Shown here: in pieces, positions 1-64,000 of the stretch
How the letters are laid out: every line of letters starts with the position of its first letter
Position numbering within the stretch: position 1 is the first letter of the stretch
DNA from: Spirosoma oryzicola
GTDB lineage: Bacteria > Bacteroidota > Bacteroidia > Cytophagales > Spirosomataceae
Reading direction: 5' to 3'
Length of the DNA: 64,000 nucleotides
Assembly (NCBI RefSeq): GCF_021233055.1
Contig: NZ_CP089538.1
Location: 4,542,501-4,606,500, forward strand
The notes under the pieces: model-generated
Databases searched by the model: none
Told to the model about the DNA's origin: nothing
What the model saw: the letters and a program-made list of their open reading frames with translations, nothing else
Program-made: the position numbers and the translations under genes

Positions 1-485
1 GGTTGCAATTCGGTCAGGGGTCCGACTGGGAAGGCTCGTATCCACTCATCCGCTTTGGCATTTACCTGCAAGACCACGATAAATACAGCGGAGGCATTCG
101 ATTTAAGGCGGGTAGCCACCAGGCCGCCGATGGAGCCGATGTGTTTGCCGACACCCGCGCGGGAGACATCGTTGTCTGGAACATGCGAACGCTGCACAGC
201 GGCAATGCCCGACGCATGAAGTTGTTCAATAACGTAGCTTTGCACGTCGGCCTGGAGAATCGGCTACCCGACTTCTTGTTTCGCGAACAACAGGGAGAGC
301 GTGTATCACTTTTTTTCAGCTACGGCCTGAAAGGAAAACACCTCGATCATTACCTGCAACAGCATATACTCAAGCGGGCTGATATCCAGGAAAACGTTCG
401 TCTTTCCGACTATTCACCCGAAGTGCTGGCGAAAGCCCAACAGAATAACGTTGACGTGCTGGATGTGAAAAAACTATTGAAATAA
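1..485 (+). CDS. Phytanoyl-CoA dioxygenase-like protein, C-terminal part
   Basis: The gene runs in from the left edge; only the last 160 codons are present and the true start is outside the window. The fragment looks like the distal half of the double-stranded beta-helix of the PhyH family, non-haem Fe(II)/2-oxoglutarate oxygenases. Visible pieces are a glycine-rich strand (SGGIRFKAGSHQ, about residues 29-40) and the segment GDIVVWNMRTLHSGNARR, whose His would be the distal iron ligand and whose Arg would bind 2-oxoglutarate. The proximal HxD motif is not in the window. The substrate cannot be inferred. It ends with TAA and is followed by a 469-bp gap. Confidence 0.7.
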   Translation, partial: LQFGQGSDWEGSYPLIRFGIYLQDHDKYSGGIRFKAGSHQAADGADVFADTRAGDIVVWNMRTLHSGNARRMKLFNNVALHVGLENRLPDFLFREQQGERVSLFFSYGLKGKHLDHYLQQHILKRADIQENVRLSDYSPEVLAKAQQNNVDVLDVKKLLK

Positions 486-739
486 GTCAATACTGGCTCA
501 ACGCAAGCGTTATAAACCTAGTCTAAACGATACAGCGCAGACAAGTTGCGTTTATAGCTTGGCGGACGGCGGGCGTAATACCGCTTTTTGCTTATAATTT
601 TCAACGTTAAGTAATTTTTAAGCTATAATTAACGTTTATTATAAAATTACTCACCAATTTTGTGAGGTGAATTAGTTATCGCATTCAGCAGCAAGCTGTT
701 TTGCAAACTACAAAGACATTGCTTTTTTAGCATAAAGAT

Positions 740-852
740 CCTTTACAAAGGGAAGGTTGAACATCAAGATTTGATGACCGCTCGGTCGTCAATCTTGAAA
801 TGGTGTGGATAGAAGCGGAAAGCCGCCCCGAAGTTTCGGAGCGGCTTTTTTG
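740..852 (+). ncRNA. Candidate small structured RNA or leader ending in a terminator
   Basis: CAAGATTTGATGACC (765-779) pairs with GGTCGTCAATCTTG (784-797), one mismatch or bulge aside, giving a stable stem with a 4-nt loop. It is followed by a strong intrinsic terminator. A hairpin plus terminator with no reading frame in front is what a free-standing small RNA or an attenuated leader would look like. The 5' end is a guess: no clean TAnnTTTG box was found upstream. The sequence was not recognised as 6S RNA, tmRNA, RNase P or a known riboswitch. Confidence 0.35.
820..852 (+). terminator. Intrinsic terminator upstream of the cupin gene
   Basis: AAGCCGCCCCGAA (820-832) pairs with TTCGGAGCGGCTT (835-847) with a single C/A mismatch, followed by a T run to 851. 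This is a textbook plus-strand intrinsic terminator. It lies about 100 bp before the cupin start and 335 bp after the dioxygenase gene, so it ends a transcript initiated inside this gap or a long 3' UTR. Confidence 0.8.
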
Positions 853-954
853 TTTTTAATCGAATAGAAAAAAAACCTCGTTAACTTGCTGAATAATTCT
901 ATTTTGAGAGTAAATTGTACAGTTTAACCTTTCCTTGAGGAGCTATTTGTTACA

Positions 955-1299
955 ATGACAGAAATACCCTTAGCGACCCGTTTTGTGGACGATCAGACTG
1001 TTTCCTGGGAGTCTGTGGCAGAAGGCGTCAAGCGTAAAATTATGACCTACGATGCCAACCTGATGATGGTCAAGGTTGCGTTCGAGACCGGCGGCATCGG
1101 TACTCCCCATCAGCATCGGCATACGCAGATGAGTTACGTTGAACGTGGTGCTTTTGCCATCACTATCGGCGAAGAAACCAAAACCCTTCGTACCGGCGAT
1201 GTTTACTACATTCCACCCGATATCCGGCACGGAGCCGTTTGTTTAGAGGCTGGTGTACTGATCGACGTCTTCACGCCCATGCGTGAGGATTTTGTGTAA
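955..1299 (+). CDS. Small cupin-domain protein
   Basis: A 114-aa single-domain cupin. The first cupin motif is PHQHRHTQ with His52, His54, His56 and Gln58, followed by Glu63. The second motif is GDVYYIPPDIRHG with His92. These are the usual metal ligands of a beta-barrel cupin of the HxHxHxQ type. There is no signal peptide, so it should be cytoplasmic. Proteins like this can be isomerases, dioxygenases or ligand-binding regulators; the sequence does not decide. The ATG at 955 has a GAGGA stretch about 17 bases upstream, rather far for a Shine-Dalgarno site. The gene looks monocistronic: a terminator lies upstream and the next gene starts 70 bp on. Confidence 0.85.
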   Translation: MTEIPLATRFVDDQTVSWESVAEGVKRKIMTYDANLMMVKVAFETGGIGTPHQHRHTQMSYVERGAFAITIGEETKTLRTGDVYYIPPDIRHGAVCLEAGVLIDVFTPMREDFV

Positions 1300-1369
1300 T
1301 CCATGACCTTCTATCGCGAATACCCAATCCTGTTTTTTAACTAGTATTACTCATTTTTCATCGTTAATC

Positions 1370-3250
1370 ATGCAACGCCCTTTTTGTTGTTTGCTTTTGT
1401 GCTTACTGCTTTACGCTGGTAGCACATGGGCACAGAATCCTGAATTACCTTACACTACGATTAACCTTCAGAACCTAAACGATTTTAAGCCGACCGGCAG
1501 TAACTGGAAACTGGTTGGCGACGTTTTTTACGACCTCAACAAGATCGGGGGCGGCAACACAAAATCAGGTAGCGGTATTCTCGTCAATGATTTTTCGGGC
1601 AAGAGTAAAGAGCATTTAGCCACCAAAATGGAACATGGCGACCTGGAGCTGGAGCTGGATTTCATGATGGATAAAGGCGCTAGATCGGGCATTTTCTTGC
1701 AAGGCCGTTACGAGATACAGTTATTCGACAGCTGGGGCGTAAAAGATCCTAAATCGACGGACTGCGGTGCGATTGCCCAACGGTGGGACGAAAACCGTCC
1801 GGAAGGTCGGAAAGGATACGAGGGACACCCACCCGCTCAGAACGTAAGCAAAGCACCAGGTCTATGGCAGCATTACGCCATTATATTCCGGGCTCCCCGA
1901 TTTAACGAAAAAGGCGAAAAAGTTGCCAATGCCCGCTTTATCAAAGTAGTTCAGAACGGCGTTACCATCCATGAGAATGTCGAGGTAACCGGTCCAACGC
2001 AGGGGGCTCCTTTACAGGACGAAAAGCCGACTGGCCCTCTGATGATCGAGGGAGATCGCGGCCCCGTTGCCCTTCGCAACATCAATTACAAGTCATACGG
2101 TATTGAGCCGGTTACGCTGACCAAGCTGCGGTTGAGCGCCTACGATGGTAAATTCAAATCCGTTGATGAGCTGAAAGCGCTTACCCCGAAGCGGGAAATG
2201 GACATCGATGTCCTGGCGCATCAGGCTCCCGGTAGCCGCGATAATTTTGCGGGTAAGATAACCGGCACGATTCATATTCCCCGTTCGGGCGAATACCTGT
2301 TCAACCTGAATCTGCGCTGGATACCCGCCGAAGTTAACCCAAAGGTTCGTAACGGGGCCGGTGAGTTGAAAATTGCGGGTAAAAAGATTTTCGGTATCGA
2401 CACCGAAGACGGTGGTAAAGCATCGACAAAAGTCAATCTGGAAGCTGGCGATTACCCGATTGAACTGTCGTATTACAAAAATTTTGGCCTCTGGTACGCC
2501 CGTAGCAACGACATTCTCCTCGCCGTAGAGGGGCCTGGCGTTCAGTATACAACCCTGAACCAAATTATTCGTGTCGAAGATCCGGTTAGCGAGATTTCGG
2601 TGTTGGCGAAAAGCGACCCTGTTATGCAACGGGGTTTCGTGAATCACCACGGCAAAAAACACACGCATACAATCTCGGTTGGTGAGCCGGGCTACGCGAA
2701 CTACAGCGTTGACCTTCAGAAAGGTGAATTTCTGCAAATCTGGCGGGGTGACTTTCTGGAAACAACACCCATGTGGCACGGTCGGGGCGAAACGCAGCTA
2801 TCGGTTCCGATGGGTAGCGTGATTGAACTGTCGGGAAAACCGTCGCTTGCCTTTTTATCGGATAAAAATACGGTCTGGCCTGATTCCAACGCCACCTATA
2901 ACAACTTAGGCTACGATGTCGATCAGGCAGGTCGTCCTATTTTCAAGTATACGCTAGGTACCGCAAACGTGCGCGAGTCGTTGGCTGCTACCGACGAAGG
3001 CCGGAAGTTATCCCACACGTTTACAGTGACGCCCGCAACGGAAGGAATCTGGTGCCGCGTTGCCGAAGGCAGTGACATTGTCCAGCTCGGTAATGGCCTC
3101 TACGCAATCAACGACAAACAATATTTTATAGAGCTACCGGGCAAAGAGAAACCCGTTATTCGTACGACCTCAACAAACACGAAAGAGCTGTTACTACCAA
3201 TCGGTGCGAAGAATAACGCAGGAACTGTTACGTACTCAATCATCTGGTAA
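1370..3250 (+). CDS. Exported DUF1080 protein with PA14-like middle domain
   Basis: A 626-aa secreted protein. Residues 1-21 are a signal peptide ending GSTWA. About residues 25-240 match the 3-keto-disaccharide hydrolase/DUF1080 concanavalin-like fold (strings such as SGIFLQGRYEIQLFDSWG and NGVTIHENVEVTG). About 260-400 resembles a PA14-type carbohydrate-binding beta-barrel (SGEYLFNLNLRW, AGDYPIELSYYKN). The C-terminal third is beta-rich and unassigned. DUF1080 members act on sugars or 3-keto-glycosides, so a role in glycan binding or cleavage in the periplasm or outside is likely, but unproven. The next gene starts 22 bp after the stop, suggesting co-transcription with the propeller-cupredoxin protein. 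Confidence 0.8.
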   Translation: MQRPFCCLLLCLLLYAGSTWAQNPELPYTTINLQNLNDFKPTGSNWKLVGDVFYDLNKIGGGNTKSGSGILVNDFSGKSKEHLATKMEHGDLELELDFMMDKGARSGIFLQGRYEIQLFDSWGVKDPKSTDCGAIAQRWDENRPEGRKGYEGHPPAQNVSKAPGLWQHYAIIFRAPRFNEKGEKVANARFIKVVQNGVTIHENVEVTGPTQGAPLQDEKPTGPLMIEGDRGPVALRNINYKSYGIEPVTLTKLRLSAYDGKFKSVDELKALTPKREMDIDVLAHQAPGSRDNFAGKITGTIHIPRSGEYLFNLNLRWIPAEVNPKVRNGAGELKIAGKKIFGIDTEDGGKASTKVNLEAGDYPIELSYYKNFGLWYARSNDILLAVEGPGVQYTTLNQIIRVEDPVSEISVLAKSDPVMQRGFVNHHGKKHTHTISVGEPGYANYSVDLQKGEFLQIWRGDFLETTPMWHGRGETQLSVPMGSVIELSGKPSLAFLSDKNTVWPDSNATYNNLGYDVDQAGRPIFKYTLGTANVRESLAATDEGRKLSHTFTVTPATEGIWCRVAEGSDIVQLGNGLYAINDKQYFIELPGKEKPVIRTTSTNTKELLLPIGAKNNAGTVTYSIIW

Positions 3251-3272
3251 GGCTCTATTTTTCAATAGCATC

Positions 3273-5438
3273 ATGAAATCGTATTCTCATACTATAAATC
3301 AACTGGCGCTGAAGGCGTTGCTCACGTCGAGCCTTGCCGTTCTAACGCCTTTCATCACGTCAGCGCAGATCCAGTCCAAAACGGGTCTACCCGTTAGTTC
3401 CAGCAGTAAGCAACCCGCCCCGGCTCCCAAAGGACTGGCCAAAATAGAAGCTGATCCGGAAAAGGAAGATGATTTTTACAAGCTCATTTCGCTGCCCGTT
3501 CCCGAGGATATCATTCTGGAAGTAGGTGGTATGGCTACGCTGCCCGACGGCGGTCTGGCGGTTTGTACCCGCCGGGGTGAAGTCTGGATCGTTTCAAATC
3601 CATCGATAAGCGGCACCGAACGCCCTACCTACAAACGGTTTGCATCGGGTCTGCACGAGCCACTGGGACTCGCTTACAAAGACGGTGACATTTACGTAAC
3701 CCAACGCAGTGAAATAACGCGTCTGCACGATGCCGATGGCGATGGTCGGGCCGATTCGTACGACAAGATTTACTCCTGGCCGTTATCGGGTAATTACCAC
3801 GAGTATTCATACGGACCAACGTTTCTGCCTAACGGCAACATGCTCGTGACGCTAAACGTGGGCTGGAGCAACAGCCTGGGGCATGGCGTTAGTCTGGTCC
3901 CCTGGCGCGGCTGGACCCTGGAACTTACGCCCGACGGTAAGATGACGCCCTTTGCCGCTGGTATGCGTTCTCCGGCTGGTTACGGCATGAACGCAGCGGG
4001 TGATTATTTCTACACCGAAAACCAGGGCGACTGGGTTGGTTCGGGCCGTATTTCGCAAGTTGAGAAAGGTGATTTCCTGGGTAATGCCGAAAGCCTTCGC
4101 TGGACCGACCTACCGGGCTCTCCCCTGAAACTAAAACCCGACGAAGTACCCAATACGGGCGAACCGCTGTACGACGTAGCGAAACGGGTCCCCGCCTTGA
4201 AAGCACCGGCGGTTTGGTTACCACACGGTATTTTAGGCATATCAACATCGGGCTTACTAACCGACAACACGAAAGGAAAATTCGGGCCGTTTGAAAACCA
4301 GATGTTTATCGGCGATCAGGGCCAAAGTATTTTATCCCGCGTTGATCTTGAAAAGGTGAAAGGCAAATACCAGGGTGTAGTGTTTCCGTTCCGCGAAGGC
4401 TTTTCCTCCGGCGTTCTTCGGCTGGTGTGGGGCCACGATGCGTCCATGTTCGTAGGGATGACCAGCCGGGGTTGGTCATCAACGGGGAAAGAGCTGTTTA
4501 GTTTGCAGCGCGTCGTCTGGACGGGTAAGACTCCGTTTGAGATGAAAACGATTCACGCGATGCCCGACGGTTTCGAGATCGAGTTCACAGCTCCGGTCGA
4601 TCAGGAACTAGCCGCCGATCCCGAGTCTTACAAGGTTACGGGCTTCAATTACAAGTATCACGCGACTTACGGTAGTCCGGTTATCAACCGGGCGGGTTGC
4701 CCAATTCGAGGCATCGTTGTCTCGAAAGACGGTATGAAAGCGCGGTTGGTTGTTGACAGCCTGCGGTTGGGTTACATTCACGAAATCACGACGAACGGTG
4801 TGCGGTCAGAAAACGGTCGGGCGTTATTGCACAATGTCGGCTATTACACGCTAAATAATCTGCCTGACGGTGAAAAGCTAACGATTACGGCGGCTCCCAA
4901 ACACAATCATGCGGACATGGCGATGGCATCTACAGCAGCGACTCCGCCAGTCAACAGCAAGTCAGCAGCAGGTAAAGCAAAGGCTACGGCGAAACCCGCT
5001 GCAACAAAACCAGCCGCCAGTGCCGTTGCTAAACGAGTAACTGAAATGCCTGCTTCGTGGAGTGAACCGGATTATACAATTACGATGGGAACCAAACCCG
5101 GACTCAAATTCGCACCGGAGCAGTTCCAGGTAAAAGCGGGCAGTAAGGTTCGAGTTGTCTTCAACAACGAAGATGACATGCTTCACAATTTTGTGGTTGT
5201 GATGCCGGGCACCGCCGTTCAGGTTGGCGAGTTGGCGATGAAACTGGGCCTGGAAGGGCAGGAACGTAATTACATTCCGCAGACGGACAAGGTATTACAC
5301 CACACTAATCTGCTACAGCCGAACACCAACGAGACGATCTATTTTACGGCTCCTGAAAAACCGGGCGATTATACGTACGAATGTTCGGTCCCGGGTCACT
5401 TCTACGTCATGCAAGGCACAATGAAAGTCGTAAAATAA
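3273..5438 (+). CDS. PQQ-dehydrogenase-like beta-propeller fused to azurin/plastocyanin domain
   Basis: A 721-aa exported protein; ATG 3273 places a signal peptide (ending FITSAQ) at the N-terminus, whereas an upstream in-frame start would bury it. Residues about 55-470 resemble the six-bladed propeller of soluble glucose/sorbosone dehydrogenases, including a Ca-binding-like DADGDGRAD. An Ala/Lys/Pro-rich linker (about 550-590) leads to a cupredoxin domain with a full type-1 copper set: His in MLHNF, Cys and His in YECSVPGH, Met in YVMQGTM. The likely role is oxidation of a sugar or alcohol, with electrons passed to its own blue-copper centre and then to the respiratory chain. Neither the cofactor nor the substrate can be seen directly. 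Confidence 0.8.
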   Translation: MKSYSHTINQLALKALLTSSLAVLTPFITSAQIQSKTGLPVSSSSKQPAPAPKGLAKIEADPEKEDDFYKLISLPVPEDIILEVGGMATLPDGGLAVCTRRGEVWIVSNPSISGTERPTYKRFASGLHEPLGLAYKDGDIYVTQRSEITRLHDADGDGRADSYDKIYSWPLSGNYHEYSYGPTFLPNGNMLVTLNVGWSNSLGHGVSLVPWRGWTLELTPDGKMTPFAAGMRSPAGYGMNAAGDYFYTENQGDWVGSGRISQVEKGDFLGNAESLRWTDLPGSPLKLKPDEVPNTGEPLYDVAKRVPALKAPAVWLPHGILGISTSGLLTDNTKGKFGPFENQMFIGDQGQSILSRVDLEKVKGKYQGVVFPFREGFSSGVLRLVWGHDASMFVGMTSRGWSSTGKELFSLQRVVWTGKTPFEMKTIHAMPDGFEIEFTAPVDQELAADPESYKVTGFNYKYHATYGSPVINRAGCPIRGIVVSKDGMKARLVVDSLRLGYIHEITTNGVRSENGRALLHNVGYYTLNNLPDGEKLTITAAPKHNHADMAMASTAATPPVNSKSAAGKAKATAKPAATKPAASAVAKRVTEMPASWSEPDYTITMGTKPGLKFAPEQFQVKAGSKVRVVFNNEDDMLHNFVVVMPGTAVQVGELAMKLGLEGQERNYIPQTDKVLHHTNLLQPNTNETIYFTAPEKPGDYTYECSVPGHFYVMQGTMKVVK

Positions 5439-5483
5439 ACTTTCTGCTAATTATTACCTGTAAGTTAGTACCTTGATCTGTCT

Positions 5484-5513
5484 AGTGCCACGCCCATTTT
5501 TGTGCGTGGCACT
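5484..5513. repeat. Perfect 10-bp hairpin between propeller and GH9 genes
   Basis: AGTGCCACGC (5484-5493) and GCGTGGCACT (5504-5513) are exact reverse complements around a 10-nt T-rich loop. No U tract follows, so it is not a canonical intrinsic terminator. It may stop or protect transcripts between the two genes. Confidence 0.6.
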
Positions 5514-5546
5514 GCTGTTAACGCCAATACCAAACTTGAATTCGTT

Positions 5547-7334
5547 ATGAATAAACGTTTAAAACCTGCGGTCCTTTGCTTCCTCGCACTAAACCTGTTG
5601 GGCCTATCGGCCCAAAGTCAGTCCTTATCCGAATCGATTCGGCTTAATCAAATCGGGTATTACCCGAACGCAGCAAAAATCGCGGTTGTCGTTGGTGAAG
5701 CACAAGGGTCTTTTCAGGTAGCTACGCCTGATTTGAAAAAGACCTTGTTTACAGGTACATTGGGCGAACCACGTAAGAATGTCATTTCGGGTAAAACAAC
5801 CCGGACGGCCAATTTCTCGTCATTCACGAAGGCCGGAACGTACGTACTTGTTATTCCGGGAACCGGCCACTCCTACCCGTTTGAGATTCGGACTGATGTA
5901 CATAAGCCTGTCGCCACTGGCGCTCTGAAAGGGTTTTACTACCAACGCGTCTCAACCGACCTACCCGCCAAATTTGCCGGCAAATGGGCACGCCCCGCCG
6001 GACATCCCGACACACGTGTACTGATTCATCCATCAGCGGCATCGGCAGACCGTCCAGCGGGCGCCGTGATTTCGTCGCCCAGAGGATGGTACGATGCCGG
6101 AGATTACAACAAATACATCGTCAATTCGGGTATAACGATGGGTACGCTCCTATCGCTTTACGAAGATTTTCCGGCCTATACAAAGTCGTTGAATACCAAC
6201 ATTCCAGAGAGCACCAACAAAATTCCTGACCTGCTCGACGAAGCGCTCTGGAACCTACGCTGGATGCTTACCATGCAGGACCCCGCCGACGGTGGTGTTT
6301 ACCACAAGCTGACCAATCCTAGCTTCGACGGAATGGTTATGCCTGACAAAGCGGTTAAAGACCGGTATGTCGTTCAGAAAAGCATTACGGCGGCTCTGGA
6401 CTTTGCGGCAGTGATGGCGCAGGCCGGACGTGTGTACAAAGCTTACAATCGTGAGCTACCTGGCCTGGCCGATTCCTGTGTAACCGCAGCGAAAAAAGCC
6501 TGGACTTGGGCTAAAGCAAATCCGAATGCGGTTTACAAGCAATCGGAGATGAATACTAAGTTTGACCCCGACGTTGTAACGGGTTCCTACGAAGATCATT
6601 TTTCCAGCGATGAGTGGATTTGGGCAGCTGCTGAGCTTTACGTTACCACGAAAGACGACTCTTACTACAAAGCGGTAAATCTGTTCCCTGATGCCAAAAC
6701 CCCGCTGCCGTCCTGGCCACAGGTGCGTACGCTGGCTTATTACACACTAGCCCGTTTTGGAAATGAATTGACCGATGCAGGCAAACAAGCGTTGCCAGTT
6801 GTAAAACAGCACCTGACAACGTTTGCAGATTCGTTGATCCTGGACGCGGATAAACAAGCGTTTCAGACCGTAATGGGAAAATCGGCGAAGGACTTTATCT
6901 GGGGGAGCAGTGCCGAAGCGGCCAACCAGGGTATTGCCCTCCTACAAGCGTACCGGTTCACAGATTCGCCAAAGCGAAACCAATACTTGCGATATGCGCT
7001 GAGCAATCTGGATTATTTGTTAGGTCGCAACGCGGTTGGTTATTCGTTCGTGACCGGCTTCGGCGATAAGACACCAATGCATCCTCACCACCGTCCGTCC
7101 GTCGCTGATGGCATCGATGAACCCGTTCCTGGGCTTTTGTCGGGCGGTACGAATGCGAATGCGGCCCGGCAGGATAAATGCGCCGGATATACGTCAACAG
7201 TGGCCGATGAAGTGTTTATTGACGCTGACTGTTCATACGCATCCAACGAAATTGCAATTAACTGGAACGCGCCATTGGTATATCTGGCAACTGCACTGGA
7301 AGCTTTACAGAAAGAGCAGAAGACGAACGACTAG
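5547..7334 (+). CDS. Glycoside hydrolase family 9 endoglucanase
   Basis: A 595-aa exported enzyme. ATG 5547 is preferred over an upstream in-frame start because it gives a clean signal peptide (ending about LSAQSQ). Residues about 28-115 form the Ig-like CelD N-terminal domain (IRLNQIGYYPNAAKIAVVV). The (alpha/alpha)6 barrel follows. Catalytic features visible are the Asp pair in GWYDAGDYNKY, the GH9 signature with GFGDKTPMHPHHRPS, and the acid Glu in ASNEIAINWNAP. It should cleave beta-1,4-glucans (cellulose, mixed-linkage glucan or oligosaccharides) in the periplasm or outside. No carbohydrate-binding module or type IX sorting domain is apparent at the C-terminus. Confidence 0.92.
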   Translation: MNKRLKPAVLCFLALNLLGLSAQSQSLSESIRLNQIGYYPNAAKIAVVVGEAQGSFQVATPDLKKTLFTGTLGEPRKNVISGKTTRTANFSSFTKAGTYVLVIPGTGHSYPFEIRTDVHKPVATGALKGFYYQRVSTDLPAKFAGKWARPAGHPDTRVLIHPSAASADRPAGAVISSPRGWYDAGDYNKYIVNSGITMGTLLSLYEDFPAYTKSLNTNIPESTNKIPDLLDEALWNLRWMLTMQDPADGGVYHKLTNPSFDGMVMPDKAVKDRYVVQKSITAALDFAAVMAQAGRVYKAYNRELPGLADSCVTAAKKAWTWAKANPNAVYKQSEMNTKFDPDVVTGSYEDHFSSDEWIWAAAELYVTTKDDSYYKAVNLFPDAKTPLPSWPQVRTLAYYTLARFGNELTDAGKQALPVVKQHLTTFADSLILDADKQAFQTVMGKSAKDFIWGSSAEAANQGIALLQAYRFTDSPKRNQYLRYALSNLDYLLGRNAVGYSFVTGFGDKTPMHPHHRPSVADGIDEPVPGLLSGGTNANAARQDKCAGYTSTVADEVFIDADCSYASNEIAINWNAPLVYLATALEALQKEQKTND

Positions 7335-7355
7335 ATTCTAAAGCTAATCAAATTG

Positions 7356-7383
7356 TGCGGTCAGGTTTGAGAACCTGACCGCA
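7356..7383. repeat. TTTGAGAA-loop inverted repeat, copy 1
   Basis: TGCGGTCAGGTT (7356-7367), loop TGAG, AACCTGACCGCA (7372-7383): a perfect 12-bp stem. It sits between the convergent GH9 and cheB genes, where a bidirectional terminator would be expected, but no T run follows on either strand. The core GTCAGGTT/TGAG/AACCTGAC is identical to those near 50013 and 57591. Confidence 0.85.
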
Positions 7384-7418
7384 TAGAAACAACCCGACCG
7401 AACACAAGATCACTTGTT

Positions 7419-8009
7419 TTAAGCGGGTTTGTTCAACGAGTTCACCAAAGCAATCAACTCCGGAATATCCAGAATAGAATCGACAGGTGCATTGGCGATA
7501 GCCTGCTGAGGCATAAAGGGAGTCTGGGCGGTTTCGGGTTTTTGCACAACCGTTGTTCCACCCGCTTTCTTAACCGCTACCAACCCCTGCGTACCGTCCG
7601 CGTTAGCGCCTGACAACAAGATACCAACCAGTTCTGGCCCAAACACATCGGCAGCAGACTCAAACGTTACGTCAAGCGACGGACGGCTGTAATTCACTTT
7701 TTCGGAATCATCGAGCGAAAACGTCAAATCTGGCTCGATCAGGAGGTGATAGTCGGCGGGGGCAATGTAAATGGTTCCTGGACTTATTCCGTCCTTATCC
7801 TCAACTTCTTTCACTGGGATTTTTGTCCTGCTGGCCAACAAGCTTTCCAGCGTCGAATCAACAGAATTCTTCCGGTGCAATACAATAATTACGGTAAATG
7901 AGAAGGAGGTCGATAAGGAAGGCAGCACTTTTAACAGTACATCGAGACCACCTGCCGAACCGCCTATTACGACAGCTTTGCAAGAAATAGTCAGCTTACT
8001 TTCCGCCAT
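7419..8009 (-). CDS. CheB-type protein-glutamate methylesterase, catalytic domain only
   Basis: A 196-aa CheB effector domain without the N-terminal receiver found in classical CheB. The Ser-His-Asp triad is visible: Ser in GGSAGG near the N-terminus, His in IVLHRK, Asp in SGANADGTQG. It would hydrolyse glutamyl methyl esters. It overlaps the end of cheR by 19 bp and is the last gene of a five-gene minus-strand signalling operon that contains no methyl-accepting chemoreceptor. The target may therefore be a non-chemotactic sensor, plausibly one of the long coiled-coil kinases of the operon. That target is inference. Confidence 0.88.
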   Translation of the reverse strand: MAESKLTISCKAVVIGGSAGGLDVLLKVLPSLSTSFSFTVIIVLHRKNSVDSTLESLLASRTKIPVKEVEDKDGISPGTIYIAPADYHLLIEPDLTFSLDDSEKVNYSRPSLDVTFESAADVFGPELVGILLSGANADGTQGLVAVKKAGGTTVVQKPETAQTPFMPQQAIANAPVDSILDIPELIALVNSLNKPA

Positions 8010-8800
8010 ATTTTTTCCTTGTTCAATTGCGTAAACGTAGACTTCAGCGCCGAAAATTTCAAGGTCTCTTTTGATCCTAGAGCCAGATAACCAAGCTGCC
8101 CCAGGCTATCGTCGAACAAATTCAAAACACGGTCTTGCAAAGCCTTGTCAAAATAAATCAATACGTTCCGGCAAAGAATAAGATCAAACTCATTGAAAGA
8201 ACGATCTGACACTAAATTGTGAATGGAAAAAATCATTTTTTCGGCTAGCGACTCGTCAAATTTCACCTGACCGTACATAGCGGTATAGTAGGAAGAAAAA
8301 TCCTGCACACCTCCCGATTCAATGTAATTTTCCGAATACTGCTTCATCTGAGCCAGCGGAAAAATACCTTTTTTTGCTTTGTCGAGAGCAGCCGGATTCA
8401 GATCGGTAGCATACAGTAAAGATTTGTGAAGGAGTTTAGCCTCTTTCAGCAAAATAGCCAAAGAAAAAACTTCTTCGCCGGTTGCACATCCGGCATGCCA
8501 TACGCGAATAAAGGGTTTGGTGGCTAACGTCGGAATGACTTCGGTTCGCAGCACTTTGTAAAAAGAAGGATCACGAAACATCTCCGTGACTGTGACGGTA
8601 ATTTCCTCTACAAATCGTTTCAAATAATCCGCGTCTGTTCGGATTCGGTAACGGAACTCGGCGAAACTAGGAAATTTGTCCAGCATTAAAAGCCTGACAA
8701 TTCGCCGTTTTAAGGACGCTTTGGCGTAGTTGGTAAAGTCATATCCGTACAATTCATACAGATCATTTACTAATAAATCAATTTCAGACTCTTCAATCAT
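7991..8800 (-). CDS. CheR-type methyltransferase
   Basis: A 269-aa SAM-dependent protein-glutamate methyltransferase. The N-terminal all-alpha CheR domain (about 1-70) is followed by the Rossmann domain with WHAGCATGEEVFSLAI as the SAM-binding loop and DLILCRNVLIYF near the centre. ATG 8800 is chosen; an in-frame TTG four codons upstream is the alternative. It follows the receiver gene with a 12-bp gap and overlaps cheB, so it is part of the same transcript. There is no TPR extension. It probably methylates a partner in the same signalling set rather than a flagellar chemoreceptor. Confidence 0.9.
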   Translation of the reverse strand: MIEESEIDLLVNDLYELYGYDFTNYAKASLKRRIVRLLMLDKFPSFAEFRYRIRTDADYLKRFVEEITVTVTEMFRDPSFYKVLRTEVIPTLATKPFIRVWHAGCATGEEVFSLAILLKEAKLLHKSLLYATDLNPAALDKAKKGIFPLAQMKQYSENYIESGGVQDFSSYYTAMYGQVKFDESLAEKMIFSIHNLVSDRSFNEFDLILCRNVLIYFDKALQDRVLNLFDDSLGQLGYLALGSKETLKFSALKSTFTQLNKEKIWRKVS

Positions 8801-8812
8801 TGCGTAACTCAA

Positions 8813-9178
8813 TTAAACACGCAGCAACAGTTGCAACAACCTGTCCACATCGACTGGTTTAGAAATATAATCGGCTGCTCCGGCCTCTAAACACTTTTCC
8901 CGGTCGCCCACCATCGCCTGTGCCGTAACCGCAATAATGGATGTATGACGACGCTTCTCAATGTTTTTTATCCGAGGGATTGCCTCATACCCATCCATTT
9001 CGGGCATCATCATATCGATTAGAATGATGTCAACTACCGCATCCGTTTTCAATAAATCGAGCGCTTCCTGCGCGCTATTGCAGGAAACACAGTCGAATGA
9101 TTTCGCTTTTAGGGTGGCCGTCAACGCAAAAATATTTCTTGCATCATCGTCAATTATTAAAACCCGTTTCTTACTCAT
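8813..9178 (-). CDS. Stand-alone response-regulator receiver
   Basis: A 121-aa CheY-like protein consisting of one REC domain and no output domain. The acidic pocket is IIDDD near residue 10, the phospho-acceptor Asp lies in IILIDMMMPEMDGY, and the conserved Lys is in DYISKPVD. It closely resembles the third receiver of the neighbouring hybrid kinase (DARNIFALTATL against DVRNIFSLSKAL), which suggests duplication from that domain. As a diffusible receiver it could carry phosphate from the hybrid kinase to other partners. Confidence 0.9.
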   Translation of the reverse strand: MSKKRVLIIDDDARNIFALTATLKAKSFDCVSCNSAQEALDLLKTDAVVDIILIDMMMPEMDGYEAIPRIKNIEKRRHTSIIAVTAQAMVGDREKCLEAGAADYISKPVDVDRLLQLLLRV

Positions 9179-9226
9179 GTTTCAGATTGTATAAGAATAG
9201 CCCGCTTACAAAAGACACGATTACTA

Positions 9227-12200
9227 TCAAGCCCGGTCGTACAACCAAACCCGTAACAACGAAATTAGCTGATCGATATCGACTGGTTTGGTAATATAGT
9301 CAGAAGCGCCCGCCTGAATGCATCGTTCCCGATCACCGGTCATTGCTTTGGCCGTAACCGCGATAATAGGCAACGATTTCCACTGATAATTCTCGCGAAT
9401 TTTTTTAGCCGTTTCATAACCGTCCATCTGCGGCATCATCATATCCAGCAACACCAGATCAATGGCTGGATTTTCTTCTAATTTTTGCAGCGCTTCTTTT
9501 CCATCCAATGCCGTGACAACGTTCATTTTATAATTCTCCAATGCCTTCGACAAGGAGAAGATATTTCTGACATCGTCGTCCGCTACAAGTACCGTCTTAT
9601 TCGTCAACACCTGGCTTAGTGCGCCTAGTTTTTTTCGATCCGACAAGGCACTGGGTGCTTTCCTATTTTCATCGACCAGATGAAGAAAAAGCGAAACTTC
9701 ATCCAGCATTCGCTGATACGAATGAGCCGTTTTAACAATAATTGAATCCGCGTATTTTTTGATCTTCAACTCCTCGGCCATCGACAGGCTTTTTCCCGTG
9801 TAGATGATAATCGGCAGGTTTTCCAGGCCCGGATTTTTCTTGGCTTCCTCTAGTGTATCGTACGCTTTTTTATCCGGAATACCCATGTCCAGAATGACAC
9901 AGTTGATTTCTTCCTGTTTGAGCGCTTGTATGCCTTCTGTTATATCACTTTTTAGTTCAGAATTGATGTTGAACGACTCCAGAAAATACGCTAAGGCCTT
10001 GGCATGTTTCGGGTTGTCTTCCACGATCAGTACTTTTTTAGAGGTACTATTCAGCACGTATTCTATTTTACTGAACACCTCCTGCATTTGCTCAAAAGCC
10101 ATCGGCTTGTCCATGAAGTCGACAGCGCCTTTCAAAATACTTTCTTTTTTGAGCTTGTGCGACGACATAATATGCACCGGAATATGTCGGGTTTTCGGGT
10201 CCGCTTTTAACGCATCCATTACCTGCCAGCCACTCATGACCGGCAATTGAATGTCCAGCAGGATACCAAGCGGTTTGTAGACACCGGCGAGTTTAAGCCC
10301 TTCATCACCCCGTACGGCCACAATGCCTTTATACCCTTTCTTGCGCGAATAATCCAGCAGCGACTTGGCAAAGCCGGTATCATCCTCAACGATCAAGATT
10401 ATTTTATCGTTTTCTGTAATCGTATCCCGATCATCAGGAATCGACGGCGGAATAACGGTACTGAGGTATTTACCCAATTCAGCTTTAACCGGTTCGGGTT
10501 CTTTTACTTCCGGGGCAGGTGCGGGTGTCGGCTCAGGCCGTCGGCTTACGTAATTAGTATCGGTTTGGGTAGCTGCCTGCGTATTGGCTATCGGCAAGTG
10601 AATGGTGAACGTACTTCCTTCATTTACCTTACTGGTCAATGTAATTTCGCCACCGAGCAACTTAGCCAGCTCCCGGCTGATAGAGAGTCCTAAGCCGGTT
10701 CCACCGTACTTGCGCTTCGTCGATCCATCAGCCTGCTGAAATGCTTCGAAGATGAGCTGTTGCTTTTCGGGTGGAATGCCAATGCCGGTATCCGCAACAG
10801 CAAACTGTAAGCCGGAGTCGGTTGATTCGGACCGTTTTACCGTCAACGTTACGTTACCGGAAGACGTAAATTTGAGTGCATTGGAAATCAGATTTTTTAG
10901 AATCTGTCCTACCCGCATTTTGTCCGTTTCGATAACCGCTGGCAAGCCTGGCGCTATGTCTACGTTAAATTCAAGTTTTTTCTCATTAGCCAATGGACCA
11001 AACAGAGCCTGCAATTCGTCCGTTATTTCCTGAATTGGTACACTCATGTACTCTAACTTCATCTGACCGGCCTCAATCTTGGACAGATCGAGAATTTCGT
11101 CGATCAGGCCAAGCAATCCGTTTCCAGACGACTGAATGACTTTGGCGTATTCGACCTGATCGTCGGTCAGGTTCTCTTCGTTATTTTCCGACAGTAATCG
11201 GCTAAGCAGCAAGATTGAGTTCAGGGGTGTCCGGAGTTCGTGCGACATGTTGGCCAGGAACTCTGATTTGTACCGGGTACTTATTTCCAGCTCTTCGGCC
11301 TTTTTCTGAATCTCCTCGTTTTTCTCTTCGAGCAGGAAGCTACGTTCCTCGAGTTCGGCATTGGTCTGTTGCAGTTCCTCCTGCTGTACGCGCAATTCCT
11401 CTTCGGAAGCCTGGAGCTTCAATGCCTGGGCTTCCAGTTCAGCATTCACATTTTCAAGCTCGTTATGCTGCGCCTGTAATTCTTCCGACTGAGCCTGTGT
11501 TTCTTCGAGGAAATTTTGCAGCTTCACATAGTCCAGTGCCGAATTAATCCCGATTGCCAGCGCATCCAGGTTAGACTCCAAGAAAGCAATTTCCATCGGG
11601 CTGGGCTTGCGTAGAAGCCCGATTTCTAACGCGCCCAGGCATACGTCCGCATAAACTAAGGGAGCGATTATGACCGAAGCAGGTAGTGCGTTACCCAAAG
11701 AAGAGTTGACGGCCAAGTACGACTCAGGCAGGTCCTCAATGATGATGGTTTTTTTAGCTTTAATCGCCTGACCAACCAACCCCTCTCCCGATACGATTGT
11801 TGTCGGTGCATGGCTGGCGGCATAACTACCTATCAGCTTAAAATTCGAATCGTTATCAATAATATACACTGTACCTAAAGGTGCCTGTAGGTACCCATTG
11901 ATCGTCTCAATCAGGTTATCGGCCAGCTTTTTCAGATCACGCTCCCCCCGAATGGCCTCCGTTAGTGTCAGCGTTCCCGTTTGCAACCAGTTTTTGTTTT
12001 CCAGTTCCGTAAAGGTACTTTCTAGCGCCGATGACATGGTGTTGAGCGCCTTTCCGATCCGTCCTAAATCATCGTCACGCGTATCTTCACTCCTCACGGA
12101 ATAATTACCCTCCGCGATATCGCCGGTAATGTCCTCCATCACACCGATTCGCCGGTTTGTTTCTTTAAATTCTGCTTCTGCTCTCAGCTGATTGGCGATC

Positions 12201-12856
12201 CGGTCGTCAAGGTCTTTTTTGATGCGCAGGTACGTACTGATGGTAATCATCACTGAAATGGCAGCGGCCAACAACAACAGAAAAGGCGTGTACGTGATGT
12301 ATATCTGCTGCTGCTCAATACGGGTGTTCAAGATCGCGCTCTCTTCTTTCTTTATGCGATTGACGGTTGTTCTGAGCCCATCCATTATCTTCTTACCCCG
12401 GACCATTTCGGCGTAGCGCGCAGTAGTATCGCGACTAAAGCCTTTATAGCGCCGTGTGAGATTGATGATGCGCTGCATCTGTTCGAATTTGGCTTCGTAC
12501 AGCGTTTTTAACTCGGCCAGATTTTTCTGCTGGGTCGTATTCTCTGCGGTAAGCGACTTTACAGTATTATAACTGTTGGTGACTTTATCATACGCTCCAT
12601 TGTAAGGTTGGAGGAAAAGTGGATCAAGCGTTAGCAAGTACCCACGCTGTCCTGTTTCAGCGTCTTTCACATGGGAGATGACGTTCTCCGACTCGATTAA
12701 TACCTGATTGGTGTGGTTGACTAATTGGGAATTAGTAATAAGCTTCTGAATGCTGTAATACGAAGCAACAAGACTGACAATCAACAGAATCGTTGATATG
12801 GAAAAGACAATCTGCAACTGTCGTATCACCGAGTTTGACGTCGAGTAGTGCGGCAT
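9227..12856 (-). CDS. Hybrid histidine kinase: CHASE3-HAMP-GAF-HisKA-HATPase-REC-REC-REC
   Basis: 1209 aa. TM1 at about 15-35 and TM2 at about 190-210 bracket a CHASE3 sensor (AETGQRGYLLT motif). HAMP follows, then GAF (about 300-440), and a long Glu/Gln-rich coiled coil (about 440-545) with TSEELQAQ-like heptads. HisKA has the phospho-acceptor His in FLANMSHELRTPLNS. HATPase has ADTGIGIP and GGTGLGLSI. Three receivers fill about 825-1205, with Asp in LLDIQLPVMSG, VILDMGIPDKKAY and LLDMMMPQMDGY. The middle one has an atypical post-Asp loop. It lies 22 bp after the REC-PAS-kinase gene. The multi-receiver layout suggests a phosphorelay or signal-integrating hub. Confidence 0.93.
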   Translation of the reverse strand: MPHYSTSNSVIRQLQIVFSISTILLIVSLVASYYSIQKLITNSQLVNHTNQVLIESENVISHVKDAETGQRGYLLTLDPLFLQPYNGAYDKVTNSYNTVKSLTAENTTQQKNLAELKTLYEAKFEQMQRIINLTRRYKGFSRDTTARYAEMVRGKKIMDGLRTTVNRIKKEESAILNTRIEQQQIYITYTPFLLLLAAAISVMITISTYLRIKKDLDDRIANQLRAEAEFKETNRRIGVMEDITGDIAEGNYSVRSEDTRDDDLGRIGKALNTMSSALESTFTELENKNWLQTGTLTLTEAIRGERDLKKLADNLIETINGYLQAPLGTVYIIDNDSNFKLIGSYAASHAPTTIVSGEGLVGQAIKAKKTIIIEDLPESYLAVNSSLGNALPASVIIAPLVYADVCLGALEIGLLRKPSPMEIAFLESNLDALAIGINSALDYVKLQNFLEETQAQSEELQAQHNELENVNAELEAQALKLQASEEELRVQQEELQQTNAELEERSFLLEEKNEEIQKKAEELEISTRYKSEFLANMSHELRTPLNSILLLSRLLSENNEENLTDDQVEYAKVIQSSGNGLLGLIDEILDLSKIEAGQMKLEYMSVPIQEITDELQALFGPLANEKKLEFNVDIAPGLPAVIETDKMRVGQILKNLISNALKFTSSGNVTLTVKRSESTDSGLQFAVADTGIGIPPEKQQLIFEAFQQADGSTKRKYGGTGLGLSISRELAKLLGGEITLTSKVNEGSTFTIHLPIANTQAATQTDTNYVSRRPEPTPAPAPEVKEPEPVKAELGKYLSTVIPPSIPDDRDTITENDKIILIVEDDTGFAKSLLDYSRKKGYKGIVAVRGDEGLKLAGVYKPLGILLDIQLPVMSGWQVMDALKADPKTRHIPVHIMSSHKLKKESILKGAVDFMDKPMAFEQMQEVFSKIEYVLNSTSKKVLIVEDNPKHAKALAYFLESFNINSELKSDITEGIQALKQEEINCVILDMGIPDKKAYDTLEEAKKNPGLENLPIIIYTGKSLSMAEELKIKKYADSIIVKTAHSYQRMLDEVSLFLHLVDENRKAPSALSDRKKLGALSQVLTNKTVLVADDDVRNIFSLSKALENYKMNVVTALDGKEALQKLEENPAIDLVLLDMMMPQMDGYETAKKIRENYQWKSLPIIAVTAKAMTGDRERCIQAGASDYITKPVDIDQLISLLRVWLYDRA

Positions 12857-12877
12857 GTTTACTTGGAAAGAAATGCG

Positions 12878-14467
12878 TTAATAGGTAGCGACTGGCTCAT
12901 TGACTTGCTGAACGGGCAGAACAAGGATAAATCGAGTTCCTTCATCCAGTCGGCTCTGGGCGGAAATAACACCGTTGTGTTTGTCAATATTCTTTTTGGC
13001 AATGGCTAGTCCGATACCGGTACCTTCGTAGCTGGTTCGGTTGTTCAATCGTTGGAAGATTACAAAGATCCGATCCAGGAATTTTTCGTCGAATCCGATC
13101 CCATTGTCACTGACGATAATGCGGCAGAACTGCCCATCGGCACTGGGTTCACTGTTCACGTCTTTACCACCAATGAGTTCGGCGCTAATGGTAATGACGG
13201 GCGCAACATCTTTTTTAGAGAACTTGAGCGCATTGCTGATCAGATTCTGGAAGACTTGCCTGATCCGTCCCGGTACCGTATCAATTATGGGCAATGAATC
13301 GATTGAAACAACCGCGCCCTTTTTGCTAATCGTGTCCTTAAAGTCAACCAAAATCTCGGTAAGCAATGTATTGAGGTTCGTTGGCTTGAACACCGCCGGT
13401 TTGGCTAATTGCGAGTATGCCAATAGATCATCAATAAGCTTCGACAAGCGAGCGGATGACTTAATGGACCGATCAAGATAAGAAATGGCTTCCGGGTTTT
13501 CTTTTAAGTACCGATCCTTAATGAGGTCGTTCAGGAGTTGTATTTTCCGTAACGGCTCTTTCAGATCATGGGATACCACCCAGGTAAATTGCTGAAGCTC
13601 GTGGTTGGTTGTTTCCAGCTCTGTATTTTTAAACAGCAATTCTTTCGTTCGGGTCGACACCTGCTCTTCAAGCAGCTCCGTAGTCATCTTTTGCGGGTGA
13701 ATGTCCGTGAAGGTACCCACCCATCGAACCGTTACGTCTTGCTGTTTTATGGGGATAATCCGCAGCAGATGGTATCGATACTCACCCGTAGCAAGCTTTT
13801 TCAAACGCACTTCACGCGTAAACTCAATTCCTCTCCCGAAATAGGTTGGCCACTCTCGACACACATCTTCGTCATCATGGTGAACAGCGGGAAAAGCCAT
13901 TGGGTCCATTGAGTAATCGAACCAGTACTCATTCGAGTATTCGATTCGTCCGTCCGTGTCGACCGTAAACGCCATTTGCGGCAACGAAGCCAGCACCAAC
14001 CGCAACTCTTCTACGCGTCCGGCCAGTTCTTCCTGCGCCCGCTTTCGTACCTCAATCTCATTACGGAGAGAGTCCTGCGTTGCTCGTAGTTCCTGCTGCT
14101 GTTCGTAAAGCCTTTGAAGCGTTTTGACCTTCAACACCAAAATGTCGGGATCAACAGGTTTTGTCAGGTAATCTATTCCGCCGGATGTATAGCCTTTTGT
14201 AATAAACTTTTTCTCAGTGTTGACAGCCGACAGAAAAATAATGGATGTGTCCTTCGACTTACTAAACCCACTTATTGCGTTAGCGACTTCAAAGCCGTCC
14301 ATCCCAGGCATTTGTACGTCCAGAATGATGACAGAGTAGTTCGTTTTGAGTATCTTTTTTAAGGCTTCTTCACCTGAATCTGCAATGTCAACAGAAAACT
14401 TATGAAGCTCTAAGATCTTTTTAAGCGGAAGGATGTTTTCTGGTCTATCATCAACAATAAGAACCAT
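12878..14467 (-). CDS. REC-PAS-histidine kinase
   Basis: A 529-aa soluble kinase, first gene of the operon. An N-terminal receiver (about 1-120; Asp in VIILDVQMPGMDGF, Lys in DYLTKPVD) leads through a coiled coil to a PAS domain (about 155-275). HisKA follows with His in FTWVVSHDLKEPLRK, then HATPase with SDNGIGFDEKF and YEGTGIGLAIAKK. The SHDLKEPL form is typical of phytochrome-like/PAS kinases that act on separate receivers. A receiver at the N-terminus makes it a response regulator with kinase output, so it can take phosphate from another kinase. The ATG at 14467 has a 383-bp intergenic region in front, shared with the divergent acyl-CoA synthetase. Confidence 0.92.
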   Translation of the reverse strand: MVLIVDDRPENILPLKKILELHKFSVDIADSGEEALKKILKTNYSVIILDVQMPGMDGFEVANAISGFSKSKDTSIIFLSAVNTEKKFITKGYTSGGIDYLTKPVDPDILVLKVKTLQRLYEQQQELRATQDSLRNEIEVRKRAQEELAGRVEELRLVLASLPQMAFTVDTDGRIEYSNEYWFDYSMDPMAFPAVHHDDEDVCREWPTYFGRGIEFTREVRLKKLATGEYRYHLLRIIPIKQQDVTVRWVGTFTDIHPQKMTTELLEEQVSTRTKELLFKNTELETTNHELQQFTWVVSHDLKEPLRKIQLLNDLIKDRYLKENPEAISYLDRSIKSSARLSKLIDDLLAYSQLAKPAVFKPTNLNTLLTEILVDFKDTISKKGAVVSIDSLPIIDTVPGRIRQVFQNLISNALKFSKKDVAPVITISAELIGGKDVNSEPSADGQFCRIIVSDNGIGFDEKFLDRIFVIFQRLNNRTSYEGTGIGLAIAKKNIDKHNGVISAQSRLDEGTRFILVLPVQQVNEPVATY

Positions 14468-14850
14468 CTTTGTGATAACTGTTTGTAACGTTGTATAAGC
14501 CGCAATTTGCGGTTTTTTTGTTAGAGTAAGCGGATTTCTTCAGGATGAGTCGTTGTGAACGCTCAGAAACGCCCCCCTACCAAATAGTATGTGAAGATAA
14601 CGCTGTTAGACAAGTGCCACCAAATCAATCGTGTTCATAACAATCAAAAAACGGTGTTACTTCTTGTATGGCCCGGCTGAATAGTCGATATGGCTTGGCC
14701 AGTTACTTACTCACTTTCTCTTTTGTCATGCGTGCATGGATCATGCCAGCAACTTCCCCTGTTCACCTTCGCAATTAGTTCTATTTTTTCTATTGATAGT
14801 TCAAACTATTGTTCATTTTTACGTTTCTTAGAAAAGACTATTCATGAATC
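14468..14850. other. Divergent intergenic region, 383 bp
   Basis: This gap separates the signalling operon (leftward) from the acyl-CoA synthetase gene (rightward), so promoters for both are expected. No exact TAnnTTTG box was found. One clear structure is AAGCCGCA (14497-14504) pairing with TGCGG plus T's (14508-14515), with a T7 run after it. It is terminator-like for plus-strand transcription leaving the antisense side of the operon. No reading frame is credible. Confidence 0.4.
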
Positions 14851-16530
14851 ATGATCCAGACGAAACTGATTCCGCGTACTTCTGAGGCATTTGAGCCGCC
14901 AATGCTTATAAAAAACATATTAGCGGAGTCGCTTAAGTACGAGCCACATCGTGAAATTGTTTATCGGGATTTATTCCGGATGAATTATATCGAATTCAAC
15001 AAACGGGTGCGCCGGTTGGCTAATGTTTTGACCGGACTCGGTGTTAAACCGGGCGATACGGTTGCGGTGTTAGACTGGGACAGCCATTGGTATCTCGAAT
15101 GCTTTTTCGGTGTAACGAGCATTGGTGCTATTCTCCATACGGTCAATGTCCGCTTATCCCCCGCGCAAATCCTGTACACCATGAATCATGCGCAGGATAA
15201 TATTGTGCTAATTCACGAAGATTTTCTGCCGATCCTTAATGCCATAAAAGACCAATTAACAACCGTCGAAACCTTTGTCCTTATAAGCGATAAAGTATAT
15301 ACCGACCTGAATGCTGTTGGTCAGGTGCCTGCGGGCTTTGTGGGTGAGTACGAAGCCATGCTCCGTGATGCTCCCGATCAGTTTGATTTTCCTGATTTTG
15401 ACGAAAACACGTGGGCCACTACGTTCTACACGACGGGCACCACGGGCAATCCTAAAGGCGTTTATTTTTCGCACCGGCAGTTGTTCATGCACACAATGAG
15501 TCTGCTGACTTATTTGATCGGCTACGAAGCCCTCCCGTTCAAATCGCGAACGGATGTGTACATGCCTATTACGCCCATGTTTCACGTTCATGCCTGGGGC
15601 TTTCCGTTTCTAGCTACGATCATGGCGGCAAAACAAGTTTATCCAGGCCGTTACGAACCTGAAATGCTCCTGAAGTTGCTCGTTACCGAAGGCGTCACAC
15701 TGTCGCATTGCGTTCCTACCATTCTGAATATGCTCGTCAGCAGCCCCGCTGCGCAGAAATTTCGTGACCAGCTGAGCCGCTGGAGCGTGTTGATTGGTGG
15801 TTCTGCATTGACAAAAGGACTTGCCAAAGCCGCTATGGATCTGGGCATCAACATAACGTCAGGCTATGGCATGTCTGAAACGGCACCCATCTTATCAGTT
15901 GTGTATTTAAACGATAGTGAGCGGACGCTACCGCTTGACGAACAGATTGATTTGCGTACGCGCGCGGGTCGCATTGCGCCTTTTGTGGAAGCTAGACTTA
16001 TGGACGATACGGGACAGTTTATCGCTCATGATGGCCAATCGCTTGGCGAGATTGTCGTGCGAACGCCCTGGACAACACAAGGGTATTACAACGATGATGA
16101 ACGAGGAGCCGAACTCTGGCGTAACGGCTGGCTGCATACCGGCGATGTTGCCAGCATAACGCCTGACCACTGGGTCGTCATCGCTGACCGAACCAAAGAC
16201 GTGATCAAAACGGGTGGTGAATGGGTTTCTTCCCTGGATATGGAAGACGTTTTATCGCAGGTCGAGGGTGTAGCAGAATCCGCTGTTGTCGGCTTGCCCG
16301 ACGAACGCTGGGGAGAACGTCCTTATGCGCTTATTGTTCAGAAACCGGGCTATGACTTAACAGCAGAAGGCATCAAAGCACGTTTGCAGTCTCAAATTGA
16401 ACGGGGCGAGTTACATAAATGGTATATGCCCGACCGGATCTTGTTTGTTCCGGAAATTCCGAAGACCAGTGTTGGCAAGATTGACAAAAAACGCATCCGT
16501 GCTGAACTGAAAGAGCAAATATTTCCCTAA
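14851..16530 (+). CDS. Fatty-acyl-CoA synthetase (AMP-forming)
   Basis: A 559-aa member of the ANL superfamily. The ATP/AMP motif is YTTGTTGNPKGVYFSH (about residues 192-207). The adenylate-binding motif is GYGMSETAP. The hinge/catalytic region has DRTKDVIKTGGEWVS, and the C-terminal catalytic Lys is in TSVGKIDKKRIR. The overall pattern is closest to medium/long-chain acyl-CoA ligases of the AlkK type. It would activate fatty acids to acyl-CoA for beta-oxidation or lipid synthesis. Chain length cannot be read from sequence. The start is the first ATG after an AT-rich leader. The next gene is 84 bp downstream on the same strand. Confidence 0.9.
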   Translation: MIQTKLIPRTSEAFEPPMLIKNILAESLKYEPHREIVYRDLFRMNYIEFNKRVRRLANVLTGLGVKPGDTVAVLDWDSHWYLECFFGVTSIGAILHTVNVRLSPAQILYTMNHAQDNIVLIHEDFLPILNAIKDQLTTVETFVLISDKVYTDLNAVGQVPAGFVGEYEAMLRDAPDQFDFPDFDENTWATTFYTTGTTGNPKGVYFSHRQLFMHTMSLLTYLIGYEALPFKSRTDVYMPITPMFHVHAWGFPFLATIMAAKQVYPGRYEPEMLLKLLVTEGVTLSHCVPTILNMLVSSPAAQKFRDQLSRWSVLIGGSALTKGLAKAAMDLGINITSGYGMSETAPILSVVYLNDSERTLPLDEQIDLRTRAGRIAPFVEARLMDDTGQFIAHDGQSLGEIVVRTPWTTQGYYNDDERGAELWRNGWLHTGDVASITPDHWVVIADRTKDVIKTGGEWVSSLDMEDVLSQVEGVAESAVVGLPDERWGERPYALIVQKPGYDLTAEGIKARLQSQIERGELHKWYMPDRILFVPEIPKTSVGKIDKKRIRAELKEQIFP

Positions 16531-16614
16531 ACAATTGCCCACTGACAACATATAGAACCCGTAGCGGTTTATTTTTCACAGCCAACGATCCACAACGCAT
16601 CAGGCTCCTCACTA

Positions 16615-17106
16615 ATGACCCGCATAGGCTTACTTTCAGATACCCATAGCTTTTTAGACCCGCAAATCTTCACTCATTTTGATCAGTGCGATGAAGTATG
16701 GCATGCAGGAGATATCGGCTCATTGTCCATTGTAGAGCAATTACGTGCTTTTCGGCCACTTCGTATTGTCTGCGGAAACATCGATCGTGAAAGCAACGAT
16801 CTACCCGCTCATCAACGATTTCACCTGGAAGGTCTTGATATTTGGATGACCCACATTGGAGGAACACCACCAAAGTACAACCCGATAACCCGGCCCAATC
16901 TGCAGTTAAACCCTCCGGATCTATTTGTGTGTGGACACTCCCATATTTTGAAAGTCGTACGTGACGCGAAAATGCACGATCTACTTTTTATGAATCCAGG
17001 CGCAGCTGGTAAAACGGGTTTTCATCAAATGCGGACAGCTTTACGATTTACGCTTGATGATGGGCGCATTGCCGATATGCAAGCGATTGAGCTTGGAAAA
17101 AAATAA
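16615..17106 (+). CDS. YfcE/MJ0936-family metallophosphoesterase
   Basis: A 163-aa calcineurin-like phosphoesterase. The dinuclear metal motifs are in order: LLSDTHS (Asp, His), WHAGDIG (Asp), VCGNID (Asn), MTHIGG (His) and CGHSHI (His, His). The family hydrolyses phosphodiesters in vitro; the physiological substrate is unknown. The length is normal. It is cytoplasmic, with no signal peptide. It ends just before an 18-bp bidirectional terminator facing ftsH. Confidence 0.88.
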   Translation: MTRIGLLSDTHSFLDPQIFTHFDQCDEVWHAGDIGSLSIVEQLRAFRPLRIVCGNIDRESNDLPAHQRFHLEGLDIWMTHIGGTPPKYNPITRPNLQLNPPDLFVCGHSHILKVVRDAKMHDLLFMNPGAAGKTGFHQMRTALRFTLDDGRIADMQAIELGKK

Positions 17107-17121
17107 GGTGTTTTGGCATAA

Positions 17122-17161
17122 AACAAGAAGGCCCGCATTCTCAAATGCGGGCCTTCTTGTT
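17122..17161. terminator. 18-bp palindromic terminator with TTCTCAAA loop
   Basis: AACAAGAAGGCCCGCATT (17122-17139), loop CTCA, AATGCGGGCCTTCTTGTT (17144-17161): a perfect stem between the convergent phosphoesterase and ftsH genes. A terminator role in both directions is likely, although the T run is weak. Its loop context TTCTCAAA is the reverse complement of the TTTGAGAA octamer in the dispersed hairpin family. Confidence 0.85.
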
Positions 17162-17174
17162 TACTTATTCTATC

Positions 17175-19205
17175 TTACAAAGGAAGCGATTCCGGTTCGG
17201 TCTCAGCAGGTTTTGCTTCTTTACCGATTTCTTCTTTCACTTCTTCTGCAACACCTTTGTTCTTATAGGCTTGGTAGACCGTTTCACGCTCGAATGGACG
17301 TTTACCGATTAACCGAACTAGGTCATTTTGATAAAGAATCTCTTTCTCGAGTAATTCTTTAGCAATGACTTCTAACTCTTGACGCTTATCGGTTAGCATG
17401 TCCTTAGTGCGTGTGTAAGCGATATCAACAATCTTACGAACTTCCTCGTCAATATGCTTCGCTGTTTCTTCCGAATAAGGCTTGTTGAAGGCATAGTCTG
17501 ATTGCTTGGAGTCGTAGAACGATACGTTACCGATTTTGTCGTTCATACCGTACATCGTCACCATGCTGTAAGCAAGCTTGGTAATACGCTCCAGATCACT
17601 CAGCGCACCCGTCGAAACCTTACCGAAGATGATATCTTCTGCGGCCCGTCCGCCTAACGCCATGCACATCTCATCCATGAGTTGCTCAGTACGGTACAAG
17701 TACTGCTCACGCGGCAGGTATTGCGCATAACCAAGCGCGGCTACGCCACGTGGTACGATCGTTACTTTTACAAGTGGGTCGGCATGCTCGAGGAACCAGC
17801 CTGCTACAGCATGCCCAGCTTCGTGATAAGCAACAATTTCCTTTTCCTCGGGCGAAATCAGTTTGTTTTTCTTTTCCAGACCACCAATAACACGATCCAT
17901 CGCATCTTGGAAATCTTTCATGTCCACTGCCTCTTTGTCACTCCGGGCAGCAATCAGAGCCGCTTCGTTACACACGTTGGCAATCTCAGCTCCGGCAAAA
18001 CCAGGTGTCTGCGCAGCTAATTCTTTCGGATCAACATCTGCTGCCAGTTTTATTGGCTTCAAGTGTACGCGGAAGATCGCTTCACGACCAACGATATCTG
18101 GCTTATCAATGCTAATCTGACGGTCAAAACGGCCAGGACGTTGCAAAGCGGAGTCAAGTACGTCAGGACGGTTCGTTGCGGCCAGGATAATAATACCTGA
18201 ATCCGTAGCAAAACCATCCATCTCAACGAGCAGCGAGTTCAGCGTGTTCTCGCGCTCGTCATTGGCACCAGGCATGGAACCACGGCCCCGCGAGCGACCA
18301 ACTGCGTCAATCTCATCGATAAAGATGATACAAGGCGCTTTCTCTTTAGCCTGCTTGAACAAGTCACGAACGCGGGCAGCACCCACACCGACGAACATTT
18401 CAACGAAGTCAGAACCCGATAGCGAGAAGAATGGAACACCAGCTTCACCGGCAACGGCTTTCGCCAGCAAGGTTTTACCCGTACCCGGAGGGCCAATCAA
18501 CAGCGCACCTTTAGGAATTTTAGCACCAAGCTTCGTAAACTTAGTAGGATTCTTAAGGTAGTCGACTATTTCTTTGATCTCTTCTTTCGCTTCGTCCAGA
18601 CCAGCTACATCGTTGAACGTGATCTTTACTTTGTTATCAGCGTCAAACAGGGCGGCTTTCGATTTACCAATGTTGAAGATCTGACCACCAGGCCCTCCTG
18701 CTCCAGACATACGGCCCAGTAAGAAATACATAGCCAAGATCATGACAATCAGGAAGCCCCAGGTACTGATGATACTGCCAAAGTCGCTCCGCGTCTCGAA
18801 CTTATAGTCGATCTTTTCATTGTCAGGTACACCCTGCTGCAATTGGTCCAGATCTTTTTTGAACGATTCGCCAGAAGCAACCTGAAACTGAAAATGAGGC
18901 CCGTGACTCGTACCAAAGTAGGGTTTATCAGCAAACATGTTCCGATATTTCGGACTCTGAGCTGCCTGCTGCGTGAGCGTTACTTCGGCAATCTTATCGT
19001 TAACGACGATAACATCGGCTACCTCACGTTCCTTCACCATACGCTCGAAACGCTTTTGCGAAATATCGTGTGTCGAAGAGCTTTTGTTGAAGAACGTGAT
19101 GCCCAGAATAGCTGCGATTAACAGCGCAACAATCCACCCCTGAAAGTTAGGCTTTCTTGGACCACCACGGGGTACTAATGGATTTCTATTATTGTTTTCT
19201 GACAT
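17175..19205 (-). CDS. ftsH: ATP-dependent zinc metalloprotease FtsH
   Basis: 676 aa, a usual length for Bacteroidota FtsH. TM1 is at about 25-40 and TM2 at about 148-165, bracketing a periplasmic domain. The AAA+ domain has Walker [14 protein letters not shown], Walker [11 protein letters not shown] and the second region of homology [19 protein letters not shown]. The protease motif is HEAGH, with a downstream Asp ligand in the peptidase domain. The protein forms a membrane hexamer that degrades misfolded membrane proteins and short-lived regulators. It follows rsfS with a 122-bp gap in the same orientation, a conserved neighbourhood in this phylum. Confidence 0.97.
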
Positions 19206-19327
19206 TTCCTCAGGTTGTACATAACGGATTTTAACAGTAACACCGTTTAGAAGACGAATGTTTCTATAACGGAACGGTTCGGACAGACGGTTTGTCCGTC
19301 CGATAAGCGGTTAATTAAGACCTTCTT

Positions 19328-19723
19328 CTAGCTTGCTACCGACAGCATACTTTCGTCAATATGCTGAATTTCGGCGTCGCCCCAGAGTTGTTCGAGATCG
19401 TAAAACGACCGGCGGTCTTTTTTAAATACGTGGGCAACCACATCCACGTAATCCAGCAAAATCCATTCCCGGTTTAATTTACCTTCCTTATGCCAGGGGT
19501 CCTGGTGGCTAGCTTTATAAACTTCTTCTTCTATCGAAGTCGAGATGGCGTCAATCTGCGTGTCGGAGTTACCCGAACAAAGTACAAAGTAGTCGCAAAT
19601 GGCATTTTTAACATTCCGCAGGTCCATTACGACAATATCCTGCGCTTTCTTTTCGAGCATGCCGCGTACGACAAAATCACGGATCTGCTCGGGCGAAAAT
19701 TCATTGCTTTTGTTAATTCTCAT
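19328..19723 (-). CDS. rsfS: Ribosome silencing factor RsfS (Iojap/YbeB)
   Basis: A 131-aa RsfS-family protein. Typical strings are QDIVVMDLRNVKNAICDYFVLCSGNSDTQIDA in pieces (about residues 34-65) and WILLDYVDVVAHVF near 90-103. It binds ribosomal protein uL14 and blocks subunit joining when nutrients are short. It is divergent from birA and upstream of ftsH. Confidence 0.94.
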   Translation of the reverse strand: MRINKSNEFSPEQIRDFVVRGMLEKKAQDIVVMDLRNVKNAICDYFVLCSGNSDTQIDAISTSIEEEVYKASHQDPWHKEGKLNREWILLDYVDVVAHVFKKDRRSFYDLEQLWGDAEIQHIDESMLSVAS

Positions 19724-19835
19724 GCTTTCGGTTTAACATTGCACGATAAGTCAACCAGCGGGTACTTCATCAAATGGACTGTATACTATCCAGAGCACCA
19801 TTCATCGACTTCCTACTACTAAACTATACAATATT

Positions 19836-20603
19836 TTGTACAAAATCTATCCCAAAACTCTTTTTGTCGGGCAAATAATTAAATACCTGCCAAGCTGTCA
19901 GTCTACTAACGATGAAGCGTCTATTTTGATTGCCCAGCAAGACCCAGCAGAGGGTATTCTTGTCGTAACTGACCAGCAAACGGCGGGTCGCGGTCAACGT
20001 GGTAACGTATGGGAGGCAAAGTCGGCACAAAACCTGACATTTTCGCTGATTCTTAAACCATCCTTTCTGATGCCTACCGAGCAGTTCTGGCTTAACATGG
20101 CTATTTCGCTCGGTATTTATGATACACTAAAACCACTTATTGGTAACTCACTCCGCATCAAGTGGCCCAATGATATATACGTAGATGATCAAAAGCTCGG
20201 TGGTATATTGATTGAGAACATTTTGCACGGTCAGGGCATTGCCTGGTCAATTATCGGTATCGGGCTAAACGTCAACCAAACAGAATTTAGTTACCCAACG
20301 GCCACCTCGTTGCAGCAACAGGCTCCTTTGCCTGACAACTACGATTTGCCTGGACTGCTCCGTTCACTTTGCGAAAAGATTGAACAGCGCTACCTCCAAT
20401 TACGGTCGGGCCAACGGGATACGATAAAGGTAGACTACCTGCAAACACTTTTTCGCTATCAGGAAGAGCATCTATTCGAAAGTAACGGAATCCGGTTTCG
20501 GGGAACAATCATCGGCATCGACGCCGTTGGCCGCTTAGCAATTTCAGAAGGTGGCTTGATTCGTTACTTTGCGTTCAAAGAAGTAGCCTTTGTCAATCCG
20601 TGA
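19836..20603 (+). CDS. birA: Biotin-[acetyl-CoA-carboxylase] ligase
   Basis: 255 aa, a BirA without the N-terminal DNA-binding domain, so an enzyme only. The catalytic core shows SCQSTNDEA, the biotinyl-AMP loop AGRGQRGNVW (GRGRRG-like) and KWPNDIYVDDQKLGGILIE with the biotin-binding Lys. The C-terminal SH3-like domain follows. It attaches biotin to the carboxylase carrier protein. The reading frame has no ATG near the start; TTG at 19836 is the best start, giving MYKIYPKTLF, which leads straight into the conserved core. It is divergent from rsfS, with a shared 112-bp promoter region. Confidence 0.93.
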   Translation: MYKIYPKTLFVGQIIKYLPSCQSTNDEASILIAQQDPAEGILVVTDQQTAGRGQRGNVWEAKSAQNLTFSLILKPSFLMPTEQFWLNMAISLGIYDTLKPLIGNSLRIKWPNDIYVDDQKLGGILIENILHGQGIAWSIIGIGLNVNQTEFSYPTATSLQQQAPLPDNYDLPGLLRSLCEKIEQRYLQLRSGQRDTIKVDYLQTLFRYQEEHLFESNGIRFRGTIIGIDAVGRLAISEGGLIRYFAFKEVAFVNP

Positions 20604-20682
20604 TAAAGCGAAAGCGCGAACCAATGACTGTCTGAGCGTTTACCCACACGGCCATCGATTCGCGCGCTCATCTTTCTTACTT

Positions 20683-22368
20683 TTATTTCGCAATAGCTTC
20701 TTCTACGGGGTTGCCAATGCAGCCGTTGGGTTCAAGAAGACTCAGCAGGGCCGTAATGGTAGGCGCAATGTCGTGAATGTGCGTTCGGCGTAGCGTCTGT
20801 CCGGGGCGTACACCCCAGCCGTACATTAGAAACGGTACGTGTGTATCGTAGGCGTAGGTTGTACCGTGCGTTGTACCCCTGTTTCGCCCCTCCAACCAGC
20901 CCGGTGGCTGCATCACGTAGAAATCACCACTGCGGTTAGGATGGTACACATTCCGGAACAAATTCTCCTGAAGTAGTGGCAACGCTTCCGCCCCAAGATT
21001 ATGCAGGTTAACGACGTTAACAATAGCCCGTTGTTTCAAAAGAGCGCTTCTTAGCAACTCGTAAACGTCCTGAATAGCAATTTTCTTCTCGATCAGCAAC
21101 GCATGGTTTAGGTACACCTGCTGGTTGATGTACGAAAGCATCCACTGACCCGGACCGTAGGCTTTTTCAAGCGTCGCTTTTACGATATCGCCAATTTCGC
21201 CGTAGCCTTTGAAACCTGATGGAATCCGGTACTGCTGCAAAAAACCCGGTGCGTCAACGACCCCATGATCGGCGGAGAGAAATGCCAGCCACTGCCCTTT
21301 TCCAACGGTGGCGTCAAGTTGCGCAAAAATGTCCGCCAACTGACGGTCAAGCCGGATGTAATTGTCCTCCGTTTCGATAGCATGGGTACCAAATGCGTGA
21401 CCAATATAATCGGGCGACGAAAAGCTCAGGCAAAGCATGTCAGTTACTTTGTGCTGACCAAGTTGCTCCCCTTTGATCGCAGCAAGCGCAAACTCTTTGG
21501 TGATCTGGTCACCGAACGGGCTCGTTCTCAACGGTTCGTACTTACTACCGCCGGCCTGAATCGCGTTAAACGAGTGCGGGAAAATAGATTTGGTTTCACC
21601 CGCCAGAATCGACTCGTACGGCTCGTCGTCAACGGTACTTTCGGTATACTGATCCATCGGTAGAACAGGCTCCCATTTCTGACCGAGGAATTGTTCGGGT
21701 AGTTTACGCGCGTTGAAATCCTGAACCCACTTGGGCAGGTCTTTCTGATAAAACGTACTGCTGATAAAATTACCGTCTTTCGAATCGAACCAGTAAGCGG
21801 CATCGGCGGCATGACCAGCGGGCAAGATAGCGCCCCGGTCTTTCAACGCAATACCAACTACTTTCGCCTGACCGTCGGTAGCGAGTTTAAGCTGGTCGCC
21901 AATAGTTGTCACAAGCAAATTGCGGGGCGACATTTTACCAGCGTTTCCGGTGTTACCAACCGTGCTGACCGTTGTGTCTTCGGCGCAGTACATCAACCGG
22001 CCAACGTTCCGCTCGTAAAAATCATTACCGACAATGCCGTTCAACGCCGGAGCCGAACCGGTATAGATAGCCGCGTGTCCGGGTCCCGTGTAAGTAGCCG
22101 CGTAATGGTAGTGATTATTCCGAGCGTTGAACCCGCCATCCATCATGCGCCGAAAGCCACCCGTACCGAATTTAGTGTAGTACCGATACAGGTAATCGTA
22201 GCGCATCTGGTCAACTACAATACCGACAACGAGTTTTGGCCGGGCCAACGCCCGAGGATCTACTCGCTGCTGAGCGCCAGCTGGTACTGATGCAGTTGTT
22301 TTTCTGGTTTGTGCAAAGCTGGTTGCTGCCAGTAGACCTAGTAATAAAAGAGGAGAATATAGGCGCAT
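20683..22368 (-). CDS. PafA-like alkaline phosphatase
   Basis: A 561-aa periplasmic enzyme with a signal peptide (about 1-19, ending SFAQ). It has the PafA pattern of the alkaline-phosphatase superfamily: VVGIVVDQMRYDYL for the first metal Asp, TYTGPGHAAIYTG with the nucleophilic Thr, GNDFY, and metal ligands in SADHGV and near the C-terminus (GTTHG). PafA is a Ca-independent phosphomonoesterase, common in Bacteroidota, that frees phosphate from sugar phosphates even when phosphate is plentiful. No pho-box or neighbour suggests regulation. It lies 79 bp past birA on the opposite strand. Confidence 0.9.
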   Translation of the reverse strand: MRLYSPLLLLGLLAATSFAQTRKTTASVPAGAQQRVDPRALARPKLVVGIVVDQMRYDYLYRYYTKFGTGGFRRMMDGGFNARNNHYHYAATYTGPGHAAIYTGSAPALNGIVGNDFYERNVGRLMYCAEDTTVSTVGNTGNAGKMSPRNLLVTTIGDQLKLATDGQAKVVGIALKDRGAILPAGHAADAAYWFDSKDGNFISSTFYQKDLPKWVQDFNARKLPEQFLGQKWEPVLPMDQYTESTVDDEPYESILAGETKSIFPHSFNAIQAGGSKYEPLRTSPFGDQITKEFALAAIKGEQLGQHKVTDMLCLSFSSPDYIGHAFGTHAIETEDNYIRLDRQLADIFAQLDATVGKGQWLAFLSADHGVVDAPGFLQQYRIPSGFKGYGEIGDIVKATLEKAYGPGQWMLSYINQQVYLNHALLIEKKIAIQDVYELLRSALLKQRAIVNVVNLHNLGAEALPLLQENLFRNVYHPNRSGDFYVMQPPGWLEGRNRGTTHGTTYAYDTHVPFLMYGWGVRPGQTLRRTHIHDIAPTITALLSLLEPNGCIGNPVEEAIAK

Positions 22369-22566
22369 GGAGCCGTTCGAATTTAATTAGGGTCACTTTG
22401 CGCAAAGGTACAAACATTCCATTGAGCAGACCAACTAAGCCAAACGTTGCCACAAAGGCGATTTTGACTGGTCGGGATCGCTTGCTTACCAAAACAATAG
22501 AATTTCCAACATTCAGTAAGGGATTCGGTTGAGCCTACAGCGGCTAATTTGACCGTATCAACGTTT

Positions 22567-23367
22567 ATGATTCAGATCACCAACCCAGCTACGTTCTGGC
22601 TGACGGGACTGTTGTTTTTCATCGCCATTTTCGGGCGGTACGTACTTTTTTCGCTGCTTTTCTGGTGGTTATTCAACGTGTCCATGAAAGACCAGTTTGC
22701 GCACCGGGCTGTACAGACACGACCGCGCAAACCGGGTCAGGACTGGCGCGAAATTGGCTGGTCGGTATTGACATCGCTTATTTTTACCGCTATTGCCCTG
22801 GCTGTTATTGTCGCTTATCAGAAAGGCTACACGCAGATCTACACCGCTGCCCAAACGTATCCGCTGTGGTGGTATCCGATCAGTATTCTATCCGTGCTGT
22901 TTATTCACGAAACATACTACTACTGGCTTCACCGATGGATGCACAAACCGGGTGTTTATCGGTGGGTACACAAGACGCATCACGACAGTATCACAACTTC
23001 GCCCTGGACGGCCTTTTCGTTTCACCCACTCGAAAGCACGCTACAGGCTATTGTCATTCCGGCACTGACCTTTGTATTGCCGCTGCATATTTCAGCCGTT
23101 GGGATTATACTGATGATCATGACGTTTTCAAGCGCCGTCAATCACCTGAATACCGAGATTTATCCCCGCGATTTTGATCATCACTGGCTGGGGCGATGGC
23201 TCATCGGTGCTACTCACCATGGGCTGCATCATGCGCAGTTTCGATTCAACTACGGGCTTTACTTCACGTTCTGGGATAAATGGATGAAAACAGAAAGCCC
23301 TGATTTCCACCGCTTGTTTAAAGAAAAAACGAAGTCGGCACTGGGGGTTGAGGACAAGAAAGGTTAA
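22567..23367 (+). CDS. Sterol desaturase/fatty acid hydroxylase family membrane protein
   Basis: A 266-aa integral membrane di-iron enzyme. Four or so hydrophobic segments flank the His clusters HETYYYWLHRWMH, HKTHHD and, near the C-terminus, DFDHHW plus ATHHGLHHAQF. These clusters bind two irons and identify the FA_hydroxylase superfamily. Hydroxylation or desaturation of a lipid or carotenoid is likely; the substrate is unknown. ATG 22567 is preferred to an in-frame TTG six codons upstream. It ends 3 bp before the convergent polyprenyl synthase stop. Confidence 0.88.
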   Translation: MIQITNPATFWLTGLLFFIAIFGRYVLFSLLFWWLFNVSMKDQFAHRAVQTRPRKPGQDWREIGWSVLTSLIFTAIALAVIVAYQKGYTQIYTAAQTYPLWWYPISILSVLFIHETYYYWLHRWMHKPGVYRWVHKTHHDSITTSPWTAFSFHPLESTLQAIVIPALTFVLPLHISAVGIILMIMTFSSAVNHLNTEIYPRDFDHHWLGRWLIGATHHGLHHAQFRFNYGLYFTFWDKWMKTESPDFHRLFKEKTKSALGVEDKKG

Positions 23368-23370
23368 ACG

Positions 23371-24345
23371 CTATTTGCTGCGCTCGATGGTGTACTGTAC
23401 CAACTGGTGCAACGACCGGCGGTAAACCGACTCAGGAAAAGAATCAAGCAATACCTGCGCTTCGGCAACGTAACGGTTCATGGCTTCCGTAGCATACTCA
23501 ATGCCACCTGAATTCTTGACAAATTCAATGACCTCATTTACTTTTTTAGGATTCTCGCTGTCGTTCTTGACAATGTTGATAATCCGGCGCTTTTCCAGAA
23601 AACGAGCTTGGTTGAGGGCGTAAATAAGCGGCAACGTCATCTTTTTCTCTTTGATGTCAATGCCAAGCGGTTTACCTACTTCCGCAGTACCGTAATCAAA
23701 AAGGTCGTCTTTTATCTGGAACGCAATACCCACTTTTTCGCCAAAGGTGCGGGCTTTTTCGATCGTCTCTGAATCGGTACCAGTAGAGCGCGCCCCTACA
23801 GCGCAACAGGCTGCGATCAGCGACGCCGTTTTCTGACGGATAATTTCGTAGTAAATGTCTTCGGTAATGTCCAACCGCCGGGCTTTGTACAACTGAAGCA
23901 GTTCGCCCTCGCTGATTTCACGTACTGCTGTCGATACGATCTGAAGCAATTCAAAGTCACCATTGTCGACAGACAGGAGTAGCCCACGCGATAACAGATA
24001 ATCCCCGACCAGCACCGCCACTTTGTTTTTCCAGAGCGCATTCACCGAGAAAAAGCCCCGTCGGTAGTTTGAGTCATCGACCACATCGTCGTGAACCAGC
24101 GTAGCCGTGTGCAGTAGCTCGATAAGCGATGCCCCCCGATACGTCGACTCGGTGATTTGCCCACACACACCGGCCATCAGAAAGACGAACATGGGACGGA
24201 GTTGTTTGCCCTTTCGCTTCACGATGTAACTCATGATCTGATCGAGCAGCATAACGTCGCTTTTCATTTGACCCCGGAATTTCTGCTCAAACAACTCCAT
24301 TTCGGCAGCAATCGGGGCTTGTATGTCAGCGACAGTAAGAGGCAT
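23371..24345 (-). CDS. Polyprenyl diphosphate synthase
   Basis: A 324-aa trans-isoprenyl diphosphate synthase. The first Asp-rich motif is in LVHDDVVDDS and the second in FQIKDDLFDYG. KGKQLRPMFVF matches the isopentenyl-diphosphate site. Probably octaprenyl/solanesyl-type (IspB-like), making the menaquinone side chain; the length-determining residues were not analysed. ATG 24345 is preferred over an upstream TTG because homologues of this type begin MPL. The 3' end meets the desaturase gene almost directly, with no visible terminator between. Confidence 0.92.
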   Translation of the reverse strand: MPLTVADIQAPIAAEMELFEQKFRGQMKSDVMLLDQIMSYIVKRKGKQLRPMFVFLMAGVCGQITESTYRGASLIELLHTATLVHDDVVDDSNYRRGFFSVNALWKNKVAVLVGDYLLSRGLLLSVDNGDFELLQIVSTAVREISEGELLQLYKARRLDITEDIYYEIIRQKTASLIAACCAVGARSTGTDSETIEKARTFGEKVGIAFQIKDDLFDYGTAEVGKPLGIDIKEKKMTLPLIYALNQARFLEKRRIINIVKNDSENPKKVNEVIEFVKNSGGIEYATEAMNRYVAEAQVLLDSFPESVYRRSLHQLVQYTIERSK

Positions 24346-24618
24346 ATTGGAAGTAGTGATCAACAGTCGTTTTACGAACGGTTCGTGTTAAGTCAACAAT
24401 GAAGAAGCGCAGAATGTGCCATCGACGACTACTGAACAACCATCAAATCGAGACTATCGATTAAATTTTCGGCAAGTATAGCAAGGAAAGTGCAGACGCC
24501 GAAAAAGCCGGTCATAAAAGCCGCACCCCTTCCGACCATTTTATAATCTGTTTTCTTTTGTTTATAGCGTAAAAACTGTCAACTTTCCGCCCATCTACCT
24601 GAACCAAATGCGGCTTCC

Positions 24619-25590
24619 ATGATTAACAATCCGGTCCCACCAACTCCTCATCCTACAGCAGTTACGTCCGAACCTAACGTTACCAGAGCCCTTGTTTTAG
24701 GCGGAGGCTCACTGAAAGGGGCTTTCCAGGCCGGGGCCGTGATGGCTCTTTTCGAATCAGGCTTTGTCCCCGATCAGCTGTACGGGATTTCAGTGGGTAG
24801 TCTTAATGCTACCTTTATTGCCAATGAGGCCGCCCGCCAGCACGCAGAAACGGGAACGATAAACTGGGAGAAAGTAGGCAAATACCTGATTGAATTCTGG
24901 ATTCGAAACATAACCAAGCCCGACGATGTGGCCGTCATTCGGTCGCGGTTTCGGTTGGGTTACAACACGCTTATCCGCCGGTTCGATGGCTTGCTCGATA
25001 ACTCGCCCATCAAAAACCTGATCCGTAACCATGTAGACATGGAGGCTATCAAAAATGGCCCCGTGAAGATTAAGGTCGGAGCCGTGGACATTATCGAAGG
25101 CGATATGCGCTACGCCGACGCGCAGGACCCAAACTTTCTGGATTATGTCTACGCGAGTAGCTCACTACCTTTTCTCATGCCTGCGGTGCAAATTGGGGGT
25201 GACCACCGACGAGCCTTTCTGGACGGTGGCCTGCGCGAAGTAGCTCCGCTTCGTGTAGCTATCGAAGATGGCGCGACAGACATTGCCTGCGCAGCCTGCC
25301 ACGCCCGAAAGATTTACAACGAGAAATTCAATTACCGGAATATATTGAATCTGATGGACCGGGTAAAGGACATTACGGTCAATCAGTTGGTTAATAACGA
25401 TATCGCTTGGGCTGAACGTTACGCGGAACGAGAGCACCTTCACGGTCGTAATCTCAATCTAACGATTATTCGCCCTACGGAACCACTTTTCTTCAACCTA
25501 ATGAAATTCACTTCCGACGATATTGGTCGAATGATTGTTTCAGGTTATCAGGCTGGGACCGATGTACTAAAACCAAAGAACAGCCAATAG
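24619..25590 (+). CDS. Patatin-like phospholipase
   Basis: A 323-aa patatin domain protein. The oxyanion motif is LGGGSLKGAFQAGAV (about 28-42). The nucleophile elbow is GISVGSLN. The catalytic Asp is in FLDGGLREVAPL (DGG form). There is no signal peptide. It would hydrolyse acyl ester bonds in phospholipids through a Ser-Asp dyad. It appears monocistronic, with a 270-bp AT-rich leader shared with the divergent polyprenyl synthase. Confidence 0.9.
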   Translation: MINNPVPPTPHPTAVTSEPNVTRALVLGGGSLKGAFQAGAVMALFESGFVPDQLYGISVGSLNATFIANEAARQHAETGTINWEKVGKYLIEFWIRNITKPDDVAVIRSRFRLGYNTLIRRFDGLLDNSPIKNLIRNHVDMEAIKNGPVKIKVGAVDIIEGDMRYADAQDPNFLDYVYASSSLPFLMPAVQIGGDHRRAFLDGGLREVAPLRVAIEDGATDIACAACHARKIYNEKFNYRNILNLMDRVKDITVNQLVNNDIAWAERYAEREHLHGRNLNLTIIRPTEPLFFNLMKFTSDDIGRMIVSGYQAGTDVLKPKNSQ

Positions 25591-25611
25591 CGTGGTAACG
25601 AGAACGTTTCG

Positions 25612-26511
25612 CTAGAACAAGGGAGCTACCTCTTTGGGACGATCAGTTGTAATAATGTCCCCTCCTTGCCGGAATAGTTCGCGGTATCCAGCAGTAGCCT
25701 CTTCTAACGGTTTCTCGTCCAGTTGATTCGCTCCGTACGTACCGACAGAGCAGAGCATACCAAGTTTATGCAACCGCTTATAGAACGTAGCGGGTTGTAG
25801 TTTCTGCGGAGTCAACGCAATTAATCGGCCTGTTGCGGGTAGCTTTTCTTTCTCAAACCGGTCCAGATCAGCCATGCTGTTAACGCCCACCGCCAGCCAA
25901 AGTAATGGGAAACGGTCCCGCATCCGTTGCGCTTCAGCAACCGAGTAGCAAATCACAAAAACCGAATACTCCGCCCGATGCTTCAGTACTTTGTCCATGA
26001 CTTTAATAGGGTCAGTCCCCGGCTTTACATCGAGCGCCAGCACATACCGATTCTTATTCCAGTCCAAAACCTCATCGAAGGTTGGCATCCGTTGCTGGGT
26101 TCGTTTCCCGGATAAATCATTCAGAAAGATCTTTTTCAGATCAGGAAGCGACCACTCAGCTACCGGTCCCGTTGCGTTCGACTCCCGATCTAAAGTAGGA
26201 TCGTGCAGCAGCACGTAATTGCTGTCGCGGGTGATTCGCACATCCATCTCCAGGATAGCATTGGGTAACACACTGGCGGTTTGGTTGAACGTTAGAATCG
26301 AATTTTCCGTATCCGACGCGCCCGGCCCACCCCGGTGTGCCAGTATAAATGGCGATTTCCGATCAGAGCGGTATTGCAGAAAATCATCAATCGTTTTACT
26401 GTCTTTAAATCGGTCAACGGCTTGTGCGACGGATTCGCTCGAAACAAGGCCAAGCAGTCCGAAGCAGTAACACACAATACCTAAAAAACGCGCTTTACGT
26501 CTCTTTTTCAT
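25612..26511 (-). CDS. Exported glycerophosphodiester phosphodiesterase
   Basis: A 299-aa GDPD-family enzyme with a basic N-terminus and signal peptide (about 1-30, ending SVAQA). The TIM-barrel catalytic set is visible: His-Arg in LAHRGGPG, Glu and Asp in ILEMDVRIT, and the second His in VLLHDPTLDR. It cleaves glycerophosphodiesters to glycerol 3-phosphate and an alcohol in the periplasm. It converges with the patatin gene 21 bp away. A 32-bp inverted repeat lies about 75 bp upstream of its start, possibly ending transcripts from the MBL gene. Confidence 0.9.
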   Translation of the reverse strand: MKKRRKARFLGIVCYCFGLLGLVSSESVAQAVDRFKDSKTIDDFLQYRSDRKSPFILAHRGGPGASDTENSILTFNQTASVLPNAILEMDVRITRDSNYVLLHDPTLDRESNATGPVAEWSLPDLKKIFLNDLSGKRTQQRMPTFDEVLDWNKNRYVLALDVKPGTDPIKVMDKVLKHRAEYSVFVICYSVAEAQRMRDRFPLLWLAVGVNSMADLDRFEKEKLPATGRLIALTPQKLQPATFYKRLHKLGMLCSVGTYGANQLDEKPLEEATAGYRELFRQGGDIITTDRPKEVAPLF

Positions 26512-26587
26512 GTTTAAGAGGGTGCTTGAAAATTTGTTGCTGTACGGTCTATATCATTCCGAAGGAATAATAAAAAAACATTTATAC

Positions 26588-26664
26588 TTTCAGTGGAGTC
26601 GGTTTCTCAAAACCGACACTTTGCAGTAATCTGTGTCGGTTTTGAGAAACCGACTCCACTGAAA
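26588..26664. repeat. 32-bp perfect inverted repeat carrying two TTTGAGAA hairpins
   Basis: The arms 26588-26619 and 26633-26664 are exact 32-bp reverse complements around a 13-nt spacer. Each arm is itself a hairpin: GTCGGTT, TCTCAA-type loop, AACCGAC. The right arm runs into an A/T-rich tail. It lies between the MBL-fold gene (ending 26688) and the GDPD gene (starting 26511), both leftward. The arms contain TTCTCAAA and TTTGAGAA. Confidence 0.85.
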
Positions 26665-26687
26665 AAATAGAAACAATCCACTAGTGT

Positions 26688-27944
26688 CTATTTTGCTGCA
26701 TAAGGCCCATGCACAGCTTTAATGCGAAGCGACTCGTCCCGATCATCCAGAATAAACACGCGGTATGCTTTGCCTCCAGGATCAACGCGGACACATACAT
26801 GACCTGACGTACTAGTTAGTCGATCCGCCAGATTGCCAAGGGCGACTTTGGTCTCGTCAAGCAGATTCGTTACGAAGACATCGCGCGGACCAGCGTAGGT
26901 TTGTTTCGAGTAGAGACGTTCGAGAACGTCTCTTCCGGGATGCGATGCGGCCCAGGCTGGGATGACAAGCACCCTTGGTTTCAGACGAGCCAGCAAAGTC
27001 CCGTTTTCCGAATCGGCATACCCATGATGATCCAGCACCTGAACGTCTATGGAATCAACGACTTGTGCAACTGGCGTTTCGACATCGTGCCATTGGGGTT
27101 CACCAAATTGCAACACGCCCGTTAGATCACCACCGGCAAAGTACTTAAAATCGCCATAGCGGACGGTTAATGCGAGACTACACATGTTTTCGTTGGGATA
27201 CTGAGCAGGCGCTATTGTCTTCAAATCAGGAAATAGCTCGCGCGTTATTGTATCCTTACCACTCCAGATTTTACCATTAGCCGCCACATTTATGATTTCA
27301 AACAGCTTCCAGTACCGCTTCGGCTTTTTCAGCAAGGTAATTTGATCGTTTCGTCCCGGTTTGAATCGCTCTACCGTCAGGCCTTTTTTCTTAACCTGGG
27401 CGCGAAGGAACTGTCGATAGTTGATAACCATCGAATCGCTGGCTAGTGAACGGGGATAGTCATAGTCTGGCCAACCCCGGTCTAACATTGTTCGGATCGG
27501 AACAAATTCGGCAACTTCGGTAATGCCCGTCAGTATATAGCCTTCCGCCGATTTACTAGCCCTGTGAGCCGGCGAACCCATATGATCATCGTGAAAATGC
27601 GTGATGACGGCGTAGTCAATCGCTGGATTATGTTGCGGACGGAGGACGTTTCTGATGTACCGCGCGATCCATTCCCCTGCATGCCGGTCGCCGTTCGGTT
27701 TGATGGGCAAATTACGGGGCTTGTTTGTCCGCCAGTCGATTGGATTAACCGAACCGGCATCAATCAAGAGCGTCGTGCCATCAGGTAAGATAGCGAACGT
27801 CACGTTTCCCCGCCCAGTGTTGATATGGTGTATGTCCAGATAACCCTGTCTCCAGACAGGTAGCGATTGGCCTATTTGCTGAGCCGTAGCGGTGCAAAAC
27901 GGCCAGCTGGCTAACAGTATGATGAGCAGACGATAACCAAGCAT
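26688..27944 (-). CDS. Exported MBL-fold hydrolase, ComEC-like
   Basis: A 418-aa protein with a signal peptide (about 1-21, ending CTATAQ). The metallo-beta-lactamase fold shows ILPDGTTLLIDAG, the zinc motif THFHDDHMG, a GGDL motif and LDHHGYADS. This pattern resembles the nuclease-like MBL domain of ComEC and related exported hydrolases. Substrate unknown; DNA, nucleotides or phosphodiesters are possible. It is preceded by the TonB receptor gene, in the same direction, beyond a good terminator. Confidence 0.8.
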   Translation of the reverse strand: MLGYRLLIILLASWPFCTATAQQIGQSLPVWRQGYLDIHHINTGRGNVTFAILPDGTTLLIDAGSVNPIDWRTNKPRNLPIKPNGDRHAGEWIARYIRNVLRPQHNPAIDYAVITHFHDDHMGSPAHRASKSAEGYILTGITEVAEFVPIRTMLDRGWPDYDYPRSLASDSMVINYRQFLRAQVKKKGLTVERFKPGRNDQITLLKKPKRYWKLFEIINVAANGKIWSGKDTITRELFPDLKTIAPAQYPNENMCSLALTVRYGDFKYFAGGDLTGVLQFGEPQWHDVETPVAQVVDSIDVQVLDHHGYADSENGTLLARLKPRVLVIPAWAASHPGRDVLERLYSKQTYAGPRDVFVTNLLDETKVALGNLADRLTSTSGHVCVRVDPGGKAYRVFILDDRDESLRIKAVHGPYAAK

Positions 27945-27977
27945 ATACCGATTTGGTCAGGTTCTACAGCTAAAAAC

Positions 27978-28014
27978 AAAAATCCCCCGCATCAGTACGA
28001 TAACGGGGGATTTT
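27978..28014 (-). terminator. Intrinsic terminator of the TonB-dependent receptor gene
   Basis: On the minus strand AAAATCCCCCG (from 28014) pairs with CGGGGGATTTT around a 14-nt loop, followed by TGTTTTTAG. It lies 19 bp past the receptor stop and about 35 bp before the MBL gene start. Confidence 0.85.
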
Positions 28015-28032
28015 CTAATCACTTGAAATCGA

Positions 28033-31000
28033 CTAGAAGAGGTAACGAACGCCAAGCTGAGCCTGCCAAACGTTATCAATCGTAATATTTTTAACAAATG
28101 AATCTCTCAGCAGAATCGTTCTGGTCGTGCCGTTCTCAACGATCGACTGCGTTCCCATGCGGTAGGTTGGCACACCAGCTGCGCTAACACTTGCCAGCGA
28201 CAATGGGCTCGATGACGTGTTCTGCCAGCCTACACCCCACTTGTTGTTCAGCAGGTTACCAATGTTCAGGATGTCGGCCCGGAATTGGATGGTATGACGC
28301 GTGCCTTTAGAACCAGTACGTACGTAGAACTCCTGGATTGCCGTGAAGTCGAAGCGAGTCAACCAGGGCGCATAACCACCGTTCCGCTCAGCGTATTGAC
28401 CACGACGGCTTTTCAGGTAATCGTTACCGTTGATGTATGCTTCAAAAGCAGCCTGTTGCTGTTCGGGAGAGTACGTTACTGCCGACGAACCAGATCCTAC
28501 GGTCAGTGCCGAGAAATTCAATTCAGACGCGCTTCTTGGTACGTAGATCAGGTCATTGCTTGTCTGACCATCACTGTTCAAATCACCACCCACTACGTAA
28601 GACGCTTTGTAACCACTGGTCGATTGCATACCCAGCGTAAAGGTTGTCGAGCCACCGAACTTACCACCGTAGTTTAAGCGGTAGTTTGCGTAGCCGATGA
28701 TCCGATGACGCAGGTCATTGTCGCCATACGACATGGTTAGGTAGTTCTGTCCTTGTACAGTTGGTGTGTTACCAACAACCGTGCTACCTACCAGTTGCAA
28801 GTCTCTCGCTTGGCCGTAGGTGTACGCCAGCATTCCGCCCAAACCATTCACAGCCGGTTTTTCAAGCTTACCCGTGAACGTGTACGAGTTACCTACGTTT
28901 GTGTTCTTCAGAACGAACGCGTTCGTATTATACGGATAGTTGATATAACGAGCCGTGTTGATTGCATTGGTACCCGTTACGCCCGAGGCTGGGAAAAGAT
29001 TACGGGTATCAGGACCACTTAACTGACGGGTTGGCGTAGCTAAGTTAGCGTCAATGTAACGAAGCGCCTGGATTGTCTTGTTGTAGATCACTTCAACCGT
29101 TCCGATCAGTCCCCAAGGCAACCGTTGGTCAACCGCCAGGTTTGTTTTCCAAACCATTGGGTATTTCAACTCTGGATCGGTTGCGTTAACGGCATAACCC
29201 GTCAAGCTACGAACATCTGTAGTAACCGCAGGCAGTATACCAGCGGGCAGTTTGCTAGGATCAGTGGCGAATGGAACGTTCGAGTTTGGCAAGTTATAAA
29301 CACCTGTATTTACGCCATTGTTACCGAGCTGGTTCGAGACCAATACTTCAGGAATACGCGATACGAAGATACCGCTACCACCACGAAGCTGGGTTCTTTT
29401 ATCGCCTTTGACATCCCAGTTGAAACCAACGCGGGGCGAAACAAGCAGACGAGCTTTCGGGAAAGCACCGGTGTTCAGTTTATATTTCTGGTTGTTTTCA
29501 TCCTTGTAGTCTTGCTCTGCTACCCGTGGGTTGTTGAAATCTTTAGCCGTTGAGTTATCATAAGCAAAGATATCGGCCCGTAAACCGGCAATCACTTTGA
29601 ACGCAGGGTTAACCTGGAACTCATCCTGTACATAGGCACTGTAGGTGCTCCGGTGCAGCGTTTGCAGCGGCTCACCACTCACCAGCGAGTAACGCAGGTT
29701 GTACTGTCTTACCGTTACGGGAGAAGTCGTTGCCGTAGGATTGGTGATTGAAGCCAATGCTGCGGTCTTGAAATCAGCAATCGAATTATACACGTACACA
29801 CCATTCGACGCAGGGAAGAATACGTTGTTCGAGGTGTATTTCTCGTAAGACAGACCAAACGTCAGCGTGTGTTTACCAGCGAAATAGCTAAAGTTATCCG
29901 TAATGTTCAAGGTCGAATAATTCAGCTTATTGTTTGGCGTGAACGGGTCAAAACCAATCGATGTGTAGGTGGTGTTATCTTTCAGAATGTCGATCGTTGG
30001 AAAGATATCGGTCCGATAGGTTCTGTCTTCGATTTGCTTGTTGTACGTAGCAACCAGTTTGTTAGCAAACTTACCACCGAAGGTCGAGTTCAGTTCTACA
30101 GCAATCGAGCGGGTGTTATCGGCAATTTTGTAGCCCGTATTCTGCGGAGAAAGCGCTAGGTTACCCGAGTAAGCACCGGTAGAATAGCCAGTACGGTTAC
30201 CAAATCCGGCAGTGCCACTACTATTACTGTTGCTGATCGACTGATCAGACTCCGAGTTATGGTGCGAATAACGAACAGCCAGTTTATGGTTATCGTTAAT
30301 GTTCCAGTCAAGACGAAGGAGTCCTTTTATGCTCTTGACATCGTTGTTATAGTTATCAATAGCGCCCAGATCTCGGTTGAAGTTCGTCTTCATGAACTGG
30401 CTAAGATCGTTTAGATCCGCTGCTGTTACCCGTGAGACGTTTCCTGTGGTGCCTGCTCCACGATCGGCTACCCAATCCAATGCTGGCTGGCTGCTGTTGT
30501 ACTGCTCTACGTTCGCGAAGAAGAACAGTTTATTCTTGATGATCGGACCACCAATCCGGAAGCCTTTCGTCTTTTGGTCAATCGTAACTGGCGGAAGATC
30601 TCTACCGTCTGCTTTATTACCTGCTAGGCTGTTGTTACGGAACAGGTAATAAACCGACCCCGAAAAATCATTCGTTCCAGAGCGCGTTACGGCGTTGATA
30701 CCCGCACCCGAGAAACCGGTCTGACGAACGTCGTAAGGCGCTACGTTTAGCTGAATTTCGTCTAAAGCGTCAAGCGAAACGGCTGTTGTACCCGTCCGTC
30801 CACCGGCAATAGCGGATGATCCCAGACCAAAACCGTTGTTGAAAACAGCACCATCAATAGTGATGTTGTTGAAACGGGGGTCCTGACCACCGAATGACTG
30901 CCCATTTCCGTAGGCGTTGTACTTCGTAATGTCGTTAATCGTACGACCTAGCGTTGGAATCGTGTTAATGGTTTGGCGACCATACGACGCGGCAGCTCCC

Positions 31001-31425
31001 GTCCGCTCCGAGCTAAAAATATCGCTCCGAGTACCTGACACAACAATCTCCTGCAACTGTGAACTAGCATCGGACAGGTTGAAATTAACGTCAGCAGCCG
31101 TACCGAGGCTAGTGAATACGCCGTCTTTTACCTGATCCTTGAAACCAACGAACGTAGTCGTAATTCTGAAAGGACCACCTACCCGAACACCAGGAAGTGT
31201 GTATCGGCCTGAAGCATTCGTTGTTGTACCATACCGGCTACCCGACGGTTCGTGGATAGCGACAACTGTAGCACCCGGCAGTGGAGCGCCTTTATCGTCA
31301 TTGACCTGCCCATTAATAACTGCGGTCGTAACCTGCGCTAATGCCGCGCTCCCACCGAGTACGGACAGTAGCATACTGCTGACAAGCACAAAGGCTGCCT
31401 TAAAATGCAGTAATCGTTTTGACAT
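28033..31425 (-). CDS. Oar-like TonB-dependent outer-membrane receptor
   Basis: 1130 aa. ATG 31425 gives a signal peptide (ending GSAALAQ); an in-frame ATG 14 codons earlier is less likely. Residues about 28-110 form a carboxypeptidase-regulatory-like domain ([17 protein letters not shown]), then a plug with [10 protein letters not shown] and [14 protein letters not shown], then a 22-strand-type barrel ending VRYLF with the terminal Phe expected of BamA clients. The layout matches the Oar family rather than SusC: no SusD partner is nearby. Substrate unknown; in related bacteria such proteins are linked to protease or peptide handling and adhesion. Confidence 0.9.
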
Positions 31426-31727
31426 AGAAGTGATAGATTTGGTTTGTAGCTTTGAGCAACTCATCAAGTTAGATAGGTCTTCCTATTTAAAGACAAAGAT
31501 GCTACCAATTTTTCGGTTATTAAAGTATGACTTCTTAAAAAAGTACCACTATTTCCTAAGCCTATGGTTAATTTCTATAAATAGCCATATTTGAGATCAT
31601 TTATATTCTATTATACTATATTAACTAATTGTTAAGCGCACCTTTTCGTTGGATTTGTAAGTAAACAAAATTAGTTGAAAGCTTACAAGCCAATAATCGA
31701 TAATTTGTCACTTAGTTTTGTCCTATT
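31426..31727. other. AT-rich divergent promoter region
   Basis: A 302-bp AT-rich gap between the receptor (leftward) and selD (rightward). An exact -7 box TAGTTTTG lies at 31713-31720, only 8 bp before the selD ATG, so a very short leader would result. A near match CATCTTTG reads leftward from 31501 for the receptor. No hairpin or reading frame stood out. Confidence 0.45.
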
Positions 31728-32810
31728 ATGGTACCATCCGAAACTCCATCCGTCAAACTCACCCAATATAGTCATGGCGCAGGCTGCGGCTGTAAAATAG
31801 CACCCAAGATACTGGACCGTATCCTGCACAATCGTACGACGAGTCCATCCGATAAGAGCGGAGACTCAGCAACTGGCCAGCCGCACTACGCCAACCTGCT
31901 TGTCGGCAACGACTCCCGCGACGACGCTGCGGTACTGGATATGGGCAACGGAGAAGCCGTCATCAGCACGACCGATTTTTTTATGCCAATCGTCGACGAT
32001 GCGTTCGACTTTGGCCGCATTGCGTCGGCAAACGCGATCAGTGATGTCTACGCAATGGGTGGCGAACCCATCATGGCTATTGCGATTCTGGGGTGGCCGC
32101 TGGACAAGCTGTCGCCCGAAGTGGCGGGGCAGGTTCTCGAAGGTTCCCGCGCTATCTGTCTCGAAGCCGGTATTCCTCTTGCGGGTGGTCACAGCATCGA
32201 TTCACCCGAGCCTATTTTTGGACTGGCCGTAACGGGTCGGGTCCGAATCGATCATTTAAAACAAAACAACACGGCGACCAAAGGGTGCAGGCTATACCTT
32301 ACCAAACCGCTTGGGGTCGGCATTCTGACAACAGCGCAGAAAAAAGGCATTCTAAAACCTGAACACGCTCACCTGGCCCCCACGCAAATGGCAAAACTAA
32401 ACAGCTTCGGGGCCGTTCTGGGTAAATTACCTTATGTCAAAGCCTTGACGGACGTAACCGGTTTTGGTTTGCTTGGACACCTCACCGAAATGGCCGAAGG
32501 CTCCGGGCTTAGCGCAGTCATTACGTTCGATGCTGTACCTACGCTGCCGTTTGTTGACGAATACCTAAGTCAAAAAAGCTTTCCCGGCGGCACTACCCGA
32601 AATTGGGACAGTTACGGCCACAAAATTTCGGAACTGACGGAGATGCAACGCTACATCTTGGCCGACCCCCAAACATCGGGTGGTTTGCTTATCGCCGTTG
32701 ACCCGAACAGCACGATTGAGTTCGAGCGCGTGGCTAGCGAGAACGGTTTTTTCCTTCAATCATTCGGCGAATTAGTCGAGCAGCGGGAGAAAGTTGTTTA
32801 TGTTCAATAA
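31728..32810 (+). CDS. selD: Selenide, water dikinase
   Basis: A 360-aa selenophosphate synthetase. The N-terminal catalytic loop [14 protein letters not shown] has Cys where some organisms have selenocysteine, and the following Lys. ATP/Mg-binding segments include [15 protein letters not shown] and [13 protein letters not shown]. It converts selenide and ATP to selenophosphate, for selenoprotein or 2-selenouridine tRNA synthesis. No selA, selB or mnmH is in the window, so the downstream pathway is unknown. The -7-like box lies 8 bp upstream of the ATG. Confidence 0.95.
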
Positions 32811-32894
32811 TTTTGACGCTTCGAGTTGGAGGCAGGCCGACGAAACTTTTTTCGGATTTCGGCCTTTCTGACTATAGGTCCAATTGATTAACTA

Positions 32895-33671
32895 ATGAAA
32901 TTATTCTTCCGTCAGGCGGGCGATACGGGTCCGGCTATTGTCATCTTACACGGCGTTTTCGGCTCATCGGATAACTGGTTAACCATCAGCAAAGCCATTG
33001 CAGCTAGAGGTTACCGCGTTTTTGCGCTCGACCAACGCAATCACGGTCAGTCGCCCCGTGCTGAAGAGCATGACTACCAGACAATGGCTTCTGACTTGCG
33101 TGATTTTCTGATTGACCAACAGCTGGATAACCCTATTCTGGTCGGTCATTCGATGGGTGGAAAAGCCGTCATGCAATACGCGATGACCTATCCCGGCACC
33201 TTTCAGAAACTCGTTGTCGTTGACATAGCACCTAAGTTTTACCCGGTTCACCACGCTGAATTAATACGCGGTTTAAACGCAATTGATCTAGCTAGTCTGA
33301 CCAGTCGCAATCAGGCCGACGCGATTCTGAGCCAGTACGAACCAATTCCGACGGTACGCCAGTTTCTGCTGAAAAATCTGTATCGTAACGAGCAGGGGCA
33401 GTTTGCCTGGCGATTGAACCTCCCCGTTATCGAGCGCGAGCTGCATGGTATCGGCGAAGAATTGACAAACCCTCAAGTTGTTATCACGCCAACGTTGTTC
33501 ATGCGGGGCAGCGAATCACCGTACATTTTAGACGAAGATATTCCGACGATCAAACGCATTTTTCCGAACGTGCAAATCGTCGATATTCAGGGCGCTGGCC
33601 ATTGGGTACAAGCCGAGAAGCCAGTAGAATTTGTGGATGTGTTGCTGCGGTTTGTTGAACATGGGTCGTAG
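32895..33671 (+). CDS. Alpha/beta-hydrolase, YbfF-like esterase
   Basis: 258 aa. Core motifs are ILHGVFGSSDNW (oxyanion), DQRNHGQSP, the nucleophile elbow VGHSMGGKA and the C-terminal His in GAGHWVQAE, with the acid Asp about 30 residues before it. The HGxFGSSDNW/DxRNHG pattern is that of YbfF/abhydrolase-11 esterases, active on short acyl esters or acyl-CoA. Cytoplasmic. It sits 84 bp after selD and 42 bp before the methylase gene, so it may share a transcript. Confidence 0.88.
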   Translation: MKLFFRQAGDTGPAIVILHGVFGSSDNWLTISKAIAARGYRVFALDQRNHGQSPRAEEHDYQTMASDLRDFLIDQQLDNPILVGHSMGGKAVMQYAMTYPGTFQKLVVVDIAPKFYPVHHAELIRGLNAIDLASLTSRNQADAILSQYEPIPTVRQFLLKNLYRNEQGQFAWRLNLPVIERELHGIGEELTNPQVVITPTLFMRGSESPYILDEDIPTIKRIFPNVQIVDIQGAGHWVQAEKPVEFVDVLLRFVEHGS

Positions 33672-33713
33672 TTTGTTTCTAGTATATACCCTCGAACCCT
33701 ATTCCGTACCACC

Positions 33714-34415
33714 ATGCCAACGCTTTATTTGATTCCAACGTTATTAGCCGACGACACCGCCGAGCAGGTTCTACCACCGAATATTCGAACGATCATTGAA
33801 TCGACCGATGCTTACTTTGTGGAGAATGTGCGCTCTGCCCGGCGGTTTATCAGCGGCTTGAAAACATCCCGCGTTATTGATCAGACAACATTTTTCGATC
33901 TCGACAAGGACACCCCTCCTGCCGACACGCGCCGACAGATTCAGGAACTGACCGAACGCAAACGTAACGCCGGTGTATTGTCGGAAGCCGGTTGCCCTGG
34001 CGTAGCCGATCCGGGTTCGGTGGTGGTTGGTATGGCCCATTCGCTGGGTTGGCGAGTCGAACCGCTCGTAGGGCCCTCATCTATTTTGCTGGCTCTTATG
34101 GCGTCTGGTATGAGCGGCCAGTCTTTTATATTTCACGGCTACTTACCCATCGAGCGGCAGGACCGCATCCGGGCGATTCGTCACCTCGAAAAAGAAGCAC
34201 AGCAACGGCAGCAGACGCAGATTTTCATGGAAACGCCTTATCGGAACGACGCGCTTTTTGCCGATATTATCGCGGCTTGTGAACAGAATACGCGCTTGTG
34301 CGTAGCCTGCAATCTGACCGCTGCTGACGCTTTTGTTCGTACCCGAACCATTCGCGAATGGAAAACACAAATCCCGGATTTGCGCAAAAAACCGACGGTA
34401 TTTTTACTTTTGTGA
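33714..34415 (+). CDS. RsmI-like SAM-dependent methyltransferase
   Basis: A 233-aa tetrapyrrole-methylase-fold protein. It shows GVLSEAGCPGVADPGS (equivalent of the SDAGTPxISDPG loop of RsmI), VGPSSILLALMASG and the segment FHGYLP. It is shorter than RsmI and lacks a clear N-terminal YVVGTPIGN-type motif, starting LYLIPTLLADD instead. It is probably an RNA methylase of the same family, as commonly seen in Bacteroidota, but equivalence to RsmI (16S C1402) is not certain. Confidence 0.8.
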   Translation: MPTLYLIPTLLADDTAEQVLPPNIRTIIESTDAYFVENVRSARRFISGLKTSRVIDQTTFFDLDKDTPPADTRRQIQELTERKRNAGVLSEAGCPGVADPGSVVVGMAHSLGWRVEPLVGPSSILLALMASGMSGQSFIFHGYLPIERQDRIRAIRHLEKEAQQRQQTQIFMETPYRNDALFADIIAACEQNTRLCVACNLTAADAFVRTRTIREWKTQIPDLRKKPTVFLLL

Positions 34416-34489
34416 CGATTTGGTAGTTATGATAACTGGTTACTAGTCAGAAAAGACCGATCATTTATCAAAACCACTGACCACCACGC

Positions 34490-35128
34490 ATGATTCAAGC
34501 CTTCGAGTTCTCTCCATTTCACGAAAATACGTACGTCATCGCCGACGATGCTACCGGTGAGGCCGTCGTTATTGACCCAGGCTGTTACGAACAGGTTGAA
34601 AAAGAAACCCTAAGCAAGTTTATTAATGACCACAAGCTAACAGTCAAATACTTACTGCTCACGCATGCTCATCTTGATCATGTGTTTGGGGTTGCTTACG
34701 TGAAGCGAAAGTTTGGCGTAAAAGCGTATCTGCACGAGCTGGACATGGTTATTTACAACGATGTTCCGACGCGTTGCGCGCTGTACGGTCTGCGGGGCTA
34801 TGACCCCGCCGAGGTTGATGCTTACTTAAAAGAAGGAGACAAATTTACGATCGGCAGTACAACCTTGGATGTCATTTTTGTACCGGGCCATGCACCGGGT
34901 CACGTCGCGTTCGTCAATCATGCCGACCGATATATTATTGGGGGCGATGTATTGTTCAGCGGGAGTGTTGGTCGTACGGATCTTCCATACTGCAATCATG
35001 CCGACCTCGTCAATAGCATCAAAACGCAATTTTACACCCTGCCTGACGATTATGTGGTTTATGCGGGACACATGGAACCCACAACAATTGGTAAGGAAAA
35101 GCAAACAAATCCTTTTGTAAGAATGTAA
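34490..35128 (+). CDS. Glyoxalase II-like MBL-fold hydrolase
   Basis: A 212-aa metallo-beta-lactamase-fold enzyme. Metal ligands are in THAHLDHVFG (HxHxDH), FVPGHAPGH, GGDVLF and the last His in YAGHMEPTT. The fold and length fit hydroxyacylglutathione-hydrolase-like or persulfide-related proteins lacking the C-terminal GSH domain of GloB. Substrate unknown. It lies between the methylase and pssA in a tight plus-strand run. Confidence 0.88.
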   Translation: MIQAFEFSPFHENTYVIADDATGEAVVIDPGCYEQVEKETLSKFINDHKLTVKYLLLTHAHLDHVFGVAYVKRKFGVKAYLHELDMVIYNDVPTRCALYGLRGYDPAEVDAYLKEGDKFTIGSTTLDVIFVPGHAPGHVAFVNHADRYIIGGDVLFSGSVGRTDLPYCNHADLVNSIKTQFYTLPDDYVVYAGHMEPTTIGKEKQTNPFVRM

Positions 35129-35163
35129 AACGGACTGATTCACCACCGTTCGTTCGTCTATCT

Positions 35164-35835
35164 ATGAATGTACTCAAACATCTTCCCAACGCCATGACCT
35201 GCGGCAATCTGCTGTGCGGTTGTATTGGTTTGGTGATGGCTTTACGCGGGCATTTAGAAACGGCATCCTGGCTGATTGGCCTGGCCGCCATTCTGGATTT
35301 TGGCGATGGTTTCGTCGCACGTATGGTCAACGTTTCTGGCCCTTTTGGCAAAGAACTGGATTCGCTGGCCGATGTGGTAACCTTTGGGGTATTGCCAGCC
35401 ACGATCGTTTTTCAGCTCTGTTGGTTTCAGGAATTGGGTGCAATCTCATACGGCGCTTTTCTGATCGCGGTTTTGTCGGCATTGCGGTTAGCTAATTTTA
35501 ACATTGATACGCGCCAGTCGGAATCGTTTATTGGCCTGCCCGTACCCGCCAATGCCATGCTCATTGCTTCGTTTCCCTTAATGAGCCGCTACCAACCCCA
35601 GTACGATTCTATTTGGCAGAACGATGTGGCATTGGGCATGATGATTGCGTTTTCGTTTATGCTGGTGTCCGAAGTGCCGTTGTTTGCGCTTAAATTCAAA
35701 ACGTTCAGCTGGGCCGAAAATCGGATTAAATTCAGTTTTCTGATCGCATCCGCGCTACTCTTATTACTTTTGCAGTTCGCAGCTATTCCGCTCATCATTC
35801 TGCTTTACATCGTTATCTCACTTTTTACAAAATGA
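35164..35835 (+). CDS. pssA: CDP-diacylglycerol-serine O-phosphatidyltransferase
   Basis: A 223-aa membrane CDP-alcohol phosphotransferase. The signature is split over DFGDGFVARM and GKELDSLADV, giving the D-x2-D-G-x2-A-R-x8-G-x3-D-x3-D pattern. Six or so hydrophobic segments follow. With LPNAMTCGNLLCG at the start it matches bacterial type II PssA, which makes phosphatidylserine, the precursor of phosphatidylethanolamine. No psd is adjacent. It follows the MBL gene by 35 bp. Confidence 0.93.
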   Translation: MNVLKHLPNAMTCGNLLCGCIGLVMALRGHLETASWLIGLAAILDFGDGFVARMVNVSGPFGKELDSLADVVTFGVLPATIVFQLCWFQELGAISYGAFLIAVLSALRLANFNIDTRQSESFIGLPVPANAMLIASFPLMSRYQPQYDSIWQNDVALGMMIAFSFMLVSEVPLFALKFKTFSWAENRIKFSFLIASALLLLLLQFAAIPLIILLYIVISLFTK

Positions 35836-35900
35836 CGGGACAGTTGACTTGTAAATAAATGAACTCGTCAGTCAGTCAGTTAGTCACTCAAGTAGTACCA

Positions 35901-36155
35901 ATGAAATACATCGCCCAAATCAACATCATGACCCGTTCGGAAATTCTGGACCCACAGGGAAAAGCCGTTAAACTGGGACTTCACAACCTCCACCTGGACA
36001 GCATCGACAACGTCCGCATCGGCAAACACATCCGGTTGGAAGTTGACGCCGAGAGCCAGGAAAAAGCGCACGAGACAGTCGACTCAGCGTGCCGCCAGCT
36101 GCTGGCTAATTTGATCATGGAAGAGTATTCGTTTGAGCTACAACCTGCTTCATAG
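35901..36155 (+). CDS. purS: Phosphoribosylformylglycinamidine synthase, PurS subunit
   Basis: 84 aa, the usual PurS length, starting MKYIAQINIM. An in-frame ATG 14 codons upstream would add a Ser/Val-rich tail encoded by a short GTCA repeat (35867-35880), which is unlikely to be translated. Conserved strings are LDPQGKAVKLGLHNL and VRIGKHIRLEV. PurS bridges PurL and PurQ in purine synthesis; neither is in the window. Confidence 0.9.
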   Translation: MKYIAQINIMTRSEILDPQGKAVKLGLHNLHLDSIDNVRIGKHIRLEVDAESQEKAHETVDSACRQLLANLIMEEYSFELQPAS

Positions 36156-36235
36156 CATCATTTCGCCGAACCATCAATCCGTAGATGAAGGCGCGAGTAG
36201 CAACCCATGTGTGCTATAGTCGCCCAAAAAAGTGC

Positions 36236-36243
36236 TATTTTTG
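36236..36243 (+). promoter_or_regulatory. -7 box of the fabH promoter
   Basis: TATTTTTG matches TAnnTTTG exactly and lies 22 bp before the FabH start codon, giving a leader of about 15 bases. No clear -33 TTTG was found upstream. Confidence 0.55.
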
Positions 36244-36265
36244 CCGACTATTTTGCCATTAATGA

Positions 36266-37273
36266 ATGAACACAGTCTATTCGAGTATCAAAGGGTTGGG
36301 GTTTTACGTGCCTGAGCAAGTTGTCACCAACGACGACCTGACCCAATATATGGATACCTCCGACGCCTGGATTCAGGAACGGACGGGTATTAAACAACGG
36401 CGATTTTTCACGTACGGAAAAGAAACCAACGCCAGTATGGCTACAGCCGCGTCGCGGATGGCACTTGAGCGCGCGGGTGTTGAGGCCAAGGACGTTGATT
36501 TAATCGTTTACGCGACCCTCTCCCCAGACTACTTTTTTCCCGGTTCTGCTTTCCTCATGCAGCGCGAATTGGGTCTGGAAGGAATTGCCGTTATCGATGT
36601 CCGACAGCAGTGCTCTGGTTTTGTTTACGCGCTGTCTATTGCCGACCAATTTATCAAAACCGGCATGTACCGAACGGCGCTGGTCGTTGGATCGGAGATT
36701 CAATCGTCGATGATGAATAAAACCACCGAAGGCCGCAACGTTGCTGTTATCTTCGGGGATGGTGCGGGAGCAGCCGTTGTACAGGCAACAACTGACCCGG
36801 AGCACCGCATTCTGTCAACGCACCTCCACGCTGATGGCCGCTACGCCGAAGAACTGTACCTGAAAGATCCCGGCAGCAGTCGTCCTGATCGCTTTATTAC
36901 GTCTGAAACCGCAACATCGGAAGGAATCAACGTTGTTATGAACGGCAATGCCGTGTTCAAACACGCGGTTGTGCGCTTTATGGAAGTAATTAATGAAAGC
37001 CTAACCGCGAACGGGTATAACGCTGACGATCTGGATCTGCTGGTACCGCATCAGGCCAATATTCGCATCTCCGGTTATGTGCAGCAGCAAATGGGTCTGC
37101 CCGACGAAAAAGTATTTAACAACATTCAGCATTACGGCAACACCACCGCAGCCTCCATACCTATTGCGCTCACCGAAGCCTTTGAACAGGGACGCATCAA
37201 GTCAGGCGATTTAGTTTGTCTGGCCGCATTTGGAAGTGGTTTTACCTGGGCTTCTGCGCTTATGAGATGGTAA
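36266..37273 (+). CDS. fabH: 3-oxoacyl-ACP synthase III (FabH-type)
   Basis: A 335-aa KAS III. The Cys-His-Asn triad is visible: Cys in VRQQCSGFVYA, His in VPHQANIRI, Asn in HYGNTTAASIP. The C-terminal glycine-rich LAAFGSGFTWA is typical. KAS III condenses acyl-CoA with malonyl-ACP to start fatty acid synthesis. It lies apart from plsX and rpmF, so it may be a second FabH-like enzyme with a different primer. It ends before a 16-bp bidirectional terminator. Confidence 0.85.
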   Translation: MNTVYSSIKGLGFYVPEQVVTNDDLTQYMDTSDAWIQERTGIKQRRFFTYGKETNASMATAASRMALERAGVEAKDVDLIVYATLSPDYFFPGSAFLMQRELGLEGIAVIDVRQQCSGFVYALSIADQFIKTGMYRTALVVGSEIQSSMMNKTTEGRNVAVIFGDGAGAAVVQATTDPEHRILSTHLHADGRYAEELYLKDPGSSRPDRFITSETATSEGINVVMNGNAVFKHAVVRFMEVINESLTANGYNADDLDLLVPHQANIRISGYVQQQMGLPDEKVFNNIQHYGNTTAASIPIALTEAFEQGRIKSGDLVCLAAFGSGFTWASALMRW

Positions 37274-37297
37274 TATAACTATCTGTATCAGCAAATT

Positions 37298-37344
37298 AAA
37301 AAACTGCCGGAACCAGGTTTTACGAACTGTTCCGGCAGTTTTTT
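37298..37344. terminator. Bidirectional intrinsic terminator
   Basis: AAAAAACTGCCGGAAC (37298-37313) and GTTCCGGCAGTTTTTT (37329-37344) are perfect 16-bp complements with T runs on both strands. It serves fabH (rightward) and the CoA-binding gene (leftward), overlapping the stop of the latter. Confidence 0.92.
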
Positions 37345-37714
37345 AATAGGTTCCAACCGACAACATCACGAGCGTACAGCCTTCAATGGGCTGAATTCCT
37401 TCCGCCTTCAGTTGCCGCTCAAACTCGGGATTCTCGGTTCCTGGGTTGAAAATCACCCGTTTTGGCTTCAGGCTTTTGACGTAATCATACAAGTCCGATT
37501 GATTCCGCGATCCCACGTATAACGTAATGGTATCTATTGCCTCCAGCTCCGGTTTTCCTGTTTGAATGGGATGACCTTCGATCTGTCCTTTTCGCAGGCC
37601 AACCAGTTCAATCGAATGACCGTACCGCAACAAACTACGGGCGGCCCGGTTGGCATACCGATCTGGATTCTCGGAAGCCCCTATTATCAATGTTTTTTTT
37701 GATTCTGTATTCAT
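37343..37714 (-). CDS. CoA-binding domain protein (YccU-like)
   Basis: A 123-aa Rossmann-fold CoA-binding protein. It starts TLIIGASENPDRYANRAA (GxS/P nucleotide loop) and contains ELVGLRKGQIEG and FNPGTENPE. Small stand-alone members of this family bind CoA or a nucleotide; function is unknown. It is isolated: a terminator overlaps its end and a 272-bp gap precedes its start. Confidence 0.85.
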   Translation of the reverse strand: MNTESKKTLIIGASENPDRYANRAARSLLRYGHSIELVGLRKGQIEGHPIQTGKPELEAIDTITLYVGSRNQSDLYDYVKSLKPKRVIFNPGTENPEFERQLKAEGIQPIEGCTLVMLSVGTY

Positions 37715-37903
37715 AACGGTCAGTTAAACTGCACTTGTGGCTACTATTTTCACTTTTAGAAACTGATCTGCATACAGTCAAGTTCAGCAAACTGCTTTTT
37801 CAGTAACAGACAATAATCTGATTTACCGGCTAACCTTTTCCCTCACAATCAGAAACCGCTGACTATCAGTTTTTTTAACCTAGATTTAGTAACCATTTCA
37901 TCA

Positions 37904-37911
37904 TACCTTTG
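37904..37911 (+). promoter_or_regulatory. -7 box upstream of the HNH gene
   Basis: TACCTTTG matches TAnnTTTG exactly. Transcription from about 37917 would give a 70-nt leader with a small stem, CCTGT pairing with ACAGG, just before the ATG at 37987. Confidence 0.5.
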
Positions 37912-37986
37912 TTAAAGGAGAACTAAACAAAACGGCTAATCCGGGGATATCCGACCTGTGATTCAACAGGCTTATAACAATCACTG

Positions 37987-38580
37987 ATGATGAGTGAAAA
38001 GAAAAATCAAAGTTTCTGGAACGAGAAGTGGGTACCGATAACGTTCGAAGGTATTGAAAACCCACCTCGTTACGAGGTTTCTAATTATGGTCGTCTGCGC
38101 AGCTTTCAGACTGGTACCCGGCTCAGCAGTTCTCCTACTACGATCGGGACCATTATCAAGGGGTCTGTCATTCAGGGCTATCGCTCGCTGAACATACGCT
38201 CAGACGGGAAAACGCTCAATCGATACGTGCATAAGCTGGTCGCTGAGCATTTTTCGGATCGAAAGAACATTGAGCAGACCTATGTTATTCACCTCGACCA
38301 CGATAAACAAAACAACTATTATCAAAATCTACAGTGGGTTACAAAAAATGAGATGATTGAGCATAATCGGAATAATCCGAATCTCAAAAATCGTCCGGCT
38401 CCCCGCCCGACCCGAAATTATAAATTGACCGAAAGCAAGGTAAAGATCATCAAGAAGCTTCTCCGGAACGATAAAAACCGGCTGAAGATGATTGCTAAAC
38501 AATTTGGTATTACCCATACCCAGTTAAACAGAATTCGTTCCGGCGAGAACTGGAAACACGTTACCATCGACGGAGACTAG
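37987..38580 (+). CDS. NUMOD4/HNH endonuclease-like protein with C-terminal HTH
   Basis: 197 aa. An N-terminal NUMOD4 motif (WVPITFEGIENPPRYEVSNYGRLRS, in parts, about 12-38) is followed by an HNH core with the His-Asp segment VIHLDHDKQNNYYQNLQWVT (about 98-117). The tail reads SKVKIIKKLLRNDKNRLKM and a helix-turn-helix-like AKQFGITHTQLNRIRSG. Such proteins are often homing or mobile nucleases, but this gene interrupts no other gene and no intron signs are visible. It has its own -7 box. Its role (selfish remnant, phage defence or domesticated nuclease) is open. Confidence 0.82.
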   Translation: MMSEKKNQSFWNEKWVPITFEGIENPPRYEVSNYGRLRSFQTGTRLSSSPTTIGTIIKGSVIQGYRSLNIRSDGKTLNRYVHKLVAEHFSDRKNIEQTYVIHLDHDKQNNYYQNLQWVTKNEMIEHNRNNPNLKNRPAPRPTRNYKLTESKVKIIKKLLRNDKNRLKMIAKQFGITHTQLNRIRSGENWKHVTIDGD

Positions 38581-38626
38581 TACGAAATCAGGTAATAGCT
38601 TTAAGTGATGTTTGAGATTGAGAGCA

Positions 38627-38655
38627 GCAGCCGGTAGAGGATCTCAGCCGGCTGC
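38627..38655. terminator. Hairpin between the HNH gene and the 1281-aa kinase
   Basis: GCAGCCGG (38627-38634) pairs with CCGGCTGC (38648-38655), followed by CTTGTTT. A modest plus-strand terminator; the kinase gene converges from the right. Confidence 0.55.
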
Positions 38656-38703
38656 CTTGTTTGATGGCTTCCGTGACCGAACTCAGCCCATCAACGGTAA
38701 AAG

Positions 38704-41700
38704 CTAGCGATTCGTTGGCTGATTAGTGGGTTCGTCAACAGCCTGTTTGGCTAGTGGCAACGACAAAAAGAAGGACGTACCAACTCCTTCGTCTGTTTCG
38801 AACCATATGGCTCCTCCCGCATGCTCAACTCCACGCTTAGCGATGGCCAGTCCTAAACCAGACCCGCCCCGCTTGGTACTAAAGTTGGGCAGAAAAACTT
38901 TCTTACGAATGGCCTCCGGAATACCTGCCCCATTATCGTGCACTTCAATCTGAACCTCATCTTCGTTTGTGTAAAGCCGCAGATCGAGCACCGGTTTACG
39001 TTCGGCGGGAACAGATTGAATTCCATTGATGATCAGATTCGTTAGAATACGACCAATGAGCTGACGATCGCCCACCACCATGACCGGACCTGGTGCAATT
39101 TGGCGTTGCAAGCGAATTCGGTCGTCGTCGGCATACAGGTCAGCCGCTTTGTTGATCACACCCGTTACTTCAAACACTTCGTTCTTGGGCAAAGGCATTT
39201 TTGCGAAATCGGAGAACGAAGTAGCAATATCACTCAGGTTGTCGATCTGGTCAAGGAGTGAATCAAACGTTCGCTGAATTACCCGCCGTAGCGCCGGGTC
39301 AGTCGCTCCCACCGAGCCATTGCCTTTTCCTAATCCGTTAGCATCCGGAAGCGTCCGTTGCAGGTGCTGCAAGGTCAGTTTCATCGGTGTAAGCGGATTT
39401 TTGATTTCGTGAGCAACCTGCTTGGCCATCTCACGCCAGGCTGATTGCTTTTCGTTCTGTGCCAGCGCCAGCTTGCTCTCTTCCAGCTTGACCAGCATCC
39501 GGTTGTACTCGTGTATCAGCGCCCCAATTTCATCGTCCGAACGCCAGGGAAGCGGCTCATTCGGTTGATTGAGGTTTGTTTTCCGAATCTTCTGCGTCAG
39601 CAGTTTAAGCGGTTTCGTTAGTATGTTCGATGCGAAGTAGGAAAGAATCAGAAAGAATAAAAACAAGCCCGTGAAGATGCTTAGTGCCGATGAAATCACC
39701 TCAATGATCTGTCGATCCAGCTCAGGACGAGCGTAGAAATAAGGGATACTCAATACGCCCAACAGCCGTCCATCGTACGATTTTATACCGGCATAGGCGG
39801 TACGATACTGCTTGCTGCCCAACGATTCATTCAGCAGTTTCTGATTTTCCTTTTCCTCAATAACGTGGATATACGCCTGGGCATTAATGCGCTTGGAAAG
39901 ATGGCCACTTTCGTACATCAGCGGGCGCGTGGAAGTGGTCAACCGCCCGGCCGTATCGAACAGATTAATGTCAATATCAGCATCGCGGGCAATCTTGCGC
40001 AGTTCCTCTTCCATAGACGCTTTGCTCCGCCTGCCCTGCCAATATTCATCCAGATAGGTCACGAAATTGGCGCCAATATTTCGCGTGTTGCTGATGTACG
40101 TATTCTCCTGATTGGTGATGTAGTTTGAGCTGATCACACTCAGGATAATAACGATAACGAGCAGCAAAGGCAGAAAAAAAGCAACGTTTAACAGTATCTG
40201 AATTCGCGTTGAATAATTGACGCTGAACCGCGAAAACCCGTAGTGGATTGCATACATAACAATGACAAGCAATACGGTAAGTACCAGCAGCAAGTACAGA
40301 AACGAGAAGTTAGAGAAAATATTCTTGAAGGGGTACTCCGCCGACGACACGATCACAATACGCCCATCCTGACCACGTTGCCCGACGTGCTGATAGCCAT
40401 TGGCTATCAACCCGCTACTGTACAACGACGAATCAGTCAGCATCGTAGCCGGCATTTTACGGTCATAGTTGTAACTACCTGCGCTGTACAGAATTCGCGG
40501 AAAAGAAGTGGCAACCGGTTGCTTTTTCAGAATCGCGTAGCTGTACTCCTGCGTATCCGGGTTCTGCATGAACTTTGTGTCCACCAACAGTTCTGGATAA
40601 ACGCTCTTAGGCCGTTCGTTGCGTAGACTTAAATTGAGTACGACGTAACCAACCGTATCCGAAGTAGCGGGCGACCAATCCGACATCTGCTTGACGGGCA
40701 CAAAACAGATATACTGCTTAATAAACTGATTACCAACCTCGTTGATGAAATAAATCCCCGGATAAGCAGTCTGATAAGCGGGTCGTTGGTACCGGGTCGT
40801 TAACTTGGCGAACGTACCGGCGTTCGGGCTGATGTCAAGAGGCTGTCCATTGGGCCGAAACGATAGCACGTCGATGTCATATTTATCAAAATACTTGTCC
40901 AGATGAGCGCTCTTGACTCGCTGTTGGATTCGCTCTCGGACCAAAAGCGTATCGTTCCGTAACGAGCGGGCAATCTCCCCATCAGCCATAATTGATTCCT
41001 GCGCTTTACTCATCAGGAACTCACCAAACTCATCGTTTTCAGCCAGCAACTGCTGAGCAAATTCGCGCTCGTGCACCAGCTGCTTTCTGATTTCCTGATG
41101 GTAAACTACATAGGCAGTCGTCAGCGCACATACAAAAGCGGCCAAAAACAGATATACAGACGTTTTATAACGAAACGTGTATAGCGAGCGCGGAAAACGG
41201 CCTAGATAAATAACGGAGAAATACAGCCCGTTTAACAGAATAACGGGCTTGAGCGGTAGACTTAGTCCGTAAAAAAGAACTACTGTAATAAGCGTACCTG
41301 TAACCAAAAACAGCAACCCATTCCCTATTACCCGGTTGAACCGAAGAAAGATGCTGGCTAACAGATGGACCAGCAAAAAGTAGATGGCGGATATAACAAC
41401 AAAGACAAGTAGGCAAACAATCTTTAGCACCGAAAATCGAATGCTCAGCGTGATATCGAGCGTAAACTGTGACTTCTCGTAGATGTTATTCAATTCACTG
41501 TAACAACCCAGGAAGACAAAGTAGCTTGCTACTATGCATCCAACCGATATGATTTTCTTTAAACCCGCCGACAAATGAATCAGTCGGTTGTAAGTTTTGG
41601 ATCGGTAGTAATAATAGACCCAATAGTACCCCAGCACAACGACCACTAAGGCGTTCAGTAATAAATCGCCCAGCGACGGAACGAGTACCGAGGAAGCGTA

Positions 41701-42549
41701 AAATTTAGGATTGAACAGGTCCGACTCGACAAATAAAAACGGCACACCGAAGTAAAGCATCCCGGCGCGTAGAAGCACCAGGTAAGATGCTAACCACAAA
41801 AATCCGACTTCGTACCGGCGGCTTCGCTTGAAGCGAATAAGCATCTGTAAGACATACAACCCCAGAAAAATAACGCCGAGCGTAGCCAAGATAACGGTAT
41901 TAACTGGCGTCGAATGGTTGCGATACGCATCAATCTTGGGCGGGACAACCGAAAACAGATACACCGGCGTATTGTCGTAAATAGCCTGATATACGTTTGT
42001 CCGTTTATGGCTGATGGCCTCAGGATCAATCGCAAATAACGCTGAATTATACCCTGACTGTAAATAGATGTTGTTGTTACGATACTGCCGGTAAACGTTG
42101 ATCAGCGAAAAAACGGCAAGCGTATCGCTACTGGTACGTATCCGACGACAACTAACAATGTATTTACCCTGCTCGAAGTCAACCAACGTTGGGAAGGTGA
42201 TCGACGCGATTCGTTTGTAATCAGGAATAAACCGGTAGTCAGACCAGAAAACAAGCTGCGTCGCATTGGGCTGCCCGGACTTCGTCCGAAAAATAAAATA
42301 CGGATACTGGGTGGGCTGACTCATGCTGGCAAATGTCCCGTTCGGGTTCTGCCGGAGTTGCTGCGTCACCTGGTCCAGTTCCTCATTGCTCACCTGCATC
42401 TCCTCCTTGACACGCTGCTGCACCGCCGTTATGTATTGTTCATCGGTAGCGCCTGGTGCATTCTGTTCAAGCAACCAGTAACACAATACAGAAAGCCCTA
42501 CAGCCAGTATCGCCAGTACAAGAAAAATATGTTGTTCTATTCGCTTCAC
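38704..42549 (-). CDS. Large NtrY-like membrane histidine kinase
   Basis: 1281 aa. TM1 (about 8-25) and an extracytoplasmic segment lead to about seven hydrophobic segments (about 215-475). A second large extracytoplasmic part is followed by TMs near 750 and 790, another sensor domain, a TM near 965, and HAMP. HisKA has His in KQVAHEIKNPLTPMK, and HATPase has VHDNGAGIP and RGGSGLGLAIAKRG. The HEIKNPLTP string is typical of NtrY-type kinases. No receiver is attached or adjacent. The frame begins at GTG 42549; no upstream ATG fits. It follows the IscA-like gene by 162 bp. Confidence 0.88.
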   Translation of the reverse strand: MKRIEQHIFLVLAILAVGLSVLCYWLLEQNAPGATDEQYITAVQQRVKEEMQVSNEELDQVTQQLRQNPNGTFASMSQPTQYPYFIFRTKSGQPNATQLVFWSDYRFIPDYKRIASITFPTLVDFEQGKYIVSCRRIRTSSDTLAVFSLINVYRQYRNNNIYLQSGYNSALFAIDPEAISHKRTNVYQAIYDNTPVYLFSVVPPKIDAYRNHSTPVNTVILATLGVIFLGLYVLQMLIRFKRSRRYEVGFLWLASYLVLLRAGMLYFGVPFLFVESDLFNPKFYASSVLVPSLGDLLLNALVVVVLGYYWVYYYYRSKTYNRLIHLSAGLKKIISVGCIVASYFVFLGCYSELNNIYEKSQFTLDITLSIRFSVLKIVCLLVFVVISAIYFLLVHLLASIFLRFNRVIGNGLLFLVTGTLITVVLFYGLSLPLKPVILLNGLYFSVIYLGRFPRSLYTFRYKTSVYLFLAAFVCALTTAYVVYHQEIRKQLVHEREFAQQLLAENDEFGEFLMSKAQESIMADGEIARSLRNDTLLVRERIQQRVKSAHLDKYFDKYDIDVLSFRPNGQPLDISPNAGTFAKLTTRYQRPAYQTAYPGIYFINEVGNQFIKQYICFVPVKQMSDWSPATSDTVGYVVLNLSLRNERPKSVYPELLVDTKFMQNPDTQEYSYAILKKQPVATSFPRILYSAGSYNYDRKMPATMLTDSSLYSSGLIANGYQHVGQRGQDGRIVIVSSAEYPFKNIFSNFSFLYLLLVLTVLLVIVMYAIHYGFSRFSVNYSTRIQILLNVAFFLPLLLVIVIILSVISSNYITNQENTYISNTRNIGANFVTYLDEYWQGRRSKASMEEELRKIARDADIDINLFDTAGRLTTSTRPLMYESGHLSKRINAQAYIHVIEEKENQKLLNESLGSKQYRTAYAGIKSYDGRLLGVLSIPYFYARPELDRQIIEVISSALSIFTGLFLFFLILSYFASNILTKPLKLLTQKIRKTNLNQPNEPLPWRSDDEIGALIHEYNRMLVKLEESKLALAQNEKQSAWREMAKQVAHEIKNPLTPMKLTLQHLQRTLPDANGLGKGNGSVGATDPALRRVIQRTFDSLLDQIDNLSDIATSFSDFAKMPLPKNEVFEVTGVINKAADLYADDDRIRLQRQIAPGPVMVVGDRQLIGRILTNLIINGIQSVPAERKPVLDLRLYTNEDEVQIEVHDNGAGIPEAIRKKVFLPNFSTKRGGSGLGLAIAKRGVEHAGGAIWFETDEGVGTSFFLSLPLAKQAVDEPTNQPTNR

Positions 42550-42711
42550 AAGCAGAAGGAAGGCTACAATCGGGATGGCCCTAAAATCATGCCAATTTTA
42601 GGAAACAACCATCCGCTGGTTGCCGGCCCCAAACAATCAACAGAAGTAACAGGCGATTTTACCAAGAAAAATCTATGGGCTTTCCAGCCTTTCGGCAATT
42701 ATACGGAGAAA

Positions 42712-43020
42712 TTATACTTTTTCAACGGTAAACCCGCCCGGCTCGTAACCGATTTCGGCACCGAGTACGTACAACAAATGTTTCCGGTCAATAATGATGC
42801 GAACCCCTTCGACGTTATACACTTCGTCGGAAGAGCCGGGTGTATCGAAGCCCAGCAACCAGGATGCTCCGCAGCCACCACCCCGAATACCAACTCGTAA
42901 ACCGTATTCGTCAGGAATTTTATTGGCCCGTAATGTGTCCATCAATTGCTCCCGCGCTTCGGGCCGAACACGAACAGGATTATCAAGTGCCAGCATAGTT
43001 TGTTTTGGTTTATCGTTCAT
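42712..43020 (-). CDS. IscA/HesB-like protein lacking the C-terminal CGC
   Basis: A 102-aa A-type iron-sulfur carrier relative. It has the conserved core LRVGIRGGGCGASW with one Cys and the segment GVRIIIDRKHLLYVLGAEIGYE. Canonical IscA, SufA and ErpA end with a CGC cysteine pair that binds iron or a cluster; here the protein stops at GGFTVEKV. No CGC is encoded in the other frames just after the stop, so a simple frameshift is not the explanation. It may be a diverged family member with another role. It has a good minus-strand promoter. Confidence 0.75.
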   Translation of the reverse strand: MNDKPKQTMLALDNPVRVRPEAREQLMDTLRANKIPDEYGLRVGIRGGGCGASWLLGFDTPGSSDEVYNVEGVRIIIDRKHLLYVLGAEIGYEPGGFTVEKV

Positions 43021-43078
43021 TGTCCTGACTAACGAATCAGTCAGCCGCTAACACCGGATAAACGATAACCCCTTTTGT

Positions 43079-43105
43079 CAAAATTACCCATTTTTGCCTA
43101 AACAA
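43079..43105 (-). promoter_or_regulatory. Promoter of the IscA-like gene
   Basis: Reading leftward, TTG (43105-43103), 16 nt, then TAATTTTG (43086-43079), an exact TAnnTTTG box. The -33 side reads GTTGTTTAGGCAAA, almost the same as in the ALDH7 promoter (GTTGTTTAGCCAAA). A near match CATTTTTG (43089-43096) serves the divergent gene at 43119. Confidence 0.6.
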
Positions 43106-43118
43106 CGTTTGTCTCTCT

Positions 43119-43643
43119 ATGGAGTTACTGAGTGATTTTCTAAAATTGATTGTTCCAGCCGGATTAGTGCTTTACGGAATGTATGTGACGGTAAAATTAC
43201 TGTTGGAACGCGAAGCTGACCGTCACCGCTTTGACATCAAAACCCGCTATACCGAAACCGTTGTCCCCGTACGCTTGCAGGCTTACGAACGCATGGTGTT
43301 ATTTCTGGAACGGATCAGTCCCAATAACCTTCTCTTACGACTAGGAGGAACATCGACCAACGCTTTAGAGTTTCAGCAGCGGCTTTTGCAGGAAATTCGG
43401 GATGAGTACAACCACAACCTGTCGCAACAAGTCTATATGAGTCAGGAGGTTTGGGATCGGATTCAGAGCGCGATGAATGATGTCACAACGCTTATCAACC
43501 AAGCCGCTGGCGATACGCAACCCGACGCGCCTGCGCTTGACCTTTCCAAGCGTATTTTCGAGCGTATCATTCAGAAAGACCGGCTGCCAACTACCGACGC
43601 GCTCAAAGCCGTCAAGGAAGAGATTCAAACGATGTTTATGTAG
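43119..43643 (+). CDS. Unknown protein with N-terminal membrane anchor
   Basis: 174 aa. A hydrophobic segment at about 5-27 is followed by a charged, helical, probably cytoplasmic domain (RYTETVVPVRLQAYERMVLFLERI, in part). It belongs to a type of conserved small protein seen in Bacteroidota, but no function is known to me. Its ATG is 33 bp from the divergent IscA-like promoter, and its stop lies 18 bp from the convergent HMG-CoA lyase stop. Confidence 0.75.
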   Translation: MELLSDFLKLIVPAGLVLYGMYVTVKLLLEREADRHRFDIKTRYTETVVPVRLQAYERMVLFLERISPNNLLLRLGGTSTNALEFQQRLLQEIRDEYNHNLSQQVYMSQEVWDRIQSAMNDVTTLINQAAGDTQPDAPALDLSKRIFERIIQKDRLPTTDALKAVKEEIQTMFM

Positions 43644-43660
43644 TTCAAAAAGCTCGATTA

Positions 43661-44506
43661 CTATCCAAATAGGCTAGTCGATAACGTCAACGCTTGCTCA
43701 ATGGCATTTTGGTTGATTGGCAGGTTGCAGCCAAGCTGGGTAAGCGTACCAATAATTTCTTCGGTTGGCAGGTTGCCCGTCAGGTCGTCAGCGGCCATCG
43801 GGCAACCACCAAACCCACGCAGGGCACCGTCGATCCGACGGACGCCCGCCCGATACGCAGCCTCGACTTTGGCGGGAGCCTCTCCCGGACGTGCATGCAA
43901 ATGCGCGCCAAACTCAACGTCGGGAAAAGTAGCCAGCAGGTGCCGAAAGAGGGTTTCAATCCCCTCGGGCGTTGACGACCCGACCGTATCGGAAGGAGCA
44001 ATAATCCGAACACCTATATCCACTAATTTGCCCGTGAAATCGCTAATGAGTTCGGGGCTACACGGATCGCCGTAAGGGTTTCCAAAGCCCATTGACAGAT
44101 AAACAACGAGTTGTTTGTCAAGCTGAACGCAAATTTTTTGCATCTGCTCAACATCCGCCAATGCCTGACCAATTGACTTATTGGTATTACGCTGCTGAAA
44201 CGTTTCGGACACGGAAAGCGGAAAACCCAGGTAGTCGATCGTAGCAAAGCTGGCAGCCTGTTCAGCACCACGAACGTTCGCCACAATCGCCAACAACTTT
44301 GTGCGGGTGTCGGTCAGATTCAATCCAGCCAACACGTCGGCGGTATCACGCATTTGCGGAATTGCTTTGGGAGAGACAAAGCTGCCAAAATCGAGCGTAT
44401 CGAAACCAACCCGCAACAACGCGTTGAGGTAGCGAATTTTCTCGTCCGTTGGCACGAAATGCGTAAGGCCCTGCATGGCATCACGCGGGCATTCGATTAG
44501 TTTCAT
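43661..44506 (-). CDS. Hydroxymethylglutaryl-CoA lyase
   Basis: A 281-aa HMGL-like TIM-barrel enzyme. It starts MKLIECPRDAMQGL with the metal-binding Arg-Asp pair. FGAHLHARPGEAPAKVEAA holds the His ligands, and GALRGFGGCPMAADDL holds the catalytic Cys. It would split HMG-CoA to acetyl-CoA and acetoacetate in leucine breakdown. The start at 44506 overlaps the stop of the upstream TMEM220-like gene by 4 bp (ATGA), a sign of translational coupling; an upstream in-frame start would extend it into that gene. Confidence 0.88.
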   Translation of the reverse strand: MKLIECPRDAMQGLTHFVPTDEKIRYLNALLRVGFDTLDFGSFVSPKAIPQMRDTADVLAGLNLTDTRTKLLAIVANVRGAEQAASFATIDYLGFPLSVSETFQQRNTNKSIGQALADVEQMQKICVQLDKQLVVYLSMGFGNPYGDPCSPELISDFTGKLVDIGVRIIAPSDTVGSSTPEGIETLFRHLLATFPDVEFGAHLHARPGEAPAKVEAAYRAGVRRIDGALRGFGGCPMAADDLTGNLPTEEIIGTLTQLGCNLPINQNAIEQALTLSTSLFG

Positions 44507-44856
44507 GGGCGTGCGCTCGGTTGACGTGATACCACTGCCAATACCATCATCACAGCCGCACAAATAGCCAGCCCACCCGCTTCACGAGCCATTTCAATAT
44601 TCATGCTCCGCATTCCGGCTTCACTAAACATAAACCCTTCAAACGCAGGAGGCCACTGATAAATAGCGGCTACAACGTAAATCAGCGACATAGCTGCCAG
44701 AAACCACCAGCGGGCCATACCTGCGTAGGCCATAAAACAAGCCACTGCGGCAAATCCGTAAATCGGTACCCAAATCTCCGGGTCAGGGTCGTTGTACTGG
44801 AAGGCCGCAAAAAGGACAAATAGCAGTCCGAAAACAATCGAAAGAATTTTACGCAT
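44503..44856 (-). CDS. TMEM220-family membrane protein
   Basis: 117 aa with four hydrophobic segments. The family motif QYNDPDPEIWVPIYG occurs at about residues 20-34. Function unknown in bacteria and eukaryotes. It is translationally coupled to HMG-CoA lyase by a 4-bp overlap, so the two likely form one transcription unit. Confidence 0.8.
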   Translation of the reverse strand: MRKILSIVFGLLFVLFAAFQYNDPDPEIWVPIYGFAAVACFMAYAGMARWWFLAAMSLIYVVAAIYQWPPAFEGFMFSEAGMRSMNIEMAREAGGLAICAAVMMVLAVVSRQPSARP

Positions 44857-44948
44857 GACTTAGTCAAAAGTTTACAGCAATGGGCTGGTCTAATTTCTGG
44901 TTCGTGAACGCATGCTGGCCGAAATCGGTAGCTTCTCGTAGTAGTGCT

Positions 44949-44994
44949 GTGCTGTCGGCGGGGACGCCCGCCCGGTTCTCAAAACCGACACCAC
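44949..44994. repeat. 46-bp composite repeat, copy A
   Basis: Runs from GTGCTGTCGG to CCGACACCAC. It has an imperfect outer stem (GTG.TGT.GG against CCGACA.CAC), a GC-rich inner hairpin (GGCGGGG/CGCCC) and a second inner hairpin, CGGTT/CTCAA/AACCG. It aligns base for base with copy B at 51987-52032 except at about ten positions. It lies between the TMEM220-like gene and the TPR gene, both leftward. Confidence 0.8.
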
Positions 44995-45016
44995 AGCATT
45001 ACCATAGCCTATTTGA

Positions 45017-45736
45017 TTACCGGCAATACTGAGCGACTGCATTCGCAGCATCCGCATATCCCAGGTTTTGTGCCTGTTTTAGACTCAGACAGCCACCCTC
45101 GCGCTCATCCTGAAGAATCTGGGCGATGCCTAATCCGTAAAAGGCTTTGCCGTATTTTGGGTCAGCCTGTACAGCCTGCTGAAAATCAGCCGTTGCGCCA
45201 GGAAGATCTTTCTGCTGAAATTTCAGATTTCCCCGGTTGTATAAAGCTAGTGCGTTCTTCGAATCCAATGAAATAGCCTGCGAAAAATCATTTAAAGCGG
45301 GTTGAATCTGCCCTTGCGCGGCAAACAGTTGTCCCCGGTTCAGAAAAATTTCGGCGCTGACACTACGACTCGTGTCAGGAGCTAGCCGAATTGCGTCCGA
45401 ATAATCTTTCAACGCGCCGGTAAGGTCATTTTGGGCAACCCTAAGCAATCCCCGATTGTAATAAGGCCGGTAGAAGTCGGGAGCCAGTTTAATGGCCTGA
45501 TCATAATCCAGCGTTGCATTGGCGTATTCTTTTAGCTCAAAATAAGCAACACCGCGCGAATTAAACGCTTCGGCATTATCGGCATCGGCTTCTACAGCCT
45601 GGTTCAGCGCCTGGACCGCTTCCCGGAATTTGCCTTGTTTTAAATAATTTCTCCCTTGTTCAAGATAATTATCAGACGAAGTACAGGCGCTGATAATGAA
45701 CAACGTACACCAAAAGACACAAAAAGAACGATTCAT
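45017..45736 (-). CDS. TPR lipoprotein
   Basis: 239 aa. A lipoprotein signal peptide ends in the lipobox ISAC (Cys about 18). About six tetratricopeptide repeats follow, e.g. AEAFNSRGVAYFELKEY, FYRPYYNRGLL, ALALYNRGNLKF and YGKAFYGLGIA. It is probably a periplasm-facing scaffold. ATG 45736 is chosen over the adjacent GTG. An exact -7 box, TACCTTTG (45762-45755, leftward), lies 19 bp upstream. Confidence 0.85.
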   Translation of the reverse strand: MNRSFCVFWCTLFIISACTSSDNYLEQGRNYLKQGKFREAVQALNQAVEADADNAEAFNSRGVAYFELKEYANATLDYDQAIKLAPDFYRPYYNRGLLRVAQNDLTGALKDYSDAIRLAPDTSRSVSAEIFLNRGQLFAAQGQIQPALNDFSQAISLDSKNALALYNRGNLKFQQKDLPGATADFQQAVQADPKYGKAFYGLGIAQILQDEREGGCLSLKQAQNLGYADAANAVAQYCR

Positions 45737-45754
45737 CACTCATGATATTTTGCG

Positions 45755-45762
45755 CAAAGGTA
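45755..45762 (-). promoter_or_regulatory. -7 box of the TPR lipoprotein promoter
   Basis: TACCTTTG reading leftward is an exact TAnnTTTG match, about 19 bp before the gene's ATG. It lies back to back with the SRP RNA promoter. Confidence 0.55.
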
Positions 45763-45771
45763 CGGGCGAAA

Positions 45772-45804
45772 TTTGGTCGTTTGGCTACTATTTAATTAAC
45801 TTTG
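45772..45804 (+). promoter_or_regulatory. Promoter of the SRP RNA gene
   Basis: TTTG at 45772-45775, 21 nt, then TAACTTTG at 45797-45804, an exact -7 box. The predicted start about 5 bases later coincides with the first paired base of the SRP RNA. Confidence 0.7.
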
Positions 45805-45808
45805 CATC

Positions 45809-45907
45809 GGCAAATCGGTGCTACCAGCTCCTGCTGAATCCCCCAGGTCTTGACCGAAGCAAGGGTAGGTGGTCGTAGCGGTGAGACATTGGTTTGCCAT
45901 TTTTTGT
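45809..45907 (+). ncRNA. ffs: Small signal recognition particle RNA (4.5S-type)
   Basis: Not a reading frame. The conserved SRP helix-8 region is present: CCCCCAGG (45840-45846 region) on the 5' side and GAAGCAAGGGTA (45856-45866 region) on the 3' side, the symmetric-loop bases CAGG and AGCA that bind Ffh. The ends pair: GGCAAA (45809-45814) with TTTGCC (45893-45898), and GCTACCA (45820-45826) with TGG and GTAGC (45870-45879). A T run follows at 45900-45905. The apical loop is not the usual GGAA type. Length of about 90 nt fits bacterial small SRP RNA. It partners Ffh in membrane-protein targeting. Confidence 0.85.
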
Positions 45908-46006
45908 TTCCGCTACCCGCTTATCCAGGTTTTACGGAAACATTTTGTTTGTTTAGCGGATTATGCGGGGTAGCTGTATCAGACCGCTAAAGTGCCTAAA
46001 CCTAAC

Positions 46007-47173
46007 ATGGATCTGCTCAATCAACTTACCGCGTCGTTTCGGGACGCGTTTCATTCCGATCCGCTCCTGATCTGTTCCCCTGGCCGTGTTAATCTAATCG
46101 GCGAACACACTGACTATAACGAAGGATTTGTTCTACCAGCGGCTATCGACAAGGCCATTTATCTGGCCGTTGGTCCGCGAAACGACGATGAGCTTCACTT
46201 TATCGCTCACGACTTGAACAAAACATATCGTGGCTCGCTCGCCAACCTGACCCCTACAAAAACGTGGGCTGATTACTTATTGGGCGTAGTCGCGCAGTTC
46301 GTCCTGAATGGGCAACCCATACGCGGATTCAATTGCTTGTTCAGCGGAACGATTCCGATGGGCGCGGGCCTGTCGTCGTCGGCAGCACTGGAAAATGGCG
46401 TTGGCTTTGCCTTGAATGAGCTGTTTGATCTAGGATTAGATCGGCTGACGATGGTAAAGCTGTCTCAACGCGCCGAAAACGAATTTGTTGGTGCGAAGGT
46501 AGGCATCATGGATATGTTTGCCAGTATGATGGGCAAGGCGGATCATGTGATTAAACTGGATTGCCGTTCGCTGGAATACACCTACGCTCCTTTACGAATG
46601 GATGGCATCAGCATTGTTTTGTGCGATTCGCGGGTAAAACATTCGTTGGTTTCTTCGGAATACAATACGCGCCGGGCTGAGTGCGAAGCGGGCGTACGGT
46701 TTCTAAAAACGTTTTATCCGGAAATCAACAGCCTGCGCGATGTGACGATGGATATGCTCGATACGCACCTCAAAAACGCGGAGCCGCTCATTTACCGCCG
46801 GTGTGCTTATGTCGTACAGGAAAATCAGCGCTTGCTGGATGGCGTCGCGGCTTTGGAGGAAAATAACGTTGCCATATTCGGCCAATTGATGTACGGTTCT
46901 CACGAAGGGCTCAGCCAGTGGTACGAAGTGAGTTGTCCCGAACTGGATACGCTGGTCGAAATTGCCCGCGAGCATCCGGGTGTTCTGGGAGCCCGCATGA
47001 TGGGGGGCGGTTTTGGTGGCTGTACAATCAATCTGGTACGTGAAGACGCCCTTGAGGATTTTACGGAACTGATTACCAAACAATATAAAGCCAGAACGGG
47101 TAAAGATACGTACCTTCACGCCTGCAAAATCCAAAATGGTACGAACCTAGTCAGCAAGGCGGTGAGTTATTAA
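46007..47173 (+). CDS. galK: Galactokinase
   Basis: A 388-aa GHMP kinase. The galactokinase signature GRVNLIGEHTDYNEGFVLP lies at about 25-43, the ATP loop is PMGAGLSSSAALE, and the third motif MMGGGFGGCTINLV is near the C-terminus. It phosphorylates galactose to galactose 1-phosphate (Leloir pathway). ATG 46007 is chosen; an in-frame GTG lies five codons upstream. galT and galE are not in the window; aldose epimerase lies about 11 kb away. Confidence 0.94.
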   Translation: MDLLNQLTASFRDAFHSDPLLICSPGRVNLIGEHTDYNEGFVLPAAIDKAIYLAVGPRNDDELHFIAHDLNKTYRGSLANLTPTKTWADYLLGVVAQFVLNGQPIRGFNCLFSGTIPMGAGLSSSAALENGVGFALNELFDLGLDRLTMVKLSQRAENEFVGAKVGIMDMFASMMGKADHVIKLDCRSLEYTYAPLRMDGISIVLCDSRVKHSLVSSEYNTRRAECEAGVRFLKTFYPEINSLRDVTMDMLDTHLKNAEPLIYRRCAYVVQENQRLLDGVAALEENNVAIFGQLMYGSHEGLSQWYEVSCPELDTLVEIAREHPGVLGARMMGGGFGGCTINLVREDALEDFTELITKQYKARTGKDTYLHACKIQNGTNLVSKAVSY

Positions 47174-47254
47174 GGGATCGTGTCTTTTACGTGCATTACC
47201 AAGGAATAGCTTTCGGGCTTACTAGCTTAACGGCCTACTTAATTCTATTTAACT

Positions 47255-47923
47255 ATGAAATTTTTCATTGACACGGCTAATCTGGCCGACATTCGCGAAG
47301 CTCAGGAAATGGGCGTTCTTGATGGCGTTACGACAAACCCATCGTTGATGGCCAAAGAAGGCATCACCGGTAAAGACAACGTAATGCGTCACTATAAACA
47401 AATCTGCGAAATCGTAGAAGGTGATGTAAGCGCAGAGGTTATCTCGATCAAATACGAAGAGATGATCAAAGAAGGCGACGAACTGGCTGAAATCGATGAG
47501 AACATCGTCGTGAAGATTCCAATGACCGGCGACGGCGTCAAAGCAATCAAATATTTCTCGGAAAAAGGTATTCGTACCAACTGTACATTGATTTTTTCGG
47601 CGGGTCAGGCGTTACTAGCGGCTAAAGCAGGTGCTTCGTTCGTATCTCCATTCGTAGGTCGGTTGGATGATATTTCGACCGATGGTATGGAGCTGATCGA
47701 ACAGATCGTTACGATTTTCACAAACTACGGCTTCACCACCGAAGTACTGGCAGCTTCTGTCCGTCACCCAATGCACGTTATCAAATGCGCTGAGATCGGT
47801 GCTGACGTGATGACGGCTCCGTTGAGCGTTATCAAAGCGTTGCTCAACCACCCACTGACCGACAGCGGTCTGGCTAAGTTCCTGGCCGACCACGAAAAGG
47901 CAAACTTACCCGTTAAGAAGTAA
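47255..47923 (+). CDS. Transaldolase/fructose-6-phosphate aldolase family protein
   Basis: A 222-aa small-type transaldolase (TalC/FSA group). Landmarks are [30 protein letters not shown], the Schiff-base Lys in [24 protein letters not shown] and SPFVGRLDD. It transfers a dihydroxyacetone unit in the pentose phosphate pathway or cleaves fructose 6-phosphate; sequence alone does not separate the two. It is followed by a 20-bp perfect inverted repeat. Confidence 0.9.
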
Positions 47924-47930
47924 AAACTAG

Positions 47931-47984
47931 TTGTCAAACCTCACGGGTTCGCTGCTTCGCTGGTGAACCCGTGAGGTTTGACAA
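47931..47984. terminator. 20-bp perfect inverted repeat after the transaldolase gene
   Basis: Arms 47931-47950 (TTGTCAAACCTCACGGGTTC) and 47965-47984 are exact complements with a 14-nt loop. There is no U tract. It probably ends the transaldolase transcript. It lacks the TTTGAGAA octamer of the other long repeats. Confidence 0.7.
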
Positions 47985-47999
47985 TTTATACGTATAGCT

Positions 48000-48680
48000 A
48001 TGTTTTCTTCCGAATCCGTTCTTAGTCTAGACCACGCGGACATCTACCAGGACAACAAACTGATCTTGGGCGATGTGTCGTTTCAGATAAACAAAGGCGA
48101 TTTTGCTTATCTGATTGGACGAACGGGCAGCGGTAAGACATCGTTGTTAAAGACGCTCTACGCCGATTTATGGCTACGAAATGGTAGCGGTTCGGTGGCT
48201 GGCTATTCACTTGACAAACTTAAACCGCGTGACGTGCCTTTCCTGCGTCGCAAAATCGGTATCGTTTTTCAGGATTTTCAGTTGTTTTTTGACCGCTCGG
48301 TCGAAGACAACCTGCGGTTTGTTCTGAAGGCAACGGGCTGGAAAAGCAAAGCAGACATGAACAACCGTATCGCCGAAGTGCTGATGCAGGTTGGTCTGGG
48401 CACGGCTCAGAAAAAGATGCCTCACCAACTGTCGGGTGGCGAACAACAACGGGTTGTTATTGCCCGTGCTATGCTCAATGAGCCACTGGTCCTGATTGCC
48501 GATGAGCCTACGGGTAATTTGGATCCGGCGGTTTCGGATCAGATCATGAAGGTTTTTCAGGCTATCAACAATGCGGGGACGGCCATGCTCATGGCGACTC
48601 ACAACTACGAATTGCTGAATAAGTACCCTGCCCGCGTTCTGCGTTGTCAGGATGGACAGGTAGTAGAACTAAGCGGTTAG
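48000..48680 (+). CDS. FtsE-like ABC transporter ATPase
   Basis: 226 aa. Walker [11 protein letters not shown]-loop FQDFQLF, signature [15 protein letters not shown], Walker B VLIADEP and switch His in MATHNYELL. The length and pattern fit FtsE, the ATPase that with FtsX controls peptidoglycan hydrolases in division. No ftsX-like gene is adjacent, as is common in this phylum, so the assignment is by similarity only. Confidence 0.82.
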
Positions 48681-48705
48681 TCATCTTCAGATAATTTCTT
48701 GCCAC

Positions 48706-48729
48706 AGCCTCTCATTAGAGGCTTTTTTG
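48706..48729 (+). terminator. Intrinsic terminator after the FtsE-like gene
   Basis: AGCCTCT (48706-48712), loop CATT, AGAGGCT (48717-48723), followed by a T run. Confidence 0.85.
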
Positions 48730-48840
48730 TTGCCTATAAAACTGCCTAGGGATTCTACTAGATTATTGGTTGTTCATTGAAACAGCCATTGAAAATGAGG
48801 CAAAATAACGTTGCTTTGGTGTTTCGATCAATCGATTGCC

Positions 48841-50007
48841 ATGAAACCAGTACGTTTTGTCTTGATTTGTGTTAGTCTGTTAAGTTGCCTGTTATTGCTC
48901 TCCCCTGCTTCGCTCCTGGCGCAAACCCGGCGTAACAAACCGATTGACTCCAAGGCGACGAAAGAAACAGCCGCCTTATACCATAACCTGCGCAAACTGT
49001 CAAGAAAGCACATTCTGTTTGGGCATCAGCACGCTACCGAATACGGTCACGGATGGTCCGGCGACTCCAATCGGTCAGACGTTAAATCGGTAAGTGGTTC
49101 ACATCCCGCCGTTATCGGAGTTGACTTCAGCGGGTTATCGGGACGACCAACCGAAGCGGTTGAGAAAGCAAAAGAATCGCTGCGCAAACAGATCGTTGAT
49201 ACCTACGACCGGGGTGGTGTGACGACCGTTGCCTGGCATTTTTCGAATCCGGCTTCCAAAGGCGGTTTTTACTGGGTTGACTCGCTCTCGGCTCCGGCGG
49301 TAGCGCTCCTCGTTCCCGGCGGCTCCCACCACGAGCAATACAAACAGATTCTGCGCACCATCGGTGAGCTGGCTCATTCTGTAAAAGGAAACGATGGCAA
49401 GCTGGCTCCGATGATTTTTCGACCTTACCACGAACTCGATGGTGGCTGGTTCTGGTGGGGAAAACCGCACTGCAAAAAAGAAGATTTTGTGTCGCTCTGG
49501 CGCTTTACCGTTTCGTACTTACGCGACAGCCTCCAGGTACATAATTTCCTGTACGCTTTTTCGCCCGACTGTCTTTACAAAACAGAAGCCGACTATTTGG
49601 ACCGGTATCCTGGCGACGAGTGGGTCGATATGGTCGGGGTTGACAACTACGCCGATTTTGGCCGAAACGGTCGCTACAACGTCAACGCTGGTATTCAAAA
49701 ACTAAAAATCGTATCAGATTATGCCCGCAAAGCCGGTAAGTTAGCAGCCTTCACCGAAACGGGCCTGGAGTCGATTCCCGATACAACCTGGTGGACCAAT
49801 ACGCTACTGAAAGCGCTCAAAGCCGAGAAAATGCGCTTAGCCTACGTGCTCGTCTGGCGCAACGACGTTCGTAGCCCAACGCATTACTACGCACCCTATC
49901 CCGGTCAGGCCAGTGTTCCCGACTTCCTCCGCTTCTATCAGGACCCTTACACGTGGTTCGAAACGGACTTACCCAATATGTATCGACGCAAGTGGTTGTT
50001 CTTCTAG
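48841..50007 (+). CDS. Glycoside hydrolase family 26 (beta-mannanase-like)
   Basis: A 388-aa exported enzyme. ATG 48841 begins a signal peptide (about 1-24, ending SLLAQ). The GH26 barrel shows HILFGHQHAT, the acid/base Glu in RPYHELDGGWFWW, DMVGVDNYAD and the nucleophile Glu in AAFTETGLES. It probably cleaves beta-1,4-mannan or glucomannan. It is one of two glycan hydrolases in the window, with GH9, but they are about 42 kb apart and not in one operon. No carbohydrate-binding module is evident. Confidence 0.9.
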   Translation: MKPVRFVLICVSLLSCLLLLSPASLLAQTRRNKPIDSKATKETAALYHNLRKLSRKHILFGHQHATEYGHGWSGDSNRSDVKSVSGSHPAVIGVDFSGLSGRPTEAVEKAKESLRKQIVDTYDRGGVTTVAWHFSNPASKGGFYWVDSLSAPAVALLVPGGSHHEQYKQILRTIGELAHSVKGNDGKLAPMIFRPYHELDGGWFWWGKPHCKKEDFVSLWRFTVSYLRDSLQVHNFLYAFSPDCLYKTEADYLDRYPGDEWVDMVGVDNYADFGRNGRYNVNAGIQKLKIVSDYARKAGKLAAFTETGLESIPDTTWWTNTLLKALKAEKMRLAYVLVWRNDVRSPTHYYAPYPGQASVPDFLRFYQDPYTWFETDLPNMYRRKWLFF

Positions 50008-50012
50008 CTAAT

Positions 50013-50048
50013 GTCGTGGGGTCAGGTTTGAGAACCTGACCCCACGAC
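50013..50048. repeat. TTTGAGAA-loop inverted repeat, copy 2
   Basis: GTCGTGGGGTCAGGTT (50013-50028), loop TGAG, then its exact 16-bp complement (50033-50048). It lies 6 bp after the GH26 stop. The core is the same as copies at 7356 and 57591; the outer stem bases differ. Confidence 0.85.
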
Positions 50049-50124
50049 GACAGACGCGTTGAGGGTAATCCATAAGTCCGACTTGTTTTCCGCTTATCCA
50101 AGTTTTGCCCGACACGGTTGAATG

Positions 50125-50150
50125 ATTGCGTATCTTTGTTTTTACGCAAT
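50125..50150 (+). promoter_or_regulatory. Promoter with flanking 8-bp inverted repeat, M61 gene
   Basis: TATCTTTG (50131-50138) is an exact -7 box. ATTGCGTA (50125-50132) and TACGCAAT (50143-50150) form a perfect 8-bp inverted repeat that overlaps the box and straddles the likely start, as an operator would. Leader to the ATG is about 30 bases. Confidence 0.5.
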
Positions 50151-50175
50151 TTTCTACGCATTCAATTTCTAGTAT

Positions 50176-51972
50176 ATGAACAAGTTTGTTTGGGGTGCCC
50201 TGCTAATTTGCTGCACTGTAGCAAACCCGTTATGGGCAGCCGGACCAGCACCGCTTGTCTACGACGTTGACCTGAACGACCGGGCCGATGATCTGTTCAA
50301 AGTAACGCTTCATGTGGACGGACTAAAACCCGAAAACGCTGTTTATCAATTCGCTTCTACGGCTCCTGGTACGTATCAGGTCATGGACATTGGCCGTTTT
50401 GTCCGCTCGTTTAAAGCCTTCGACAAGAAAGGAAAAGAACTGGCAACGCAGCAAGTCTCGGTCAATCAATGGAAGATTCAGCAGCCTGAGCAGGTCCGTC
50501 AGATCAAGTATCAAATTGCTGAAACCTGGGATACCCCGGTCAAGCAGGATGTTATTTACCGCATGTGCGGCACTTCAATCGAGAAAGATCATGCGCTCAT
50601 CAACGGGCAGGGCGTATTCGGCTTTCCGCAGGGTATGCAGGCGAGTCCGCTGGCAGTGAAGATTAGCTACCCGATGGAATGGACCGTTGGAACGGCGCTG
50701 GAAAAAAACAAAGACGGTTACTACCTGGCTGATAGCTACGACCGCGTTGTTGACTCCCCTATTTTGCTCGGTCGCCTGACCCGCGCCGAAACCAATGTAG
50801 CCGGAGCCGCCATCGAGATGTACACCTATTCGAAAACAAACCAGGTTACCTCTGAGCAGTTGCTGAACAGCATGCAGTCGATGCTACAGGCTGCGGGGCA
50901 GTTTCTGAAAAAGCTACCGGTTAAACGATACACCTTTTTGTATCATTTTGAAGACGAAAGCTGGGGTGCCTGGGAGCATTCGTACAGTTCGGAGTACATT
51001 TTTAAAGAAGTTCCTTTCTCTCCGGCACTGGCGCAAACCGCTACATCCATTGCAGCTCACGAGTTTTTCCACGTGGTCACTCCGTTGAACATACACAGTG
51101 AACTTATCCAGCAATTCAATTTCATCACCCCTACTCCATCGGCGCATTTATGGCTGTACGAAGGTGTCACCGAATGGGCCAATGGCGCGATGCGGCTACG
51201 GGGTGGCTTGACCACTTTGGAGGATTACTGTACTGAACTGAGCCAGAAAGTAAAAATCGATCAGCAACTCGACACGACCTATAGCCTGCTCAAACTTGCC
51301 CTGACGTGCTACACCCCCGAAGGTCAGCGGCAGTATGGTAACATTTACAACCGGGGCGCTTTGGTTGCTGGCCTGCTCGACATCCGGCTGCTCGAACTAT
51401 CGGGCGGGAAGCGTGGTCTGCGGGAAGTAATCAATGAACTGACTACCACGTACGGTCCTAACCGCCCCTTCTCCGAAAAAGATTTCTTTGCCATTTTCAC
51501 GCAGAAGACCTATCCGGAAATCGGCGACTTCTTTGATCGCTACGTCAAGAATGCAGAGCACCTGCCACTCCAGGAGTATTTTGACAAGATCGGTATCCTG
51601 TACAAGCCAGCCATTGCGACCGGGAAGAAACTGCCTTCGTTGGGGATGCGGATCGGTCCGGTTAGCGACACTCTCCGCCTGCGGCAAGTAAGCGAGCCGC
51701 TGCGCCAAGCTGGGATTCAGGAGAATGACGAATTGATTAGCTTCGATCAACAGCCGGTCAATCCATCGTCGTTGCCTACGCTTCGGGAGAAGATTCGTAG
51801 CCTCAAAGCGGGCGATAGCTATACCGTAACTGTTCGTCGTAACGGCCAGCCATTAACGGTCAATGCAGCCATGCTGGAGATCGACGAAGTAAATCGCTAC
51901 GTGTTCGAGCCAAACCAACAGGCGACATCGCAGCAACTTCAGCTACGTGAACGCTGGCAGAAGAATTTGTAG
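50176..51972 (+). CDS. M61-family metallopeptidase with PDZ domain
   Basis: 598 aa. Signal peptide of about 21 residues (ending LWAAG). The N-terminal beta domain precedes a thermolysin-like domain with the zinc motif HEFFHVVTP (HExxH) and the downstream Glu in LYEGVTEW. The C-terminal PDZ is about 490-580 (LRQAGIQENDELISFDQQPV). M61 members are periplasmic glycyl aminopeptidases. It ends before a cluster of two repeats facing porX. Confidence 0.92.
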   Translation: MNKFVWGALLICCTVANPLWAAGPAPLVYDVDLNDRADDLFKVTLHVDGLKPENAVYQFASTAPGTYQVMDIGRFVRSFKAFDKKGKELATQQVSVNQWKIQQPEQVRQIKYQIAETWDTPVKQDVIYRMCGTSIEKDHALINGQGVFGFPQGMQASPLAVKISYPMEWTVGTALEKNKDGYYLADSYDRVVDSPILLGRLTRAETNVAGAAIEMYTYSKTNQVTSEQLLNSMQSMLQAAGQFLKKLPVKRYTFLYHFEDESWGAWEHSYSSEYIFKEVPFSPALAQTATSIAAHEFFHVVTPLNIHSELIQQFNFITPTPSAHLWLYEGVTEWANGAMRLRGGLTTLEDYCTELSQKVKIDQQLDTTYSLLKLALTCYTPEGQRQYGNIYNRGALVAGLLDIRLLELSGGKRGLREVINELTTTYGPNRPFSEKDFFAIFTQKTYPEIGDFFDRYVKNAEHLPLQEYFDKIGILYKPAIATGKKLPSLGMRIGPVSDTLRLRQVSEPLRQAGIQENDELISFDQQPVNPSSLPTLREKIRSLKAGDSYTVTVRRNGQPLTVNAAMLEIDEVNRYVFEPNQQATSQQLQLRERWQKNL

Positions 51973-51986
51973 ATGCCATCTTTTTT

Positions 51987-52032
51987 GTGTTGTTGGCGGG
52001 GCCGCCCGTGCGGTTTGAGAACCCGACAGCAC
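51987..52032. repeat. 46-bp composite repeat, copy B
   Basis: Runs from GTGTTGTTGG to CCGACAGCAC. Same layout as copy A at 44949, but the inner loop reads TTTGAGAA instead of TTCTCAAA, i.e. it is inverted relative to the rest of the element. It lies 14 bp after the M61 stop and directly next to the 32-bp palindrome at 52042. Confidence 0.8.
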
Positions 52033-52041
52033 CTGGGATAC

Positions 52042-52109
52042 TAAGAAATTGGGGTCGTTAGTGGTGTCAGGTTCTCAAACCTGACACCACTAACGACCCC
52101 AATTTCTTA
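52042..52109. repeat. TTTGAGAA-family inverted repeat, 32-bp perfect stem
   Basis: Arms 52042-52073 and 52078-52109 are exact 32-bp complements around the loop CTCA. The core GTCAGGTT/CTCA/AACCTGAC is shared with other copies, with the loop in the opposite sense; the outer 23 bases are unique. It lies between the convergent M61 and porX genes, ending 9 bp before the porX stop. Confidence 0.9.
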
Positions 52110-52118
52110 TACTCTACC

Positions 52119-53687
52119 TTATCGTTTAGCCGTCAGATAGGCGAATGGAATAATCATTTCTTCCAGTGAGACACCACCGTGCTGGAATGTATTCCGATAG
52201 TGATTCACGTAGTAGTTGTAGTTGTTCGGATACGCGAAAAAGTAATCTTCCAGCGTAAACACGTATGCCGTTGATACGTGGGGCTTAGGCAGGAACAGAC
52301 GCTCTGGTTTACGACCGACAAACAAGTGGTTATCATCGAAGCCCAGGTTCTTGCCTTGCTTATAACGCAGGTTTGTGTTCGTCTCCCGGTAGCCAACGAT
52401 TTTGGCCGGTTTCTGTACCCGAATCATTCCGTGGTCGGTTGTAACAACGAGCCGTCCACCTTTGGCGGCAATTTTTTGTACGAACTCCAGCAGTGGCGAA
52501 TGCAAAAACCACGACCGCGTAATGGAACGATAAGCCGACTCGTCCGGAGCCAGTTCCTTAATCATCGCCATGTCGGTACGGGCGTGGGATAGCATATCCA
52601 CAAAGTTGTACACAATCACGTTCAGATGATTTTGTAGTAAGTTGTTAAAGTTGTCGACCAACGATTTGCCCTGACCAACGTTTAGAATTTTGTGGTAGGA
52701 CGTTTTTACGTTCAGGCGACTTTGCTCAATCTGACGGCGTAAAAATTCGTCTTCGTGGTTGTTTAACCCTTCGTCTTCACTGTCGTCATTAACCCACAGA
52801 TCCGGATGCTTGCGCTCCATTTCGCTCGGCATCATTCCCGAAAAAATAGCGTTCCGGGCAAAGCCTGTCGTCGTGGGCAGAATTGAGTAATAGGACGATT
52901 CTTCTTCGACCGTAAAGTACTCAGCCAATAGCGGTTCAATAACTTTCCACTGGTCGTACCGCAGGTTATCGATCAGGATAAAAAACAGCGGCCCCGAGTT
53001 ATTGAATTGATCCAGCAAGGGAAACACTTTTTTGCGCATCAGCTGGTGCGACATAACTGGACTGTCTGCCTTAGGATCGTTGAGCCAGTCCTCGTAGTTG
53101 TCCATGACGAACTTACAGAAGGTCGAGTTAGCCTCACTTTTCTGCATGTTCATTACTTCACTCATGCTTCTATCCTGCGACCCATCCAGTTCCAGCTCCC
53201 AGTAAATAAGCTTTTTATAAACATCAGCCCATTCGTTGAAATCCATGCGGTCGTTGTACTGCATAGAAATATTTCGGAAATCCTGCTGGTAGCCGATGTT
53301 GGTACGTTCCGTCACCAGACGCTTGTTGTCCAGAATTTTTTTGACCGAAAGCAGAATTTGGTTCGGGTTGAGTGGCTTGATGAGGTAGTCGGCAATCTTG
53401 GAGCCAATCGCTTCTTCCATGATATGCTCTTCCTCGCTTTTGGTGATCATCACAACCGGCAGGTTTGGCCGCATCTGTTTGATCTGCGCAAGCGTTTCGA
53501 GGCCGGTCATACCAGGCATCATTTCATCTAAGAACACGACATCGTAATTGCTCTGCTCTACCTCTTCCAGTGCATCGGCCCCGCTGTTTACGGGTGTCAC
53601 ATCATAGCCTTTATTTTTCAGAAACAGGATGTGCGGCTTGAGCATGTCAATCTCATCGTCGGCCCATAGTATCGAATAATTTTGCAT
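52119..53687 (-). CDS. porX: PorX, response regulator/phosphatase of type IX secretion
   Basis: 522 aa. An N-terminal receiver (ILWADDEID; Asp in VVFLDEMMPGMTGLE; Lys in DYLIKPLN) is joined by a helical linker to a PglZ/alkaline-phosphatase-fold domain (about 205-520) with FILIDNLRYDQW, STTTGFARNA-like TTTGFARNAIFSG and VTTDHGMIR. This layout is specific to PorX, which with PorY controls type IX secretion and hydrolyses cyclic oligonucleotides in studied species. ATG 53687 is chosen over an upstream start because the receiver begins at once. porY is not in the window. Confidence 0.94.
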   Translation of the reverse strand: MQNYSILWADDEIDMLKPHILFLKNKGYDVTPVNSGADALEEVEQSNYDVVFLDEMMPGMTGLETLAQIKQMRPNLPVVMITKSEEEHIMEEAIGSKIADYLIKPLNPNQILLSVKKILDNKRLVTERTNIGYQQDFRNISMQYNDRMDFNEWADVYKKLIYWELELDGSQDRSMSEVMNMQKSEANSTFCKFVMDNYEDWLNDPKADSPVMSHQLMRKKVFPLLDQFNNSGPLFFILIDNLRYDQWKVIEPLLAEYFTVEEESSYYSILPTTTGFARNAIFSGMMPSEMERKHPDLWVNDDSEDEGLNNHEDEFLRRQIEQSRLNVKTSYHKILNVGQGKSLVDNFNNLLQNHLNVIVYNFVDMLSHARTDMAMIKELAPDESAYRSITRSWFLHSPLLEFVQKIAAKGGRLVVTTDHGMIRVQKPAKIVGYRETNTNLRYKQGKNLGFDDNHLFVGRKPERLFLPKPHVSTAYVFTLEDYFFAYPNNYNYYVNHYRNTFQHGGVSLEEMIIPFAYLTAKR

Positions 53688-53797
53688 GCAGTCTGGCTTT
53701 TCAATGGTTAATAAATTCGTCGGAAAACACTTATAATACATTCCATTTAAGGCAGTTCATGTTCGATTCAGAACCGGTCGAATGCCCTAAAACAAGG

Positions 53798-53805
53798 CAA
53801 ATGTA
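53798..53805 (-). promoter_or_regulatory. -7 box upstream of porX
   Basis: TACATTTG reading leftward is an exact TAnnTTTG match about 110 bp before the porX start, implying a leader of about 100 nt. No clear -33 element was found. The rest of the 341-bp gap (53688-54028) is AT-rich and holds the promoter of the LysM gene, without an evident box. Confidence 0.45.
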
Positions 53806-54028
53806 TTGAGTAGAAGGTCACCCTCTTCTAAACATCAAACGCCCGCTTGTGTTTGGACGGTTCATAATTAAGGTTTTTTAACAAACCGCACAGGCGTTTT
53901 ACTACCGATAAATCACCCGTAACCAGGCGATCCGACGAGGATGATAAAAGTTGGCTAACTTTTTACGCTATTTTTACGGCAATCTCTATATATTGAATTC
54001 CCTATCGGATTTTGGTTAGTTCTAACCC

Positions 54029-55144
54029 ATGAAAAAATTAGTAGTTCTCACTGTGCTACCGCTGCTGGTAAGTAGTCTGGCAAGCGCCTATACCGTGGCC
54101 GATTCAGTGGGTGTTGAGAAAAAAGACGGTAAACGGTTTATTCTGCACCGCGTCGATCAGGGGCAAACCTTGTACGCTATTGCTCGGCGCTATTCCAGTT
54201 CGGTGAGTGCGATTAAATCGGCAAATCCTAATATAGGTAATGCCGTTCGATTCGCTCAAGTGGTTCGGATTCCAATTGCTGATGGCGCGCTTAGCCGGAA
54301 AGAAGCGAAAGCTATCGACAAGGCCATTCGAAAGGAAGAGAAAGAAAAGGATAAGGAAGCCAAAAACGATACGGGTACTTCGACGAAAACGGCGGAGCGG
54401 CAGAACAAAGAAGCCCGTAAAAGCAGCGATCCAGCCAAAGCAGGTATTCACGTAGTAGAATCTGGCCAGACGTTATACAGCCTGGCGGTTCGTTATGGCG
54501 TGTCGCAGGCCGATCTTCGCAAATGGAATAACCTACCCGGCAACAACGTCCTGATCGGACAGGCACTAATCGTTACGGAGAAAGCTTACCAGGCCCGCAC
54601 ACCTTCTACCCCCGTTGCGACTGCGCCCGTAAAAGTGCCAACGCCAGCTAATGCCGATACACCCGCTCGTACCGTACCCAAAGTAGAGCGTCCGGCTCCG
54701 CGAAAAAGTGAGTCGACAGCAAAAGTAGAAACGCCCAAGCCCGAAAATACGACTGCGCCTAAAACCGAGAATCAGCCCAGTTCGCCTACTTCATCGTCAG
54801 CAACGGAGAAATCGGAGGAAGTTGAAATAGAAACGCCCAGACCGGGCAACGACGCGCCAATGCCAACGCGTGGCCGACGGATTGCCACGAGTGGCGTTGC
54901 CGAAATGATCGACGGCGATGGTTCGGGTAAGTATCTGGCGCTGCACCGCACCGCCCCCATTGGTACGCTGGTTCAGGTACGCAACGAATTCAACAACCAA
55001 AGTTTGTGGGTGAAGGTGATTGGCCGGCTTCCCGACACGGGCGTCAATGACAAGATCCTGGTAAAACTGTCAACGCAGGCATTCGCGAAACTTTCCCCGC
55101 AAGACCGGCGTTTTCGGGCAGAGGTCAGTTACATTGCTCCTTAA
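54029..55144 (+). CDS. LysM protein with RlpA-like C-terminal domain
   Basis: 371 aa, signal peptide about 1-20 (ending SLASA). LysM 1 lies at about 33-78 (VDQGQTLYAIARRYSSSV) and LysM 2 at about 140-185 (VESGQTLYSLAVRYGVSQ), each about 45 residues, separated by a Lys/Glu-rich linker. A Thr/Pro/Lys-rich stretch (about 190-285) leads to a double-psi beta-barrel-like end (LALHRTAPIGTLVQVRN, VKVIGRLPDTGVNDKILVKL) similar to RlpA. It probably binds peptidoglycan in the periplasm. The catalytic Asp typical of RlpA was not confirmed. Confidence 0.85.
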   Translation: MKKLVVLTVLPLLVSSLASAYTVADSVGVEKKDGKRFILHRVDQGQTLYAIARRYSSSVSAIKSANPNIGNAVRFAQVVRIPIADGALSRKEAKAIDKAIRKEEKEKDKEAKNDTGTSTKTAERQNKEARKSSDPAKAGIHVVESGQTLYSLAVRYGVSQADLRKWNNLPGNNVLIGQALIVTEKAYQARTPSTPVATAPVKVPTPANADTPARTVPKVERPAPRKSESTAKVETPKPENTTAPKTENQPSSPTSSSATEKSEEVEIETPRPGNDAPMPTRGRRIATSGVAEMIDGDGSGKYLALHRTAPIGTLVQVRNEFNNQSLWVKVIGRLPDTGVNDKILVKLSTQAFAKLSPQDRRFRAEVSYIAP

Positions 55145-55214
55145 ACAGTTTTCGGCGGTAACCTAGTCAACGCATTGCGCATCGATTTCTGCTGAAAACG
55201 GACAACCTAAACGT

Positions 55215-55427
55215 ATGGAAACGAAAGAAGAACGCATTGCCCGGCGAAATCGAGAACGGGATAAGAAAATGAAATCCTCACCGGGTTACGTTACGTTCAG
55301 CATCATGTTTACGCTGGCTTATCCATTTATTGCGGTATTCACCTTCGTCATGTCAACGCTGTTGGCTATTTTTTCGAGCGTGTCCCGGGTAATGGCCTGG
55401 GCCGTCAGTGGAGGAAAATCACATTGA
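55215..55427 (+). CDS. Small membrane protein
   Basis: 70 aa: a strongly charged N-terminus (ETKEERIARRNRERDKK) and one long hydrophobic stretch (about 26-60). No known family. Its stop overlaps the start of the next gene by 4 bp (TTGA), which supports that it is translated. Confidence 0.65.
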   Translation: METKEERIARRNRERDKKMKSSPGYVTFSIMFTLAYPFIAVFTFVMSTLLAIFSSVSRVMAWAVSGGKSH

Positions 55428-56191
55428 CACATACCCAACTTTCTGATTTACTTAACGAGAAGGCCGATCAGTACAATCGGCCTTCATTTATTGATCGCGA
55501 TCCCATCAGCATTCCGCACCGCTTTTCGCAAAAGCAGGATATTGAAATCATGGGATTCTGGTCAGCCGTATTAGCCTGGGGACAGCGACCGGTAATTCTA
55601 AAAAAGTCAACCGAGTTGGTCACCCTGATGGATGGTGCTCCGTACGACTTTATCCGGAACCACGAGGAAAGCGACCTCAAGCGGTTTCTAGCTTTTAAGC
55701 ACCGCACCTTTAACGCCACCGACGCCCTGTACTTTCTGCATTTTTTCCGTCAGTATTACCAGCAGAACGACTCGCTGGAAGATGCCTTTCTGACTGTAGA
55801 GAACTCCACCGTTGAACCCAATCTGATCGCTTTCCACGACCGCTTTTGTGGGCTTACTGACTTCTTTCCCGAACGGACTCGTAAGCACATTGCCACGCCC
55901 GCCCGCAATTCATCGTGCAAACGACTGCTGATGTTTTTGCGCTGGATGGTTCGCCGGGACGACCGGGGTGTCGATTTTGGGCTTTGGACACGCCTTCGCC
56001 CTGATCAACTGGTTATGCCGATTGATGTTCACGTCAACCGCGTAGCGCGTAAGCTGGGCTTGCTGGTCAGACCGCAAACCGATTGGAAAGCAGCATTAGA
56101 ACTCACCGAAAATCTGCGCCAGTTTGACGGCATGGACCCAGTACGGTACGATTTCGCTTTATTCGGGCTGGGCGTCGAAGGCGAAATGTAA
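55424..56191 (+). CDS. TIGR02757 family protein
   Basis: 255 aa. The sequence shows the family pattern: SFIDRDPISIPHRFSQ, DIEIMGFWSAVLAWGQR, FLHFFRQYY and the HhH-like end with PIDVHVNRVARKLGLL and DPVRYDFALFGLGV. The C-terminal part resembles helix-hairpin-helix DNA glycosylases, but function is unknown. TTG 55424 overlaps the upstream stop (TTGA); no ATG precedes it in a sensible place, so coupled translation from TTG is likely. Confidence 0.85.
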   Translation: MTHTQLSDLLNEKADQYNRPSFIDRDPISIPHRFSQKQDIEIMGFWSAVLAWGQRPVILKKSTELVTLMDGAPYDFIRNHEESDLKRFLAFKHRTFNATDALYFLHFFRQYYQQNDSLEDAFLTVENSTVEPNLIAFHDRFCGLTDFFPERTRKHIATPARNSSCKRLLMFLRWMVRRDDRGVDFGLWTRLRPDQLVMPIDVHVNRVARKLGLLVRPQTDWKAALELTENLRQFDGMDPVRYDFALFGLGVEGEM

Positions 56192-56279
56192 GGCTTCACG
56201 TTATGCATTCATAACCCATTCGTAAAAACGGTAAACTGTCGGTAATAAGCACGAGTCGAACAATTCGTTATTTTGCCGC

Positions 56280-57536
56280 ATGACAACTCCGTGGCGCATT
56301 TTTGGCTTAGTAACGACCTGCTGGCTATTTTCAGTAACGCTTCTTTTGGCGCAGATCCGACCGAAGAAAGCCTTATTTATTATCGTAGATGGGATTCCGG
56401 CGGATGTCATTGAGCGGGAATCGACGCCAAACCTGGACAGCATAGCCAAGGAAGGTGCTTACAAACAGGCTTATGTGGGTGGTATCAAAGGCACGTACTC
56501 GCAAACGCCAACCATTTCGGCAGTCGGGTACAACAGCCTGCTGACGGGTACCTGGGTTAACAAGCACAACGTCTGGGACAATAGCATCAAAGCACCCAAC
56601 TACCACTACCCGACTATTTTTCGGTTGTTTAAAGAGCAGTATCCGACGAAAAAGATCGCTGTTTTTTCCAGTTGGGTCGATAACCGAACAAAGCTTGTGG
56701 GTGAAGGACTCGCTCAGACGGGCAACCTCAAACTTGATTACCACACGGATGGCTATGAACTGGACACGGTACGTTTTCCGCACGATCCGGAACGTGATTT
56801 CATGGCCAAGATCGACCATCAGGTCGTATCGGATGCCGTTGCATCAATTCAAAACCAGGCTCCTGATCTGACCTGGGTATATCTCGAATACACCGACGAC
56901 ATGGGCCATCGTTATGGCGACAGTCCACCCTTTGTCAAAGCCGTACACCAAGTGGATGCCGAGATTGGCCGCATCTGGAACGCTATTCAGCAGCGGCAGA
57001 AAAACAACGGGGAAGACTGGCAGATTTTTATAACGACCGACCACGGCCGGGATGAGCAAACAGGCAAGAATCACGGTGGGCAGTCGCCCCGGCAGCGCGC
57101 TACGTGGCTAGTTACAAACACCAAAAACCTCAATGCATATGCTGAACGGTTTCAGCCAGCCGTTGTCGATATCATGCCCACAATGGCCCGTTTCCTGACC
57201 GTTTCGATTCCCAAGGAACTGAGTCGGGAGATTGATGGCATCCCGCTCACGGGTTCTGTTTCGTTAGCGGAGCCAGTGATCCAGCCTAAACCAAACCAGT
57301 TAGACATAACCTGGAAAGCGCTGGCGCAAACCGGAACGGTCAACGTATGGCTGACAACAACCAATCAATTCGAAACGGGCGGTAAAGACACTTACACGCT
57401 GATGGCAAAGGTCCCGCTCTCGAAGGAACACGTAGTGATCGGGACAAGTAAACTACCTTCGTCATTTTACAAGATCGTGCTGGAAGGTCCGTCCAACACG
57501 GTAAACCGCTGGGTCGTGCTTGGTGAACAGAAGTAG
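56280..57536 (+). CDS. Exported nucleotide pyrophosphatase/phosphodiesterase-like protein
   Basis: A 418-aa alkaline-phosphatase-superfamily enzyme. Signal peptide about 1-25 (ending LLLAQ). The first metal Asp is in ALFIIVDGIPADVI, the likely nucleophilic Thr is in SQTPTISAVGYNSLLTG, and further ligands are in TTDHGRDE and NHGGQS. The pattern is of the NPP type rather than PafA. The C-terminal 90 residues form an extra beta domain. It is followed by a TTTGAGAA inverted repeat. Confidence 0.85.
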   Translation: MTTPWRIFGLVTTCWLFSVTLLLAQIRPKKALFIIVDGIPADVIERESTPNLDSIAKEGAYKQAYVGGIKGTYSQTPTISAVGYNSLLTGTWVNKHNVWDNSIKAPNYHYPTIFRLFKEQYPTKKIAVFSSWVDNRTKLVGEGLAQTGNLKLDYHTDGYELDTVRFPHDPERDFMAKIDHQVVSDAVASIQNQAPDLTWVYLEYTDDMGHRYGDSPPFVKAVHQVDAEIGRIWNAIQQRQKNNGEDWQIFITTDHGRDEQTGKNHGGQSPRQRATWLVTNTKNLNAYAERFQPAVVDIMPTMARFLTVSIPKELSREIDGIPLTGSVSLAEPVIQPKPNQLDITWKALAQTGTVNVWLTTTNQFETGGKDTYTLMAKVPLSKEHVVIGTSKLPSSFYKIVLEGPSNTVNRWVVLGEQK

Positions 57537-57873
57537 TTCTAAAGCGTGTAGTCTATTACTGATCCGTGAACTACGTTATCAAGTTTGGTGCTGTCAATAG
57601 AGTCGTGTGGTCAGGTTTGAGAACCTGACCACACGACTCTATTGACAGAGTTCATAAACTACTGATTGAAAGATGTGAAACTGGTTGACGTTGTTCACAC
57701 TAAGATGCCAATCCATTTTATGGCCGATTGGCGCGCCAATTGGTCAGTTTCTGCCATTTTTTCTGCTGTAGCTGGCTACGGAGAAATTGGGCAGCCATTC
57801 TCCTTTTCGTAAAAGAAATAAACAAAATTATGGTTCGGCAACTTACTTTAGGAAACCATCTTTGCCAGGCTTT
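57537..57873. other. 337-bp intergenic region with repeat and GC-rich palindrome
   Basis: Contains the 27-bp inverted repeat (57591-57648) and, further on, the perfect 14-bp palindrome ATTGGCGCGCCAAT (57727-57740). The remainder is AT-rich and includes upstream in-frame starts for the aldose epimerase frame that lack conserved residues. Near matches to the -7 box, such as CATCTTTG (57857-57864), lie close to the epimerase ATG. Confidence 0.5.
57591..57648. repeat. TTTGAGAA-loop inverted repeat, copy 3
   Basis: Arms 57591-57617 and 57622-57648 are exact 27-bp complements around the loop TGAG. The inner GTCAGGTT/AACCTGAC core is identical to copies 1 and 2; the outer 18 bases are different yet fully paired. 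It lies 55 bp after the phosphodiesterase stop. Confidence 0.9.
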
Positions 57874-58905
57874 ATGTCTTTTACGATTACGACTCAGCCT
57901 TTTGGTCCATTACCTTCCGACCGGAAGCCGCTGACAGAATATATCCTCCAGTACCCTGGAACGGGCGAGTTTATCTCGGTTATTCCCGAATTCGGGGGTG
58001 TTCTCCGTCGCTTGGTCCTCCGTCGTGGCGATCATTTGTACGCTTTGCTGAAATCGCCGGAATCTCCGCAGGCATTGATAGCCGATGAATCATACGCAGG
58101 CTCCTTACTTTTTCCTTTTCCAAGCCGCATCCGACACGGGATCTATGCGTTTGAAGGCGAAAAGTATGCGCTGAGAATGAACGAGGCCAGTCGCGATAAC
58201 GCCATTCATGGTTTTGTGCACGGGCAGACGTTCACCGTAGTCAATCAGGAAACGACGCCTAATCATGCAAGCTTAACGCTTCAATACGATTATGCAGGTG
58301 ATACCGTTGGTTATCCGTTTCCATTTGCGCTTACGGTCACGTACGAACTAACTCGTGCTGATTGGTTAACCCTTGGCAGCAATCCTTCTGATGACCGTCT
58401 GTGTGCGCTGCGCATCAGCTATTCGGTACTCAACACGGGTACAAGCCGCTGTCCAGTAGCCTTTGGCTGGCATCCTTATTTTACGTTTTCGGGAGAATCC
58501 ATTGACGAATTAACGATCAGTCTGCCCAATCGGCAGGCGATTACGCTCGATGACGCCATGATGCCCAGTGGTCGTCAACCCGCCGAAACGGCTGAAACGA
58601 TGTCCTTGAAAGAACGGCAGTTCGATGTTCCATTTCTTATCGAACCTACCGGTCAAACGTCTGATGGGATAAGCTATGCGGAAACGGTACTGGAGTCACC
58701 GAAAGCAGGGGTCAAGCTCGTAGTTGGCCAGGAGACAGGCGAAGGAAAGCTTAACTATCTGGTGTGTTTTACTCCGCCCCGGCGCGATAGCATCGCCATA
58801 GAACCGTTAACCGCCAACGTCGATTCGCTCAATAACGGAGAAGGATTGACGGTTCTCAATCCAGGCGAAGCGACTAGCGGATCGATGTGGGTGCGGTTGC
58901 AATAG
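57874..58905 (+). CDS. Aldose 1-epimerase family protein
   Basis: 343 aa. Galactose-mutarotase fold: NAIHGFVHGQTF carries the catalytic His region, FGWHPYFTF the second His, and the end ACxTP-like YLVCFTPPRRDSIAIEPLTANVDSLN the substrate loop with Glu. It interconverts alpha and beta anomers of hexoses before phosphorylation, which suits galK at 46 kb. ATG 57874 starts at the conserved part; earlier in-frame starts add 29 low-complexity residues. Confidence 0.85.
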   Translation: MSFTITTQPFGPLPSDRKPLTEYILQYPGTGEFISVIPEFGGVLRRLVLRRGDHLYALLKSPESPQALIADESYAGSLLFPFPSRIRHGIYAFEGEKYALRMNEASRDNAIHGFVHGQTFTVVNQETTPNHASLTLQYDYAGDTVGYPFPFALTVTYELTRADWLTLGSNPSDDRLCALRISYSVLNTGTSRCPVAFGWHPYFTFSGESIDELTISLPNRQAITLDDAMMPSGRQPAETAETMSLKERQFDVPFLIEPTGQTSDGISYAETVLESPKAGVKLVVGQETGEGKLNYLVCFTPPRRDSIAIEPLTANVDSLNNGEGLTVLNPGEATSGSMWVRLQ

Positions 58906-58914
58906 CGGCTTCGA

Positions 58915-58969
58915 AACAGGGTGTTAGCCAGGCATAAAGATCAATCTATAGCCTAGCTAACACCCTGTT
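58915..58969. terminator. 19-bp bidirectional hairpin
   Basis: AACAGGGTGTTAGCCAGGC (58915-58933) pairs with 58951-58969 with one mismatch, loop 17 nt. It lies between the convergent epimerase and DUF1080 genes. Confidence 0.75.
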
Positions 58970-59698
58970 CTATAAAGACCTGATTTTTATATTTCGAAAC
59001 CAGACGGTACTCCCCCAATCCTGTAGACCGATACGGCCCGAGAAGTTTCCCTTACTGATTGGGGCAGCATTAAGCTTACTCGCGGCTACTCGTTGCTTCC
59101 ACTCAGCGCTGGTCAAATCGTGCTCCTGAATGCTGAAGCCGTTGAGAGAGACCGTCAATTTGTTATTTTTCAGGACGAAGTGGATTTGATTCCACTGGCC
59201 AACCGGATTCACTTCTCGCAAGCGGGCGTTGGCTACGCTGAAAAAGTCGCCCGCCCGGTGCGTATTTTCCTTCGCTCCTTCGTAGATAGCGTCATCGAGT
59301 ACCTGAAGCTCTAACCCGGTATCAAAAATGTTTTTGTACTGGGGCGCTTCCTGCACGAAGAAAAAGATCCCGCTGTTGGTAAACCGCTCTACTTTCCATT
59401 CCGCTTTAAACTCAAAATTACCGGTAAACGCTGCGTCGGTCACCAGATCTCCCCCGTCGGGCGCTTTGTTGCCGACACGATTTGGCACATTGAGTTTCAA
59501 GGCACCCTGATCAATTTGCCAGGACGTTCCCACGGGTTTGCCGCCGTAGGTATGCCAGCCAGCGGTATTTCGGCCATTGAAAAGAAGTTTCCAGCCTTCT
59601 TTTTTCTCTTGAGGAGATAACGCATTAGGCGACTGAGCGCGCGTCTCGGCAATGAGAAGGCACAAAAGGAAAACGAGAACATAACGTTTGCGAACCAT
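58970..59698 (-). CDS. Exported DUF1080 (3-keto-disaccharide hydrolase) protein
   Basis: 242 aa, single-domain. Signal peptide about 1-21 (ending ETRAQ). Core strings: GWKLLFNGRNTAGWHTYGG, TNSGIFFFVQEAP, ELQVLDD and GRIGLQDWGSTVWFRNIKI, all typical of DUF1080. It is related to the larger DUF1080 protein at 1370 but without the PA14-like part. It likely acts on glycosides in the periplasm. Confidence 0.88.
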   Translation of the reverse strand: MVRKRYVLVFLLCLLIAETRAQSPNALSPQEKKEGWKLLFNGRNTAGWHTYGGKPVGTSWQIDQGALKLNVPNRVGNKAPDGGDLVTDAAFTGNFEFKAEWKVERFTNSGIFFFVQEAPQYKNIFDTGLELQVLDDAIYEGAKENTHRAGDFFSVANARLREVNPVGQWNQIHFVLKNNKLTVSLNGFSIQEHDLTSAEWKQRVAASKLNAAPISKGNFSGRIGLQDWGSTVWFRNIKIRSL

Positions 59699-59776
59699 AC
59701 GAAAGAGGTATTGCCTACATTCCGAAAGCGGAAAACAGACAATACCTCCTTATGAATCGTGATCTAAAAAACGAAC

Positions 59777-60337
59777 CTACCAGCTAATCGCCTTTAAACG
59801 AACACCTTGTGGCGCTTCGGCGTCCGATAGTTTGATACCCGCTTTTCCGCTTTCCACCTGGTAATTCATCGTTTCCTGTTTCAGCTCGCTTTGCTTAGCA
59901 TCGCGTTTGATGTTGCTTTTGGGTGCGCAGGAATAATAGCCCCGGTAATTTCCGCCGGTCGGTGTAATGACAAACGAATGGTTAGACTCATTGACGGTTA
60001 TCCGTCCTTTGAAATACGAATACGCTTCCGTCCGGCAGTTGTAGCTCATTACCGAGTTGATCACATATTGTTCGTAGGTACCGTCAGCGTGAAAGTCGAA
60101 GACCAGAGCCTGTTCGTAAGCATTGCCCGCGTATACCCCATTGTAGTCCCAAAAGTTCGTTGGCGAGAAAGTTCCGTACGACCATTTACCTACCAACTCA
60201 GACGGAATTCGGCTTCCTCCTCCAGTCGATGGGGCGCTCGGACCGTCGGTTGATGGGTCGATGACGGGCTCATTACCTTGTTTGCAGGCTACCGATAACG
60301 TTACCAGCGCAAAAAGCGCTATTAAATGCATTTTCAT
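59777..60337 (-). CDS. Lipoprotein of unknown function
   Basis: 186 aa from ATG 60337, which puts a lipobox (LSVAC) at about residues 13-17. An earlier in-frame start would precede the signal. A Pro/Ser/Gly linker is followed by a small beta domain (VGKWSYGTFSPTNFWD, DFHADGTYEQYV), lipocalin-like in style. Not recognised. It lies 78 bp upstream of the DUF1080 gene in the same direction. Confidence 0.7.
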   Translation of the reverse strand: MKMHLIALFALVTLSVACKQGNEPVIDPSTDGPSAPSTGGGSRIPSELVGKWSYGTFSPTNFWDYNGVYAGNAYEQALVFDFHADGTYEQYVINSVMSYNCRTEAYSYFKGRITVNESNHSFVITPTGGNYRGYYSCAPKSNIKRDAKQSELKQETMNYQVESGKAGIKLSDAEAPQGVRLKAISW

Positions 60338-60529
60338 TAGTAGTCGTTTAGTTGTTTCGTTTTGATTCATTTTCTGAATTGTTCACAAAACAAGCAATAC
60401 GGCTGCCTGTACACTACGCCAGCGTTCACCAAGGTACTAATCCGACGACTGAACTGCCTAAAACAAGGGTTGAACTGTCAGGCTAACCATCTGGCCTGAC
60501 GACTTACTGATTACTACGGCTGCGCGCCT

Positions 60530-62053
60530 TTACAATTCAAACGTAATACCCTGTGCAAGCGGTAGGGCGGTGCCATAGTTGACGGTATTCGTTTGCCGAC
60601 GCATGTACGCTTTCCAGGCATCGGAACCAGACTCACGACCCCCACCCGTTTCTTTTTCACCGCCAAAGGCTCCACCGATCTCCGCGCCCGATGTACCAAT
60701 GTTGACATTAGCAATGCCACAGTCGGAGCCGACAGCCGACAGGAAGCGTTCTGCCTCACGCATGTTCAACGTAAAAATAGCCGACGACAAACCTTGGGGA
60801 ACCGCATTTTGCTGTCTGATCGCATCATCCAGCGTACTGTATCGAAGCAGGTACAGGATGGGGGCAAATGTCTCCCGTTGTACGACAGACCACTGATTTT
60901 CGGCTTCGGCAATACAGGGCCGAACGTAGCAACCCGACTCAAAACCAAGCCCTTCCAAAAGCCCCGGCTCTACGATAAATCGCCCACCCGACTCACGAAT
61001 CTCATTTACGGCTAGTTGATAACTTTTAACCGCCTGCTGGTCAATGAGCGGCCCGACATGGAACGACTCATCCAACGGACTACCGATCCGCAGCTGCGCG
61101 TAAGCACTTTTAAGCCGATTTTTTACGTCGTCGTATACACTATCCTGCACAATCAGTCGGCGGGTAGTTGTGCAACGCTGCCCTGCTGTACCAACGGCCC
61201 CAAAAACAACCGCGGGGATAGCCAGATCAAGATCGGCGTGTTCCGAAATAATAATGGCGTTGTTACCACCCAATTCAAGCAGGCTACGGCCCAATCGACC
61301 CGCTACGGCTTCGGCGACTGCTTTGCCCATGCGTGTACTACCCGTAGCCGATACCAGCGCGATACGCGGATCACGCGCCAGCCACTCACCCGCGTCGCGT
61401 CCACCCGTAATAAGGCAGGATACGCCTTCGGGCACATCGTTGTTGCGCAGTACTTCACCAATGATCTGCTGACAGGCTAAAGCCGTCAAGGGTGTTTTCT
61501 CGGACGGTTTCCAGATGCACACATCGCCACAAACCCAGGCCAGCATGGCATTCCACGACCAGACGGCTACGGGAAAGTTAAAGGCGGAAATGATGCCGAC
61601 GACACCCAACGGATGCCACTGTTCAAACATCCGGTGCGCTGGTCGTTCCGAATGCATCGATAGTCCATACAACTGGCGGGACTGTCCCACGGCAAAATCG
61701 CAGATATCAATAATTTCCTGCACTTCGCCTAGCCCTTCCTGAAGAGACTTTCCCATTTCATAGCTGACAAGCGTACCTAGCTCACGCTTGTAGCGACGAA
61801 ACTGCTCGCCCATCTGCCGAACAATTTCGCCCCGACGCGGGGCCGGTACCAACTGCCATTCCTGGAAAGCGGCCTGCGCCGTTTCGACAACTCGGTCGTA
61901 ATCGGCACGGGTGGATGGGTGAACGCGGGCAATAAGCTGCCCATCGGCAGGAGAATAAGATTCAATTGTTTTCTCGGTAGACTGCCAGAACTGCTGCCCA
62001 GTGCTTGTTCCGGGCTTTACGGGTTGCGTTGGTAAGGGAAGAATCGACTGCAT
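60530..62053 (-). CDS. ALDH7-family aldehyde dehydrogenase
   Basis: 507 aa. Catalytic Cys in GTAGQRCTTTRRLI, Glu in LLELGGNNAIII, NAD-binding GSTRMGKAV, and a conserved end TSGAEIGGAFGGEKETGGGR (in part). The GQRCTTTRR string marks the ALDH7/AmaB group, which oxidises alpha-aminoadipate semialdehyde in lysine breakdown. Its promoter (TAGATTTG) is exact. It is the first gene of its strand run; the lipoprotein gene starts 193 bp downstream. Confidence 0.92.
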   Translation of the reverse strand: MQSILPLPTQPVKPGTSTGQQFWQSTEKTIESYSPADGQLIARVHPSTRADYDRVVETAQAAFQEWQLVPAPRRGEIVRQMGEQFRRYKRELGTLVSYEMGKSLQEGLGEVQEIIDICDFAVGQSRQLYGLSMHSERPAHRMFEQWHPLGVVGIISAFNFPVAVWSWNAMLAWVCGDVCIWKPSEKTPLTALACQQIIGEVLRNNDVPEGVSCLITGGRDAGEWLARDPRIALVSATGSTRMGKAVAEAVAGRLGRSLLELGGNNAIIISEHADLDLAIPAVVFGAVGTAGQRCTTTRRLIVQDSVYDDVKNRLKSAYAQLRIGSPLDESFHVGPLIDQQAVKSYQLAVNEIRESGGRFIVEPGLLEGLGFESGCYVRPCIAEAENQWSVVQRETFAPILYLLRYSTLDDAIRQQNAVPQGLSSAIFTLNMREAERFLSAVGSDCGIANVNIGTSGAEIGGAFGGEKETGGGRESGSDAWKAYMRRQTNTVNYGTALPLAQGITFEL

Positions 62054-62084
62054 AACGATCAGTATTCAATAAGTTACACGGCGG

Positions 62085-62111
62085 CAAATCTATCCGCCTT
62101 TGGCTAAACAA
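62085..62111 (-). promoter_or_regulatory. Promoter of the ALDH7 gene
   Basis: Reading leftward: TTG (62111-62109), 16 nt, TAGATTTG (62092-62085), an exact -7 box about 32 bp before the ATG. The -33 side GTTGTTTAGCCAAA resembles that of the IscA-like gene. Confidence 0.6.
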
Positions 62112-62190
62112 CGGATACAGGGTAGTAAACTTTTTACGCTCAAATAGGTTGAGAACATAACATTTACTGTCTCAACGACTACGCAACGTT

Positions 62191-63222
62191 ATGAAAATGA
62201 ACAAAACTCTTAGCTTGCTGACGCTCGGTGCAGTGTTGGCAACAGAAGCCGTCTGGGCTCAATCGACGCCCACCGGAACCGCAACCTCAACCACCTATCC
62301 GCAAGGAGCCATAGCTACTGATTCGACGCAGGGCAAAATGTCCAAAAGTCAAAAGCGAGCAATGAAACGCAACCGAAAAGAGATGGAACAAAACTCACGG
62401 GGCAACTCTGCTTCAACGACCAATCCACAGGACGGGCAGTATCGGCAAAGTTCAAGCAGCGAAGGAACTGCGGTCAACAACAGCAATACAACCAACTACA
62501 ACAGCAACAACGTTACCAACGCCCCTACCGGTGCAGGTAGTAATCCGTCAACGATGAATACGCCAACGCCCGCCGATCAGGTAAGCAACGGACAGAACAA
62601 CTCAGCCGCTCGTAGCTCCGCAAGCAGCGACGGAGCAGGTTATTCGCCCGCTAACGTAAGCACAACGACGGGTGCCACCACCGGAGCTGCCGTATCGGGT
62701 GCTTCAACTGGCAAAGAACCAGCCGTAAAAGCTGGTAGCACAGACCGGAGTGCCAGCGTCGGTGATTTTATTTCGTCGTCGCCAAACTTTACGACACTGC
62801 AAAACGCGCTTCAATCCTCCGATCTGTTTGAGACGCTGAAAGGCAGTGGTCCATACACGGTTTTTGCTCCTTCGAATAAAGCATTCAAGAAATTACCAGT
62901 CAGTGCACAAAGTGGCCTGCTGGAAGGCAAAAACCGCGATGGCTTGAAAAAACTGCTTTCATACCACGTTGTGCGCGGTGAAGTCGATGCAGCCGAACTG
63001 GGCCGTCGAATCAAAGCAGGTAATGGCAAAGCTGAACTGCAAACGCTAGCGGGCAGTACCCTTCTGGCGAAACAAGGCTCGAACGGCAGCATTGAGCTAA
63101 CCGATGATCAGGGTCATTCGGCTGTAATCGATGCCGCCGATACGTATAAATCAGCCAACGGTGTGGTTCATAGCATTGACGTTGTGCTTACGCCCAAGGG
63201 AGGTGACAGCCTGTTACGATAG
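62191..63222 (+). CDS. Secreted fasciclin-domain protein
   Basis: 343 aa. Signal peptide about 1-23 (ending AVWAQ). Residues about 25-185 are Ser/Thr/Asn/Gly-rich and probably disordered, with a basic patch KSQKRAMKRNRKEM. A single FAS1 domain fills about 190-340 (TVFAPSNKAFKKLP, LLSYHVVRGE, GVVHSIDVVLTPK). FAS1 proteins mediate adhesion at the cell surface. Upstream, GTTGAGA and TCTCAAC (about 62148-62175) form a 7-bp inverted repeat. Confidence 0.9.
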   Translation: MKMNKTLSLLTLGAVLATEAVWAQSTPTGTATSTTYPQGAIATDSTQGKMSKSQKRAMKRNRKEMEQNSRGNSASTTNPQDGQYRQSSSSEGTAVNNSNTTNYNSNNVTNAPTGAGSNPSTMNTPTPADQVSNGQNNSAARSSASSDGAGYSPANVSTTTGATTGAAVSGASTGKEPAVKAGSTDRSASVGDFISSSPNFTTLQNALQSSDLFETLKGSGPYTVFAPSNKAFKKLPVSAQSGLLEGKNRDGLKKLLSYHVVRGEVDAAELGRRIKAGNGKAELQTLAGSTLLAKQGSNGSIELTDDQGHSAVIDAADTYKSANGVVHSIDVVLTPKGGDSLLR

Positions 63223-63241
63223 GCTTTCAGTAAGAAAATAG

Positions 63242-63282
63242 AAACGCCCGGTGCTCGTCAATCCAACGAGCACCGGGCGTTT
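63242..63282. terminator. 17-bp bidirectional terminator
   Basis: AAACGCCCGGTGCTCGT (63242-63258) and its exact complement (63266-63282) with a 7-nt loop, between the fasciclin and GntP genes. Confidence 0.88.
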
Positions 63283-63288
63283 TGGCGT

Positions 63289-64000
63289 TTAAGCGATTAT
63301 CAGATTCAATACCATCACACCCGCCAACCCCGTCACCGATACCAGCGTTTCCATGACCGACCACGTTTTCAGCGTATCAGCCATCGACAGTTGAAAATAT
63401 TCGCGGAACAGCCAGAAGCCCGTGTCATTGACATGAGAGAACATCATGCTTCCCGCACCGATGCTCAGTACCATCAGGTTAGGCTCGACTCCCGACGCCT
63501 TCAACAACGGTGCGACAAACCCCGCCGTCGTAATACCAGATACGGTAGAAGAGCCAACACATACCCGAATAATAGCCGCCATTGTCCAGGCCAGTACGTA
63601 CGGGTGCAAGGATGAATGTTGCATCAGATCGGCGATAGCCTGACTCACACCGCCATCGGTCAGCACCTGTTTGAGGGCACCAGCACCGCCAAAAATCAAT
63701 AACAACATAGCCACTTCCTTTACCGAATCGGTCAGTAGAACCGTGGTTTCGGCCATCGATTTTCCCCGTTTCAAGCCAAGCAATCCCACCGCTACCAGCA
63801 CAGAAACCAACATACTGACCGTCGGTTCGCCCAGCGTGAGCAGTACCTGACTGGCCAGTGAGCGCTCAGCTAAAAATGGTCGAACGAATGTGATTACGCC
63901 AATTAGTAGGATCGGCAGCAAAACCGTTAGAAAGCTTACGGCAACCGAAGGCATTTGCTCGTCGGTCAGTTCAGCGGCCATGAACACTTTGTTAGGCAAG
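63289..64000 (-). CDS. GntP-family permease, C-terminal part
   Basis: 236 residues visible; the N-terminus lies beyond the right edge. Several transmembrane segments and the motifs AIIRVCVGSSTVSGITTAGFVAP (in part) and MMFSHVNDTGFWLF are typical of gluconate:H+ symporters. About half the usual 440-aa length is missing. It may import gluconate or a related hydroxy acid; no gluconate kinase gene is visible in the window. Confidence 0.88.
   Translation of the reverse strand, partial: LPNKVFMAAELTDEQMPSVAVSFLTVLLPILLIGVITFVRPFLAERSLASQVLLTLGEPTVSMLVSVLVAVGLLGLKRGKSMAETTVLLTDSVKEVAMLLLIFGGAGALKQVLTDGGVSQAIADLMQHSSLHPYVLAWTMAAIIRVCVGSSTVSGITTAGFVAPLLKASGVEPNLMVLSIGAGSMMFSHVNDTGFWLFREYFQLSMADTLKTWSVMETLVSVTGLAGVMVLNLIIA

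Follow-up and report, generated by a model that had tools for sequence, protein, structure and literature searches.

According to the available part of PMC6006769, subclasses 2.4 and 2.6 of the REP/RAYT (TnpA-REP) systems are rich in Bacteroidetes, and in 'double foot' REPs, GT[AG]G at one terminus has its complement at the opposite terminus. The hairpin family described here from Spirosoma oryzicola is similar to the systems in that part of the source: its palindromes have GTGG/CCAC feet, are scattered between genes, and occur next to a REP-associated tyrosine transposase gene in a member of the Bacteroidota, and some form inverted doublets. Unlike the systems in that part, it shows perfect stems lengthened by copy-specific flank, one loop flip, and nested cores. 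As candidates for subclass 2.4 or 2.6, the RAYTs resemble the table entries of the same paper in length (~178 aa) and in NHIH and YIH motifs. Inverted doublets, such as that at 26588-26664 of the window (the whole 64,000-nt stretch analyzed), are shared with REPINs (PMC3116915), whereas many Spirosoma copies are single two-footed palindromes, and the available text of that paper does not describe flank-derived arms. Complementary stem changes between members are also found in the GTAG/CGTC-tagged REP families of PMC3733652; the stems there measure 5 to 13 bp in the feature table, compared with up to 40 bp in Spirosoma. Template-switch hairpins and homogenized inverted repeats, as presented in the accessible portions of PMC8794818 and PMC8604942, share with our family the reverse-complement copies, perfect stems, homogenized arms, and spacer inversion, but those cases concern RNA genes and yeast coding DNA rather than copies of a mobile palindrome. 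Parts of PMC2817692 and PMC8266576 were also drawn on. A search of non-subscription literature found no publication joining REPs with template switching or REP-associated tyrosine transposases with quasipalindromes.

The REP family in the window and the genome

Counting both strands, the window contained 10 occurrences of the octamer TTTGAGAA, compared with 3.2 expected, and none of 100 shuffles reached 10. Nine of the 10 occurrences lay in or beside stems, at the sites where the original prediction had placed it in loops, and one of these sites does not belong to the family (Table 1). That hairpin, at 17121-17162, was rejected as a member because it is a conventional bidirectional terminator downstream of ftsH. 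Among 29 orthologous ftsH 3' ends inspected by eye, most had a similar hairpin whose stem and loop sequences were unrelated; thus, the loop sequence at this terminator is a coincidence. In Rfam searches of the window at the gathering score, the hairpins were unmatched, and the sole match was the small SRP RNA at 45801-45903.

Table 1. Family members and nonmembers carrying or adjoining the loop octamer in the 64,000-nt window.
Feature	Position	Strand	Remarks
REP hairpin	7356..7383		Core GTCAGGTTTGAGAACCTGAC; foot altered to GTGCG/CGCA; no flank extension
Nonmember, bidirectional terminator between ftsH and convergent neighbor	17121..17162		Loop reads TTTGAGAA by chance
Nonmember, TTTGAGAA in coding frame	25850..25857	-	ORF 25612-26511; forms no hairpin
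Inverted doublet of two REP hairpins (REPIN-like)	26588..26664		Cores 26598-26617 and 26635-26654; 32/32 outer pairs match
REP, long two-armed form	44949..44994	-	GTGCTGTCGGCGGGGACGCCCGCCCGGTTCTCAAAACCGACACCAC
REP hairpin	50013..50048		Perfect 16-bp stem; foot GTGGG/CCCAC
REP, long two-armed form	51987..52032	+	Feet degenerate; adjoins hairpin 52042..52109
REP hairpin	52042..52109		32-bp perfect stem: 13-bp core stem and 19 bp of copy-unique arms
REP hairpin	57591..57648		27-bp perfect stem; foot GTGTG and 14 bp of unique arms

The octamer forms the loop of a "double-foot" REP that is dispersed in the genome and has the consensus GTGGTGTCGGTTTTGAGAAACCGACACCAC, a 30-nt palindrome (GTGG...CCAC). 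A second form is a 46-nt two-armed variant with a GC-rich second arm. The strict pattern GTGGTGTCN{8,38}GACACCAC gave 69 matches in the genome of the window (G000), including a few overlapping ones at nested sites, and GGTTTGAGAACC gave 33; neither matched the reversed control. The predicted family is therefore not refuted. Among 35 perfect hairpins in an unbiased 464 kb, a single 8-base loop context, TTCTCAAA, recurred (8 of 35, including the ftsH terminator). The predicted intergenic placement was confirmed in the same 464 kb, of which open reading frames cover 88.5%: all 14 elements recognized by the pattern were intergenic, and 13 lay 3' of one or more genes. The degenerate element at 51987, likewise intergenic, escaped the pattern.

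The core GTCAGGTT/TGAG/AACCTGAC had been attributed to three copies in the window; it is indeed shared, by four (7356, 50013, 52042, and 57591). A conserved loop with a free stem had also been proposed. The loop is recurrent, but it is not universal, and the conserved unit extends over ~30 nt, comprising the foot GTGGT, GTCRG, and the loop; the variants TTTAAGAA, TTGAAGAA, TCTGAGGA, and TATAAGTA were found in the same frame as TTTGAGAA. The loop as a stand-alone signal was rejected, since ftsH terminator loops in the genus are unrelated and REP loops differ between species. Of 71 candidate cores, 17 with fewer than seven perfect inner pairs were dropped, including evident family members with one mismatch (e.g., L163, L011, and L164); among the remaining 54, GTGGT was the left foot in 37, and the foot paired fully with the opposite end in 44. 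Many copies were single palindromes, and a doublet also lies downstream of the G000 RAYT gene.

At the orthologous window loci recovered from six genomes searched, the relatives were free of the element, as is expected for mobile elements; the locus of site 26604 was not recovered among the six. These relatives (69 to 83% identity over the query stretches) are too distant to inform on the details of the events.

Outer arms of the hairpins

Arm extension was counted as further perfectly paired bases beyond the REP core. Among 40 intact 30-mer cores in the G000 sequence examined, 22 were extended by at least 6 bp, 18 by 0 to 2 bp, and none by 3 to 5 bp. The corresponding numbers were 10, 5, and 4 for 19 cores in G043; 9, 1, and 0 for 10 cores in G018; and 2, 1, and 0 for three cores in G047. 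In 500 shuffles of the partner flanks, no extension of 6 bp or more arose. When the core was defined less strictly (n = 54), the numbers were 24, 28, and 2, respectively. The distribution of arm length is bimodal.

As had been predicted, the outer stems differ between copies yet stay fully complementary. Only 9 of the 351 pairs among 27 extended copies shared an 8-mer, and all of these were REP sequence from nested copies. The outer arms are thus copy-specific, and subfamilies with longer conserved arms were rejected. For outer positions 1 to 8, all four Watson-Crick pair types were found at every position. The extended stems contained 450 Watson-Crick, 3 GT, 3 AC, and 16 other pairs, in copies selected for long pairing, which limits mismatches; since GT was as rare as AC, wobble was not favored.

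The left arms of the REPs contained 65 A and 110 T over 362 nt, compared with 117 A and 28 T in the 259 nt of 25 hairpins outside the family (P = 4e-6). Other G000 hairpins are rich in A on the 5' side and in T on the 3' side, a bias that the REP arms as a group do not share; the suggested terminator or decay signal is thus not supported, although terminator-like single copies exist (e.g., L016). For the same reason, terminator stems carrying a REP in the loop were rejected as the general case and retained for single sites. In G043, the 5' arms were G/T-rich (126 of 173 nt).

Comparison of sites between related species

G043 and G047 belong to species that are ~94% identical, and 20 G043 sites were compared with G047. 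At two of them (L189/L227 and L193/L236), the left arm matched the relative's gene end, stop codon included, with 8/8 and 7/8 nt identical, respectively. One arm at both sites is the reverse complement of the flank, and G047 lacks this inverted copy of the gene end within 250 nt at one mismatch or fewer. In G008 (L249), the palindrome spans 17 nt of the conserved end of the RAYT gene (...YRDVF*) and its inverted copy, which is missing from five other orthologues; this element has the core variant AGGTTTTAAGAAACCT without the GTGGTGTC foot. Reverse-complement flank copies were thus seen at three sites, two against the relative and one against orthologous genes. Such adjacent copies absent from a relative are a mark of template switching, as is spacer inversion in a conserved stem, which was found at L194/L239: one exact loop flip, from TTTGAGAA to TTCTCAAA, inside the shared stem, among eight sites shared by G043 and G047.

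The outer stems are best explained by fold-back copying at the hairpin (template switching). We put at roughly two in three the probability that the family consists of intergenically dispersed REPs of a RAYT system whose variable outer stems were made in this way. After insertion of the REP, or during it, a 3' DNA end located at the strong hairpin of the REP would pair with its own opposite arm, copy the neighboring flank, even a gene end, and then go back to the normal template, so that each copy would gain its own long palindrome. The same copying would keep the arms matched and could flip the loop. We infer that the process is single-step, and likewise which enzyme does it. It is doubtful, though conceivable, that the arms grow in the same reaction as the RAYT-driven insertion, with the enzyme joining only the 5' foot. 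RAYT would then link this foot, in a single-stranded REP hairpin, to the 3' end of a DNA strand, and the 3' foot of the hairpin, paired beside the junction, would prime copying of the flank; the REP would therefore insert with an inverted target copy instead of a direct repeat. Enzymatic joining of both ends would leave armless copies, giving the two peaks of arm length.

Several sites tell against fold-back copying. Symmetric nucleotides that a single flank copy does not explain separate the flank-derived part from the REP foot: 8 at L189, 21 at L193, and 5 at L197. The G/T-rich 5' arms in G043 and the variant core of L249 are further points against it. L197 is itself ambiguous, because the relative (L230) has a 17-bp inverted repeat with an 18-nt spacer containing the same flank, from which the copy could derive. 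At L214/L265, the hairpin of the relative is homologous in its outer arms but differs at the tip; the empty site of L218/L269 (GCTGC|GTAGC) is weakly palindromic; short partial symmetry is retained at the relative's sites of L193 and L218; and the relative of L189 carries a different 23-bp hairpin. The features of these last sites suit insertion at a hairpin tip, whereby REPs would enter the single-stranded loop of pre-existing hairpins (terminators or older REPs) and the unique outer stems would be the old hairpins. The REP halves in both arms of the nested palindromes L108, L115, L160, L163, and L215 agree with such insertion, as does the 17-bp-arm hairpin at L230, but the REP at L197 lies within one arm and not in the loop. 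Moreover, a search around the L193 site of the relative revealed no inverted repeat of at least 9 bp, the hairpin of the relative at L189 has other arms, the arm of L249 is conserved coding sequence, and the arm composition given above is not that of terminators. Loop insertion is thus an unlikely general origin of the stems.

It is highly improbable that the family is a structural RNA or terminator under selection, with drifting stems kept paired by compensatory mutations. The position downstream of genes and the many cases in which both bases of a core or foot pair have changed would fit it; however, arm length is bimodal, GT pairs are not in excess of AC, most copies lack a T tract, and the arms change jointly between species that are 94% identical. 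Fold-back copying instead suggests that perfectly covarying stems in dispersed hairpin families can arise by copying and not by selection on RNA structure, which is a warning for covariation-based RNA discovery. The site pairs with one reversed flank copy between 94% identical species provide a molecular footprint for models of transposition and replication to explain, and palindromes that reach into gene ends and copy them also act locally as a source of change between genes.

The RAYT gene and its orthologues

The original prediction had pointed to REP/RAYT elements and a genome-wide search for the transposase, and this lead held. The only RAYT gene of G000 above the cut-off lies at C1:1979048-1979581, with a REP hairpin on both sides; it scored 88.7 bits against NF047646 REP_Tyr_transpos (cut-off, 80) and 24.3 bits against PF01797 (cut-off, 23). 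No solved structure matched it by sequence. With flanking defined as the presence of a member of this REP family no farther than 800 bp away on one side or both, all five close orthologues (G008, G039, G013, G010, and G011; 66 to 70% identity) were flanked, compared with none of nine remote homologues (24 to 34% identity). This contrast makes it the least probable of the explanations that the palindrome is independent of RAYT and lies near the transposase only by chance, although REPs are abundant in G043, G042, G018, and G047, which have no close RAYT orthologue. We infer that RAYT disseminates the REPs as single-stranded hairpins.

The distribution of the family among species is patchy. G018 contains 13 strict REP matches, and its three matches to NF047646 (best, 55 bits) are all below the cut-off; thus, REPs persist or spread without a recognizable close RAYT, which counts against the favored explanation. 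The Y..NPV[RK]AG motif is present in all six RAYTs. The HUH motif reads HIH in the five orthologues and YIH in G000, and judging from this loss of the first His, the G000 RAYT may currently be inactive.

Dispersed hairpins form a REP family

Hairpins with a shared loop octamer were originally predicted to be dispersed in the window of the source genome, G000 (7.33 Mb). The octamer TTTGAGAA occurs there 10 times against 3.2 expected, and eight occurrences (seven loci, one of them a doublet) belong to one family, for which the prediction holds; a coding copy and the loop of the ftsH terminator are not members. The ftsH hairpin was rejected because the relatives read among 29 orthologous 3' ends have other stems and loops there, although the terminator position is common to the genus. 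In the window and the adjacent 400 kb, 35 perfect hairpins with a stem of at least 10 were found, and TTCTCAAA was the sole 8-base loop context to recur (8 of 35, including that of ftsH). All 14 recognized members in 464 kb were intergenic, as predicted, in eight tandem, five convergent, and one divergent gaps.

Enrichment was confirmed genome-wide: the pattern GTGGTGTCN{8,38}GACACCAC gave 69 matches in G000, a few of which overlap at nested sites, versus none for the reversed control. At least one match was present in 27 of 36 genus genomes, with 30 in G008, 20 in G043, 19 in G042, 14 in G011, 13 in G018, and fewer in the rest; with the reversed control, a single match was obtained, in G017. 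The short form, a 30-mer, has a perfect 13-bp stem closed by a TGAG loop; its folding energy as DNA is -14.9 kcal/mol (z -7). The long form is a 46-mer folding into a two-armed junction. Named matches to the 30-nt core comprised 12 stretches, 11 from Spirosoma and one from a Cytophagales MAG contig. A second palindrome, AAACCTATAAGGTTT...AAACCTTATAGGTTT, is likewise dispersed and occurs in two species, at loci L229 (G047) and L215 (G018).

The proposed genome-wide search for a linked transposase gene yielded one Y1_Tnp match in G000 and, for NF047646, one match above the cut-off and a weaker one at 52.7 bits. An extended hairpin lies 51 bp upstream of this RAYT frame, and a doublet in inverted orientation lies downstream. 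Five close orthologues (G008, G039, G013, G010, and G011; 66 to 70% identity) have a family member no more than 800 bp away on one or both sides, versus none of nine remote homologues. The HUH motif reads HIH in the five orthologues and YIH, with Tyr for the first His, in G000, so present activity of the G000 RAYT is doubtful; G000 has the highest REP copy number of the 36 genomes. PMC6006769 describes two-footed REPs and, among Bacteroidetes RAYTs, subclasses with "atypical secondary structures"; the family therefore belongs to a known kind.

Positions of features in the source genome and its relatives
Feature	Reference	Position
Window	G000	C1:4542501-4606500
REP doublet	Window	26588-26664
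Small SRP RNA gene, Bacteroidales-type (Rfam RF04183)	Window	45801-45903
REP core with 40-bp stem (L024)	Window plus adjacent 400 kb	179,114-179,133 (1634 of L024)
RAYT gene (L031/L248)	G000	C1:1979048-1979581
RAYT-like gene with interrupting stop codons (L256)	G047	C18:287868-288392
Second palindrome (L215)	G018	Near 2585 of L215

Outer arms and copied flanks

Beyond the core, pairing in G000 extended by at least 6 bp in 22, 3 to 5 bp in none, and 0 to 2 bp in 18 of 40 intact 30-mer cores in fetched sequence, these and the following figures being proportions among recognizable copies at loci drawn by core matches. The corresponding counts were 10, 4, and 5 in G043 (19 cores), 9, 0, and 1 in G018 (10 cores), and 2, 0, and 1 in G047 (3 cores); a looser core definition gave 24, 2, and 28 (54 elements). 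Extensions of at least 6 bp did not arise in 500 shuffles of the partner flanks.

According to PMC8794818 and PMC8604942, template switching leaves a reverse-complement copy of one flank together with matched arms and an inverted spacer, and the Spirosoma REPs resemble such hairpins in their one-flank copies, matched arms, and flipped loop. Flanks of all 20 G043 elements were located in G047 (94% identity around ftsH). In alignments read by eye, the REP was present in both species at eight sites (L187, L190, L191, L194, L196, L198, L199, and L200), left a REP-like remnant in G047 at two (L204 and L206), and was absent from G047 at 10. At three of these 10, L189 (GTAAATAG), L193 (GGTATTAG), and L197 (TGAATAATG), the palindrome reaches into a gene end whose sequence is also present in G047 (for L193 as GATATTAG, one base different), and the protein ends are identical except for one residue at L189. 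No inverted copy of the L189 or L193 flank was found in G047 within 250 nt, allowing up to one mismatch; the L193 site keeps a short partial match, TACC, and at the L189 site the same stop codon is followed by a 23-bp hairpin with other arms. As a case of flank copying L197 is ambiguous, because G047 has at that site a 17-bp inverted repeat that includes the flank with one altered base at its end, 48 nt downstream. The foot is separated from the flank-derived arm by 8 (L189), 21 (L193), and 5 (L197) extra symmetric bases that a single copy of the flank does not explain. At shared sites L191, L194, and L199, whole arms differ together, and the L194 loop is exactly inverted between the species.

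In G008, a 25-bp stem encloses AGGTTTTAAGAAACCT, a variant core without the GTGGTGTC foot; its left arm includes the last 17 nt of the RAYT gene (ATCGAGACGTGTTCTAA), and their complement lies downstream in the other arm. The inverted copy is absent from five other orthologues, and the protein end HYR[DE][LVI]F is common to orthologues except L252 (HYLEVF). Coding sequence that the relatives conserve is expected to be the older arm, which makes the other arm the copy. Similar AGGTTTTGAGAAACCT units adjoin other RAYTs of the group (L252 and L253).

A REP forms a strong hairpin, where a DNA 3' end could fold back. The RAYT may take part in making the arms; extended arms in G018, which has no RAYT above the cut-off, favor host replication. 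One-ended, self-primed REP insertion would account for the two-peaked arm length, a tentative reading to which we give roughly one chance in four. A search of non-subscription literature found no account of REPs growing by flank copying.

Alternatively, REPs may have inserted at older or weak hairpins, which L214 and L218 favor in the comparison of G018 with G001 (94% identity); as the general route we consider this unlikely. Flanks of 17 of 18 G018 elements were located in G001; by eye, three sites shared the REP (L213, L216, and L219), two held remnants in G001 (L208 and L215), and 11 had no REP, L217 being left out of the tally as it could not be aligned. At L216, the foot changed as a pair between species, GTGGTGTC/GACACCAC versus GTGTTGTC/GACAACAC.

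The predicted terminator signal was not borne out for the outer arms. Taken together, the extended arms are not halves of terminators, because their left-arm letters (G120 T110 C67 A65) differ from those of 25 non-REP hairpins (A117 G61 C53 T28; p = 4e-6). In nonnested copies, the 5' arm is G/T rich (126 of 173 letters in G043, 110/177 in G000, 60/98 in G018, and 25/29 in G047) and looks as though partly built of foot-like GTGGTG units.

The longest stem of any REP copy read in G000, at L024, is perfect, with loop CAAA and half a long-form REP in its arms. Nested palindromes, with a REP core within the arms of another REP, occur at L108, L115, L160, L163, and L215; L108 has three tandem GTGGTGTCG units per side, of which the innermost is the foot of the core itself. 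Separately, 5 of the 33 genome copies of GGTTTGAGAACC lie inside the 64-kb window, a density about 17 times the genome average.
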